From positions 60,786,247 through 60,850,246 of the forward strand of contig CM075765.1 of NCBI GenBank assembly GCA_037974665.1: a DNA stretch of 64,000 bases. The letters run 5' to 3'. Of this stretch, positions 1 to 64,000 are shown in pieces. The first letter of the stretch is position 1. The number at the start of each line of letters is the position of its first letter. The notes beneath the pieces are model-generated. The model ran no database searches. It worked only from the letters and a program-made list of their open reading frames with translations, and was not told the origin of the DNA. A program made the position numbers and the translations under genes. The stretch comes from Ehretia macrophylla. Lineage: Eukaryota > Streptophyta > Magnoliopsida > Boraginales > Ehretiaceae.

Positions 1-673
1 AACGCAAAATCTGTGAGAAAAATGCTTTGAAAATGCCTTTATCTTTCTCCTCCAAGGAGCCACGGTTTTGTGTGTGTTTTTGGTGGTGTTTTGCTTTGTT
101 TTTAATGTGTGTTGATCATATATTAAGCAAAGGTCAAATAAATAAAAGAAAGTCAAAGTGGAAACTAATTATTTTTAGTGTTTTCTTGACTTTAAATGCA
201 TTTTATTGATCACCAAAGTTCAAAACAATTATTCAACACCCAAGATAGCTCAAGTAAATTATTTTTAGGTGACAAGAAGTTTTACAATCAAACAATTTCA
301 TCCGAGTCGGCTTACAACTCGATTTTCGCAAAAGTCGGTGTAAAAACCCTAATAAATTCTTAAGCCGATTTTAAAACCGTTTTAATCAAACACAGGTCTA
401 TTAAAGTCCGTGGTCTAGGTCTAGAAGGGTTAAAAAGACCAGTTTCAAACTTTTAGCGGACGTGTTTCGAAAATACTATTCACTAAAAATCGACGATAAA
501 ATTTCTGATCCCGTTTTTGATAAAAATTTCATGAATGCACATTTAGCACGTATTAGGTGTATTGACATCAAAATTATAACATTCTAGGTCATATAGCACA
601 TAAATAGGTCAAATGCACGCAAAACGAGATAAAACACGTAAATCGAGTTAAAGTAGAAAAGTGGGGTTTCACA
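1..673 (-). repeat. Family B 3' LTR, partial
   Basis: This stretch repeats 11381-12053 almost base for base and ends on the plus strand in GGGGTTTCACA, the reverse of the LTR start. It is the first part of the 3' LTR on the minus strand; the rest lies to the left of the window. The match to the 5' LTR is close (only scattered differences by eye), which suggests a fairly recent insertion. Confidence 0.88.
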
Positions 674-2849
674 TTCTCCCCTCCTTAAAACAATTGCGTC
701 CGCGCAATTCTCGAACTGACAAACAGTTAAATCCTCAATCATTACACTTAACAATACTTCTCTTAGTTCCCATTTATCTCTTAGGATGACAACTAACCAA
801 AGACCTCAAAAGAACAATCGCTGTTGACTGCAAGTTGATGATCATAGTTCCAAGACAATCTTCAATTCATAATTCTCTCCTACCTCATATCATATTGCAG
901 ATGAAAGAAATTGCAACTCCAAGTCTTAGCATGACACCACTACTTATCAATCATCCCCTACTACACAAAAGAGTTCTATGAACACCCCGAGGGTTTAAAA
1001 ACTCATTCACGATAACATGAATGATTATTGATCAAGGAAATATTTCAAAAGTGACATTTGTCAGAATATGGCTCTTATGAAATTTACAAGGAAATACGAA
1101 TATGAAAAATCATATTTGAGCCAACAATCAAGTGAACAAGAGGTCAAACAGGTTAGAGAATCAAGAGATTAATAGTTTAATAAGGAAGCATGATAACTAA
1201 GATAAGAAATGTCTCAGCACCTATCAGTTAAATAAGTACAAAAAAAGGATGATGACAAGTCAAAACAGTGCTGAGTATGTTGAACAAAATTTCCTGAACA
1301 AGTAGATATTTCAATTCTTGATAATTGTTCAAGGAACCAACAAGTAAGTTGTACTTGAGGAGAAATGAAATTAAGAGATAAGAGATAATTAATTCAATAG
1401 AAAATATGAGTGTCAAGATAATGAGTATCTAAGGACGAAATAACCAAAGAAGTATAAATAAGAAAGGACAATGCTGAGTATATTAAATGATCAATTACAA
1501 ACAAAGTAATGGCAAGGATTTAATAATAAAACAATAGGATTAACAAGGATCAACAAGAATGACAATGATGTACTTAGGTAGGGAGTACATCAAGCAAGTG
1601 AAATTCGAATAAGTAAAATGGTATACCCACAGAGAGATTACTTTCAAATGAATAGTAATAGGATGAAATAAAATACTGAAACGAATGGCTGGAGATATAG
1701 AATGAAATGTAAAAGTCTCAAACCTTAACTCTAATAAGCGACATTGCTATAAGAAGCAAATATGAATGTTAAGAATAGAAGCAATGTCAAATGAGTATAG
1801 GATCCATTAGTCCAATAAGCAAAACTTTCAAGAAACAATTGATATGCTAGAAAAGTGTAACTCTCTCTCAAATAAGTGAGAATAGAGTCAAAGATAATAA
1901 TAAGACCGATAGAATTATGAAGTACAAGAAGGGTGTCCCACTTACACACTTAAACACCAACAAGTCAAATCCTACAATCTATCTTCCTCCAAAACAAGAC
2001 ACTAAGGAGATCTAGAGAATCTAAGGAGTCATAACAATCACAAAACAAGATAAATCACTCCAAAATTTTACATTCCGTACCAGGCCAATCACTAAACAAG
2101 ATAAATCACCGATTACCCAACATGATTCACTAATGAAGACTCCAAAATTTGATAATACAATACAGATTCATATTAACCCATTATAACACAAGAGAATCCC
2201 CAATCAACAATTTAGAAAGTCACACCACCTAGAACTCAAAAGCTTGATGTAGGCAAGTAAATGTTCAGCAATCGAAATGCATTCTTATTTCCTTAAATAA
2301 TTCTATCTCCCAACAATTACATCTTCGAATAAAGTAACTTTAGTCAGGAATCACTCCAATTGTCTCCAAGGTTTAAAGATCAAAACTCCAAAATATCCAT
2401 TAATAATATAGCAATCCCAAATAGTAGAAATATTCACATGTTATGCCACACTTCATTCCATTCACAAATATACATCACTAATTCCTCAAATAAATTCATT
2501 CTAAAATAACCTCAAGAAAGTATAATCTGAGTTGAGACTCCAAAAGTGTCTAATCACAACCTCACAGAAACCTCAACTTATGATTCATCTCCAAGTAATA
2601 ATAAGTTAAACATGGCAACAAAAGTAATTATAATCATCAAGATACATTGCTATTTTCCTCGAACAACTTCATTCTCGCTAAAGGAACATCAAGATCAATC
2701 CACTAAGCCGAAACTAAAATCCATAAACATAACAATTAAAATCTCACTGATAAACTACTAGAATAATAATAATTCAAAATCATGGCCTATCTCTATTTCT
2801 GAAAGCTCTTATAATCACCCTAGACATTAAAAGGTCACTCATGAGTTAA

Positions 2850-3400
2850 AACATGTATGCAACTATATCATATGAAAGACAAGTATAACGTAATGCACAA
2901 TTATCATACAATGCAACATTATCACATAACACACAATTCAACATATAAGAAGTCAACATCACATAAACAGGTTATATCACAGAAGTAAGTTATAAACAAT
3001 TAAAGTCACATAAGCAACAAACTTCACATAAGACAAGTTGATCACGTAACTCACATTGGTCACTTAAAGTACATTGAGCACCTAAAACACGTTGTTTCAC
3101 ATAAGCTAGTTATAAACAATTAAAAGCACATAAACAACTAACTTCACACAAGGCACAAAATCACATAAAACACAATTGTCACATAATACACATTAATCAC
3201 ATAATGCACATTAATTACAACACATTGAGTACGTATAGCACGTTATCACATAAAACATATTGACCACATTAGTTCACTTAACACACAAGGCATATTGGTC
3301 ATACAGAAAGTTAGACACATAAGTAAATTAATCACATAAACATATTAACATATGTTTCACTTTTCTTTCACTTAATACATACTTGCATGCTTAGACCACT
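2850..3400 (-). repeat. Degenerate short tandem repeats
   Basis: On the plus strand the words CACATAA, ACACATT and GATCACATAA recur every 15 to 30 bases; on the minus strand this reads as repeats of TTATGTGAT and AATGTG. Units vary in length and sequence. The same array is present in the plus-strand copies of family B at about 31900-32420 and 37330-37830, so it belongs to the element. Confidence 0.7.
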
Positions 3401-3439
3401 ACCCACATTCCGAGGATACCCCGGCTGACAGCTAATAAA

Positions 3440-3451
3440 GCTCTTATACCA
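3440..3451 (-). promoter_or_regulatory. Primer-binding site, initiator tRNA-Met type
   Basis: On the minus strand this 12-mer follows the LTR end by six bases and closely matches TGGTATCAGAGC, the complement of the 3' end of plant initiator tRNA-Met used by many plant LTR retrotransposons. Position and sequence set the boundary between 5' LTR and internal region. Confidence 0.8.
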
Positions 3452-4015
3452 CTTAAATGTCACGCCCCAACTTGACCCCTCTTACAATCAGTCAGGACAC
3501 AACGAAATTTCGGCAGTATAACGACAGTAACATGAACATCAGGGCTCTAAACCAACCCTTAATAACAACATACATCAAACTCCACAAATCACCAACCAAC
3601 TCCACAATCAAATTAACAACATACAACGCAACCATTTCATACATTAAACATTCTTTCATCAACTCATTCATAGTTATGCGCCTCCGTTCCAACATAATAC
3701 ATTAACCCTTAATATACAATACAAAAACATATTGAGCCAATCTAGCAACCTAATCATAAACAAAAGAGAAGCTACTAAGACAACATCAACTAATTCATTA
3801 ACTTATCAACATCTTATACATTATAAACTATAAAGCAGATAAAAGTCTACTAAGTTAATTTACAAGATAATAAAACATGTACGACATCATGGATAAGACT
3901 CTGGAACATAGGACTCATCCACGTAAGACACGTTTTCCACATTCTCCTCTTCAGGAGGCACGTACCCGTAATTCTGTAAAAGTACACCTGTATGCATGCA
4001 ATAATAGAGAGTGAG

Positions 4016-4023
4016 CTTATATA
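4016..4023 (-). promoter_or_regulatory. TATA-like box in family B LTR
   Basis: On the minus strand this reads TATATAAG, inside the conserved block CCTCACTGGG...GCTCACTCTC. The same octamer sits at the same place in the three plus-strand LTRs (31334-31341, 36745-36752, 49570-49577). A TATA box for LTR transcription is a reasonable inference; transcription start was not shown. Confidence 0.5.
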
Positions 4024-4394
4024 AATAAGCCCAGTGAGAATTCGATCGATCTCGAGCAAGGTCTACTAAATTCCTTGGAATAATCCTTTGAGTCAGTAAA
4101 TACACAATAACATCAATAATACTATCATCACATAACTATATGACCATTCAATAAAGGATACTCTCTCTAGTTGGTGTAGCTCCAAACGCCATCATGATCT
4201 CAACTATTCTTCTTATAACTCCCCCTCACGCACCCAGGGTACCCTCAATAACCTCTCCCTCCATGACACCTCCGTCATGCGAGCTGGAGGCAGTCTCTGA
4301 TAGTCATGCCGTTATCAACCCGACAGCCCGATGCTGCCCGAGAGGTGGCACACACATACCAGAGACTCAGCAATAAATATAAACATCAATCATC

Positions 4395-4506
4395 AATATT
4401 CCGAGAGATCAGCAACGAAAGTGCCCGATTCCCGTACTCAATAATCAATCAATATTCTGAGAGATCAACAACGAAAGTGCCCGATTCCCATACTCAATAA
4501 TCAATC
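4395..4506 (-). repeat. 56-bp tandem duplication in family B LTR
   Basis: Two consecutive copies of a unit starting AATATTC(C/T)GAGAGATCA (4395-4450 and 4451-4506) differ at only a few bases. The plus-strand LTRs show a related, more diverged duplication built around TGATTATTG and GGGAGATAG (about 30840-30960, 36248-36370, 49084-49205). It lies upstream of the CCTCACTG/TATA block, where duplicated enhancer-like units are common in LTRs; function is not shown. Confidence 0.7.
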
Positions 4507-4831
4507 AATAATCATCAATCATCATATTATCATCATCAATAATCATATCAATAATCAATTTAACAACAATTAACTAAGTTAGATGACAAAGTAGGCCATC
4601 CAACCGGACATGCATTAAACACACAATCAAACCCTAGTTTACCCATCAACAACTCACAATTCAATCACTCAAACCACACCCGATCAACTAAGGCTCAATT
4701 CAATAATTTAAAGAAGGATAACCTAAACTTCAAATAATCATATCTTACATTCTACTAATCCAAACAACCCCAAATCAGTTTCAAACACTCACCCATTCAA
4801 CCAACTACATTAGCCCTCTCGGAAATCCACC

Positions 4832-4836
4832 ATAAC
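4832..4836. repeat. Target-site duplication ATAAC of family C element
   Basis: ATAAC directly precedes the element at 4837 and directly follows it at 10912-10916. A perfect 5-bp match defines both element ends. Confidence 0.9.
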
Positions 4837-7330
4837 TGTAACACCCCGATCCCTCACGAGACCGGAGGATCTAATAACCATGCTATTCTCAACCCAATAC
4901 CAAACCCGGTCACAAAATTTTAGGAGAAAAACGGACAGATTTTCCCCTGTACTATGGATATTCTGAAAACCTGTAAATTCTCAAATAAGGTAACTACAAG
5001 GTAAACAAACTTTTCATAGCTAAATATTTAAAGATTCACGGCCATCCGAGCCTTGAAGCAAACAATAGTTCCCAAAACCACACAAGCGTGCAAGTAACTT
5101 GTTTATAATATAGTCTAATAACCATGCCATTCTAGGATAACATTAAAACTTACTAAGAGATAAAACATTCTACACTAAGCCATTCACTCCCAAGCATGCA
5201 AAGCAACTAGAAATAGAAATATAAGTTATTACAAAGCCATAGAATTACCACTGCTACTACATTATCAGACTTCCAGCTTACATATTACTCAAATACATAC
5301 ATGAGCTTTAAGGCCCCAAAATAGATTATACATAGGACAACAAATTCTTCACATAACAACCAGAAAGCACATCCACCTCAGACAAATATCACACAGCAGC
5401 TAAGGAAACTCCACCACCTGTGCCACCTGAAACATGTTAACGAAGTATGAGCACCCACTGTTGCCCAGTGAGGGATATAGTCCCGGGGCGTGCAATGCAA
5501 CAGATAATACAGTTATACAACAATATCACTTAGACAATTTAAGAAGCAATGATAACATAAGTAACCACACATTTAAAAGGATACATTTCACACAATCCCC
5601 TATACACCAATCTTCACTGGTCTTAAATCACGATCCACGAACCACGAGCACGATCACGATAAGCCGGCATAACCCCAATCACTCCAGTGGGTGTACTCCG
5701 GATGTACCCCGAATCCTACGACCCAACATCCCCTGGCAATCTCTGGACTAGGCGAATGAGGGAATAGGGCACGGAGTTTGAATATCCACCGGCAAGCCCT
5801 CTGCCGCCCAGCCGATATTCAACACATCCGCCCCTGACACTATGGTTGCGCAACCACTATGCAATGCACTTAACAATGGCAAGTTAATAGCAATAATATA
5901 AGCATTAACACATAGGAGGATCAACAAAGTAGGTTGACCTCGATGCAATTAGAATAGAACAATTATATAAGCAAATATGCAATTTTACAAGGAGACATAT
6001 GCAAGTTAAGTATAGAATCACACCAAAAGCTTCAAAACAACTTGACACCACATATAACCACTTAAGGAGTCATGCCATGGGTTCAGAAGCGTGAGACAAC
6101 CGAAATTTTCCCTGACCCCCTTTGTTTTTCAAACTATTTCTCTTCCAAACCAAGGTTAATGATTCCATTTTCAAAGGAAACTCTCCCAACCCTCTAACTA
6201 ACCCTCAAGGTACCTTCTCAACCCTTTAACTCATTCAAATGCATGCGATTACGCTGAAAGCCCCAATTTCCCTCTTATGGCTTTAAACTACACCTACATT
6301 GTCCGGGCTTCAAACAAGGGATATCAAGGATTCTATAGCACCTAGGTAACTTAAGGATACTATAATTGAAGCCCGAATTTACCCGGATTCGCATTACCCT
6401 CGAAAGCCCCAAATTAAAGTCGACTATTTTACATTTTTAGTGATTTAAGGACAATGCAAGTGCACGGGGCTATTAGGTTACCTTCACTAGCACCTAAGAC
6501 ATCTATTAGAAGCATTGGGTCGAGCTAATTCGAGCAATTACGCAAAACCCTAGGAAAACGTCACTATTCACCCTAAAAATCAAACTAACGATTCTAACCG
6601 TTTAAATTGCGAAACGAAGGCTCAAATATGTTCTCTAGCATTCATATACATGGTATAATAGCATAGATAACAAATACAATGGCATTTGATCACATTTTCA
6701 ACAAATCAAGAAATTGACAACTATTTAGAAATGCAAAAACAAGCCGTGAAATCTCTCACCAATACGGGTAGGAGCACCTAGGAAGCTTGCAAACACCCTA
6801 CACTAGTTGCTCAAGGCTTGGCTTGGCTTGAATTGGAGAGTTGATGAAGAAAATTTTCCTCCCAAGTGCAAGAAGGGCTGTCGGGTTTCTGCCTGTTTTT
6901 TCAGTTTTTATTTTTTTTTTCTTTTGCATTTTATGAGCTTTAGTTGATATTTAAGGTGCATGGTTGGGTGGGGTCAAGTTTGGGTGTTTAAGTGGTCAAT
7001 TATAATGCGCATAGTAAGCTTAAAACAAGCCTAGAGTGAAACATGTGAGCTAGCTAATTAAATCTCTAAGTTAGTTACGTAACACTATTCATTAAACTAC
7101 AAAAATCATTTTCTAAATGAGCTCTCCTATCGCCTCTAGCTCAATTGCACATTTTTCCCACTACTTTAACAATTAATATGATTTAATAAAAATGTTAATT
7201 CACTAATAGAATGCAGTTTAAAAATGGGATGAATAGTGACTACATAAGATGGTTAACAAAGCACAGAAGGAAATATGCAAATAATGAATGCAACAGTAAG
7301 TCAATGTATGGCTAATTCTCGGGCGTCACA
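4837..7330 (-). repeat. Family C 3' LTR
   Basis: Near-identical to 8420-10911. It contains the complement of the CCTCACTGGG block (about 5451-5475) and a GC-rich block around 5640-5900 with GGGTCGTAGGATT and CCGGAGTAC on the minus strand, which is shared with family A LTRs. A short frame here (5748-5948, minus) recurs identically at 9330-9530 only because the LTR is duplicated. Confidence 0.9.
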
Positions 7331-8419
7331 TCCTCTCCCACTTAAACAAATTGCATCCACGCAATTCTTCTTCACAAGAGAACTCTGCATCAACTGGAAA
7401 CCAACTCCGATTATTCGTCATCAGTTGCTAAGCAAGAATACCATACACGAATTCTCGTGGGGAAGCTCATTAAGAAATCCCAGTTGTATTGTCTGCGAAC
7501 CTCACGTAATAAGGCCAAATAAAGTCTCCAATAGAGATGCTACTTCGAAATCCAAATAAGAATCCCGCTGGCACGAATACCATAGAAGAATAAAATCCCA
7601 ACTAAGAGCGGAGAGAAAATACCAATAAAAGTTCCGAGCAGGAGTATTGTAAATAATACCAGATAATAAGGCTAAAAAGAATCCCATATACCAATTCTTC
7701 TGAGAGATGCCGACAAAAGAATACCAAATGAATAGCTGATAAGAAAATACCAAGAATATGCTCCAGAGGACTGTCATATAGAAACCCCAAAAGAAGCTAC
7801 TCATTTATGACCGCTAAGCACTGAAAAAGGCCTTAGAAGAATCCCAATAACTGAGCTCCAACTATATCCACCAATTCCCAAATAAAGGCTGATTAATTGC
7901 CTCTCATTTCTGCTAATCAACATAATTTGGAAGGCCTGCCACTAATCACCTCTCTTCAGGGGAGGAAGGAGTTTTTCTTACCATTCGACGGGTTATGTAT
8001 GCATGCCAAACAATTGCATATGTATAATCATTCTTTAAACTATTACGCAAACATGTTAATAAAAGAGTTTGTGAAACAGTGTAATCATCAAAGTCATTCA
8101 AGCACGATAATCAAGTCAAGCATAACACAACTCAATCAAAGACATTCAAATACACACATTACAAGCAATAGTTCAAGCAATTAATAATTCACGAAGTCAA
8201 TTTGATGCATAACTAGCCACTTTACTTCACTTAGCACACATTTAGCACGTAACACATAATTATATCACATAGGTGCACACATTCAATACAAGACACACAA
8301 TCAAACATGCAGGCATACACTTTCAAGACACACGCTTAACAAGCACACACGCAAGGGTTACTACCCGACAGGCCGAAGACCCTGTCCCGGCTTAGAGCTA
8401 ACTAAGCTCTGATACCACC
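7331..8419 (-). repeat. Family C internal region, non-coding
   Basis: On the minus strand it runs from the primer site, through a degenerate repeat zone (about 8370-8000), to a T-rich zone with recurring TATTCTTTTGG-like words (about 7880-7500), and ends in a conserved pre-polypurine stretch (about 7365-7331). The segment around 7780-7900 matches family A internal DNA (for example 25680-25760), which shows that A and C are related. No protein domain is recognisable. Confidence 0.8.
8406..8417 (-). promoter_or_regulatory. Primer-binding site, initiator tRNA-Met type
   Basis: The minus strand reads TGGTATCAGAGC exactly, two bases after the end of the 5' LTR. Downstream on the minus strand follows a leader with AAGCCGGGACAGGGT that is shared with family A. 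Confidence 0.9.
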
Positions 8420-10911
8420 TGTAACGCCCCGATCCCTCACGAGACCGGAGGCTCTAATAACCATGCTATTCTCAACCCAATACCAAACCCGGTCACAAAA
8501 TTTTAGGGGAAAAACGGACAGAGTTTCCCCTGTACTATGGACATTCTGAAAACCTGTAAATTCTCAAATAAGGTAACTACAAGGTAAACAAACTTTTCAT
8601 GTCTAAATATTTAAAGATTCACGGCCATCCGAGCCTTAAAGCAAACAACAGTTCCAAAACCACACAAGCATGCAAGTACCTTGTTTATAATATAGTCTAA
8701 TAACCATGCCATTCTAGGATAACATTAAAACATACTTAGAGATAAAACGTTCTACACTAAGCCATTCACTCCCAAGCATGCAAAGCAACTAGAAATAAAA
8801 ATATAAGTTATTACAAAGCCATAAAATTACCAATGCTACTACATTATCAGACTTCCAGCTTACATATTACTCAAATACATACATGAGCTTTAAGGCCCCA
8901 AAATAGATTATACATAGGACAACAAATTCTTCACATAGCAACCAGAAAGCACATCCACCTCAGACAAATATCACATAGCAGCTAAGGCAACTCAACCAAC
9001 TGTGCCACCTGAAACATGTTAGCGAGGTATGAGCAACCACTGTTGCCCAGTGAGGGATATAGTCCCGGGGCGTGCAATGCAACAGATAATACAGTTATAC
9101 CATAATATCACTTAGACAATTTAAGAAGCAATGATAACATAAGTAACCACACATTTAAAAGGATACATTTCACACAATCCCCTATACACCAATCTTCACA
9201 GGTCTTCAATCACGATCCACGAACCACTAGCACGATCACGATAAGCCGGCATAATCCCAATCACTCCAGTGGGTGTACTCCGGATGTACCCCGAATCCTA
9301 CGACCCAACATCCCCTGGCAATCTCCGGACTAGGCGAATGAGGGAATAGGGCACGGAGTTTGAATATCCACCGGCAAGCCCTCTGCCGCCCAGCCGATAT
9401 TCAACACATCCGCCCCTGACACTATGGTTGCGCAACCACTATGCAATGCACTTAACAATGGCAAGTTAATAGCAATAATATAAGCATTAACACATAGGAG
9501 GATCAACAAAGTAGGTTGACCTCGATGCAATTAGGATAGAACTATTATATAAGCAAATATGCAATTTTACAAGGAGACATATGCAAGTTAAGTATAGAAT
9601 CACACCAAAAGCTTCAAAACAACTTGAAACCACATGTAAACACTTAAGGAGTCATGCCATGGGTTTAGAAGTGTGAGACAACCGAAATTGTACCTAAACC
9701 CCTTTGTTTTTCAAACTATTTCTCTTCCAAACCAAGGTTATTGATTCCATTTTCAAATGAAACTCTCCCAACCCTCTAACTAACCCTCAAGGTACCCTCT
9801 CAACCCTCTAACTCATTCAAATGTACGCGATTACCCTGAAAGCCCCAATTTCCCTCTTATGGCTTTAAACTACACCTACATTGTCCGGGCTTCAAACAAG
9901 GGATATCAAGGCTTCTAAGCACCTAGGTAACTTAAGGATACTAGAATTGAAGCCCGAATTTACCCGGATTCGCATTACCCTCGAAAGCCCCAAATTAAAG
10001 TCGACTATTTTACATTTTTAGCGATTTAAAGACAATGCAAGTGCACGGGGCTATTAGGTTACCTTCACTAGCACCTAAGACATCTATTAGAAGCATTGGA
10101 TCGAGCTAATTCGAGCAATTACGCAAAACCCTTGAAAAACATCACTATTCACCATAAAAATCAAACTAACGATTCTAACCGTTTAAATTGCGAAACGATG
10201 GCTCAAATATGTTCTCTAGCATTCATATACATGGTATAATAGCATAGATAACAAATACAATGGCATTGGATCACATTTTCAACAAATCAAGAAATTGACA
10301 ACTATTTAGAAATGCAAAAACAAGCCGTGAAATCCATCACCAATACGCGGAGGAGCACCTAGGAAGCTTGCAAACACCCTACACTAGTTGCTCAAGGCTT
10401 GGCTTGGCTTGAATTGGAGAGTTGATGAAGAAAATTTTTCTCCCAAGTGCAAGAAGGGCTGTCGGGTTTCTGCCTATTTTTTCAGCTTTTATTTTTTTTT
10501 TCTTTTGCATTTTATGAGCTTTAGTTGATATTTAAGGTGCATGGTTGGGTGGGGTCAAGTTTGGGTGTTTAAGTGGTCAATTATAATGCGCGTAGTAAGC
10601 TTAAAACGAGCCTAGAGTGAAACATGTGAGATAGCTAATTAAATCTCTAAGTTAGTTTCGTAATACTATTCATTGAACTATGAAAATCATTTTCTAAACG
10701 AGCGCTCCTATCGCTTCTAGTTCAATTGCACATTTTTTCCATTACTTTTACAATTAATATGATTTAATAAAAATTCTAATTAACTAATAGAATGAAGTTT
10801 AAAAATGGGATGAATAGTGACTACATAAGATGGTTAACAAAGCACAGAAGGAAATACGCAAATAATGAATGCAACAGTAAGTCAATGTATGGCTAATTCT
10901 CGGGCGTCACA
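8420..10911 (-). repeat. Family C 5' LTR
   Basis: Partner of 4837-7330, with the same ends and internal blocks (CCTCACTGGG complement at about 9040-9060). It ends at 10911 directly before the ATAAC duplication. Confidence 0.9.
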
Positions 10912-12053
10912 ATAACACCTCCAAATCATGCCCGATAACCCTAAAACCCTAGGATATCTTGGCTGGATTTTCCGGACTTTCCCACGAGCAATGTAATCAA
11001 AAATTCGGCATTACAACAGCGCTAACACGTAATTATCAAGTATTTAGAAATCGACGGCAATCGATTTCGATCATCACAACTCAATTAATTCAACATTGAA
11101 CAATTTAATCAAAATTTAATACCCGAAAAAAAAATTTATGCTACATCCGACAAAAACTCGTAGTATTACCACTAAACGATCCCTAGCATGCAAGGAGCAA
11201 TAATCTAACATCATATTACAATTCTAACGGTTCAATCTTCATTTATACGCAAAAATGCAAAAGACAATTTTTGAGATCTAGAATTTTTCTCTCACCTTTG
11301 ATGTGTTTTGATGCAAGAAATGTGTAGAATGGATGCCAAACAATCAATTTCAAGCTTTGAATCACTCAATTCGGCTTTGAAACGCAAAATCTGTGAGAAA
11401 AATGCTTTGAAAATGCCTTTATCTTTCTCCTCCAAGGAGCCACGGTTTTGTGTGTGTTTTTGGTGGTGTTTTGCTTTGTTTTTAATGTGTGTTGATCATA
11501 TATTAAGCAAATGTCAAATCAATAAAAGAAAGTCAAAGTGGAAACTAATTATTTTTAGTGTTTTCTTGACTTTAAATGCATTTTATTGATCACCAAAGTT
11601 CAAAACAATTATTCAACACCCAAGATAGCTCAAGTAAATTATTTTTAGGTGACAAGAAGTTTTACAATCAAACAATTTCACCCGAGTCGGCTTAAAACTC
11701 GATTTTCGCAAAAGTCGGTGTAAAAACCCTAATAAATTCTTAAGCCGATTTTAAAACCGTTTTAATCAAACACAGGTCTATTAAAGTCCGTGGTCTAGGT
11801 CTAGAAGGGTTAAAAAGACCAGTTTCAAAATTTTAGCGGACGTGTTTCGAAAATACTATTCACTAAAAATCGACGATAAAATTTTTGATCCCGTTTTTGA
11901 TGAAAATTTCATGAATGCACATTTAGCACGTATTAGGAGTATTGACATCAAAATTATAACATTCAAGGTCATATACCATATAAATAGGTCAAATGCACCC
12001 AAAACGAGATAAAACACGTAAATCGAGTTAAAGCAGAAAAGTAGGATTTCACA
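10912..12053 (-). repeat. Family B 5' LTR, promoter-proximal part
   Basis: First half of the minus-strand family B LTR, starting TGTGAAATCC at 12053. Bases 11381-12053 match 1-673. It joins 3458-4836 once the family C element and one ATAAC copy are removed. A frame at 11308-11589 is LTR sequence, not a gene. Confidence 0.87.
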
Positions 12054-12056
12054 GGT

Positions 12057-12245
12057 TTTGTTGAAACAAACGATGTTTCTGCATCGGTGGAGTCGGCCTT
12101 TGGGAATGAGCAACCTTTTGTGGAGATAACAATCCCTGCTAGCGACCATGTGGTTAAGGTTGTAGGTTTAGGTTTGATAGTTGTTTTCTTTCTAGCGATC
12201 GGTATAGTTCCTAACGTTTCATATGAAATTAATGTACAGTTATAG
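12057..12245 (+). pseudogene. Truncated open frame with one membrane segment
   Basis: An open frame of 62 codons with a stop at 12243-12245. Its 5' side is cut off by the family B element that ends at 12053, so the start is missing. An acidic and polar front (with EQPFVEITIPASDH) is followed by a hydrophobic run VVGLGLIVVFFLAIGIVP, a likely single membrane helix, and a short tail. It lies about 190 bases before the reverse-transcriptase remnant on the same strand. I do not recognise the family. It could be a mitochondrial plasmid or unassigned mitochondrial ORF product. Confidence 0.4.
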
Positions 12246-12436
12246 GATGATTATGATTAGAGTAAGCACACATTATAAGAGTAGTCTAGTTTCTATTCAT
12301 AGTTCATCTTTTATGTTTCTTCCTTACCATACCATTCTTAATACTAGATATTATAGTACAGTAGAATGTTCACTTGTGCAGCTGTCTGCTGATATTGACT
12401 TATCTATAAAGATTTGACGGAGAATCTTAATTTAGT

Positions 12437-13290
12437 ATGTCTCGCGAGAGATTAGCTCTTATTCAACAAAAAATAGTATCTGGTTTATATGTTCTATCAC
12501 CACTAAAAGTGAAGTTCATAAAAAAGGAAGGTCTTACTCTATTTTTACATGATACGCTACCAGATTGTCTCGATATCATGCTTGGGACTGGCTCTGATCC
12601 ATATATGATTAATGTGGTTATACCAGATAAAGAGGATGTATTGATGTTAATGGGATTATCCCTAATGTTATTTCATCTTTCAAATGGTCGTTTGCCTAAA
12701 GAAGGTTACCAATTCGAAAATGAGGTGGATTCCTTCTCCCTATTGATCGAGTTACTTCATACCTTTTATTACAGTCTGAAACAAATGGGAATGATGGATA
12801 GACTGTACAAGCTTGACTTAATGACTTCATTGAGGATGATTCCAATCAGTCTGATTTAGATAAGGTTAAGCCTTTTGTTGGAGATGGTTCAGTTTATAAA
12901 CTCATTTCATCTTTACTGAATCTCCCTATCATTGATGATGATGGAAATCATATGTCAGATATAAGCTTTGGCGGTATGCCACCTGTGGGTGAAATCACGA
13001 GGGTCTTATTCAATATAGTTTTAATGGACATCTTCGATCATGAGTTTCCCAAAAGGATTCCTAGGATATCCTTTTCTAGATTCTTAAATGAAGTATATAT
13101 TTCGACAAGAGGAAATGATGAAGTAATCTTCGACGATAAAGCTGGATATGCGCTATTGGAAGAATTCAGTCTGGCTGGAAAGATCCTGTCTATTGGACCT
13201 GGTGATGATCCCATTCTGTGTTATTATAGAAAGATTCTTTTTTTGGACACTGATAGTAAGGTACACGTGTGCAATCCTATAGACTATTAA
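12437..13290 (+). pseudogene. Reverse transcriptase remnant, group II intron or mitochondrial plasmid type
   Basis: Two long open stretches on the plus strand (12437-12859, 140 codons; 12952-13290, 112 codons) are not in one frame, so the gene is broken. The first has an N-terminal part ending in a motif like YKLDLMTSLRMIPISLI, comparable with the first catalytic block of group II intron reverse transcriptases. The second has GGMPPVGEITRVLFNIVLMD, comparable with the G-x-P-Q-G...SPLLaNiyL block, and SRFLNEVYIS where active enzymes have the YADD box, so the two catalytic aspartates are not seen. There is no similarity to MatR as I remember it. It may come from a mitochondrial ORF of the plasmid or retro-intron kind. 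Family assignment is from motif order only. Confidence 0.5.
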
Positions 13291-14813
13291 GGGGAAAGGA
13301 GGAAACAAACTTCTCTTTCAAGCCCTTCTTCTCGAGAGAAAAGATCGCCTTGTGGACTATAGGATGCTCTGATAATCAGGACATCCCAGTGTGGGGAGAT
13401 AGGGAAGACCTTCTTCTATTCTCTGATAGGAGGGGATTCCACTAAGGTAGACCCTTATCGAAACTTAGGAGATCAGATGGAATAAAATCTATAAGCAGAA
13501 AGGATGGTTGATGGCCAACTCTTTCATGTGGCTTATTGCTCATGGCAGACCTGCTACTGAAGAGAGGCTGAAATCTAAAGGAATGGAATGGTTGGGCCAA
13601 CCAGGTGCCCGAGTTGTGAAATAAGGGAAAGACTGAATCTTCTCCATATCCTATTCCAGAAAGGGCTAAATCAATTTCTTTTGGTTCTGGACCCCAAATC
13701 AATAAGCTAGATGAGAGTTCGTATATAAGGAAACTCACTTTTGTTGACTAGGACAAGGTGGGCCAAAAGCTCATGGGGAACCAAGATTCTGATAGTTTAG
13801 ACCTGCCTGAAATCGGTAGTCTGCTGGTCCGTTTGTAAAATGAAAAAGTCAGTGACTTACAGGGAGACCGATTGAATGAGAAAGCAATCAAGAACAAGGT
13901 AGTTAGAGACATGCGGCCTAACTGCTCGGACATTCTTGTTTTTTTTAAATGAATCTCCGGACCTTCTGAAATAGATGGGGCCTCCCCCCCACCCCCTTCT
14001 CCCAGACTGGGACTTATTCAGATAGCGAACAGGACGACCTAGAATGGGAATTAGGCTTCGATGGGGTTTTTAAAGCTCGGGCAAGGCGGGCGGTGTCCAC
14101 CTTTTAGGACTAGGGGTGAGAATCGAGCTAAATGCTAACATTGGGCGGGCCACCAATAGGCTGAGGTGGAAGTTCTTTATGGGAACCTGGCCCTGACTGA
14201 CCAGCTCAACCTGGGAAGTGCGGATAATCAAGGTAGAAATCTCGCTATCAACTGGATATTTGGGACCCCATTCACTCTCCAAGAAAGAACAGTATAGAAC
14301 GAATTGAATACAGGGTTCACCAGGTAGCCAAAGCTCAAGGGTTAGACTTTCTTCAAGACGAGGAAATAAGTTCAATAGATAGATAAGAGTACGGATTCCC
14401 CTCTTTTAAGCATATAGCTAGCCCCTTCTTCTGAGAAATGGATGTTTACTTTGCGAAAGAGATTTCTGAGGGTCTAAGTCCGAATCTCCTTATTGTTTTT
14501 GAAAAGCAAACTTTCATAAGAGAGAGGGGTGGTTCGGGGCATACTTCGATCAATGTTTTGGAACCATCCGAACGAATATAATTTGACACGGCGACCTATG
14601 TGGAATGCATCGTTGGGCAAATACGATGCAAGACCTGTCACATCAAGGTCAAGATGAAATCGACTCTTCATTTTATTCTCTAACTACTTCAAGCACACGA
14701 CTTTCCATTCAGTGGCAGGTGCCAGTTTCGATGCAATTTTTGAAAAAGACCCGTATGCCCACAGATCAAAAAGCCGGAGGGAGCAAACCACCACAGCTGA
14801 TATGGAATTCTAT

Positions 14814-15125
14814 TTAAACTTTCAGTTGAACCTCACGACTCGAGATACGTGTAGGGGGAGCTAGGGAAAGTGCAACCCTGACATTACTAATGAGCTCCTT
14901 GTGATGATCTACGGCATTCATGTGTAATTTTATCACTTCAGGTACACACGCTTCACCCCTTCCTGACTTCAGATCAGTGGCAAAGCAAAGCGCTCCAACC
15001 AAAGGGGCGCAACACGCACATAACACCTTCATGAAAAAGAAAATCCTATCACAACCTCCTTCCTTACCCGAATCTTTCCTTGAAAAACCCCTTCTTTTGA
15101 AGCAACCAAACCATCTAACCGTCAA
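14814..15125 (-). CDS. Unrecognised open frame, 103 codons, in mitochondrial-type DNA
   Basis: An uninterrupted minus-strand frame with an ATG start. Residues about 28-50 form a hydrophobic, cysteine-containing stretch (FFFMKVLCACCAPLVGALCF) that could be a membrane helix; the remainder is mixed and charged. I do not recognise a domain. Plant mitochondrial spacers often contain chance frames of this length, so coding status is doubtful. Confidence 0.2.
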   Translation of the reverse strand: MTVRWFGCFKRRGFSRKDSGKEGGCDRIFFFMKVLCACCAPLVGALCFATDLKSGRGEACVPEVIKLHMNAVDHHKELISNVRVALSLAPPTRISSREVQLKV

Positions 15126-15629
15126 TCTGAGCTCTCTGGATCAGTCAGTCATCAGTAGTGGTCCTAGTAGTTGAATAATTGTCCTAAGTCATATTGCAAG
15201 AATAGTCCCATGGAAGAGGATTGTCTAGCGGAAGCAGCCCTTAATGCACGTGATTCTAGCGTATGCTCAGTTCCTACATACTACTCTACTCGGAAGGGAT
15301 GTTGTGCTTGCATAAAGACCATCAAGTTAGTCTCGTATAATTCTCGCATCTCTCCTCGATCTCAAGTATAGAACCCCATATATGGAAGGGGCAAAGCTGT
15401 GGCTATCAGGAATGGTCGATAGCCTATGACTCAAAGTGCCAACTATCTATGAATAACCAAGATTGGAATGCCAATTGAGGATATGAGCCTACCAAAGATT
15501 GAAAGTTCAGACTGGCATCCTCACTCATGGAAGTTGAGTTGATGAAGTAGCTAGTGTCCTTGACTTATTATCTTCGGTATCACCCCCTGAGTTGTGTTCT
15601 TTGTCTCCTCCATCTGAGGCTGACAACTT

Positions 15630-15985
15630 GGAAACCCTGATTGGATCGACCGAGTTCCTGAGTTTCCAAAGGGGTATAAGGTGCCAGAGTTTGTTCTCTT
15701 TTCCAGTGAGGAGAAGAAGTTGACTATTGAGCATATAGCTCGGTTCTTGGTCCAGTGCAGGGCAGCTAGGTCCAAGGACTACCTAAGTTGAGGCTCTTTG
15801 CCAACTCTCTTACTAAATCGGCCTTTCCCTGGTATCTGAACATCCCTCCAAACTCTATTACTAGTTGATATGATCTGGAAAGCAAGTTCCATAAGCAATT
15901 CTATAGGATATACCCAGACATTCAAGTTGCCAATTTAGCAAGATTGACTCAGCTCCAACGGTCGAATGGCGAGGTTTAGGAAGCT
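15630..15985 (+). mobile_element. Ty3/gypsy gag fragment (fossil)
   Basis: Plus-strand reading gives segments typical of the plant Ty3/gypsy gag (retrotransposon gag domain): KVPEFVLFSSEEKK, HIARFLVQC, LRLFANSLTKSAFPWYLNIP and FHKQFYRIYPD in the usual order. It is a broken fragment; no protease, reverse transcriptase or integrase follows. Plant mitochondrial genomes commonly contain such nuclear retroelement scraps, so it may have come with the mitochondrial DNA or have entered later. Sequence at about 16000-16260 may be more of the same element, but I could not place it. Confidence 0.75.
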
Positions 15986-17914
15986 TTACCCAGACTAAGG
16001 GGTACGTGACTTTTACGCACTATGGGTTAGTGACTCGTTAACACTCCCCGTTCCGTGGCCTTAATAACTTGATGCTAATGAAACTCCTGCTTTTAGCGAC
16101 TCGGTTCTTATTACAAACAGGTGGCAGTTTCCCATGCAAAGCTTAATCCTTAAGTTTTGTCAATAACTATTTTTACGCCTGGGTGGAAAGTCTAGAGCCG
16201 CTTTAGGTGGTAACCATATGGGCACCGCCTCTTGACCTCTCGTGTAAAGTATATTAAACTCATTTTCCCCAATCTCGCTTCTACACTTCTAATGCCTAGT
16301 TGTGTAAGTGAACAAGTGAGTTTTGCTTACGTGACACAAGACAGATTGAAAGTAAAGGTAAAGTCATCCAGTGATCAAGTAAAGGTTACGAAGTGATTAA
16401 ATTAAACATACGAGGGAAACAAAATACTTGTTTATATCAATAGAGATATAAATGGAGCGAGAATCGGGAGTTGATATTGAGAAACGGAAGAAAGGCCATG
16501 GATCCCTAATAGCCTAGTTGCTTCAAGCCTAACCCCTTGTTTGCAACAGAAACAATACCCAAAGAAAAGTTTATATGCCTGTAAAGCCATTGCCCCTACG
16601 CCAAGCCCCAAAATAAAGAAGGAGGTTAGCCATCATGGGGAAGTGCAGTAAGTTATCTAGGATATGATAGATAAAAATGGAAGGAGGGCCCTTGGACCTA
16701 CAACCTTACCTTTTTGGGGCTCACTCTTTTCCTACTCGCTTGATCTTGATGACCAAGGACTAGAAATGAAAAGCTAACTTCCAACCCTTGGAGAAACCTG
16801 ATTCAAGACTTGTTGTACTCACTTTGATGTATTTTAGAATATAAATTCTAACTAGCTTAAGGCTTGCTAGAACTCGTAACACAACTTATAAAGAATACAA
16901 GATAAGATCACAAGTAAGAGTAAGAGACTTAGTCTAAAAAAGGAAAGTCATTTCGTGAAATGGGATTCGTAGCTAGCAAGCAATAACATCCTATTGTTAT
17001 AGAATAAATTGAATAAAATAAATAAGGACCTCTCTCGAAAGAGAAACGAAATGGGGGACACTATCGTGTATGCCTGACAAAGAGAATTGCTTGCAACACA
17101 ACTACAAGCCCAGATGACTAACGGAATAAAGCATTCTGGCTATTGAGAAAGCCCTGCTTGAAGAAAAGGCTACTTCCTACTACCCTACCACCAAAAACAG
17201 ATTCTCGCCATCTATTTAGAGGGGAACTTCTTATGAAAAGACGCAGCTCCTAGTCCGACAGTTCGCTCTGCGCCTTAAGAGAAAGAGTTCCGGCATACTA
17301 CTAATTGATTATTTGGCCTTTTGGGATCAGAACAACCAAGGGAAAGTTGTCTTCCTACATAACCTACCTCCCAGACAAAAGGAAGAAGGCATCAGATCTA
17401 TGTAGTTCTCGACGCTTTTTGTTAAACCAATTCCTATACCTAGGATTCATTCCAGTCTGTAAAGTAATATGGTAGATGGGGCCCGTCTCACCACTCCCCC
17501 TCCCCTTCTCAAAAGCAATCAGAAAAGAAAAAATACCATGAAAATGGCCTGTCTTTCAGTACGTGAAAGAAGTTATGCTCTTTACATGAAGTGTTTTCTC
17601 TTTCATTGTCTTACTTTGGCCCCTCTCTAGCCAAAGCCAACTACAAGAATAGGAATATTACAACTCTGGGACACCGAACAAATTCCCCATCTCTCTCAAA
17701 ACATTTTCTCTCGAGAAACCAAAAAAAAGTTAATAGACCATATGTATCCAGAATGTCAACAAAGTAGCTACTATTCGTGCCATTACAAATGAGATCCAAA
17801 TATATTTGGTTTAACCCTAGAATTTGTTCTTTAATAGTTTCGTTCACAATAAAGGCATGGTCCACGATGTCTTTGAAACTGAGTCCTTTCGGTAAGCATT
17901 TCTAGTTTTGCTTC

Positions 17915-17919
17915 AGTTT
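17915..17919. repeat. Target-site duplication of solo LTR (AGTTT / GGTTT)
   Basis: AGTTT precedes the solo LTR and GGTTT follows it at 20542-20546, one base apart from identity. This fits an old 5-bp duplication. Confidence 0.65.
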
Positions 17920-20541
17920 TGTAACACCCCGATCCCTCTCGAGACCGGAAGTTCTATCAATCAATCTAATCACAACCCAATTCCAAACGCGAGCAAAATT
18001 TTAGGGAAAGACGGACGGAGTCTCCCCTGTTTCTAGGCAAAATGTAAAACCTGTAATAGCATATAAGTGGACCAGCACCGTGTCCAACCATACAAACATC
18101 TCAAGGCCATCCGAGCCTTGGTTCTCAACAAGCGAACACAACCAAATAAACATTTCCAATTTAAAAGCTAACATATCTCTTTTCAACTTTGACAAGAACA
18201 TTCATGCTAGGCAATTAAACTACACTAACCCATTACATAAAATAGACTATCATACCATTCTAACTCTTTTCCTTCGGGCATTACAAACATACATTAAAGT
18301 TTAACTATTCTATCTGAATACATAAACTAGCTTTTCCAAATCACTTCAATAACCTAGAAAACTCATATTACATTCATTTTCAACATTAAATACAAACAAC
18401 ATATGAAACATACATCTTTGCATCTTTGACAACTCAAGCCACATAGCACGCAAGACAACTCTTCAAGCATGATCTTTCACATATCCTAGAACTTTCTAGC
18501 TAACATGGAATTTCCTGAAATGTGGTGGTGAGAAGTGAGTATACTCAACACGTATACTCAGTGAGGGCGAGACAGATATCGAGGTGGAGAGAAAGAAGAT
18601 CGTGCAATGCAAATAAGGCAGTTAAGCAATATATATCTGACAAGTAGGCATTCAATCTATCAATCAATACAATAAACAATTGATAAAGCATTAACACAAC
18701 CATTCAAAGCTATACCACACTTTGAAGGCTATGGTTCACTCAAACGAGCAATGTACCGATCATGATTTCGATGACTTTAACGATGACGCGCCGGCTCACC
18801 CACCTTATAACTTCCGTTAGAGTACTCCGGACATACTCTGTCAATTCTACGACCCAAAACTCCTTGGGCGGCAACCCAAGCGAGAAAGGGAATAGGACAC
18901 GGAGTTAGAGCAACCAACACTGGCAACCCGAGGCTACCCAGAGAGGCCCATCACTCACGTGCCTGACACTAATGCAATGCAACATGAGACATATAACGAT
19001 AATCGAGCAAGGCATTGAAGTGTAGGTCAGTAACAACATGCGATACAATAAGCATTTACTTTCAATGAAATAACAAGAAAAACACAAACAAGCATTATCA
19101 ACAATTGATATACAAATTCAGTCATAATCAACTTTAACAAGCATAACAAGCAATATTAAGCATTCTATAGGCATTACACTATGAAAACACACAAAATCAC
19201 AAAATGACCCCAACTTTCAAAACGCTACTACTTTCAAACGAGCCACGAGTTTTGGAAACCGACTTCACCAATCCTCCTAGGTCACCATAAGGCACGTCTA
19301 AAGACCCCGAAACCCTACTTAACCCTAGAATTCATGCAAAGCCCCGATTTTCCCCTTTACTCGTTTGAACTACCGCTACCCTAACCAAACACCTAACCAA
19401 TGCCATAACCACACCAAAAGTGCTTCCATGGCCTCCCGAGACAATGCCATCACGCAAAATGATAAAATGCCAAACTTGACCTAAACGACCCCAACTTTCA
19501 CTAAGCCATTTTCCTCCGTTTTTCCATTACACAATCCAATTAAACCACACATTTAGGCATTCTAGCATATCTAGTACCTTCCTACATCAACAGAACGCAT
19601 AACGGAGCAACTTCATCGAAATAAGGGTTTACTATTCATAATTTACTATTTAATTATCAATTTAAATTGCAATTTCGATATTCAACCACAAAAAATGTTA
19701 AAAAGCTATAAATACATGTTCTACAATTGCTAGGAAACATTCTTCAAGCATCAAAATGAATTAAATAACAATCTACGGCTAAAACCCAAAAATTAAAGTT
19801 TAATCACAATTATTTCAAATGCACAAATAACGATGAAACCCTCATCTTAGACACTCCTAGACGCTAGGAAAACCTGGTTGGTTGCCCCGGAACCCCCCTC
19901 GTGCAAGTTCACGCGAATATTTGAAGATTTAGCTTGAAAATCTTTTTTTTTCTCTCCTTGTATTTTCGGCCAGCCCTATTCTATTTTCAGCTTTCTTTTT
20001 TTTTATTTTGTGCTATAATGTGCTATTATAAAAGATGACACAAGTTCAATGGTCAAAGCCTTGGTCAAACCACTTAAAAATTGTTCAAATAAGCTTATTT
20101 TAGGCATTTTAAGGTTAAAATAACTAATAAAATTATATTTCTAATCAACAACATCTATAACAGTAAAATAAAAACACTAAACAGTAATCTTCACTATTTG
20201 CTGAGGACTAGAAATCATTTCCTAACTATCGCTCTCGATATGTTATGCACTTTGCGACAATAAAAGAATAACAATTAAACCTCAAAGAATTTAAGAAAAT
20301 ATAATTTTCGGAAAGTAACATAGTTCAAAATTTACTCTGGCTCAGAGCTACTTTTTGTTTAATTGAAAACCGAGCATTAAGATGCAAGAAAAATAAAACC
20401 GATTAACATAAATATGAAAATAAAGCTACAAATGAATGTTTAACTAAAAATAAACACAAAATTCAATGCTAACATTTAAGATAACACTTAATTAAATGCA
20501 ATTAAATGCCATTGAATGCATGTCGGGTTCGGGTTATCACA
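17920..20541 (-). repeat. Family A solo LTR
   Basis: On the minus strand it begins TGTGATAACCCGAACCCG and ends GGGATCGGGGTGTTACA, like the LTRs of A1. There is no partner LTR, primer site or internal region next to it, and mitochondrial-type DNA flanks both sides, so it is a solo LTR left by recombination between two LTRs. It contains the complement of the CCTCACTG block and its hairpin (about 18537-18570). At about 2.6 kb it has the full LTR length. Confidence 0.88.
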
Positions 20542-21552
20542 GGTTTTTTGTTTTAGTTTTTATAGATCCAACTTATGTATACATTCCACAATAGTACTTC
20601 ACTCGCAAACTTGTCCCGCCTTAAAACCACAAAAAATAACTATCGAAAGGATTACTCCGAGCCCTATAAATAGGGATACGACGTTCAAATTCTCTATAAA
20701 GATCAAGAAAATTTTCTTGTAGTTCCACTTCTTGCTCTAAAAATGAAGAAAGACTTGTCGACAATCGCCAGTTGGGTTAGTCCGACCAAGAAAGGCACGG
20801 GAGTCTTTGGGTATTGCTTGGGCCAAGTTAAGTAAAGACTGGCTACCTAGCAAGAAAACGGGTGCGCATTAGCGCGACAGCTTCTGCACCCATCGCTTGT
20901 TCCCTCACTGCACACTTTCTATATATCTGTTTCCATCCAACAAAAGACGTCCATACCATAGAGAATCAGGCTCGGCAAAAACGAGACTAGGGACCATGCT
21001 CCCCGCTTTCTTCCTATGCTTGATTCTCTGAGCCGGCCTGGATTTCCATGGCCTTGGAAAACTGGCCGAGATAGATGACAACATATTTTTCCCCTCTTCC
21101 AACGCGGGAGGGAAATCTTCTCTTATGGCCTTCACTTTCCGCCCGGCCCAAAAATAGAGAACCAAGCCCCCTTCTAAACTATTCATTTATGAAAGCAGGG
21201 AGGATCCAGAGCAAAGCCCCCTCATATTCAAGGCCGAGTGGCCTCTCCCCACAAGCACCCAACCTTCATTTTGCTCTTCCTTCGGGTTGCCTCCACAAAC
21301 ATGCGATCTAGGAGCCCTACTCTCCAACCAAAGGCACTACTTCAATTCAATCGCAAGCCCCCCTTCTATTGCATAACCTAAAAAAGCTATAAACAAAGTA
21401 CCAAAGTGGTTGCGGGCATGATACGCTTTGGTTACTGGCGAACGCTTCCAAAGGAGACCAGCTTTCAATACTAGTAGTTACTTTATGCTATTATTTTTTC
21501 AATATTATTGAATTGAATAGCATGGTCTGTAGCTAAGATAACTCAAGTGGGA

Positions 21553-21586
21553 GAGTCATGTTATGGGTGACCTTATTGCACGGTTC
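21553..21586 (+). ncRNA. Group II intron domain V, isolated
   Basis: A 34-base segment fits the domain V layout: GAG start, a tetraloop region GGGTGACC in the middle and the 3' arm GCACGGTTC. Its 5' arm reads GTCATG where the pairing arm calls for GCCGTG, that is two changes of the C-to-T and G-to-A kind. Domain V is the catalytic hairpin of group II introns, which are numerous in plant mitochondrial genes. The exon that should follow was not recognised, so the gene (or trans-spliced half-intron) is unknown. Confidence 0.6.
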
Positions 21587-22452
21587 AGAGAGCACTTGTG
21601 TATGTGATGCAAGTGACTATGTATGGAAAAACTATCGTAAAGTTTCGTTGTTCGTTCCATCATTGACCTTATCTATGTTTCTTCGGAAGAATCAACTTAC
21701 GTCTCCCTTCATTGATCTAGGGGAAAAGGAACCGTCTACAAGTTACGAAGCTAGACATCAAGTAAGTGGCTTGATAAGGATAACTAAGCTGACACGCCGG
21801 AGTTGGCTGTTGGTACAACATGGTGGTTCCTTACGGCACCGTAGGCGGGCGGGCAGTAGCGTTCGTGGTGGTGCTTCAGGATTCTAATGTACTACGTCCA
21901 AGATCAGAACGAGCTTGCTAGCGGACCACTACCGTCCCATTCTTGAGTGAGCTGTAGTGTAGCCATCTTATCCACTGAACTAGCTAGAACCTATCGCTTC
22001 AGGTCGAAGCACTAAAAGAAAAGGATCGAGAAACGCGGTAGCATAGGAACCACGGGACCCCTACTAGTAAAGGGAAAATGGAAGTGTGCTCCTGTGTACT
22101 AGTTAGAAAAGCCAATTCCCCTTTTAATAATAATAAGGTAATGTTCATAGCTCCAACCTTGTAAAGGGGCTTTGATGCCCTTTGTACAGGTTGGGTTGTT
22201 GGATATGGGATCCTCGTAGTAGGCTAGACCAACATCCAGTCGAGAGAGGGTAGTCTTTAGAAACAATAGGTTGCGAAAGCAAGAGAACGCTTTGCCTTTT
22301 TCTTATCTTTTTCCCACCCTAGGAGTAGGAGTACCAAGAGCCCTAAGAAAGTGAGAATTTCTCAGGACTAACGGTAACTAAGCACAGTATAAGATGGAAC
22401 AACGTATGAACGTAAGCTATAGAAGGGCAGCAAAGGAAAATCTGCCAATAGT

Positions 22453-22457
22453 TACAA
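22453..22457. repeat. Target-site duplication TACAA of family B complex
   Basis: TACAA directly precedes the first LTR and directly follows the third LTR at 50075-50079. The perfect match shows that everything between arose at a single insertion site. Confidence 0.9.
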
Positions 22458-22669
22458 TGTGAAACCCCAATTTTTGTCTTTACCTCGATTTGCGTGCCTT
22501 TGCCTCAATTTGCATGATTTGACCTGTTTATGTGTTATATGAGTTAGAATGTCCTAAATATGTGATTTATATTCCTAATACATGCTATGTGTGCATTCAT
22601 GAAATTTCCATAAAAAACGGCATCGAAAATTTTATCGTCTGTTTTTGTGAATAATGTTTTGAACACACG
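22458..22669 (+). repeat. Family B LTR1, first part
   Basis: Starts TGTGAAACCCC and matches 34622-34833 and 47485-47696. It is broken off at 22669 by A1 and resumes at 29420. Confidence 0.88.
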
Positions 22670-25121
22670 TGTGATACCCCGAACCCGGCATGCATTTAAT
22701 GGCATTTAATTAAGTGCTATCTTAAATGTTAGCATTGAATTTTTTGTTTATTTTTAGTTAAACATTCATTTGTAGCTTTAATTTCATATTTCTTTTAGAA
22801 GTAATTAAAATAATACTTGAGTTAATATGTTAACGGAGTATCAACTACTTTTCATATGTATGTTACTTTGTTTTATTTTTTGCACCTTGATGCTCGGTTT
22901 TCAATTAAATGAAAAGTAGCTCCAAGCCGGAGTAAATTTTGAACTATGTTGCTTTTCAAAAATTATAATTTTCTTATATTCCATAATATTTAGGTGTTAT
23001 TCATTCTTCATCGTTTTGTGCATAGCATATCGAGAGTGGTAGTTAGAGAGTGTTTTCTAGTCCTCAGCAAATAGTGAAAACTAGTATTTAGTGTTTTAAT
23101 TCTAGTAATTTAGTTGATTCTTGATTAGAATTAAAATTGTGTTAGTGGTTTTAAGACTAAAATGCACAAAATGAACTACCTTAACCAAGTTTAGTTATCT
23201 TTGACCAAGGGACCTTGACCATTTGACTTAGTTGTCACCTTGTAAGCATAAACATAAAAAAAAAAACAACCAAAAGCTGAAAAAAGAAGGCCATGGCCGA
23301 AAATACAAGGGAGAAGAAAAAAAAAAGATTTCAACATCAAAACTTCAAATCTTCGCGAGAGCTTGCACGGGGTTGTTTCCGAGGCTTCCAACGTGGTTTG
23401 CCTAGCGTCTAGGAGCGTCTAAGGTAAGGAGTCCATCGTTATTTGCGCATTTGAAAATGTTGTATATAAACTTTAATTTTTGGGTTTTAGCCGTAGATTG
23501 TTATTTTAGCTGTTTTGATGCTTAAAGAATGTTCCTCGATAATTGTAGAACATATATTTGTAGACTTTTAGCATTTTCTACAGTTGAAAATAGCAATTGA
23601 AATTTTAAATGCGAATGGAATAGTAAAATATGAATAGTAAACTCTCGTTACGTTAAAGTTGCTTTGTTTTGCATTCTGTTGATGTAGGAAGGTGCTAGAT
23701 ATACTAGAATGCCTAAATGTATGGTTTAATTGGATTGTGTAATAGAAAAACAGAGAAAAATGGCTTTGTTCATGTTTGGGTCATTTCGGTCGAGTTTGGA
23801 AAACTCGTAGTTCGTTTGGAAGTAGTAGCATTGAGAAAGTTGGGGTCATTTAGTGTTTTAGTTGATTTTTATAATGCTTGCTTATATAATGCTTATTGTA
23901 GATTATTATGCTTGTTATACTTGATTATGATTGAATTGTATATCAATTGTTGATAATGTTTGTTAGTGTTGTTCTTGTTATTTTATTGATTGTAAATGCT
24001 TATTGTATCGCATGTTGATACTAATATGCACTTCAGTGCCTTGCTCGATTATCGTTATATCCCTCGTATTGCATTGCATTGTGTCAGGCGCGTCAGTGAC
24101 GGGCCTCTCTGGGTAGTCTCGGGCTGCCAGGGTTGGTTGCTCTAGCTCCGTGTCCTATTCCTGTTCTCGCTTAGGTTGCTGCCCAAGGAGTTTTGGGTCG
24201 TATAATTGACAGAGTATGCCCGGAGTACTCTAACGGAAGTTATAAGGTGGGTGAGCTGGCGCATCATCGTTAAAGTCATCGAAATCATGATTGGTACATT
24301 ACTCATTCGATTGAACCGTATTGGTATAGCTTTGAATGGTTGTGTTAATGTTTTCTTTAATTGTACATTGTATTGTCGTTTATATTGAAAGATTTCTTAT
24401 TGATTAAATTGCTTAACTATACCTATTTGCATTGCACAATCTTCTTTCTCTCCAACTCGATATATGTCTCACCCTCACTGAGTATACGTGTTGAGTATAC
24501 TCACTCATCACCACCACATTTCAGGAAATGCCTTGTTAGCTGGAAAGTTCGTGGTTACGTGAAAGATCATGCTTGAAGAGTTGTCTTGCGTGCTATGTGG
24601 CTTGAGTTGTCAAAGATGCAAAGATGTATATTTTCATGTAATGTATGTGTTTAATGTTAAAAGGAATGTAATTTAAGTTTTACTAGATTATTGAAGTGGT
24701 TTGATAAGCTAGTTTATGTATACAGTTAGTATAGTTTAACTTCAATGCATGTTTGTAATGTCCAAAGGAAAAGAGTTAGAATCCTATGATAGTCTATTTT
24801 ATGCAATAAGTTAGTTTAGTTTAGTTGCCAAGCATGAATGTACTTGTTAAAGATAAGAAGAGATAGGTTAGTATTTAAACTGGAAATGTATATTTACTTG
24901 TGTTTGCTTGTTGAGAACCAAGGCTTGGATGGCCTTGAGGTGTTTGTATGGTTGGACATGGTGCTGGTCCACTTATATGCTATTACAGGTTTTACATTTT
25001 GCCTAGAAACAGGGGAGACTCTGTCCGTCTTTCCCTAAAATTTTATGCTCAGGTTTGGAATTGGGTTGTGATTAGATTGATTGATAGAACTCCCAATCTC
25101 GAGAGGGATCGGGGTGTCACA
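22670..25121 (+). repeat. A1 5' LTR
   Basis: Contains, in order: an AT-rich front part, a splice-donor-like site near 23425, the GC-rich block (about 24085-24240, with GGGCCTCTCTGGGTAG), the CCTCACTGAG block with a hairpin at 24480-24502, and TTTCAGG near 24520. It ends ATCGGGGTGTCACA. Confidence 0.88.
24480..24502 (+). promoter_or_regulatory. Inverted repeat in the CCTCACTG block
   Basis: Arms GAGTATAC (24480-24487) and GTATACTC (24495-24502) are perfect inverted copies around a 7-base loop. The sequence recurs in the second A1 LTR (about 28779-28801) and the solo LTR (minus, about 18537-18560), and less perfectly in A2 and A3. It lies at the place where family B has its TATA box. Role unknown; a binding site or RNA hairpin is possible. 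Confidence 0.5.
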
Positions 25122-26738
25122 GGTGGTATCAGAGCTTGTTCAGTTCATAAGCCGGGACAGGGTCCTCGGTCTGGTGTGTAGTGATCCTTGAATGTATGCT
25201 TGTTAAGTGTGTCTTGAAAGTGTATGCTTGTATGTGAGATTGTGTGTCTTGACTTGAATGTATGCGCCTATGTGATATAATTATGTGTTATGTGTTAAAT
25301 GTTTCTCAAGTAAAGTGAAGTGTCTAGTTGTGCATTGAATTGACCTATTGAATTGACATCGTGAATCAAATCGGCCTTGTGAATTGTTATTTGCTTGAAG
25401 TATTGCTTGTAATGTGTGTATTAAAATGTCTTGAATTGGTTATGCCGTGATTTGAATTGATTATGTTGTGCTTGACTTGATTGTCGTGCTTGAGTGACTT
25501 TGTTGAATAAACTGTTTTATAAACTTTTTTGTAAACTTGCTTGTATAATAGTTTAAGGCATGTGTATAAATGTGATATCTTGGCATTCATACATGTCCTA
25601 TTGAAATGGTAAGAAAGACTTCTTCCTCCCCTGAAGAAAGTGGTTCACAGCTGGCCTTTCAAGGTGTATAGATTGGCAGGAAATGAATGCCATTTAATTA
25701 GCCTTTATTTGGGAATTGGTGTTTGTCTTTGGAGCTCGGTTATTGCCATACTTCTAAGACTCTTCTTCGTGGTTGGCAATCATAAAAAGATAACTTTCAT
25801 TGGGGTTTCTATATGATGGCTCTTGGTAGCATTCTTTTGGAATTCTTATTGGGTTTCCTTATTGGCAAGGTTGTATGAAGTACTCACTTGGAAAACAGTA
25901 CAGGGGCCTCGGAGTTCGGTTTTGTATATTTTGCACCAGCTCGGTATTTTCCTTAGGGTTTTCGTCTAGCTAGGAAACTATATTGGTTATTCAACTTGAT
26001 TGTCTTATTGGGCAATTCTTGGTACTTTCTTACTGGAGCATTGTTTGGGGATTTTCTTTGGCGTTCCTCAGTTGGTTTGGTAATTGGAATTCCTATCGGA
26101 CATATTGTGTAATATTACTTACGGTATTCTTTGGAATTCTTATTGGGCATTCTACTAGTATTTTTCTTATTGGCATTTATTGGAAGATCCTACACTTGGA
26201 ATTCTGCTTGGACTTATTATCTTGTATTGTTTACGGCTTCTCCATCGGCCTTTCCACTTAGGGAAAATCTATACTTGCTGTTTTACTAAGATGTTGCGGT
26301 AGGGACTCAGTGATTGGAGAATTTCATTTAGAGATTGGCCTTTGGTATTCTTCTCTATATTCTTTTACAGAACTTTCAGTTAGGTCTACTTACGGTAATC
26401 AGCATTGCATGAGGTACATCTACTCTGGCTATCTTTTAACTTTCTTATTTGGTACTTGTTAGACTTCTATTGGAGATTCATAAATAGGGTATTCCTTCAG
26501 TATTCTTCTTGCCATTAATATGTGGTATTGATATTATCTACAGTATCCCTACTTTAGTCTTTAGATGGTATTTTCTCAGCATTCTTGGTTGGGATTTCTA
26601 TTCGGGTTTTCCTACGGGCATCCTTATTCACTATCTTGCTCAGCAACCGATGCGGATTAGTCAGAATTGGATTTCAGATGGTGTTGAGTTCTATCGGAAG
26701 AAGAATTACGAGGACGCAATTGTTTTAAGGGGGAAGGA
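25122..26738 (+). repeat. A1 internal region, non-coding
   Basis: After the primer site comes a leader with AAGCCGGGACAGGGTCCTCG, then a zone of TTGAATTGA/GTGCTTGA words (about 25200-25590), then a T-rich zone in which TATTCTTATTGGCATT-like words recur (about 25790-26640). The end is a conserved stretch GAATTACGAGGACGCAATTG and the polypurine tract at 26727-26738. Hydrophobic frames here (25983-26261, 26509-26778) follow from the T-rich repeats. Confidence 0.8.
25124..25135 (+). promoter_or_regulatory. Primer-binding site, initiator tRNA-Met type
   Basis: TGGTATCAGAGC two bases after the end of the 5' LTR, an exact match to the complement of the initiator tRNA-Met 3' end. Confidence 0.9.
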
Positions 26739-29419
26739 TGTGATACCCCGAACCCGGCATGCATTTAATGGCATTTAATTAAGTGCTATCTTAAATGTTA
26801 GCATTGAATTTTGTGTTTATTTTTAGTTAAACATTCATTTGTAGCATTATTTGCATATTTCTTTTAGAAGTAATTAAAATAATACTTGAGTTAATATGTT
26901 AACGGAGTATCAACTACTTTTCATATGTATGTTCCTTGGTTTTATTTTCTTGCACCTTGATGCTCGATTTTCAATTAAATGAAAAGTAGCTCCGAGCCGG
27001 AGTAAATTTTGAACTATGTTGCTTTTCAAAAATTATATTTTTCTTATATTCCATAATATTTAGGTGTTATTCATTCTTCATCATTTTGTGCATAGCATAT
27101 CGAGAGTGGTAGTTAGAGAGTGTTTTCTAGTCTCAGCAAATAGTGAAAACTAGTATTTAGTGTTTTAATTCTAGTAATTTAGTTGATGGTTGATTAGAAT
27201 TAAAATTGTGTTAGTGGTTTTAAGCTTAAAATGCACAAAATGAACTACCTTGACCAAGTTTAGTTAGCATTGACCAAGGGACCTTGACCATTTGACTTAG
27301 TTGTCACCTTATAAGCATAAACATAAAAAAAAAAAACAACCAAAAGCTGGAAAAAAAGATGGCCATGGCCGAAAATACAAGAGGAAAAGAAAAAAAAAGA
27401 TTTCAACTTCAAAACTTCAAATCTTCACGAGAGCTTGCACGGGGTTGTTTTCGAGGCATCCAACGAGGTTTTCCTAGCATCTAGGAGCGTCTAAGGTGAG
27501 GGTTTCATCATTATTTGCGCATTTGAAAATGTTGTATATAAACTTTAATTTTTGGGTTTTAGCCATAGATTGTTATTTTAATTGTTTTGATGCTTAAAGA
27601 ATGTTCCTTGAGAATTGTAGAACACATATTTGTAGACTTTTAGCATTTTCTACGGTTGAAAATAGCAATTGAAATTTTAAATGCGAATAGAAAAGTAAAA
27701 TATGAATAGTAAACCCTCGTTATGTTAAAGTTGCTTCGTTTTGCATTCTGTTGACGTAGGAAGGTGCTAGATATGCTAGAATGCCTAAATGTACGGTTTA
27801 ATTGGATTTTTTAATTGAAAAACGGATAAAAATGACTTGGTACATGTTGGGGTCATTTTGGCTGAGTTTGAAAATTTCTCGATTTGCATGAAGGCATTGT
27901 CGAGGTACATCATGGAAGCACTTTTGGTGCAGTTGTGACATTGGTTGGGTGATCGGTTGAGGTAGCTGTAGTTCAAATGAGCAAAGGGGAAAATCGGGGC
28001 TTTGCGGGAATTCTACGGTAAAGTAGGGTTCGTGGTCTTTAGACTTGCCATATGGTGTCCTAGGAGGAGTGGTGAAGTCGGTTTCCAAAACTCGTAGCTC
28101 GTTTGGAAGTAGTAGCATTGAGAAAGTTGGGGTCATTTAGTGTTTTAGTTGATTTTTATAATGCTTGCTTATATAATGCTTATTGTGGATTATTATGCTT
28201 GTTATACTTGATTATGATTGAATTGTATATCAATTGTTGATAATGCTTGTTAGTGTTGTTCTTGTTATTTTATTGATTGTAAATGCTTATTGTATCGCAT
28301 GTTGTTACTAACATGCACTTCAGTGCCTTGCTCGATTATCGTTATATTCCTCGTATTGCATTGCATAGTGTCAGGCGCGTGAGTGATGGGCCTCTCTGGG
28401 TAGTCTTGGGCTTCCATTGTTGGTTGCTCTAGCTCCGTGTCCTATTCCCATTCTCGCTTGGGTTGCCGCCCAGGGCGTTTTGGGTCGTAGAATTGACAGA
28501 GTATGTCCGGAGTACTCTAACGGAAGTTATAAGATGGGTGAGCCAGCGCGTCATCGTTAAAGTCATCGAAGTCATGATCGGTACATTTCTCGTTCGAGTG
28601 AACCGTAGCCTGCAAAGTGTGGTATATCTTTGAATGGTTGTGTTAATGCTTTCTTTAATTGTACATTGTATTGTCGTTTATATTGAAAGCTTTCTTATTG
28701 ATTAAATTGCTTAACTGTACCTATTTGCATTGCACGATCTTCTTTCTCTCCACCTCGATATCTGTCTTACCCTCACTGAGTATACGTGTTGTGTATACTC
28801 ACTCCTCACCACCACATTTCAGGAAATGCTTTGTTAGCTAGAAAGTTCGTGGTTACGTGAAAGATCATGCTTGAAGAGTTGTCTTGCATGCTATGTGGCT
28901 TGAGTTGTCAAAGATGCAAAGATGTATATTTTCATGTAATGTATGTGTTTAATGTTAAAAGGAATGTAATTTAAGTTTTACTAGATTATTGAAGTTGTTG
29001 GATAAGCTAGTTTATGTATACAGTTAGTATAGTTTTACTTCAATGCATATTTGTAATGTCCAAAGGGAAAGAGTTAGAATGGTATGATAGTCTATTTTAT
29101 GCAATAAGTTTGTTTAGTTTAGTTGCCAAGCATGAATGTACTTGTCAAAGATAAGAAGAGATAGGTTAGCATTTAAACTGGAAATGTATATTTACTTGTG
29201 CTCGCTTGTTGAGAACCAAGGCTCGGATGGCCTTGAGGTGTTTATATGGTTGGACACAGTGCTAGTCCACTTATATGCTATTACAGGTTTTACATTTTGC
29301 CTAGAAACAGGGGAGACTCCGTCTGTCTTTTCCTAAAATTTTATGCCCGAGTTTAGAATTGGGTTGTGATTAGATTGATTGATAGAACTCCCAGTCTCGA
29401 GAGGGATCGGGGTGTCACA
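26739..29419 (+). repeat. A1 3' LTR
   Basis: Partner of 22670-25121 with the same ends and the same ordered blocks (donor-like site at about 27495, GC-rich block about 28370-28520, CCTCACTGAG block about 28771-28822). The two LTRs differ in length and at scattered bases, so A1 is not very recent. Confidence 0.88.
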
Positions 29420-31333
29420 GCACGTCCGCTAAAATTTTTACACGGGTGTTTTAAACGTCTTAAAACCTATTCCTCTATTATTAATAAACCCATGTTTTAT
29501 AAAAATTGATTTTGAAACAGAATAGTAATTTAAATAGACTTTTCGGGCGAAAAGTAGCATTTTTTAGCCAAATAGTGATTTTTTCTAAACCCGATTCTTG
29601 CATTGACTTTCGTTAACCTAGTATATATTAATATAACTGTATTTATATATGGTATTAAATAATTTTAGATTAATTGTGCATTCAAAACACATTTGAAAAC
29701 AAATAATATGACTTTTCACCTTCTTTTACAAAAATCAAGTTTTTTAATCGAGTCGGGTGTAAGTCTATGCATGTTAAACTTGTTGTCAACTAAAAATATA
29801 CTACTTAAAAATAGTCCAAGTGTTAATTGCATTTGTGTGAGAAAAAATAGTCTAAAAACAATTAAAAGACTAAAAATACTAGTTAAAAGACAAAAAATAC
29901 TGACTTTGACTTTGCAAATTTTGTTGACCTTGAGCTTATATCATCAACACACATTAAAAACAAAGCAAACACACTCAGAAAATAAACACATTACCGAAAA
30001 TCTATGAGGGAGAAGAAAGAATGCATTTTCAAGGTTTTTCAAAGTATTTTTCACATAGATTTTGCAATTCAAGTCCAAATCACTTCATTCAAACCTTGAA
30101 TTCATTTGTTGGGCATCCATTCTACATCTTTCTTGCATCAAAACACATCAAAGGTGAGAGAAAAATTATAGATCTCAAGATGTCATTTTTATGTTTTTGC
30201 ATATAATTGAATTTTGAACCATTAGAATGTTAAATTGATGTTATATTATTGCTCAGTGCATGCTAAGGATCGTTTATATGTGTTTATATAAGATCTGAAC
30301 CGTTGTGCATAAATTTTTATTTTTCGGGTATTAAAATTGAGTTGTTGGCTATTTGTTGAATAATTGAAGTTGTGGTGGTTGGAATCGATTGATGTTAGCT
30401 TGTAAAAGTTTGTTAAATACGTGGTAGTAATGTTGTAATGCCAAAATTTTGATTGTGATGTCAGTGTAAAAGTCCGAAAATTTCAGCCTTGATGCATTAG
30501 GGTTTTAGGGTTGTTGTGCTTTATGTGGATGGTTATGGTTGGTTTTCGAGGGGGTGAATGTTGTTGATTGAGTGGGTGAGTGTTAGAAACTGGTTTGGAG
30601 GTTATCGGATTAGTAGAATGTAAGTTATGACTTTTAGAAGTTTGGGTTCTCTTTCTTTAAACTGTTGAATTATGCCTTTGGATGTTTGGGTGGTGTTTGA
30701 GTGATTGAATTGTAAGTTGTTGATGGTTAGATTAGGGTTTGGTTGTGTGGTTATTGCATGTTAAGTTGGATGGCTTACTTTGTCATCTAACTTATTTGTT
30801 TGTTGTTTCTTTGATTAGTTGTTGTTATGTTGTTGAAATGATGATTATTGATTGATTATTGTTGAACCGGGAGATAGGCAACCTACTTTGTTGTCCTCAT
30901 GTGATAATTGATTATTGTTGAACCGGTAGATAGTCAACATGAAAGGTTGTCCTCCTGGGATTTGAATGTTTATTATTATTGTCATGAGTCTTGGTATGTG
31001 TGTGCCACCTCTCGGGCAGCGTCGGGCTGTCGGGTGGAAAACGGCATGACTATCATAGGCTACCCCCAGCTCGCGTGGGCGGAGGCGCCATGGAGGGAGG
31101 GGCTAGAGAGGTACCCCGGGTGTGTGAGTAATGGGGAGTTACAAGAAGAACGGTTGAGATCGTGAAGGCATTTGGAGCTACACCAACTAGAGTATCCTTT
31201 ATTGATTGGTCATTATAATTAATGTGTTTATATTGTTGTTAATGATTATTATGTGTTTACTACTTAAAGGATAATTTCCAAGGAGTATAGTAAATAATGT
31301 TAGAGATCTATCGAATCCTCACTGGGCTTGTTT

Positions 31334-31341
31334 TATATAAG
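31334..31341 (+). promoter_or_regulatory. TATA-like box in family B LTR1
   Basis: TATATAAG between CCTCACTGGG (31318-31327) and GCTCACTCTC. Equivalent boxes are at 36745-36752 (LTR2) and 49570-49577 (LTR3). Conservation in all four family B LTRs supports it; start of transcription is not shown. Confidence 0.5.
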
Positions 31342-31371
31342 CTCACTCTCAATTATTGCATGCATACAGGT

Positions 31372-31461
31372 GATATTGATAAAGATTACGGGTACGTCCC
31401 TCAGGAAGTTGAGAATGTGCTTTATGTGAACAAGTCTTGTGTGCCGGAGTCGTTGCCATGA
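31372..31461 (+). other. Conserved 30-codon tail frame in family B LTR
   Basis: Just after an acceptor-like GCATACAGG, this frame reads acidic residues with KDYGYVPQE and ends SLP plus stop. Similar frames of the same length are at 36783-36872 and 49608-49697, and a related one on the minus strand ends at 3887. There is no start codon of its own. It may be a relic of a spliced exon or chance; differences between copies are mostly amino-acid changing, which argues against selection. Confidence 0.25.
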
Positions 31462-31834
31462 GCTTGTCTTAGTTGTTGTAATATGTTATATTGTATAACT
31501 TACTCAATTATAAGACTTATGTATATTGCTAGTTTAGTAGTTTTGTTTTGGAACATGATTAGGTTGCTGAATTGTTTATAATCTATTTTGGAAATGTATG
31601 TTATATAGTAAATGTATGATGATGGAACGGAGGCATATAACCTATGGATGCAATGGTAAAATAATGTTTAATGTATATTGTGGTTGTGTTGTTGAATTGT
31701 TGAATTGTAGAATTGTTTGTGGAGTTGGATGTATGAGTTACAAAGAAGTTGGTTTAGAGCCTTGGTATCCGGGTTACAGTCATTAACTGCCGAAATTCCG
31801 TTGCGTGCTGACTGATCTTAAGGGGGGTATTAAA

Positions 31835-31846
31835 TGGTATCAGAGC
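31835..31846 (+). promoter_or_regulatory. Primer-binding site, initiator tRNA-Met type
   Basis: TGGTATCAGAGC, exact, at the start of internal region 1. The corresponding site of internal region 2 is at 37255-37266. Confidence 0.88.
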
Positions 31847-31899
31847 GTATGTTTAGCTGTCAGCCGGGGTATTCTCAGAATGTGGGTAGTGGTCTAAGC

Positions 31900-32420
31900 A
31901 TGCAAGTATGTATTAAGTGAAAGAAAAGTGAAACACATGTTAATATGTTTATGTGATTAATTTACTAATGTGTCTAACTTTTTATGTGATCAATATGCTT
32001 TATATGTTAAGTGAACTAATGTGGTCAATATATTTTATTTGATAACGTGTCTTACGTACTCAATGCGTTCTAGTTTATATGCATTTTGAGATTAATGTGT
32101 ATTATATGACAAATGTGTTTTATGTGATTGAAGTGTTTGTGTGAAGTTAGTTGTTTATGTAATTTTAATTGTTTATAACAAGCTTGTGTGAAACATTGTG
32201 CTTTAGGTGATCAATGTACTTCAAGTGACCAATGTGAGTTACGTGATCAACTTGTTTTATGTGAATTTTGTTGTTTATGTGACTTTAATTGTTTATAACT
32301 TACTTCTGTGATATAACATGTTTATTTGATGTTGGCTTCTTATATGATGAATTGTGTGTTATGTGATAATGTTGTAATATATGATAATCATGTAATATGT
32401 TGGTACTTGTTTTCATGAGA
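31900..32420 (+). repeat. Degenerate TTATGTGAT/AATGTG repeats
   Basis: The words TATGTGAT, AATGTG and TTTATGTGA recur at irregular 15-30 base spacing over about 500 bases. The same array occurs at 37330-37830 and on the minus strand at 2850-3400. Units are too variable and lack unique spacers, so this is not a CRISPR array. Confidence 0.7.
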
Positions 32421-34621
32421 TATAATTGTATATATGCTATTACTGCGAGTGATTCTTTTGGGTGCAATAAGGATGACTACAAGAGTTTTCAGAAATAAAG
32501 GTAGGCCATGATTTTGAATTATTATTATTCTAGTAGTTTATCAGTGAGATTTTAATTGTTATGTTTATGGGTTTTAGTCTCAGTTTAATGGATCTGTTCT
32601 TGATATTCCTTTAGCGAGAATGAAGTTGTTCTAGGAAATAGCAATGTATCTTGATGATTATAATTACTTTTGTTGCCATGTTTAACTTGTTATTACTTGG
32701 AGATGGATCATAAGTTGAGGTTTCCGTGAGGTTGTGATTAGACACTTTTGGAGTCTCAACTCAGACTATACATCCTTGAGGTTATTTTAGAATTAATTTA
32801 TTTGAGGAATTAGTGATGTATATTTGTGAATGAAATAAAGTGTGGTGTAACATCTGAATATTTCTACAATTTGGGATTGCTATATTATTAATGGATATTT
32901 TGGATTTTTGATCTTTAAACCTTGGGGACAATTGGAGTGATTCCTGACTAAAGTTACTTTATTCGAAGATGTAATTGCTGGGAGATAGAATTATTTGAGG
33001 AAATAAGAATGCATTTTGGTGACTGAACATTTACTTGCCTACATCAAGCTTTTGAGTTCTAGGTGGTATGACTTTCTAAATTATTGATTGAGGATTCTCT
33101 TGTGTTATAATGGGTTAGTATGAATCTGTATTGTGTTATTAGATTTTGGAGTCTTCATTAGTCAATCTTGTTGGGTAATCGGTGATTTATCTTGTTTGGT
33201 GATTGGTCTGGTACGGAATGTAAAATTTTGGAGTGATTTATCTTGTTTGGTGATTGTTATGACTCCTTAGGTTCTCTAGATCTCCTTAGTGTCTTGTTTT
33301 GGAGGAAGATAGATTATAGGATTTGACTTGTTGGTATTTAAATGTATAGGTGTGACATCCCTTTTGTGCTTCTTAATTCTATTGGTCTTATTATTCTTTT
33401 CTACTCTATTCTCACTTATTTGAGAGAGAGTTACACTTTTCTAGCATATCAATTATTTTCTTGAAAGTTTTGCTTATTAGATTAATGGATCCTATACTTA
33501 TTTGACATTGTTTCTATTCTTAACATTCATATTTGCTTCTTATAGCAATATCGCTTATTGGAGTTAAGCTTTGGGACTTCTATATTTCATTCTATATCTC
33601 CAGCCATTGGTTTCAATATTTCATTTCATCCTATTACTATTCATTTGAAAGTAATTTTTCCTTTGGTATACCCTTTTACTTTCGAATTTCACTTGCTTGA
33701 TGTACTTCCTACCTAAGTACATCATTGTCATTCTTGTTGATCCTTGTTAATCCTATTGTTTTATGATTAAATGCTGAGCCATTACTTTGCTTGTAATTGC
33801 TCACTCAAAGTACTCGGCACTGTCATGTTGTTATCATTTCTTATTCGTACTTCTTTGGTATTGCGTGCTGAGATACACTTGTCACTCATGTTTTCTATTG
33901 AATTAATCATCTCTTATTTCTTAATTTATTTCGCCTCAAGTACAACTTACTTGTTGGTTCCTTGAACAATCATTGAGAATTGAAATGTTTACTTGTTCAG
34001 GAATGTTTGTTGAACATACTCAGCACTGTTTTGATCCGTCATCATCCTTTGTTCGTACTTATTTAACTGATAGGTGCTGTGACATTGCTTGTCTTAGTTA
34101 TCATGCTTTCTTATTAAACTATTAGCCTCTTGATTCTCTAACTTGTTTGACCCCTTGTTCCCCTGATTGTTGGATCGAATATGACTTTCCATATCCTTAT
34201 TTCCTTGTAAATTTCATAATAGTCATATTCTGACCAATGTCACTTTTGAGATATTTCCTTGATCTATAATCATTCATGTTATCGTGAATGAGTTTTCAAA
34301 CCCTCGGGGTGTTCATGGAGCTCTTTTGTGTAGTAGGGGATGATTGATAAGTAGTGGTGTCATGCTAAGGCTTTGGAGTTGCGATTTCTTTCATATTCAA
34401 TATGATATTATGTGGGAGAGAATTATGAATTCGAGATTGTCTTGGAATTATGATAATCATCTTGCAGTCAACAGAGTTTGTTCTTTTGAGGTCTTTGGTT
34501 ATGTGTCATCCTAAAAGATAAATGGGAACTAAGAAAAGTATTGTTAAGTGTAACGATTGAGGATTTAATTGTCTGTCAGTTCGAGAATTGCGCGGACGCA
34601 ATTGTTTTAAGGAGGGGAGAA

Positions 34622-37249
34622 TGTGAAACCCCAGTTTTCGTCTTTACCTCAATTTGTATGTCTTTGCTTCGATTTGCGTGATTTGACCTGTTTATGTGTT
34701 ATATGAGTTAGAATGTGATAAATATGTGATTTATATTCTTAATACATGCTATGTGTGCATTCATGAAATTTTCATAAAAAACGGTATTTAAAATTTTATT
34801 GTCGGTTTTTGTGAATAGTATTTTGAACACACGTCCGCTAAAATTTTTACACGGGTGTTTTAAACGTCTTAAAACCTAGTCCCCTATTATTAATAAACAC
34901 ATGTTTGATAAAAATTGATTCTGAAACGAAATAGCAATTTACATAGACTTTTCGGGCGAATAGTAGCATTTTTTAGCCAAATAGTTATTTCTTCTAAACT
35001 CGATTCTTGCATTGACATTCGTTAACCTAGTATATATTAATATAAATGTATTTATATGTGGTATTAAATGATTTTAGATTAATTGTGCATTCAAAAGACA
35101 TTTGAAAATAAACAATATGGCTTTTCACATTCTTTTGCAAAAATCGGGTTTTTTATTCGAGTCAGGTGTAAGTCTATGCATGTGAAACTTGTTGTCGACT
35201 AAAAAGATACTACTTAAAAATAGTCTAAGTGTGAATTGCATTTGGGTGAGTAAAAATAGTCTAAAAATAATTAAAAGACTAAAAATACTAAGAAAAAGAC
35301 TAAAAATACTAACTTTGACTTTGCAAATTTTGTTGACCTTGAGCTTATATCATCAACGCACATTAAAAACAAAGCAAACACACTCACAAAAGACACACAT
35401 TACCGAAAATCCATGAGGGAGAAGAAAGAAGGCATTTTCAAGGTTTTTCAAAGCATTTTTCACATAGATTTTGCAATTCAAGTCCAAATCACTTCATTCA
35501 AAGCTTGATTTCACTTGTCGGGCATCCATTCTACATCTTTCTTGCATCAAAACACATCAAAGGTGAGAGAAAAATTCTAGATCTCAAAATGTCATTTTTA
35601 CATTTTTGCATATAATTGAATTTTGAAATGTCAGAATGTTGAATTGATGTTATATTATTGCTCAGTGCATGCTAAGGATCGTTTATATGTGTTTATATAA
35701 GATTGGAACCGTTGTAGCATAAATTTTTATTTTTCGGGTATTAAAATTGAGTTGTTGGCTATTTGTTGAATAATTGGACTTGTGGTGGTTGGAATCGATT
35801 GTTATTTGCTTGTAAAAGTTTGTTAAATACGTGGTAGTAATGTTGTAATGCCGAAATTTTAATTGTGATATCGGTGTGAAAGTTCGGAAATTTCAGCCTT
35901 GATGCATTAGGATTTTTGGGTTGTTGGGCTTGACGTGGATGGTTTATGGTTGGTTTTCGAGGGGGAGAATGTTGTTGATTGAGTGGGTGAGTGTTAGAAA
36001 CTGGTTTGGAGCTTATCGAATTAGTAGAATGTAAGTTATGACTTTTAGAAGTTTAAGTTGTCTTTCTTTAAAATGTTGAATTATGCATTTGGATGTTTGG
36101 GTGGTGTTTGAGTAATTGAATTGTGAGTTGTTGATGGTTAGATTAGGGTTTGGTTGTGTGGTTATTGCATGTTAAGTTGGATGGCCTAATTTGTCATCTA
36201 ACTTAGTTGTTTGTTGTTTATTTGATTAGCTGTTGTTATGTTGTTGAAATGATGATTATTGATTGATTATTGTTGAACCGGGAGATAGGCAACCTACTTT
36301 GTTGTCCTTTTGTGATAATTGATTATTGATGAACTGGTAGATAGTCAACGTGAAAGGTTGTCCTCCTGAGATTTGAATGTTTATTATTATTGTCATAAGT
36401 CTTTATATGTGTGCGCCACCTCTCGGGTAGCGTCGGGCTGTTGGGTTGAAAATGGAATGACTATCATAGGCTACGCCCAGCTTGCATGGGCTGAGGTGCC
36501 ATGGAGGGAGGGGCTAGAGAAGTACCTCGGGTGCGCGAGTAATGGGTAGTTATAAGAAGAACAGTTGAGATCGTGATGGCGTTTGGAGCTACACCAACTA
36601 GAGTATCCTTTATTTATTGGTCGTTATAATTATTGTGCTTATATTATTTTTGATGATTATTATGTGTTTACTACTTAAAGGATAATTTCCAAGGAGTATA
36701 GTAAATAATGTTAGAGATCTATCGAATCCTCACTGGGCTTGTTTTATATAAGCTCACTCTCAATTATTGCATGCATACAGGTGATATTGATCAAGATTAC
36801 GGGTACGTGCCGCAGGAAGATGAGAATGTGCTTTATGTGAACGAGTCTTGTGTGCCGGTGTCGTTGCCATGAGTTTGTCTTAGTTGTTGTAATATGTTAT
36901 ATTATATAACTTACTCAATTATAAGACTTATGTATATTGCTAATTTAGTAGTTTTGTTTTATAACATGATTAGGTTCCTGAATTGGTTATAATCTATTTT
37001 GGAAATGTATGTTATATAGTAAATGTATGATGTTGGAGCGGAGGCGTTTAACCTATGGCTGCAATGGTAAAAGAATGTTTAATGTATATTGTGGTTGTGT
37101 TGTTTAATTGTTGAATTATTTGTGGAGTTGGATGTATGAGTTGCGAAGAGGTTGCTTTAGAGCCTCGGTATCCGGGTTACAATCATTATACTGCCGAAAT
37201 TCTGTTGGGTCCTGACTGATCATAAGGGGTGTCGAGTTGGGGCGTGACA
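34622..37249 (+). repeat. Family B LTR2 (central LTR)
   Basis: Uninterrupted, 2628 bases, from TGTGAAACCCC to GGGGCGTGACA. It serves as 3' LTR of internal region 1 and 5' LTR of internal region 2, since a purine tract precedes it and a primer site follows it. It is the best reference copy of the family in this window. Confidence 0.92.
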
Positions 37250-39771
37250 TTAAATGGTATTAGAGCGCTTGTTTAGCTGTCCGCGGGGGCATCCTCGGAA
37301 TGTGGGTAGTGGTATAAGCATGCAAGTATGTATTAAGTGAAAGAAAAGTGAAACATATGTCCATATGTTTATGTGATTAATTTACTTATGAGTCTAACTT
37401 TCTATGTGATCAATATGCTTCATGTGTTAAGTTAACTAATATGGTCAATATGTTTTATGTGATAACGTGTCTTACGTACTCAATGTGTTGTAGTTAATAT
37501 ACATTTAGTGATTCATGTGTATTATGTGACAAATGTGTTTTATGTGATTGAAGTGTCTGTGTGAAGTTAGTTGTTTATGTGGTTTTAATTGTTTATAACT
37601 AGCTTATGTGAAACAACGTGCTTTAGGTGCTCAATGTACTTTAAGTGACAAATGTGAGTTACGTGATCAACTTGTCTTATGTGAAGTTTGTTGCTTATAT
37701 GACTTTAATTGTTTATAACTTACTTTTGTGATATACCCTGTTTATGTGATGTTATCTTCTTATATGTTGAATTGTGTGTTATGTGATAATGTTGTAATAT
37801 ATGATAATCATGTAATATGTTGATACTTGTTTTCATGAGATATAATTGTATATATGTTATAACTGTGAGTGATTCTTTTGGGTGAAGTAAGGATGACTAC
37901 AAGAGTTTTTGGAAATAGAGGTAGGCCATGATTTTGAATTATTATTATTCTAGTAGTTTATCAGTGAGATTTTAATTGTCATGTTTATGAATTTTAGTCT
38001 CAGTTTAATGGATCTGTTCTTGATGTTCTTTTAGCGAGATTGAAGTTGTTCGAGGAAATAGCAATGTATCTTGATGATTATAATTACTTTTGTTGCCATG
38101 TTTAACTTGTTATTACTTGGAGATGGATCATAAGTTGAGGTTTCCGTGAGATTGTGATTAGACACTTTTGGCGTCTCAACTGAGACTATACTTTCTTGAG
38201 GTTATTTTAGAATGAATTTATTTGAGGAATTAGTGATGTATATTTGTGAATGGAATGAAGTGTGGTATAACATGTGAATATTTCTACTATTTGGGATTGC
38301 TATATTATTAATGGATATTTTGGAGTTTTGATCTTTAAACCTTGGAGACAATTGGAGTGATTCCTCACTAAAGTTACTTTATTCGAAGATGTAATTGTTG
38401 GGAGATAGAATTATTTGAGGAAATAAGAATGCATTTTGGTGACTGAACATTACTTGCCTACATCAAGCTTTTGAGTTCTAGGTGGTATGACTTTCTAAAT
38501 TGTTGATTGGGGATTCTCTTGTCTTATAATGGGTTAGTATGAATCTGTATTGTGTTATCAGATTTTGGAGTCTTCATTAGTCAATCTTGAGGGGTAATCC
38601 GTGATTTATCTTGTTTGGTGATTGGTCTGATACGGAATGTAAAATTTTGGAGTGATTTATCTTGTTTGGTGATTGTTATGACTTCTTAGATTCTCTAGAT
38701 CTACTTAGTGTCTTGTTTTGGAGGAAGATAGATTGTAGGATTTGACTTGTTGGTATTTAAATGTGTAGGTGGGACACCCCTTTTTGTGCTTCATATTCTA
38801 TTGGTCTTATTATTCTTTTCTACTCTATTCTCACTTATTTGAGAGAGAGTTACACTTTTCTAGCATATCAATTGTTTTTTGAAACTTTTGCTTATTGGAT
38901 TAATGGATCCTATACTCATTTGACATTGTTTCTATTCTTAACATTCATATTTGCTTCTTATAGCAATGTCGCTTATTGGAGTTAAGCTTTGAGACTTCTA
39001 TATTTCATTCTATATCTCCAGCCATTGGTTTCAATATTTCATTTTATCCTATTACTATTCATTTGAAAGTAATTTTTCCTTTGGTATACCCTTTTACTTG
39101 TTCAAATTTCACTTTCTTGATGTACTTCCTACCTAAGTACATCATTGTCATTCTTGTTGATCCTTGTTAATCCTATTGTTTTATGATTAAATGCTGAGTC
39201 ATTACTTTGCTTGTAATTTCTCACTCAAAGTACTCGGCACTGTCATGTTGTTATCATTTCTTATCGTACTTCTTTGGTATTGCGTGTTGAGATACTCATT
39301 ATATTGTCACTTATGTTTTCTATTGAATTAATCATTTATTCTTTCTTAGTTTCATTTCGCCTCAAGTACAACTTACTTGTTGGTTCCTTGAACAATCATC
39401 GAAAATTGACATGTTTACTTGTTCAGGAATGTTTGTTCAACATACTCAGCACTGTTTTGATCCATCATCATCCTTTATTCGTACTTATTTAACTAATAGG
39501 TGTTGAGACATTCCTTATCTTAGTTATAATGCTTTCTTATTAAACTATTAGCCTCTTGATTCTCTAACTTGTTTGACCTCTTGTTCCCCTGATTGTTGGC
39601 TCGAATATGACTTTCCTTATCCTTATTTCCTTGTAAATTTCATAATAGTCATATTTTGACCAATGTCACTTTTGAGATATTTCCTTGATCAATAATCATT
39701 CATGTTATCGTGAATGAGTTTTCAAACCATTGGGGTGTTCATAGAGCTCTTTTGTGTAGTAGGGGATGATA
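37250..39771 (+). repeat. Family B internal region 2, first part
   Basis: Near-copy of 31830 to about 34360, with primer site at 37255-37266 and the TGTGAT-type repeats at 37330-37830. Broken off by A2; GATAA at 39772-39776 is duplicated at 47211-47215. Confidence 0.85.
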
Positions 39772-39776
39772 GATAA
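39772..39776. repeat. Target-site duplication GATAA of A2
   Basis: GATAA on the left and again at 47211-47215 on the right, a perfect 5-bp match. The empty site is visible in internal region 1 near 34345-34355. Confidence 0.9.
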
Positions 39777-42603
39777 TGTGATAACCCGAACTTGACATGT
39801 ATTTAATAGCACTTGACTGCATTTGATTAAATGTTTAATTAGTTAAATCAACCAATTTGCACTGTTTTAATATTTCTCTTGGAAGCATTTAGTAGTTGTA
39901 AATTGAATAATTAAAGGATTATTATCTATTTCTAATAATTATAGTAATTGAATTTATTCTCTTGTGATTAATTAAGTATTATCTTAAATGTTAGTGTTTA
40001 ATTGTATTTGACTACGTGTTTATATTAACTTTCATTTGTAACTTAATATTAACTTCATAATTCTTTTAAATATTCTAGAAATAGTTAAATTAATTATTTT
40101 AAATGAATATTGATTACCTTGATTGTTTTGATTATTTTAATAATCGGTTTTGGTTATTTTGCATTAAAATCACTCGGTTTTCAAATAAATGAGAAAAGTA
40201 ACTCCGAGCCGGAGTGAATTTTAAACTATTATACTATTCTACTTTTCAAAGAATTAATGTTTTATATTATTGCTCATCACTTTATTAGCGGTCGATTATT
40301 GACCGTTTGATCGTAGAATTTCGAAAATAAGAGTTAGAGAAATATTTTTCGGATTTAGTGAAAAATATTTTTAGCTTAATTTGACTAGTTTTAGTTATTT
40401 TTCATTTAATTGCATTGTTTTAACTTGAATTAGATTTAATGGCATCAAAATAAGCTTATTTGACTATTTTTAATTAAAGTTTGATTTTACAAATGACCAA
40501 AATGCCTTTGTCATCATTTTAATTAAAAACAAAGCAAAAAAATAACTCAAAACAAAACCAAAAATGACCCTTGTGTCCCCCCTTGGCCGAATGGTTTTCA
40601 AGAGAAAAAAAATGATTTTGCTTTCAATTTCCTCTACAATCGTGCGTGGAATTGCTCGGGGGTCGTGGCTCGGGTCCTTGCGGGTCTTGGTCTTCAATCT
40701 CTGTGAGGGTTTTTACGCTTTTGTGCATTTTAATATGAATTTGATTTTTGAGTCAATTTTTTAGATTTGATATTTATCGCGTTATAATGCATGTTATTGC
40801 TTGAAATAGCTTGCTTAGGGTTCGTAGAGCATTGCTTGTTTGTTATTTAGCAATTTTTACAGTCGAAACAACGTATTTGAAATTGGGGAAGAACATGAAT
40901 AGTGAATTATGAATAGTAAACTCTAGAATTTTGGATTTCAAACGAATTGCGATTGCTTGATTTGGATAGGTGTCATTAATGATAGAAGGCTAAAATGTGA
41001 AATAAAAATGGATCGGGCTTTGTTAAAATTGGAAATTAGACAAAGAAACGTAACGGGGCCGTTTGACCAAAAGTTGACCATGCTCGAATTGAGTTGGGGG
41101 TTTCGCAATTGAGGGTATGGAAGCACTTTTGGCGCTGTTGTGGCATTGATTGAATGACAGGTTAGCATAGTTGTAGTTCAAACGCAATAGGTGGACTTTC
41201 AAGCCTCGTGTGAGAAAGTGAAGTTTAGTGACATAGAAACGTGTCTTGTAGTGCCTGAGTGAATGTAGTGAAATCGGTTTCCTAATCCCGTAGCTCGTTT
41301 TCTCGTAATTGTCTTTGGAAGTTAGGGATTGAATAGTGATATTTGTTGTTTTCGTGTTTGAACTGCTATTACTTATTTAATTGGTGTTATTGTTGCTTAT
41401 TATTGCTTGTTATGCTTGGAAAGTTAGTTGAATGCTAGTATTGATTGTGATTGCTTGTTATTTCGTTTGTTGTCACTAGTTTGTATTGTTGTGCTATCGC
41501 TCGTTTATTGCCTTGTATCGAGTCTTGCATTGCATAGTGTCCAGCGCGTGAGTGATGGGCCTCTCTGGGTAGCCTCGGGTTGCCAGTGTTGGTTGCTCTA
41601 GCTCCGTAGCTATTCCCTCTTCTCGCTTGGGTTGCCTTCCAAGGAGATTTGGGTCGTAGATTGATGGATACTTCCGAGGTATTCCAAACTGGTGTTATAA
41701 AGTGGTTGCGCGCTTATTGTCATCGTTGTTAACATCAAGCTCGAGATTGATGTATCGCTCGTGAAATGGTATATTTCTCATAAGAGTGAACCATAGCCTT
41801 CAGAGTGTGGTACAGCTTTGAATGGTTGTATTAATGCTTTTAGTAATTGCTTATTGTATTGATTGTTTGTCTCAATTGCTTACTTATCAGTTATATTGCT
41901 TAACTGTCTTATTTGCATTGGACGAATTTCTGTCTCTGCAGCTCGATGTTTGTCTCGCCTTCACTGAGGCTACGTGTTGTGTATACTCCCTCCTCACCAC
42001 CACATTTCAGGATATGCCTTGTTAGCTCGAAAGTTCGTGATTTCGTGAAAGTTCGTGTTTGAAGAGTTGTCTTGCGTGCTATGTGGCTTGAGTTGTCAAG
42101 GATGCAAGATGTATGCTTTTATGTATTGTATGTATTTATTGTTAAAAGAAATGTAATCTAAATTAGCTAAATAGTTGAGGTAAATTGATAAGCTAGTTAT
42201 GTAATCAGTTAGTATAGCTTAACTCCTATGCATGTTTGTAATGTCCCAAGGAAAAGAATTAGAATGACATGATAGATTATTTTATGCAGTAGCTTAGTAT
42301 GGTTTAATTGTCTAGTTTGAATGTAATTGTCAAAAATGAAAAGAGATAGGTTAGCTTTTAAATTGGAAATGTATGTATACTTGCTGAGTTTAATTGTTGA
42401 GAACCGAGGCTCGGATGGCCTTGGGGTGTTTGTATGGTTGGACATGGTATTGGCCCACTTATATGCCATCGCAAGTTTTACATTTCGCCTAGAGCAGGGG
42501 AGACTCCGTCCGTTTTCCCTGAAAATTATGCCCGGGTTTAGTTTGGGTTGTGATTAGATCGATTGATAGAACTCCCGGTCTCGAGAAGTTTCGAGGTGTT
42601 ACA
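39777..42603 (+). repeat. A2 5' LTR
   Basis: Includes an AT-rich front, the GC-rich block (about 41540-41700, with GGGCCTCTCTGGGTAG) and a CCTTCACTGAGG version of the conserved block near 41957, followed by TTTCAGG. It ends in GTTACA at 42603. Confidence 0.9.
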
Positions 42604-44380
42604 GGTGGTATCAGAGCTTGTCTAGCTCATAAGCTGGGACAGGGTCCTTGGTCTGGTGGGTAGTGACCCTTGAATGTGTGCTTGTTAAGTGTGTCTTGAA
42701 AGTGTATGCTTGTATGTGAGATTGTGTGTCTTGACTTGAATGTATGCACTTATGTGATATAGTTATGTGTTATGTGTTAAATGTTTCTCAAGAAAGGTGA
42801 AATGTCTAGTTGTCTATCGAATTGACTTATTGAATTGACCTCGTGAATCGAATCGACCTCGTGAATTGTTAGTTGCTTGAAGTATTGCTTGTAATGTGTG
42901 TATTGGAATGTCTTGAATTGGTTGTGCCGTGATTTGAATTGATTATGTTGTGCTTGAATTGATTGTCATGTTTGAATGACTTTGATGATTAAATGGTTTT
43001 GTGAACTCCTGTGTAAACTTGCTTGCATAATAGTTTAAGGCATGTGTATAAATGTGATATCCTGGCATTCATACATGTTCCGTGGAATTGGTAAGTAAGT
43101 CCTCTTTCTCCCCTAAAGAAGTGGTTCACAGCTGGCCTTCCAAGGTGTATTGATTGGCAGGAAATGAATGGCATTTGACTAGCCTTTATTTGGGAATTGG
43201 TGTTTGCCTTTGGAGCTCGGTTATTGGCAAATGTCTATGGTTCTCCTCTGTGCTTAACAGTTGCGAAATAGTAGCTTTCTCTCGGGGTTTTATTTGGTTA
43301 TTCTTTGGAGCATTCTTTGGTTTTCTTAATGGGTATTCTTTGGAGACTTCTATTGGAACTTCTTGGTAGACTTGGCTATTGGGTTTTCAGTCGGACTTAC
43401 TGCATGGTATTATCTATTGTATATGTGTCTCGGTCTTTATTGGACTGTTACTGGCATCCCTGATTGGAAATTCTTCAATGGTATTTTCTCGAATTCTCAG
43501 TGGCCAATTATTTAATATTTATTTATTAGACAAACTTGGCTACTTTCTTATTGGAGCATTGTTTCGGATATCTTCTTCAGTGTTCCTCAGTAGGTTTGGT
43601 ATTTGGAATTCCTATCAGACTTATTGTATAGTACTACTTATGGTATTCTTTGAAATTCTTATTGGGCGTTCTATTGGTATTTTCCTTATTGGCAAGGTTG
43701 TATGAAGTTCTCACTTGGCAAACAGTGAAGAGGCCTCAGAGTTTGGTTTCGGTATATTGTTCACCAGTTCGGTGTTTATCCTTGGAGTTTTCATCCATCT
43801 GGGAAACTATGTTTGTTATTCAACTTGGTTGTCTTATTGGGCACATTATATTTTCTCTACTATTTCCTTTGACATTCCTCTCAGCATTTGATAGCAAAAC
43901 TCGGAATCTAATTGGTTGTTCCATGGGATTATTATTTGGAAGGCTTCTTTGGAACTTTTGAAGTATATTTGATTGGGTTTCTTAGTATTTTCTTTAGCAC
44001 TCTTAACAGGGAATTCTTCTATGAAATTCATGACCAACGGGGTACTTCTTTGGACCTCTGGATGGAACCTTTGTTTGAGCTTTTATTTGGCTTCTTGCTT
44101 GGGAATTCTCGGGCAGTAATAGTTAGACTTCTATTGGAGATTCGTGCGTGGGGTATTCTTCTTGTCGTTATTGTGTGGTATTAATGACATCTACAGTATC
44201 TTTGCTTTAGTCTTTATTGGTATTATCTCGGCGCTCTTGGTTGGAATTTTATTCTTCTTCGATATTCGTGTCAACGAGATTCTTCAACCGATGAAGATTT
44301 GTCAGAATTGGATTTCAGATGGTGCTGAGTTCTATTGGAAGAAGAATTGCGAGGATGCAATTGTTTTAAGGGGGGAAGAA
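42604..44380 (+). repeat. A2 internal region, non-coding
   Basis: Same arrangement as in A1: primer site, CCGGGACAGGGT-type leader, TTGAATTGA repeats (about 42660-43000), T-rich TTCTTATTGG repeats (about 43190-44260), conserved GAATTGCGAGGATGCAATTG and purine tract. Long hydrophobic frames (43379-43705, 43650-43961, 43912-44184) overlap each other and are produced by the T-rich repeats. Confidence 0.82.
42606..42617 (+). promoter_or_regulatory. Primer-binding site, initiator tRNA-Met type
   Basis: TGGTATCAGAGC two bases after the A2 5' LTR, exact. Confidence 0.9.
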
Positions 44381-47210
44381 TGTGATAACCCAAACCTGGC
44401 ATGCATTTAATAGCACTTGATTGCATTTGATTAAATGTTTAATTAGTTAAACCAACCAATTTGCAATATTTTAATATTTCTCTTGGAAGCATTTAGTAGT
44501 TGTAAATTGAATAATTAAAGGATTATTATCTATTTCTAATAATTATAGTAATTGAATTTATTCTCTTGTGATTAATTAAGAGTCATCTTAAATGTTAGGG
44601 TTTAATTGTATTTGACTACGTGTTTATATTAACTTTCATTTGTAACTTAATATTAACTTCATAATTCTTTTAAATATTCTAGAAATAGTTAAATTAATTA
44701 TTTTAAATGAATATTGATTACCTTGATTGTTTTGATTATTTTAAAAATCAGTTTTGGTTGTTTTGCATTAAAATCACTCGGTTTTCAAATAAATAAATAA
44801 AGTAACTCCGAGCCGGAGTGAATTTTAAACTATTCTACTATTCTACTTTTCAAAGAATTAAAGTTTTATATTATTGCTCATCACTTTATTAGCGATCGAT
44901 TATTGACCGTTCGATCGTAGAATTTTGAAAATAAGAGTTAGAGAAATATTTTTCAGATTTAGTGAAAAATGTTTTTAGCTTAATTTAACTAGCTTTAGTT
45001 GTTTTTCATTTAATTGCATTGTTTTAACTTGAATTAGATTTAATGGCATCAAAATAAGCTGATTTGACTATTTTTAATTAAAGTTTGATTTTGCAAATGA
45101 CCAAAATGTCCTTCTCACCATTTAAATTAAAAACAAGGCAAAAATAACTCAAAACAAAACCAAAAATGACCCTTGTGTCCCCCCCTTGGCTGAATGGTTT
45201 TCAAGAGAAAAAAAATGAATTTTGCTTTCAATTTATTCTACAATCGTGCGTGGAACTGCTTGGGGGTCGTGGCTCGGGTCCTTGCGGGTCTTGGTCTTCA
45301 ATCTCTGTGAGGGTTTTCATGCTTTTGTGCATTTTAATATGAATTTGTTTTTTGAATCAATTTTTCAAATTTGATATTTATCGCGTTATAATGCCAGTTA
45401 TTGCTTGAAATAGCTTGCTTAGGGTTCGTAGAGCATTGCTTGTTAGTTATTTAGCAATTTTTACGGTCGAAACAACGTATTTGAAATTGGGAAAGAACAT
45501 GAATAGTGAATTATGAATAGTAAATCCTAGAATATCGGATTTCGATCCGAATTGCGATTGCTTGATTTGGATAGGTGTCATTAATGATAGAAAGCTAAAA
45601 TGTGAAATAAAAACAGATCGGCCTTTGTTAAAATTGGAAATTAGACAAAGAAACGTAAAGGGGCCGTTTGACCAAAAGTTGACCGTGCCCGAATTGAGTT
45701 GGGGGTTTCGCAATTGAGGGTATGGAAGCACTTTTGGCGCTGTTGTGGCATTGATTGAATGACTGGTTAGCATAGTTGTAGTTCAAACGCAGTAGGTGGA
45801 CTTTCGGGTCTCGGGTGAGAAAGTGAAGTTTAGTGACATAGAAACGTGTCTTGTAGTGCCTGAGTGAATGTAGTGAAATCGGTTTCCTAATCCCGTAGCT
45901 CGTTTGCTCGTAATTGTCTTTGGAAGTTAGGGATTGAATAGTGATATTTGTTGTTTTCGTGTTTGAACTGCTGTTACTTGTTTAATTGGTGTTATTGTTG
46001 CTTATTATTGCTTGTTATGCTTGAAAAGTTAGTTGAATGCTAGTATTGATTGTGATTGCTTGTTATCTCGTTTATTGTCACTAGTTTGTATTGTTGTGCT
46101 ATCGCACGTTTATTGCCTTGTATCGAGTCTTGCATTGCATAGTGTCCAGCGCGTGAGTGATGGGCCTTTCTGGGTAGCCTCGGGTTGCTAGTATTGGTTG
46201 CTCTAGCTCCGTAGCTATTCCCTCTTCTCGCTTGGGTTGCCTCCTAGGGAGACTTGGGTCGTAGATTGATGGATACTTCTGGGGGAGTCCAAACTGGTGT
46301 TATAAGGTGGTTGCGAGCTTATTCTCATCGTTGTCAACATCAAGCTCGAGATTGATGTATCGCTCGTGAAATGGTATATTACTCGTAAGAGCGAACCATA
46401 GCCTTCAGAGTGTGGTATAGCTTTGAATGGTTGTGTTAATACTTTCAGTAATTGCTTATTGTATTGATTGTTTGTCTCGATTGCTTACCTACCAGTTATA
46501 TTGCTTATCTGTCTTATTTGCATTGCACGACTTTCTTTCTCTCCAATTCGATATCTGTCTCGCCCTCACTGAGTATAGGTGTTGTGTATACTCACTCCTC
46601 ACCACCACATTTCTGGATATGCCTTGTTAGCTGAAAAGTTCGTGATTTCGTGAAAGTTCGTGTTTGAAGAGTTGTCTTGCGTGCTATGTGGCTTGAGTTG
46701 TCAAGGATGCAAGATGTATGCTTTTATGTATTGTATGTATTTATTGTTAAAAGAAATGTAATCTAAATTAGCTAAATAGTTGAGGTAAATTGAAAAGCTA
46801 GGTATGTAATCAGTTAGCATAGCTTAACTCCTATGCATGTTTGTAATGTCCCAAAGAAAAGAATTAGAATGACATGATAGATTATTTTATGCAGTAGCTT
46901 AGTATGGTTTAATTGTCTAGTTTGAATGTACTTGTCAAAAATGAAAAGAGATAGGTTAGCTTTTAAATTGGAAATGTATGTATACTTGCTGAGTTTAATT
47001 GTTGAGAACTGAGGCTCGGATGGCCTTGAGGTGTTTGTATGGTTGGACACGATGTTGGTCCACGTATATGCTGTAGCAGGTTTTACATTTCGCCTAGAAA
47101 CAGGGGAGACTCCGTCCGTTTTCCCTGAAAATTTATGCCCGGGTTTGGTTTGGGTTGTGATTAGATCGATTGATAGTACTCCCGGTCTCGAGAGGGATCG
47201 GGGTGTTACA
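44381..47210 (+). repeat. A2 3' LTR
   Basis: Partner of 39777-42603, nearly equal in length and close in sequence, with CCTCACTGAG near 46564. It ends GGGATCGGGGTGTTACA. Confidence 0.9.
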
Positions 47211-47484
47211 GATAAGTAGTGGTGTCATGCTAAGGCTTTGGAGTTGCGATTTCTTTCATATTCAATATGATATTAGGTGGGAGAGAATTATGAATTCAAG
47301 ATTGTCTTGGAATTATGATAATCATCTTGCGGTCAACAAAGTTTGTTCTTTGGAGGTCTTTGTTTAGGTGTCATCCTAAGAGATAAATGAGAACTAAGAG
47401 AAGTATTGTTAAGTGTAACGATTGAGGATTTAATTGTCTGTCAGTTCGAGAATTGCACGGACGCAATTGTTTTAAGGGGGAGAA
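47211..47484 (+). repeat. Family B internal region 2, last part
   Basis: Matches about 34351-34621, including the conserved stretch GAATTGCACGGACGCAATTG and the purine tract directly before LTR3. It completes internal region 2 after the A2 insertion. Confidence 0.87.
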
Positions 47485-50074
47485 TGTGAAAACTCAATTT
47501 TCGTCTTTACCTCGATTTGCGTGTCTTTTCTCAATTTGCGTGATTTGACCTGTTTATGTGCTATATGGGTTAGAATGTGCCAAATATGTAATTTATATTC
47601 CTAATACATGCTATGTGTGCATTCATGAAATTTTCATCAAAATCGGCATCAGAAATTTTATCGTCAGTTTTTGTGAATAGTATTTTGAACGATCGTCCGC
47701 TAAAATTTTTACACGGGTGTTTTAAACGTCTTAAAACCTAGTCCACTATTATTAATAAACCCATATTTGATAAAAATTGATTCTGAAACGGAATAGTAAT
47801 TTAAATAGACTTTTTGGGCGAAAAGTCTATTTTTTTAGCCAAATAGTGATATCTTCTAAACCCTATACTTGCATTGACTTTCGTTGACCTAGTATGTATT
47901 AATATAAATGTATTTATATGTGGTATTAAATGATTTTAGATTAATTGTGCATTCAAAAGACAATTGAAAACAAATAATATGACTTTTCACCTTCTTTTGC
48001 AAAAATTGAGTTTTTTAACCGAGTCGGGTGTAAGTCTATGCATGTGAAACTTGTTGTCAACTAAAAATATACTACTTAAAAATAGTCTAACTGTTAATTG
48101 CATTTGGGTGAGCAAAAATAGTCTAAAAATAATTAAAAGATTGAAAATACTAGTTAAAAGACTAAAAATACTAACTTTGACTTTGCAAATTTTGTTGACC
48201 ATGAGCTTATATCATCAACACACATTAAAAACAAAGAAAATACACTCACAAAACACACATATTATCGAAAATCCATGAGGGAGAAGAAAGAAGGCATTTT
48301 CAAGGTTTTTCAAAGGATTTTTCACATATATTTTGCAATTCAAGCCCAAATCACTTCATTCAAAGCTTGAATTCACTTTTTGGGCATCCATTCTACATCT
48401 TTCTTGTATCAAAACACATCAAAGGTGAGAGAAAAATTCTAGATCTCAAAATGTCATTTTTATGTTTTTGCATATACTTGAATTTTGAACCTGCTCAGTG
48501 TATGCTAAGGATCGTTTATATGTGTTTATATAAGATTTGAACTGTTGTAGCATGAATTTTTATTTTTCGGGTATTAAAATTGAGTTGTTGGCTATTTGTT
48601 AAATAATTGGAGTTATAGTGGTTGGAATCGATTGATGTTAGCTTGTAAAAGTTTGTTAAATACGTGGTAGTAATGTTGTAACGCCGAAATTTTGATTGTG
48701 ATGTCGGTGTGAAAGTTCGGAAATTTCAGCGTTGATGCATTAGAGTTTGAGGGTTGTTGGGCTCAATGTGGATGGTTTATGGTTAGTTTCCGATGGGGTG
48801 AATGTTGTTGATTGAGTGGGTGAGTGTTAGAAACTAGTTTGGAGGTTATCGGATTAGTAGAATGTAAGTTATGACTTTTAGAAGTTTGAGTTGTCTTTCT
48901 TTAAAATGTTGAATTATGCCTTTGGATGTTTGGGTGGTGTTTGAGTGATTAAATTGTGAGTTGTTGATGGTTAGATTAGGATTTGGTTGTGTGGTTATTG
49001 CATGTTAAGTTGGATGGCCGACTTTGTCATCTAACTTAGTTGTTTGTTGTTTATTTGATTAGTTGTTGTTATGTTGTTGAAATGATGATTATTGATTGAT
49101 TATTGATGAACCAGAAGATAGGCAACCTACTTTGTTGTCCTCCTGTGATAATTGATTATTGATGAGCCGGGAGATAGTCAACGTGAAAGGTTGTCCTCTT
49201 GAGTTATGAATGTTTATTATTATTGTCATGAGTCTTGATATGTGTGTGCCACCTCTCGGGCAGTATCGGTTTGGAAACGACATGACTATCATAGACTACC
49301 CCCAACTCGCATGGGCGGAGGTGCCATGGAGGGAGGGGCTAGAGAGGTACCTCGGGTGCGTGAGTAATGGGGAGTTATAAGAAGAACGGTTGAGATCGTG
49401 ATGGCGTTTGGAGCTACACCAACTAGAGTATCCTTTATTGATTGGTCATTATAATTAATGTGCTTATATTGTTATTGATGATTATTGTGTGTTTACAACT
49501 CAAAGGATGATTTCTAAAGAGTATAGTAAATACTGTTAGAGATCTATCGAATCCTCACTAGACTTGTTTTATATAAGCTCACTCTCAATTATTATATGCA
49601 TACATGTGATATTGATCAAGATTATGGGTACATGCCTCAGGAAGCTGAGAATGTGCTTTATGTGAACGAGTCTTGTGTGCTGGAGTCGTTGCCATGAGTT
49701 TGTCTTAGTTGTTGTAATATGTTATATTGTATAACTTACTCAATTATAGGACTTATGTATATTGCTAATTTAGTAGTTTTGTTTTAGAACATGATTAGGT
49801 TCCTGAATTGGTTATAATCTATTTTGGAAATGTATGTTATATAGTAAATGTATGATATTGGAACAGAGGCATATGACCTATGGATGCAATGATAAAAGAA
49901 TGTTTAATGTATATTGTGGTTGTGTTGTTTAATTGTTGAATTGTTTATGGAGTTGGATGTATGAGTTGCGAAAAGGTTGGTTTAAAGCCTCGGTATTCGG
50001 GTTACAGTCATTATACTGCCAAAATTCCGTTGCGTCCTGACTGATCTTAAGGGGGGTCGAGTTGGGCCGTGACA
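47485..50074 (+). repeat. Family B LTR3
   Basis: 2590 bases from TGTGAAAAC to GGGCCGTGACA, followed by the TACAA duplication. It has the same tandem duplication (49084-49205), GC-rich block (about 49245-49390) and CCTCACT/TATA block (49553-49610) as the other LTRs. Confidence 0.9.
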
Positions 50075-50719
50075 TACAAAGCTCCAATAAGGTATCGAGA
50101 AGGCTATCACAGTTGAGGCGAAAAATGGCTTGACGAACCATTTCGTCCATTCCTCTCCCTATCGGTCGAGCATCTTCAAACCTCGCACCAGCCTCATTCA
50201 CTTACTTCTCGTAGAGGCTGTAAGTACACTGTGCCCTACAATTATGAATAGTATAATGGGGTTGAAAGATAAGAGTGTAGGCCACTTTTTCTAGAACACA
50301 GTCTTAGATAACCGTAATCGTGTATATATAGAAATATATCTTCGATGCTGTCATTTCGAAATATCCGCTTCAACCACTGCTTCACCTCCCAAAGAGCAAA
50401 GTTGGCTTGATGAGCGAAGTTGAGGAAGCGGGAGCAAGAAAACCAATAATATCTTTCTTGTCCTTCTACTTAAGGAAAAAAGAGAAGCGCTTTCGCTACG
50501 AAGAAAGCGAACGGTCAACGCAAAGGTTTCAAGACTTAGTGGAGCGTTAGCGAAGCTAGATTCTCATAGCGATGCGCTCCGAGTTAGTGAAGCGTTGTAG
50601 CAGTGCCGAAGCCCTGTGTGCTATAATGTTAAGCCAATGACACTCCGCATTATCTATAGAAGCAGTCAATTGAGTTCTAAACAAATTAGCCCCTTGGTAA
50701 TAGCTCAATCTATAGATAG

Positions 50720-50754
50720 AAAGCCCTATGATGGGAAACTACCACGTTAGGTTT
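50720..50754 (+). ncRNA. Probable domain V of nad7 intron 4
   Basis: About 100 bases before the exon lies AAGCCCTATGATGGGAAACT followed by ACCACGTTAGGTTT. The GATGGGAAACT core with its GAAA loop and the 3' arm ending AGGTT fit a group II domain V, although the 5' arm pairs imperfectly. Position and order agree with the 3' end of a group II intron in front of nad7 exon 5. Confidence 0.5.
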
Positions 50755-50852
50755 AGAGATAGATGGGACCGGTTATATAATAGGAGAAGTAGATGCAAGC
50801 TTTTTCTTTCAATAGCCGGCTAAATGACTACAGGATCATTGGTCTACTCTAC

Positions 50853-51114
50853 CTCAATTCACCATTTCAAACCTTATACAAAAGGTTTTTCCATAGTAGC
50901 TCATTCGACCTATACTGCAGTTAAAGCACCTAATGGAGAATTTGGTGTCTTTCTGGTCAGTAATGGAAGCAATCATCCCTACCGTCGTAAAATAAGATCA
51001 CCTGTCTTTGCCCATTTACAAGGACTCAATTCTTTGTCCAAACATCACATGCCAGTAGATGTGTTCACTATCATACGTACTCAAGATATTATGTCTGGAG
51101 AGGTGGATAGATAG
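50853..51114 (+). pseudogene. nad7: NADH dehydrogenase subunit 7, exon 5 (mitochondrial copy)
   Basis: The translation from IHHF (50857) to GEVDR and a stop at 51114 follows the C-terminus of plant mitochondrial Nad7 (49-kDa subunit of complex I): [27 protein letters not shown] and SKHHMP are diagnostic. The length fits the last exon (about 262 bases); the codons upstream (50824-50852) do not match Nad7, so they are intron. Exons 1-4 are absent here. Compared with angiosperm Nad7 as I remember it there are about a dozen substitutions, several of the G-to-A or C-to-T kind (E to K twice, R to H, D to N, A to V), but no stop. A nuclear relic without the rest of the gene; surely not functional. 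Confidence 0.92.
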
Positions 51115-53383
51115 GACTACTAGTTGCTCAATCAAGACCTTAGCTTTATTGCGAGCCAAAAACCTTGATAGATTCCCCTTCCCCTTCTATCCTCAATACT
51201 AGAGATGAACGAATTCTATACGCTCAAAATTTAGATTGAAGAATTTGATTTCTGTTGTTGGTCTTGGAATTCCATGAACGCGGAGCCAACGAGTTCAGTC
51301 GAACAGCCTATATAGTAAATAGAAGTGGAAGAACCTTCGTTTCGTTTAGTGTTGTTTAAAATGAAAGGAGCCACCATAACTGTATACACAATGATTGAAT
51401 TTTGGTGCATATAGCAATGAATCGAAGTGCGTAAGCCCCTTTAGAGTAGAGATAGGGGCGGGCCATTGAATAAATCGAATCAAAGATTCCACAAAAAAAC
51501 ATAACAAAAGAAGCCCATGGAGAAGGACACAGCCCACAATAAGCCGCAATAGACTATCAAAAAGGGCTAATTTTATTTTTTTAAAAAAAACTCTTGATAA
51601 AAAAAAGTCCACCGCTCAATTACACACTTCGCTCACAGTAGAAAATAAAACAAAAATACAGCTAAAAGCAACGAAGATAGAGCTCTGAAGGTGCAAGGTT
51701 CCTGCAGGAGAGGACTCTAACTCATGCTAATGGAAGCAGTTTCAAGGGATGAACATGCTCATCTGCCTTTCTGACCTGCCTGCATACTTGGTAAGATTGG
51801 ATGTTAAAATGGACTAAGGCTTCATCTACTTATTATTCATATTTCTCTTCATCCGTTTTATTTCACTCACTGATTTCTGACTGTTGCTTATCATATTAAG
51901 GTACGTTAGGATTCTAGAAAACGAGTGGAATTGTTTTTCTTTGATGCTATTCTATTGTTGCGGCTTCTGGTTGTTCATGCTAAACTTTTCTAACACTTTG
52001 AGTAGCCCAATGGACAAAGCCTATTTATGAGTTCTTGTATTTCTCTCATCAAACCTTGGTTGCCAATGTTGTCATTTCCCATGACAAAGCAGTATGGTAC
52101 ATGGAATATCCCGTATCTCACCTTATAGGCACTAAAAAACAATAAGCTTTGCAAAGAAATTAGTATCCCCAGGAAGTATGAACAAGCAAGTTATCAAGTT
52201 TAAAAACTGTTCTGACAAAGGCCTCGCGAATCAACAGTTTTCTTCGCCTTATCGCGGCCTCTTTGAATCAAACCTAAATGCGACTGGGCTAGCGAATCCA
52301 CTTTGTGATCGACTCTTTGTATCGTGTTAATGCTAATCGGTGAGAAGTCGACTCGACGATTTGACGACCCAAAAAGATATGTTCTTTACAAATGGACCCC
52401 ACATACTTCGACTTTGATCCGGCGGGCGAACCCCAGCGAATGAATTAGCTAATGGGCAGATCGAAGACTGAGGCAGCAACCATGCTGATCCGACCTGAAG
52501 ACGTCAGATGGATACCAACTGTGTTGACTTATTCACTGGACTTAACAGTTTTTTATCTGGTGACTCCTGAATCACCTATTGGCTAGTCGACAACAACGAC
52601 TGTACAAGACCCAGAAGTCAGATCCGCTGAACTTAAGTTGCAACTCCACTTCACTTTAGGCAAGATCCCACTTTGAGAAAATCCTCCGCCTCTATCGGTC
52701 AAGCAAGATTTAGCAAAAATATATTGTTCTTAAAACTTAGCCACCATACTCTGGGGTTTCAACTAACTGTCGGTGATTAATGAAAAAAATGGAAAACTGG
52801 TTCTCCATAAACTAATTCCTTAGCAAATGAATACGCACTATACTCCTAGCAGCATATTGGTCGGGCCGTCCTCCTAAGCCTAATTCCTGAAAGAATGAAA
52901 TGGTTCAAAGGCTATCTCCGAGTGAGGAAGTGAATCAAAAAATCGGGTATTCCCACTATGTCTAGATTTGAATAAGGGGCCTATCACAGATAAGTAAAAG
53001 CTTGCTACAGAAAGGAAATAAATTTGGCTAGCTTTGTCAAAAGAAAAAACGAGTCCATCTTTAGTGGCCAAGCCAAGAAGAATAGAATCATCACTTGCAG
53101 GGATGAGTGAGAGCTCAAAAAGTAGTGGATTTCTTCATGCTACCATTGGAACCCCCAAAGCAAAGGAAAAGATCGGATCGTATGCGCACGCTTTGAATGC
53201 TGGATAGCCGGATCAATCATATTATCTAAAATCAGAAGGAAGCGTTAGATGCACTAAACCGTCCGCTTCCGCTAGTATTAGACCGTTCATGCCAAGGAAA
53301 GAAGTCCCAACGGATTCTTCCTTCACCCCGGAAAGGGATTTGTGTACTGATTGCTTGCCCTACTAGCTCTATTGTTATGGGCA

Positions 53384-53388
53384 TGTCT
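53384..53388. repeat. Target-site duplication TGTCT of A3
   Basis: TGTCT directly before 53389 and again at 60177-60181, perfect. It shows that blocks 3 and 4 were contiguous before A3 inserted. Confidence 0.9.
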
Positions 53389-55860
53389 TGTGATACCCCA
53401 AACCTGGCATGTATTCAATAGCATTTAAAGTTCATTTAAATTGCATTTTATTGACCTTTCACCTTCTTTGACCAAACTAGTTGACTTTTCATCTACATTG
53501 ACCAACTACGACAATGTGGGAATTTTTGAAATGTTTAATAAAGGGCAAACTTGGGATTAGAAATAAAAAAAATGCAATGTTAAGTTAGTCAAATTTTGGG
53601 TCAGCTTTGGAGTTAAATCTGAACCAATTGGGGAAGATTTAGGTAGCAAATTATATATGGTTGGAAATCTCTATGAGTCTAGTTTCTGAGGCTTCAAACC
53701 GTTTGTGAATTGGAGTTTTCTAGAAGACGTTATGGCCATTTTCGTAAGGTCGCGCATAGCTGTTTTGGTTTAGCGGGTTGACCGAATTTTGACCTTTGAC
53801 TTCTTATCATTTTTGTTTCTAAATAAGCAGAATGCACACGAAAAAAAACAGAGAAAAAGGCTTGAAACCATGAGGAAAAGAAAGAGAAAAAGAAAGAAAA
53901 TCTCAACTTCAAATCTTCGATTCTTCGCGTGGGCTTGTGCGGGGTGGTTTCCAAGGCACTCTACGAGGTTTTCCTAGCGTCTAGGAGCATCTAAGGTGAG
54001 GGTTTCATCGTTATTTGCACATTTGAAATATTTGTATCTAAGCTTTGATTTTTGGATTTTATGCGTAGATTGTTGTTTTAATCGTTTTGTTGCTTAAAGA
54101 ATGTTCCTTGTTGATTGTAGAACATGTATTTATAGCTTTTTAACATTTTCTGTGATTAAATATTGGAATTGAAATATAAATTGTGTGATGAATAGTAAAT
54201 TATGAATAGTAAACCCTCGTTTCGATGAAGTTGCTCCGTTACGCGTTCTGTTGATGTAGGAAGATGCTAGATATGCTAGAATGCCTCAATGTGTGGTTTA
54301 ATTGGAATGTGTAATGGAAAAACGGAGAAAAACGGCTTAGTGCAAGTCGGGGTCGTTTAGATCGAGTTTGGCGTTTTCTCATTTTGCACGTTGGCATTGT
54401 TTCGGGAGGCCATGGAAGCACTTTTGGTACGATTATGGCATTGGTTGGGTGTTTGGTTGGTATAGTTGTAGTTCAAATGAGCAAAGGGGGAAATCGGGGC
54501 TTTGCGCGAATTCTAGGGTAAAGTAGTGTTTCGGGGTCCTTGGACGTGCCTTATGGTGACCTAGGAGGATTGGCGAAGTCGGTTTCCAGAACTCGGGGCA
54601 CGGTTGGAAAGGGTAGTGGTTTGATAGTTGGGGCCGATTTGTGATTTTGCTTGTTATCTTGATATTATGCCTATAGAATGCTTAGGGTTGCTTCATATAC
54701 TTGTTTAATTGGTGTTATTGTTGCTTATTATTGCTTGTTATGCTTGAAAAGTTAGTTGAATGCTAGTATTAATTGTGATTGCTTGTTATCTTGTTTGTTG
54801 TCACTAGTTTGTATTATTGTGCTATCGCTCGGTTATTGCCTTGGATCGAGTCTTGCATTGGATAGTGGCAGCAGGTGAGTGATGGGGCTGTCTGGGTAGC
54901 CTCGGGTTGCCAGTGGTGGTTGCTCTAGCTCCCTAGCGATTCCCTCTTCTCGCTTGGGTTGCCTCCCAGGGAGATTTGGGTCGTAGAATTGATGGATACT
55001 TCAGGGGTATTCCAAACTGGTGTTATAAGGTGATTGCGCGCTTATTGTCATCGTTGTCAACATCAAGCTCGAGATTGATGTATCGCTCGTGAAATGGTAC
55101 ATTGCTCGTATGAGTGAACCATAGCCTTCAAAGTGTGGTATAGCTTTGAATGGTTGTGTTAATACTTTCAGTAATTGCTTATTGTATTGATTATTTGTTT
55201 TGATTGCTTATTTATCAGTTATATTGCTTAACTGCCTTATTTGCATTGCACAACTTTCTTTCTCTCCAATTCGATATCTGTCTCGCCCTCACTGAGAATA
55301 CGTGTTGTGTATACTTACTCATCACCACCACATTTCAGGAACTGCCATGTTAGCTGGAAAGTTCATGATTCCGTGAAAGTCCGTGCTTGAAGAGTTGTCC
55401 TGCGTGCCTATGTGACTTGAGTTGTCAAAGTTGTAAAGTTGTATGCTTTTATGTATTATATGTATTTAATGTTAAAGTGGATGTAATTTAAGTTTCACTA
55501 GATTATGTATTTAGTTAATGTAGCTTAACTTCAATGTATATTTGTAATGACAAAGGAAAAGAGATAGAAATGTATGATAGTCTAGCTTATGATATAGGTT
55601 GGTGTAGTTTAATTGCTAAGCTTGAATGTATATTTACTTGTATTTTGCTTGTTGTGAACCAAGGCTCGGATGGCCTTGAGGTGGTTGAATGTTTGGACAT
55701 GGTATTGGTCCACTTATATGCTGTCGCAGGTTTTACTTTTCGCCTAGAAACAAGGGAGACTCCGTCCGTTTTCCCTGAAAATTTATGCCCGGGTTTGGTT
55801 TGGGTTGTGTTTAGATCGATTGATAGAACTCCCGGTCTCGAGAGGGATCGGGGTATTACA
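53389..55860 (+). repeat. A3 5' LTR
   Basis: Contains the donor-like GTCTAAGGTGAGG (about 53988-54001), a GC-rich block (about 54865-55020), CCCTCACTGAG near 55285 followed by TTTCAGG, and the LTR end at 55860. Its front 600 bases differ from A1 and A2. Confidence 0.9.
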
Positions 55861-57709
55861 GGTGGTATCAGAGCTTGTTTAGCTCATAAGCCGGGACGGG
55901 GTCCTCGGTCTGGTGGGTAGTGACCCTTGAATGTGTGCTTGTTAAGCGTGTCCTAAAAGTGTATGCTTGTATGTGAGGTTGTGTGTCAAAGTGTGCTCCT
56001 ATGTGATATAGTTATGTGTTATGTGTTAATTGTGTGTTAAGTAAAGTAAAGTGTCTAGTTGTGCATTGAATTAACCTATTGAATTGGCATCGTGAATCGA
56101 ATTGATCTCGTGGATTGTTATTTTCTTGGAGTATTGCTTGTAATGTGTGTATTAGAATGTCTTGAATTAGCTATGCCGTGATTTGAATTGATTATGTTGT
56201 GCTTGACTTGATTGCCGTGCTTGAGTGACTTTGCTGAATAAACTATTTTGTAAACTTGCTTGCATAATAGTTTAAGGCATGTGTATAACTGTGATATATT
56301 GATATTCATACATGTCCTATGGAAATGGTAAGTAAGTCCTCTTCCTCCCCTGAAGAAGTGGTTCACAACTAGCCACTCAAGGTGTATAGATTGGCAGGAA
56401 ATGAATGGCATTTGACTAGCCTTTATTTGGGAATTGGTGTTTGCTTTTGGAGCTCGGTTATTGGTGAATCTCTATGGTCTTCCTCTGTGCTTAACGGTTG
56501 TGAAAGAATAGCTTTCTCTTGGGGTTTATTTGGTTGTTCTTTGGAGCATTCTTTGGTTTTCTTAATGGGTATTCTTTGGAGACTTCTGTTGGCATTTCTC
56601 GGTGGATTTGGCTATTGGGATTTCAATCGGCCTTACTGCATAGTATTATCTAGGGTATATGTGTCTCTGTCTTTATTGGTATGATACTGGCATCCCTGAC
56701 TGGAAATTCTTCAATGGTAATTTCTGGAATTCTCAGTGGCCAATTATTTAGTATTTATTTATTAGGCAAACTTGGCTACTTTCTTATTGGAGCATTGTCT
56801 CGGATATCTTCTTCAGTGTTCCTCAGTAGGTTTAGTATTTGGAGTTCCTATCAGACTTATTGAATAATACTACTTATGGTATTCTTTGAAATTCTTATTA
56901 GGCGTTCTCTTGGTATTTTCCTTGTTGGCAAAGTTGTATGAAGTTCTCACTTGGCAAACAGTGAAGAGGCCTCAGAGTTTGGTCTCGGTATATTGTTCAT
57001 CAGTTCGGTGTTTATCCTTGGAGTTTTCGTCCATCTGGGAAACTATGTTTGTTATTCAACTTGGTTGTCTTATTGGGCACATTATATTTTCTCTGTTATT
57101 TCCTTTGACATTCCTCTCAGCATTTGATAGCAAAACTCGGAATCTAATTGGTTGTTCTATGGGGTTATTATTTGGAAGGCTTCTTTGGAACTTTGGAAAT
57201 ATATTTGATTGGGTTCTTGGTATTTTCTTCAGCACTCTTAACAGGGAATTCTTCTATGAAATCCATGACCAGTGGGGTACTTCTTTGGACCTCTAGATGG
57301 ACCTTTTGATTGGGCCTTTATTTGGCTTTTTGCTTGGGGATTCTCGGGCAGTAAAAGTTAGACTTCTATTGGAGATTCGTGCGTGGGGTATTCTTCTTGT
57401 CGTTATTATGTGGTATTAATGACATCTACAGTAACTTTGCTTTAGTCTTTATTGGTATTATCTTGGCGTTTCTGGTTGGAATTTGTTCTTCTTTGGTCTT
57501 CGTGTCAACGGGATTCTTGTACGGTATCTGCATTTGAGCTTCTATTTGGCATTACTACTTGGCATTTCTACTTGAACTTTCCTATTGGTCATCTTGATTA
57601 AATACTTTTTCAGTAGCTAATGAAGACTAGTCAGAGTTGGATTGTAGATGATGCAGAGTCCTATTGGAAGAAGAATTACGAGGACGCAATTGTTTTAAGG
57701 GGGGGAGGA
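55861..57709 (+). repeat. A3 internal region, non-coding
   Basis: Primer site, AAGCCGGGACGGGGTCCTCG leader, TTGAATTGA-type words (55930-56260), T-rich TTCTTATTGG-type repeats (56400-57600), then GAATTACGAGGACGCAATTG and the purine tract. The longest frame (56886-57296, 136 codons) is shared with A2 as part of the repeat-rich DNA and shows no known domain. Confidence 0.82.
55863..55874 (+). promoter_or_regulatory. Primer-binding site, initiator tRNA-Met type
   Basis: TGGTATCAGAGC two bases after the A3 5' LTR, exact. Confidence 0.9.
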
Positions 57710-60176
57710 TGTGATACCCCGAACCTGGCATGTATTCAATAGCATTTAAAGTTCATTTAAATTGCATTTTATTGACCTTTCACCTTCTTTGACCAAACAA
57801 GTTGACTTTTCATCTACATTGATCAACTAGGACAATGTGGGAATTTTTGAAATGTTTAATAAAGGGCAAACTTGGGATTAGAAATAAAAAAATGCAATGT
57901 TAAGTTAGTCAAATTTTGGGTCAACTTTGGAGTTAAATCTGAACCAATTGGGGAAGATTTAGGTAGCAAATTATATATGGTTGGAAAGCTCTATGAGTCT
58001 AGTTTCTGAGGCTTCAAACCGTTCATGAATTGGAGTTTTCTAGAAGAAGTTATGGCCATTTTCGTAAGGTCGCCATAGCTGTTTTGGTTTAGCAGGTTGA
58101 CCGAATTTTGACCTTTGACTTCTTATCATTTTTTTCTAAATAAGCAGAATGCACACGAAAAAAACAGAGAAAAAAAGGCTTGAAACCATGAGGAAAAGAA
58201 GGAGAAAAAAAAAAGAAAATCTCAACTTCAAATTTGCGATTCTTCGCGTGGGCTTGTGCGGGGTGGTTTCCGAGGCACTCTACGAGGTTTTCCTAGCGTC
58301 TAGGAGCGTCTAAGGTGAGGGTTTTATCGTTATTTGCGCATTTGAAATATTTGTATCTAAACTTTGATTTTTGGATTTTATGCGTAGATTGTTGTTTTAA
58401 TCGTTTTGTTGATTAAAGAATGTTCCTTGTTGATTGTAGAACATGTATTTATAGCTTTTTAACATTTTCTGTGGTTAAATATTGGAATTGAAATATAAAT
58501 TGTGTGATGAATAGTAAAATATGAATAGTAAACCCTTTTCGATGAAGCTGCTCCGTTACGCGTTCTGTTGATGTAGGAAGATGCTAGATATGCTAGAATG
58601 CCTAAATGTGTGGTTTAATTGGAATGTGTAATGGAAAAACGGAGAAAAATGGCTTAGTGAAAGTCAGGGTCGTTTAGGTTGAGTTTGGCGTTTTCTCGTT
58701 TTGCGTGTTTGCATTGTTTCGGGAGGCCATGGAAGCACTTTTCGTGCGATTATGGCATTGGTTGGGTGTTTGGTTGGTGTAGTTGTAGTTCAAACGAGCA
58801 AAGGAGGAAATCGGGGCTTTGTGCGAATTCTAGGGTAAAGTAGGGTTTCGGGGTCCTTGGACGTGCCTTATGGTGACCTAGGAGGATTGGCGAAATCGGT
58901 TTCCAGAACTCGTGGCTCGTTTGGAAATGATAGTGTTTTGATAGTTAGGGCCGATTTGTGATTTTGCTTGTTATTTTGATATTATGCCTATAGAATGCTT
59001 AGGGTTGCTTGATATACTTGTTTAATTGGTGTTATTGTTGCTTATTAATGCTTGTTATACTTGAAAAGTTAGTTGAATGCTAGTATTAATTGTGATTGCT
59101 TGTTATCTTGTTTGTTGTCACTAGTTTGTATTGTTGTGCTATCGCTCGTTTATTGCCTTGTATCGAGTCTTGCATTGCATAGTGTCAGCACGTGAGTGAT
59201 GGGCCTCTCTGGGTAGCGTCGGGTTGCCAGTGTTGGTTGCTCTAGCTCCGTAGCTATTCCCTCTTCTCGCTTGGGTTGCCTCACAGTGAGATTTGGGTCG
59301 TAGAATTGATGGATCCTTCCGGGGTATTCCAAACTGGTGTTATAAGGTGATTGCGCGCTTATTGTCATCGTTGTCAACATCAAGCTCGAGATTGATGTAT
59401 CGCTCGTGAAATGGTACATTGCTCGTATGAGTGAACCATAGCCTTCAAAGTGTGGTATAGCTTTGAATGGTTGTGTTAATGCTTTCAGTAGTTGCTTATT
59501 GTATTGATTATTTGTTTTGATTGCTTATTTATCAGTTATATTGCTTAACTGTCTTATTTGCATTGCACGACTTTCTTTCTCTCCAATTCGATATCTGTCT
59601 CGCCCTCACTGAGTATACGTGTTGTGTATACTTACTCCTCACCACCACATTTCAGGAAATGCCATGTTAGCTGGAAAGTTCGTGATTTCGTGAAAGTCCG
59701 TGCTTGAAGAGTTGTCCTGCGTGCCTATGTGACTTGAGTTGTCAAAGTTGTAAAGTTGTATGCTTTTATGTATTATATGTATTTAATGTTAAAGGGGATG
59801 TAATTTAAGTTTCACTAGATTATGTATTTAGTTAATGTAGCTTAACTTCAATGTATATTTGTAATGACAAAGGAAAAGAAATAGAAATGTATGATAGTCT
59901 AGCTTATGATATAGATTGGTGTAGTTTAATTGCTAAGCTTGAATGTATATTTACTTGTGTTTTGCTTGTTGTGAACCAAGGCTCGGATGGCCTTGAGGTG
60001 GTTGAATGTTTGGACATGGTATTGGTCCACTTATATGCTGTTGCAGGTTTTACTTTTCGCCTAGAAACAGGGCAGACTCTGTCCGTTTTCCCTGAAAATT
60101 TATGCCCGGGTTGGTTTGGGTTGTGTTTAGATCGATTGATAGAACTCCCGGTCTCGAGAGAGATCGGGGTATTACA
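57710..60176 (+). repeat. A3 3' LTR
   Basis: Partner of 53389-55860 with the same ordered blocks: GTCTAAGGTGAGG near 58310, GC-rich block about 59180-59340, CCCTCACTGAG near 59605. It ends in ATTACA at 60176, followed by TGTCT. Confidence 0.9.
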
Positions 60177-63100
60177 TGTCTCACTAGCGGATTCAGTCCC
60201 TTCCTTATAGACTTGCTGTCCAGTCTTTTCTACAATCCTTTCTATCTTCTGGGCATCAATCCCATGTAAACAAAAATGCATTTTCTTTTTCCAATTCCTC
60301 CCTAACACCCTACTTTATTCTGAAAGTCCCACAGGGCATTCTTCCACTGGCCATTGGAATGATGAATCTCTACCTTTTGAATAAGTTGCCTAGCCTTAGC
60401 GGATTCCTCCCTCGCTAAGGGAAAGTGCTAAGACCGCTAATGCCGCATCCACAGGATAAGCATTCATTTACCTTTCAATACCCTTTCAAATAGCCTTTAT
60501 CCCGGAGCATCTTAAGTATACTACAAAGAAGCATGAATGAAAGGGCTATGCTATGCGCAATCAAGACATTCAATAGCAAGCGCCATCAACAGACATGGAA
60601 AAAGTGCAAGCCAAGACTTTCACAAGAAATCTGGACTTTGTGGGTCAAATGGGTATGAAGGTAAGCCATAAAAAAGCGGGTATTCACTACCTTACTCCTC
60701 TATGAATTCAATATGTGTCTTGCCCTTATCTAGGTGGTCTATTTGTCCAATCATTCCCTTTGAGAAAGTGCCACAACCTATTCAAATTTGAGAGCAACTA
60801 TTTCTTTTCCGAGTTGTCCTGCAACCTCTTTCTTGGTAGAAATGATAGGGCACTTTTTCTTCTACTACTAAGAGGGAATTCTTTTGAACTAGGGGATATG
60901 CCCACTTTCTATCTCAGACTATATAAATTCGTAGCTTACTTGTGCTTGTCCACACTATTATAGCAAAGGGAAAAGCTTCGAAAGCCCCCATCCCCTTCTT
61001 CTTCGAAAGCCCCCATCTAAGAGCCTACTTGCTTCTGATCTCTCTGCTCTGCTATTACGATTCCTTTTCTATTTTGTAATAGAATTCCCCCTTCCAAGAA
61101 AGATGGCTAGCTCCAATTTCGTCTATTTGGAAATGGGCAATCCAGCTTAATCCCTTACTCGTGGTGTAATCAAGCTTGACACCTTCCCTTATTCTCCTTC
61201 CTTTCTTTTCTCTTGTGGAACAACATAGTTGGAGCATTCAAAATAGGTATTACATTTAGTATTTGAAACCTAAGGTTTTGAATGGCTATCACTTCCACTA
61301 ACTATTCCATCCAATTTCAGATTCTACACCTCTTGGGAGCAGCCAGCCCTAGGCCTTCGATAAATAGATTCAAATGGTTTTCCCGCTCGTTATTTTCTTT
61401 ATTAGTCTGATTTCCCGACTAAGAATAAGTTTTCTTAGGCAAAAAAAAAAAAACTTGCATCAATCCGACCTTAGAAACAAGATATCATGGCAGCTAGACT
61501 ACGTGATATACACAATTTTCAGTCGTAGGACTGAGACCGTTGCGAAAAATATGCCTAATTTTCTTTCCTAATTCCATTCGTGCCAGTTTTCTAAAACACT
61601 GTGTTCTTGGTCTCAATTCTTAGCTTACTCCTAACAAAGAGACTGGCATTTGACTTCTTCCTTCCTTGTTTTGATCCCTTACTACTTGATACTAGGAGAA
61701 TCCAGAGAGGTTGCTTGATTGCTTGGTCTGACAATACATGGTCTTCAAGGAAGAGGTTAGGTGTTAGGGCTTTCTTTATCACAGTCTAGGGACTGCCTTG
61801 CTTTTCATAGCCCTAGCTACGCTACCGTAACCAGTCATTAAGCTTCCTATCAGATAGTTCAGTCTGGCGGCGGAAAGATACACTTTGGATTCGGCAAGCT
61901 ACTATGTTTTCACATATTATAAAAGATGGTTGTTACATTGATAGAGGCGTACAAGTATTCAGTTATCCCAATAGTAATAGCCCACGGAACGGTAATTCAA
62001 TGATCTTTAACCAATTGCGATTTTGTGCATCTGATATTTCCTAGTATTCAAATGGTTTATTTGCAGGCTGAGACTACATGGGGGTAGAGGCCCATGCCAG
62101 TAGCACCAGTGCTTGCTTGCTATGAGGTAACTCGCCCTTGCCTTTTCTTATTAGTTGCAGGCCTTTCATCCTTGTTGGAGAGTATCACACCGAGATCTAA
62201 TCCTGCTTTCATTGGTTATCTTTGACTGATGTGTGTGGTTCATTCTCATGATAGTAGCCCACGTCCAATGACTCTTTGAAAGCGCTACGCCCTGTACAAA
62301 AAAGGAAATAAAGGATGCCTACACAATTTATACTCCCTTTCACTCTGAACGCACTCTACTTAGCCTTCTTAGCCAACTATTAGTGGAATCAAAAATTGAT
62401 CTTAAACATGGTCATATCTTTGTTATCCCATTACTCAATCTTTTGACTTCTCGTCTTTCTGGCTGCTATCTTCCTAAACAGGATGAAGAAGGGGAAGGGC
62501 TTTATGAACATTATAGAATGAATGGTCAACGATAAATCACCTTGCCTTCCGTTTAGAGGAGGCAAAACAGTAAATTAAATAAGGTAGGGCTCCATACTAA
62601 TTATATTATTTCGCTACCAAAGCTTCGAAGTGCTATTCCTTCTTGCATCCAATCTCAAGGATAAATTTAACCTAACTCGCATTGCATGAAAGGAAATAGC
62701 CTAATAGGTCACTCAGTTCCTTGCCTTAGGGCACGATGTCACTTCCTTTCCTTCCCCTTCTTGCATCTCAGAAGGCTTTCTTTTGCCGGCTAGTGGGTAT
62801 CTTCCCTATTGAGTAAGGTGCAAAAACCTCGCAAACAGTCTTTCTTTGTCCAATTTTTCCTGTGCTTTGTCCCTTCCACCAACATAATTCGATGCCATCG
62901 TCGTCTACTTGATTTATTCACTAGCCCACCATTCACTTTCCCCGAAGTTAAAGGGAGTTAGGAAGAAAGAAGATCTTTCATACCACCTTCATCTAGCAGC
63001 ACGACGCTTGGATTGCTCTCCCACAACCCCATTTTCACAGTTTAGGTTGTTTTTATTTCACTCGTGGCTACTAAGGGAATCGCTTTTTCTCTTTTTCCTC

Positions 63101-63197
63101 TGGCTACTATGATGTTTCAATTTGCCAGGTTGTCTCTTGCCTGCCCATGGATTCAGCAGCAGTTCGAAAGGTTGCCCTATTTGGGAATCTTCGGATT
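60177..63197. other. Mitochondrial-type DNA, block 4 (NUMT segment)
   Basis: About 3 kb of mitochondrial-looking spacer with repeated phrases such as GAAAGCCCCCATC (60980-61020) and many CTTTC/GAAAG runs. No tRNA, rRNA or known mitochondrial gene was recognised. An 82-codon frame at 60715-60963 (plus, hydrophobic end) and an 87-codon frame at 62272-62535 are the only frames worth noting. Linked to block 3 by the TGTCT duplication. Confidence 0.6.
62272..62535 (+). pseudogene. Unrecognised open frame, 87 codons, no start codon near its beginning
   Basis: Open on the plus strand from just after a TGA (62269-62271) to TAA at 62533-62535. The composition looks protein-like: ERTLLSLLSQLLVESKIDLK, then a hydrophobic VIPLLNLLTSRLSGCYLP and an acidic tail. 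I know no family for it. It might be the end of a mitochondrial plasmid or unassigned mitochondrial protein, or chance. Confidence 0.25.
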
Positions 63198-64000
63198 TGT
63201 GATAACCCGAACGCGGCATGCATTTAATGGCACTTAATTGCATTTAATTAAGTGTTATCTTAAATGTTAGCATTGAATTATTTGTTTATTTTAGTTAAAC
63301 ATTCATTTGTAGCTTCATTTTCATATTTATGTTAATCGGTTTTATTTTTCTTGCCTCTTAATGCTCGGTTTTCAATTAAATGAAAAGTAGCTCCAAGCCG
63401 GAGTAAATTTTCAACTATGTTGCTTTTCAAAAATTATATTTTCTTAAATTCTTTGAGGTTTAATTGTTATTCTTTTATTGTCGCAAAGTGCATTGCATTT
63501 CGGGAGCGATAGTTAGGAAATTATTTCTAGTCCTCAGCAAATAGTGAAAACTAGTGTTTGGTGTTTTAATTTTAGTAATTTAATTGTTATTAATTGGAAT
63601 TGGATTTATGTTAGTTGTTTTAGCTTTAAAATGCATGAAATAAGCTTAGTTGACCAGGTTTAAGTTAGCTTTGACCAAGGGCTTTGACTTGTTGACTCAT
63701 TGTCACCTTAAAAGCTTATAATAGCACAAAATAAGAAAAAAAAAGAAAGCTGAAAACAGAAATGAAAGGGCCGAAACCAAGGAGAAAGAAAAAAAAAACA
63801 TTTCAACTTCAAACTTCAATTTCTTCACGAGAGCTTGTGTGGGGTGGTTTCCGAGGCATCCAGCGTGGTTTTCCTAGCGTCTAGGAGCGTCTAAGGTGAG
63901 GGTTTCATCATTATTTGCGCATTTGAAATTATTGTATCTAAACTTTAATTTTTGTGATTTAACTATTGGTTGTTATTTTATCCGTTTTGTTGCTTAAAGA
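63198..64000 (+). mobile_element. Family A LTR, start only, cut by window edge
   Basis: Begins TGTGATAACCCGAACGCGGC directly after mitochondrial-type DNA and follows the A1 LTR (22670 onward) closely, including AGCCGGAGTAAATTTT and the donor-like GTCTAAGGTGAGG near 63890-63901. Whether it is a solo LTR or a whole element cannot be told. The expected target duplication on the far side is GGATT (63193-63197). Confidence 0.85.

What the first reader, a model, noticed from the sequence alone, without database searches (positions are those of the whole stretch)
4837..60176. Three LTR families share a common set of short cis blocks although most of their sequence differs
Seen in A, B and C: (1) GC-rich mid-LTR block with CCTCTC..GG.AG..TCGGG (31004-31190; 24085-24240; related block on the minus strand at 5640-5900); (2) CCTCACTG(A/G)G followed by a CTCACTC-like word (31318; 24474; about 5451-5475 minus); (3) leader after the primer site with AGCCGGG and a GGGTAGTG-type word (31835-31900; 25124-25185; 8417-8355 minus); (4) GGACGCAATTG-type stretch before the purine tract (34590; 26710; 7365-7331 minus). 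Inference: these are sequences that a shared helper needs for transcription, packaging, priming and plus-strand start, and the rest is free to drift.
Basis: partly seen in the sequence, partly recalled or inferred. Interest (0 to 1): 0.75.

Follow-up and report, generated by a model that had tools for sequence, protein, structure and literature searches.

The report
Shared RNA hairpin in plant retrotransposons
Several families of protein-less jumping genes in a plant genome have drifted far apart but still share a few short signals with a protein-coding relative, and one of these signals looks like an RNA hairpin whose two arms change together so that it stays folded.

Summary
Elements A, B/D/E and C are non-coding LTR insertions. 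A and B/C LTRs show no consistent overall similarity, yet match at the four blocks (60-93% ungapped identity in the core bins; background 27.7%). A coding Ty3/gypsy partner exists for A: gag in an open frame of up to 1641 codons; protease-RT and a chromodomain-like end were read at separate places. It shares A's LTR, leader and purine tract. Blocks 3 and 4 are familiar: primer site plus leader, and purine tract plus relic codons of the partner's C-terminus. Block 2 is the surprise: CCTCACTGRG opens a hairpin whose stem differs between families but stays paired (14 representatives: 96.4% of cells against 78.0% shuffled, 0/500). Hairpin word, CTCAY and TTCAGG together occur 25,075 times in the genome, reversed control 0. 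Block 1 may hold a second, weaker hairpin. The helper idea is thus partly supported: by shared sequence for A, not for B-E (0 of 41 B-type leader loci read show gag or protease-RT). What the hairpin does is inferred: an RNA-level signal, perhaps for packaging; a splice-acceptor role is the main rival.

The parts
22458..50074 (+). Family A composite element: LTR - internal - LTR - internal - LTR, interrupted by B and D
   Evidence: TACAA on both sides; repeats
22670..29419 (+). Element B, nested in the first LTR of A
   Evidence: TSD ACACG/GCACG, 4 of 5
39777..47210 (+). Element D (B group), nested in the second internal region of A
   Evidence: TSD GATAA/GATAA
53389..60176 (+). Element E (B group)
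   Evidence: TSD TGTCT/TGTCT
4837..10911 (-). Element C, nested in a minus-strand A-type element
   Evidence: TSD ATAAC/ATAAC
17920..20542 (-). Solo LTR of the B group (F)
   Evidence: TSD 4 of 5
31317..31369 (+). Block 2 hairpin, A first LTR
36728..36780 (+). Block 2 hairpin, A second LTR
49553..49605 (+). Block 2 hairpin, A third LTR (weak, E 0.2)
24473..24525 (+). Block 2 hairpin, B 5' LTR
28771..28823 (+). Block 2 hairpin, B 3' LTR
41959..42011 (+). Block 2 hairpin, D 5' LTR (weak, E 0.24)
46564..46616 (+). Block 2 hairpin, D 3' LTR
55287..55339 (+). Block 2 hairpin, E 5' LTR
59604..59656 (+). Block 2 hairpin, E 3' LTR
18514..18566 (-). Block 2 hairpin, solo LTR F
5426..5473 (-). Block 2 hairpin, C 3' LTR
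9008..9055 (-). Block 2 hairpin, C 5' LTR
3988..4039 (-). Block 2 hairpin, minus-strand A-type LTR
31004..31190 (+). Block 1, A
24101..24290 (+). Block 1, B 5' LTR
9215..9401 (-). Block 1, C 5' LTR
31835..31900 (+). Primer site and leader, A
25124..25185 (+). Primer site and leader, B
8355..8417 (-). Primer site and leader, C
34590..34621 (+). Relic C-terminal codons and purine tract, A
26710..26738 (+). Relic C-terminal codons and purine tract, B
7331..7365 (-). Relic C-terminal codons and purine tract, C

Best explanation
These are non-autonomous large LTR retrotransposons (LARD-like) of one clan with a coding, chromodomain-type Ty3/gypsy element. SHOWN by sequence: family A and the coding element share LTR, leader, primer site and purine tract; the families in the window and the coding element share short LTR ends, the primer site with its leader, the purine tract with relic C-terminal codons, and two LTR-internal blocks; block 2 is a hairpin with compensatory stems. 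INFERRED: proteins of the coding element replicate A, and perhaps B-E, in trans, so that selection keeps the contact points for RNA packaging, priming, plus-strand start and integration; the hairpin works in the element's own RNA, most likely as a structural signal read by the shared Gag/RT machinery (packaging or dimer formation).
For: Coding partner: L086 and L083 run from an A-like LTR end and leader into gag, L084 into protease-RT; 94 scored gag copies at 98-100% identity, over 50 of them with a listed open frame of 1641 aa; its LTR is 77% alike to A's over 2210 bases and holds blocks 1 and 2. Peaks at the blocks. Hairpin: 96.4% of cells paired against 78.0% shuffled, covariation score 0.571 against 0.236, both 0/500; slid partners 27-45%; stem positions 4-6 paired 41 of 42 against 25.2 expected (0/20,000), one row per distinct arm 20 of 21 against 12.3 (8/20,000); 25,075 strict matches, reversed control 0; found in 13 of 13 window LTRs that span the place, 2 of them weakly.
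Against: Function untested. One of five measures (pairs with a change on both sides, 4 against 3.5) is not above shuffles. Single sequences fold only slightly better than shuffles (z -0.85 to -1.81, six tested) and L071 is predicted to fold otherwise. Copies chosen for a purine at the fourth stem base (210) are mostly uncompensated, as expected of decaying copies. No coding member with a B-type leader in 41 loci read, so the helper of B-E is unknown. Transcript ends are unknown, so it is not shown that the hairpin lies in genomic RNA.
Confidence: 0.6

Rival explanations
1. The hairpin belongs to RNA processing by the host: a regulated 3' splice site (branch-point-like YTNAY word, then TTTCAG|G) with the hairpin controlling its use, so that some full-length RNA is kept.
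For: 34 of 38 distinct hairpins in window and loci have YAGG within 32 bases downstream, against 13.8% of random LTR pieces (most of the 38 are related B-type copies); words such as CTAAC or CTAAT stand before it in several families (consensus recalled).
Against: No 5' splice site shared by the families was seen by eye around block 1 (not tested further); non-coding families have no protein to express and yet keep it; the branch-like word lies very near the AG.
Confidence: 0.25
2. B, D, E and C have, or had, their own coding family, which was not found; the common blocks are older inheritance and no helper is shared between A and B-E now.
For: B/D/E and C are closer to each other than to A; only A has a close coding relative here.
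Against: Of 58 B-type leaders in the first 20.27 Mb of contig 1, 39 are followed by the purine-tract word at 1.2-2.3 kb (too short to code) and 11 of the other 19 were read and are non-coding; 8 were not read.
Confidence: 0.4
3. The inverted repeat acts as DNA (a palindromic protein site).
For: B's arms contain the palindrome GTATAC.
Against: Arm sequence differs between families while pairing is kept. At stem positions 1-6 of 14 representatives there are 8 G.U pairs on the sense strand, no A.C and one other mismatch; but six of the eight are at position 2, where the search word allowed only A or G, so this strand argument is modest.
Confidence: 0.08

Closest known systems
Dasheng/RIRE2, Spip/RIRE3, Squiq/RIRE8 (rice LARDs and their coding counterparts; PMC1940013 passages)
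   Same: Non-coding LTR elements with a coding counterpart that shares their LTR.
   Different: There the LTRs of a couple are highly identical; here A and its partner are 77% alike, and A against B-E only at short blocks. No hairpin is mentioned in the passages seen.
RLG_Cereba/RLG_Quinta of einkorn wheat (PMC11302176, abstract and passages)
   Same: Pair proposed from shared LTR ends, primer site, purine tract and the 3' half of the LTR.
   Different: Quinta still codes for GAG; the passages seen name TATA box and poly-A signal, not a covarying hairpin.
Chromoviruses of Beta vulgaris (PMC3605345, abstract and passages)
   Same: Initiator-Met primer site, gag-pol in one frame, in some families frame entering the 3' LTR, chromodomain before the purine tract.
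   Different: Non-coding derivatives and LTR hairpins do not appear in the passages seen.
LTR modules of Benachenhou et al. 2013 (PMC3601003, passages)
   Same: Short inverted LTR ends and a few motifs conserved in otherwise variable LTRs.
   Different: Plant Metaviridae were not modelled there; modules named are TATA, AATAAA, GT-rich stretch and LTR ends.

Membership tests
LARD (large non-autonomous LTR retrotransposon; definition recalled) | Long LTRs, primer site and purine tract, TSDs | tested here: met
   LTRs 2.45-2.83 kb, TGGTATCAGAGC, purine tract, TSDs
LARD (large non-autonomous LTR retrotransposon; definition recalled) | No coding capacity | tested here: met
   No ORF of 150 aa with a common start codon in the window; partner gag and protease-RT match nothing in it; integrase not tested
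LARD (large non-autonomous LTR retrotransposon; definition recalled) | Mobilised in trans by a coding partner | not testable with these tools
   Only sequence sharing shown, for A
Chromovirus, Tekay/Del lineage (the coding partner) | gag, protease, RT and chromodomain in a Ty3/gypsy element | tested here: inconclusive
   Gag at L086, protease-RT at another copy, L084; Chromo 0.00061 at the L086 copy, 20.1 bits against a cut-off of 25.1; integrase not read
Chromovirus, Tekay/Del lineage (the coding partner) | Placement in the lineage by an RT tree | not tested
   No reference lineages at hand; the lineage name rests on LTR length and recall
Retrozyme (hammerhead-bearing retroelement) | Hammerhead ribozyme in the LTR | tested here: not met
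   No Rfam match over 22400-32000, which holds B and part of A; other elements not scanned
TRIM (miniature element) | Very short LTRs and element (criterion recalled) | tested here: not met
   LTRs of 2.45 kb and more

The most novel reading that the evidence does not exclude
The covarying hairpin is an RNA identity tag recognised in trans: the proteins of one coding family recognise the fold with its flanks CCTCAC and TTTCAGG, not the stem sequence, and this is what lets many protein-less families, otherwise unalike, be packaged by the same helper; it would be a first defined packaging or identity signal for a plant Ty3/gypsy clan.
Probability: 0.28. Interest if true: 0.78.

Novelty: new variant of a known kind. 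Interest (0 to 1): 0.55.

Why it matters
Which RNA signals let coding plant retrotransposons mobilise non-coding ones is little known; in the papers seen, pairs are argued from LTR similarity, primer site and purine tract. A short hairpin with compensatory changes, with some 25,000 strict matches in one genome and present in the coding member too, is a concrete candidate that can be tested, and a motif to group LTR families that have no coding region.

Tried and rejected
Pairwise local alignment of A/partner against B, D, E, C LTRs: of 9 comparisons, 6 gave nothing above the 5% level of shuffles and 3 one short hit each just above it (P-D5 and P-E3 at the same AT-rich place of P; A2-C). A first, permissive scoring gave long alignments for shuffles too, so its A-B and A-C values of 62-66% were not used. 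TATA-box reading of block 2: TATATAA lies in the stem of A and the partner but not in B or C. RT and chromodomain top hits as partner: the elements at L069/L070 and L071/L072 have 357-bp and 956-bp LTRs of another kind, though block-2 hairpins lie in their surroundings; of ten stretches next to chromodomain hits (L073-L082), only L077 matched the window, through an A-type LTR beside it. The leader pattern was misdesigned: it missed B, D and E and caught mainly the partner/A leader (99 of 100 listed rows). Block 1 as hairpin: 90.1% paired against 85.5% shuffled, mostly wobble changes, structure taken from the same alignment, and one pair mistyped in my bracket string (60-204 for 60-101): suggestive only. 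Leader: the consensus fold has no pair changed on both sides: no support for structure. Hammerhead: no Rfam match over 22400-32000.

Paper searches (one search was an input error) listed no report of the hairpin; I saw listings, and passages of four papers. The library holds open-licence papers only, so this is not proof of absence.
Full report
WHAT IS THERE. The window lies in an unnamed 1.58-Gb assembly. It is a plant, judged by the primer site and by a mitochondrial nad7 fragment whose best solved relatives are labelled NDUS2 or Nad7 (that these are plant entries is recalled). Self-comparison and boundary reading give nested LTR elements: A, 22458-50074, with three LTRs and two internal regions inside one TSD (TACAA); B, 22670-29419, in A's first LTR; D, 39777-47210, in A's second internal region; E, 53389-60176; C, 4837-10911 minus, inside a minus-strand A-type element; and a solo LTR, 17920-20542 minus. 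TSDs are perfect for A, C, D and E and 4 of 5 for B and the solo LTR. Primer sites read TGGTATCAGAGC, complementary to initiator tRNA-Met (recalled), with one base changed in two A-type copies. No ORF of 150 aa with a common start codon exists in the window, and gag or protease-RT of the coding partner matches nothing in it.

HOW ALIKE THE FAMILIES ARE. B, D and E are one group (LTRs 75-78% alike over their length, internal regions 81-91%). C shares with them the last 109-138 bases of the LTR at 77-80%, 680-730 bases of leader at 72-75% and about 100 bases before the 3' LTR. A and the partner against B, D, E and C gave nothing, or one short hit just above shuffles, in local alignment. Anchored on the blocks and without gaps, A and partner against B, E and C give 67-70% over 20 bases at block 1, 93% over 10 at the 5' arm of block 2 and 60 then 45% at its 3' arm, 70% at the primer site, 62-87% from -40 to +10 of the 3' LTR start and 67% in the last 10 bases of the LTR; background mean 27.7%, 99.9th percentile 46.7%; one other bin within 150 bases reached 52%. 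Places further than 150 bases from a block were not tested in this way.

THE CODING PARTNER. A leader pattern led to five fetched loci. One (L087) is B-type and non-coding. Of the four A-type, L086 and L083 continue into gag (L083 79.6% identical to L086), L084 runs from the leader straight into protease-RT, and L085 is family A itself. Pfam: Retrotrans_gag 1.1e-19 and zf-CCHC for L086; RVP_2 1.8e-26 and RVT_1 5.5e-34 for L084. A genome search with this gag scored 94 copies, 98-100% identical, over 50 with a listed open frame of 1641 aa, some of these with a stop inside the match. At the L086 copy the frame passes a chromodomain-like stretch (Chromo 0.00061, below the curated cut-off), then the purine tract, and stops about 96 bases inside the 3' LTR. 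Its two LTRs are 99.6% identical over the 1123 bases compared. Its LTR is 77% alike to A's over 2210 bases and carries blocks 1 and 2. Integrase was not read.

WHERE THE HELPER IDEA STOPS. A B-type leader pattern has 2,173 matches, reversed control 0. Of the 58 in the first 20.27 Mb of contig 1, 39 are followed by the purine-tract word at 1.2-2.3 kb, one at 6.0 kb, and 18 have none near. Eleven of these 19 were read (L087, L090-L099): none shows gag or protease-RT; 8 were not read. Thirty further loci (L039-L068, the first being the window's own copy), chosen as its nearest relatives and so biased, also show none: 0 of 41. A helper is indicated by sequence for A only.

BLOCK 4 is the end of the coding frame. 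Read in the partner's frame, the bases before the 3' LTR give NFEDEISIRGGECETP (partner), ENCADAIVLRRGECETP (A), KNCEDAIVLRGEECDNP (D), KNYEDAIVLRGGGCDTP (E) and KNCVDAICLSGRGCD (C); B and the third A copy are in another frame. The non-coding families thus look like coding elements that kept the leader and about the last dozen codons with the purine tract.

BLOCK 2 is a hairpin. CCTCAC is followed by TGRG-arm-loop-arm-CTCA. Arms after RG are CTTAT/ATAAG (partner), TATAC/GTATA (B), CAAC/GTTG (C), CAAT/ATTG (L006), TAAC/GTTA and TATA/TATA (two contig-1 families), TT/AA and TTT/AAA (L071 and kin), TTC/GGA. On 14 representatives, 8 from window and loci and 6 from printed pattern matches, 96.4% of cells are paired against 78.0% in shuffles and the covariation score is 0.571 against 0.236 (0 of 500 for both); the number of pairs with a change on both sides (4 against 3.5) is not above shuffles; sliding the partner by 1-3 bases gives 27-45%. 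At stem positions 4-6, whose pairing no pattern fixed, 41 of 42 are paired against 25.2 expected (0 of 20,000); with one row per distinct arm 20 of 21 against 12.3 (8 of 20,000). At positions 1-6 there are 75 Watson-Crick pairs, 8 G.U, no A.C and 1 other, which suggests RNA of the element's own polarity; six of the G.U are at position 2, where the word allowed only A or G, so this is modest evidence. A covariance model finds the hairpin in 13 of 13 window LTRs that span the place, three of them training members, two only weakly (E 0.20, 0.24) (window and 45 of 99 loci searched). Genome-wide, hairpin word, CTCAY and TTCAGG in order count 25,075, reversed control 0. Against: six single sequences fold only slightly better than shuffles (z -0.85 to -1.81) and L071 is predicted to fold otherwise; copies with a purine at the fourth stem base (210) are mostly uncompensated, as expected of decaying copies; by eye at least two of the 100 listed are compensated (C3:48079988, C9:81697540).

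BLOCK 1 holds GGGYRGC and a pairing arm, 90.1% paired against 85.5% shuffled, mostly by wobble changes: a possible second hairpin. The leader (block 3) has no pair changed on both sides: conserved sequence, no evidence of structure.

MECHANISM. Shown: shared termini, primer site, leader, purine tract and a covarying hairpin in coding and non-coding members. Inferred: trans-replication of A by the coding family's proteins; the same, less surely, for B-E; the hairpin as a structural signal in genomic RNA. The chief rival is RNA processing: 34 of 38 distinct hairpins, mostly related B-type copies, have YAGG within 32 bases downstream, against 13.8% of random pieces, often after a branch-point-like word. 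Which is right needs RNA data.

KNOWN AND NEW. Non-coding and coding pairs sharing LTRs are known (Dasheng/RIRE2 and others, PMC1940013 passages; Cereba/Quinta, PMC11302176 abstract and passages). Frames entering the 3' LTR and initiator-Met primer sites are known in Beta chromoviruses (PMC3605345 abstract and passages). The LTR modules in the passages of PMC3601003 do not include this hairpin, Rfam has no match over 22400-32000, and six paper searches listed no report of it. I therefore rate the elements as ordinary and the hairpin as a new variant of a known kind of cis-signal.

Noticed in passing
22458-50074: Element A is a composite LTR-internal-LTR-internal-LTR array inside a single TACAA duplication, as recombination between copies would give.
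   Followed up: partly
50824-51111: Open fragment of mitochondrial nad7 (Complex1_49kDa 1.2e-24; best solved chains NDUS2 or Nad7): a piece of mitochondrial DNA in the nuclear window.
   Followed up: partly
L089:279-375: The coding partner's frame runs through the purine tract and about 96 bases into the 3' LTR.
   Followed up: partly
L084:302-1552: A copy whose leader runs straight into protease-RT without gag: an internal deletion of the coding family.
   Followed up: no
G000 contig 1, about 0.61-0.77 Mb and 1.90-2.05 Mb: The same spacing of leader, hairpin and purine-tract hits recurs, partly inverted, in the lists: probably large duplicated blocks.
   Followed up: no
12431-13290: Two overlapping stop-free stretches of 142 and 157 codons outside the retroelements, no Pfam match.
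   Followed up: partly
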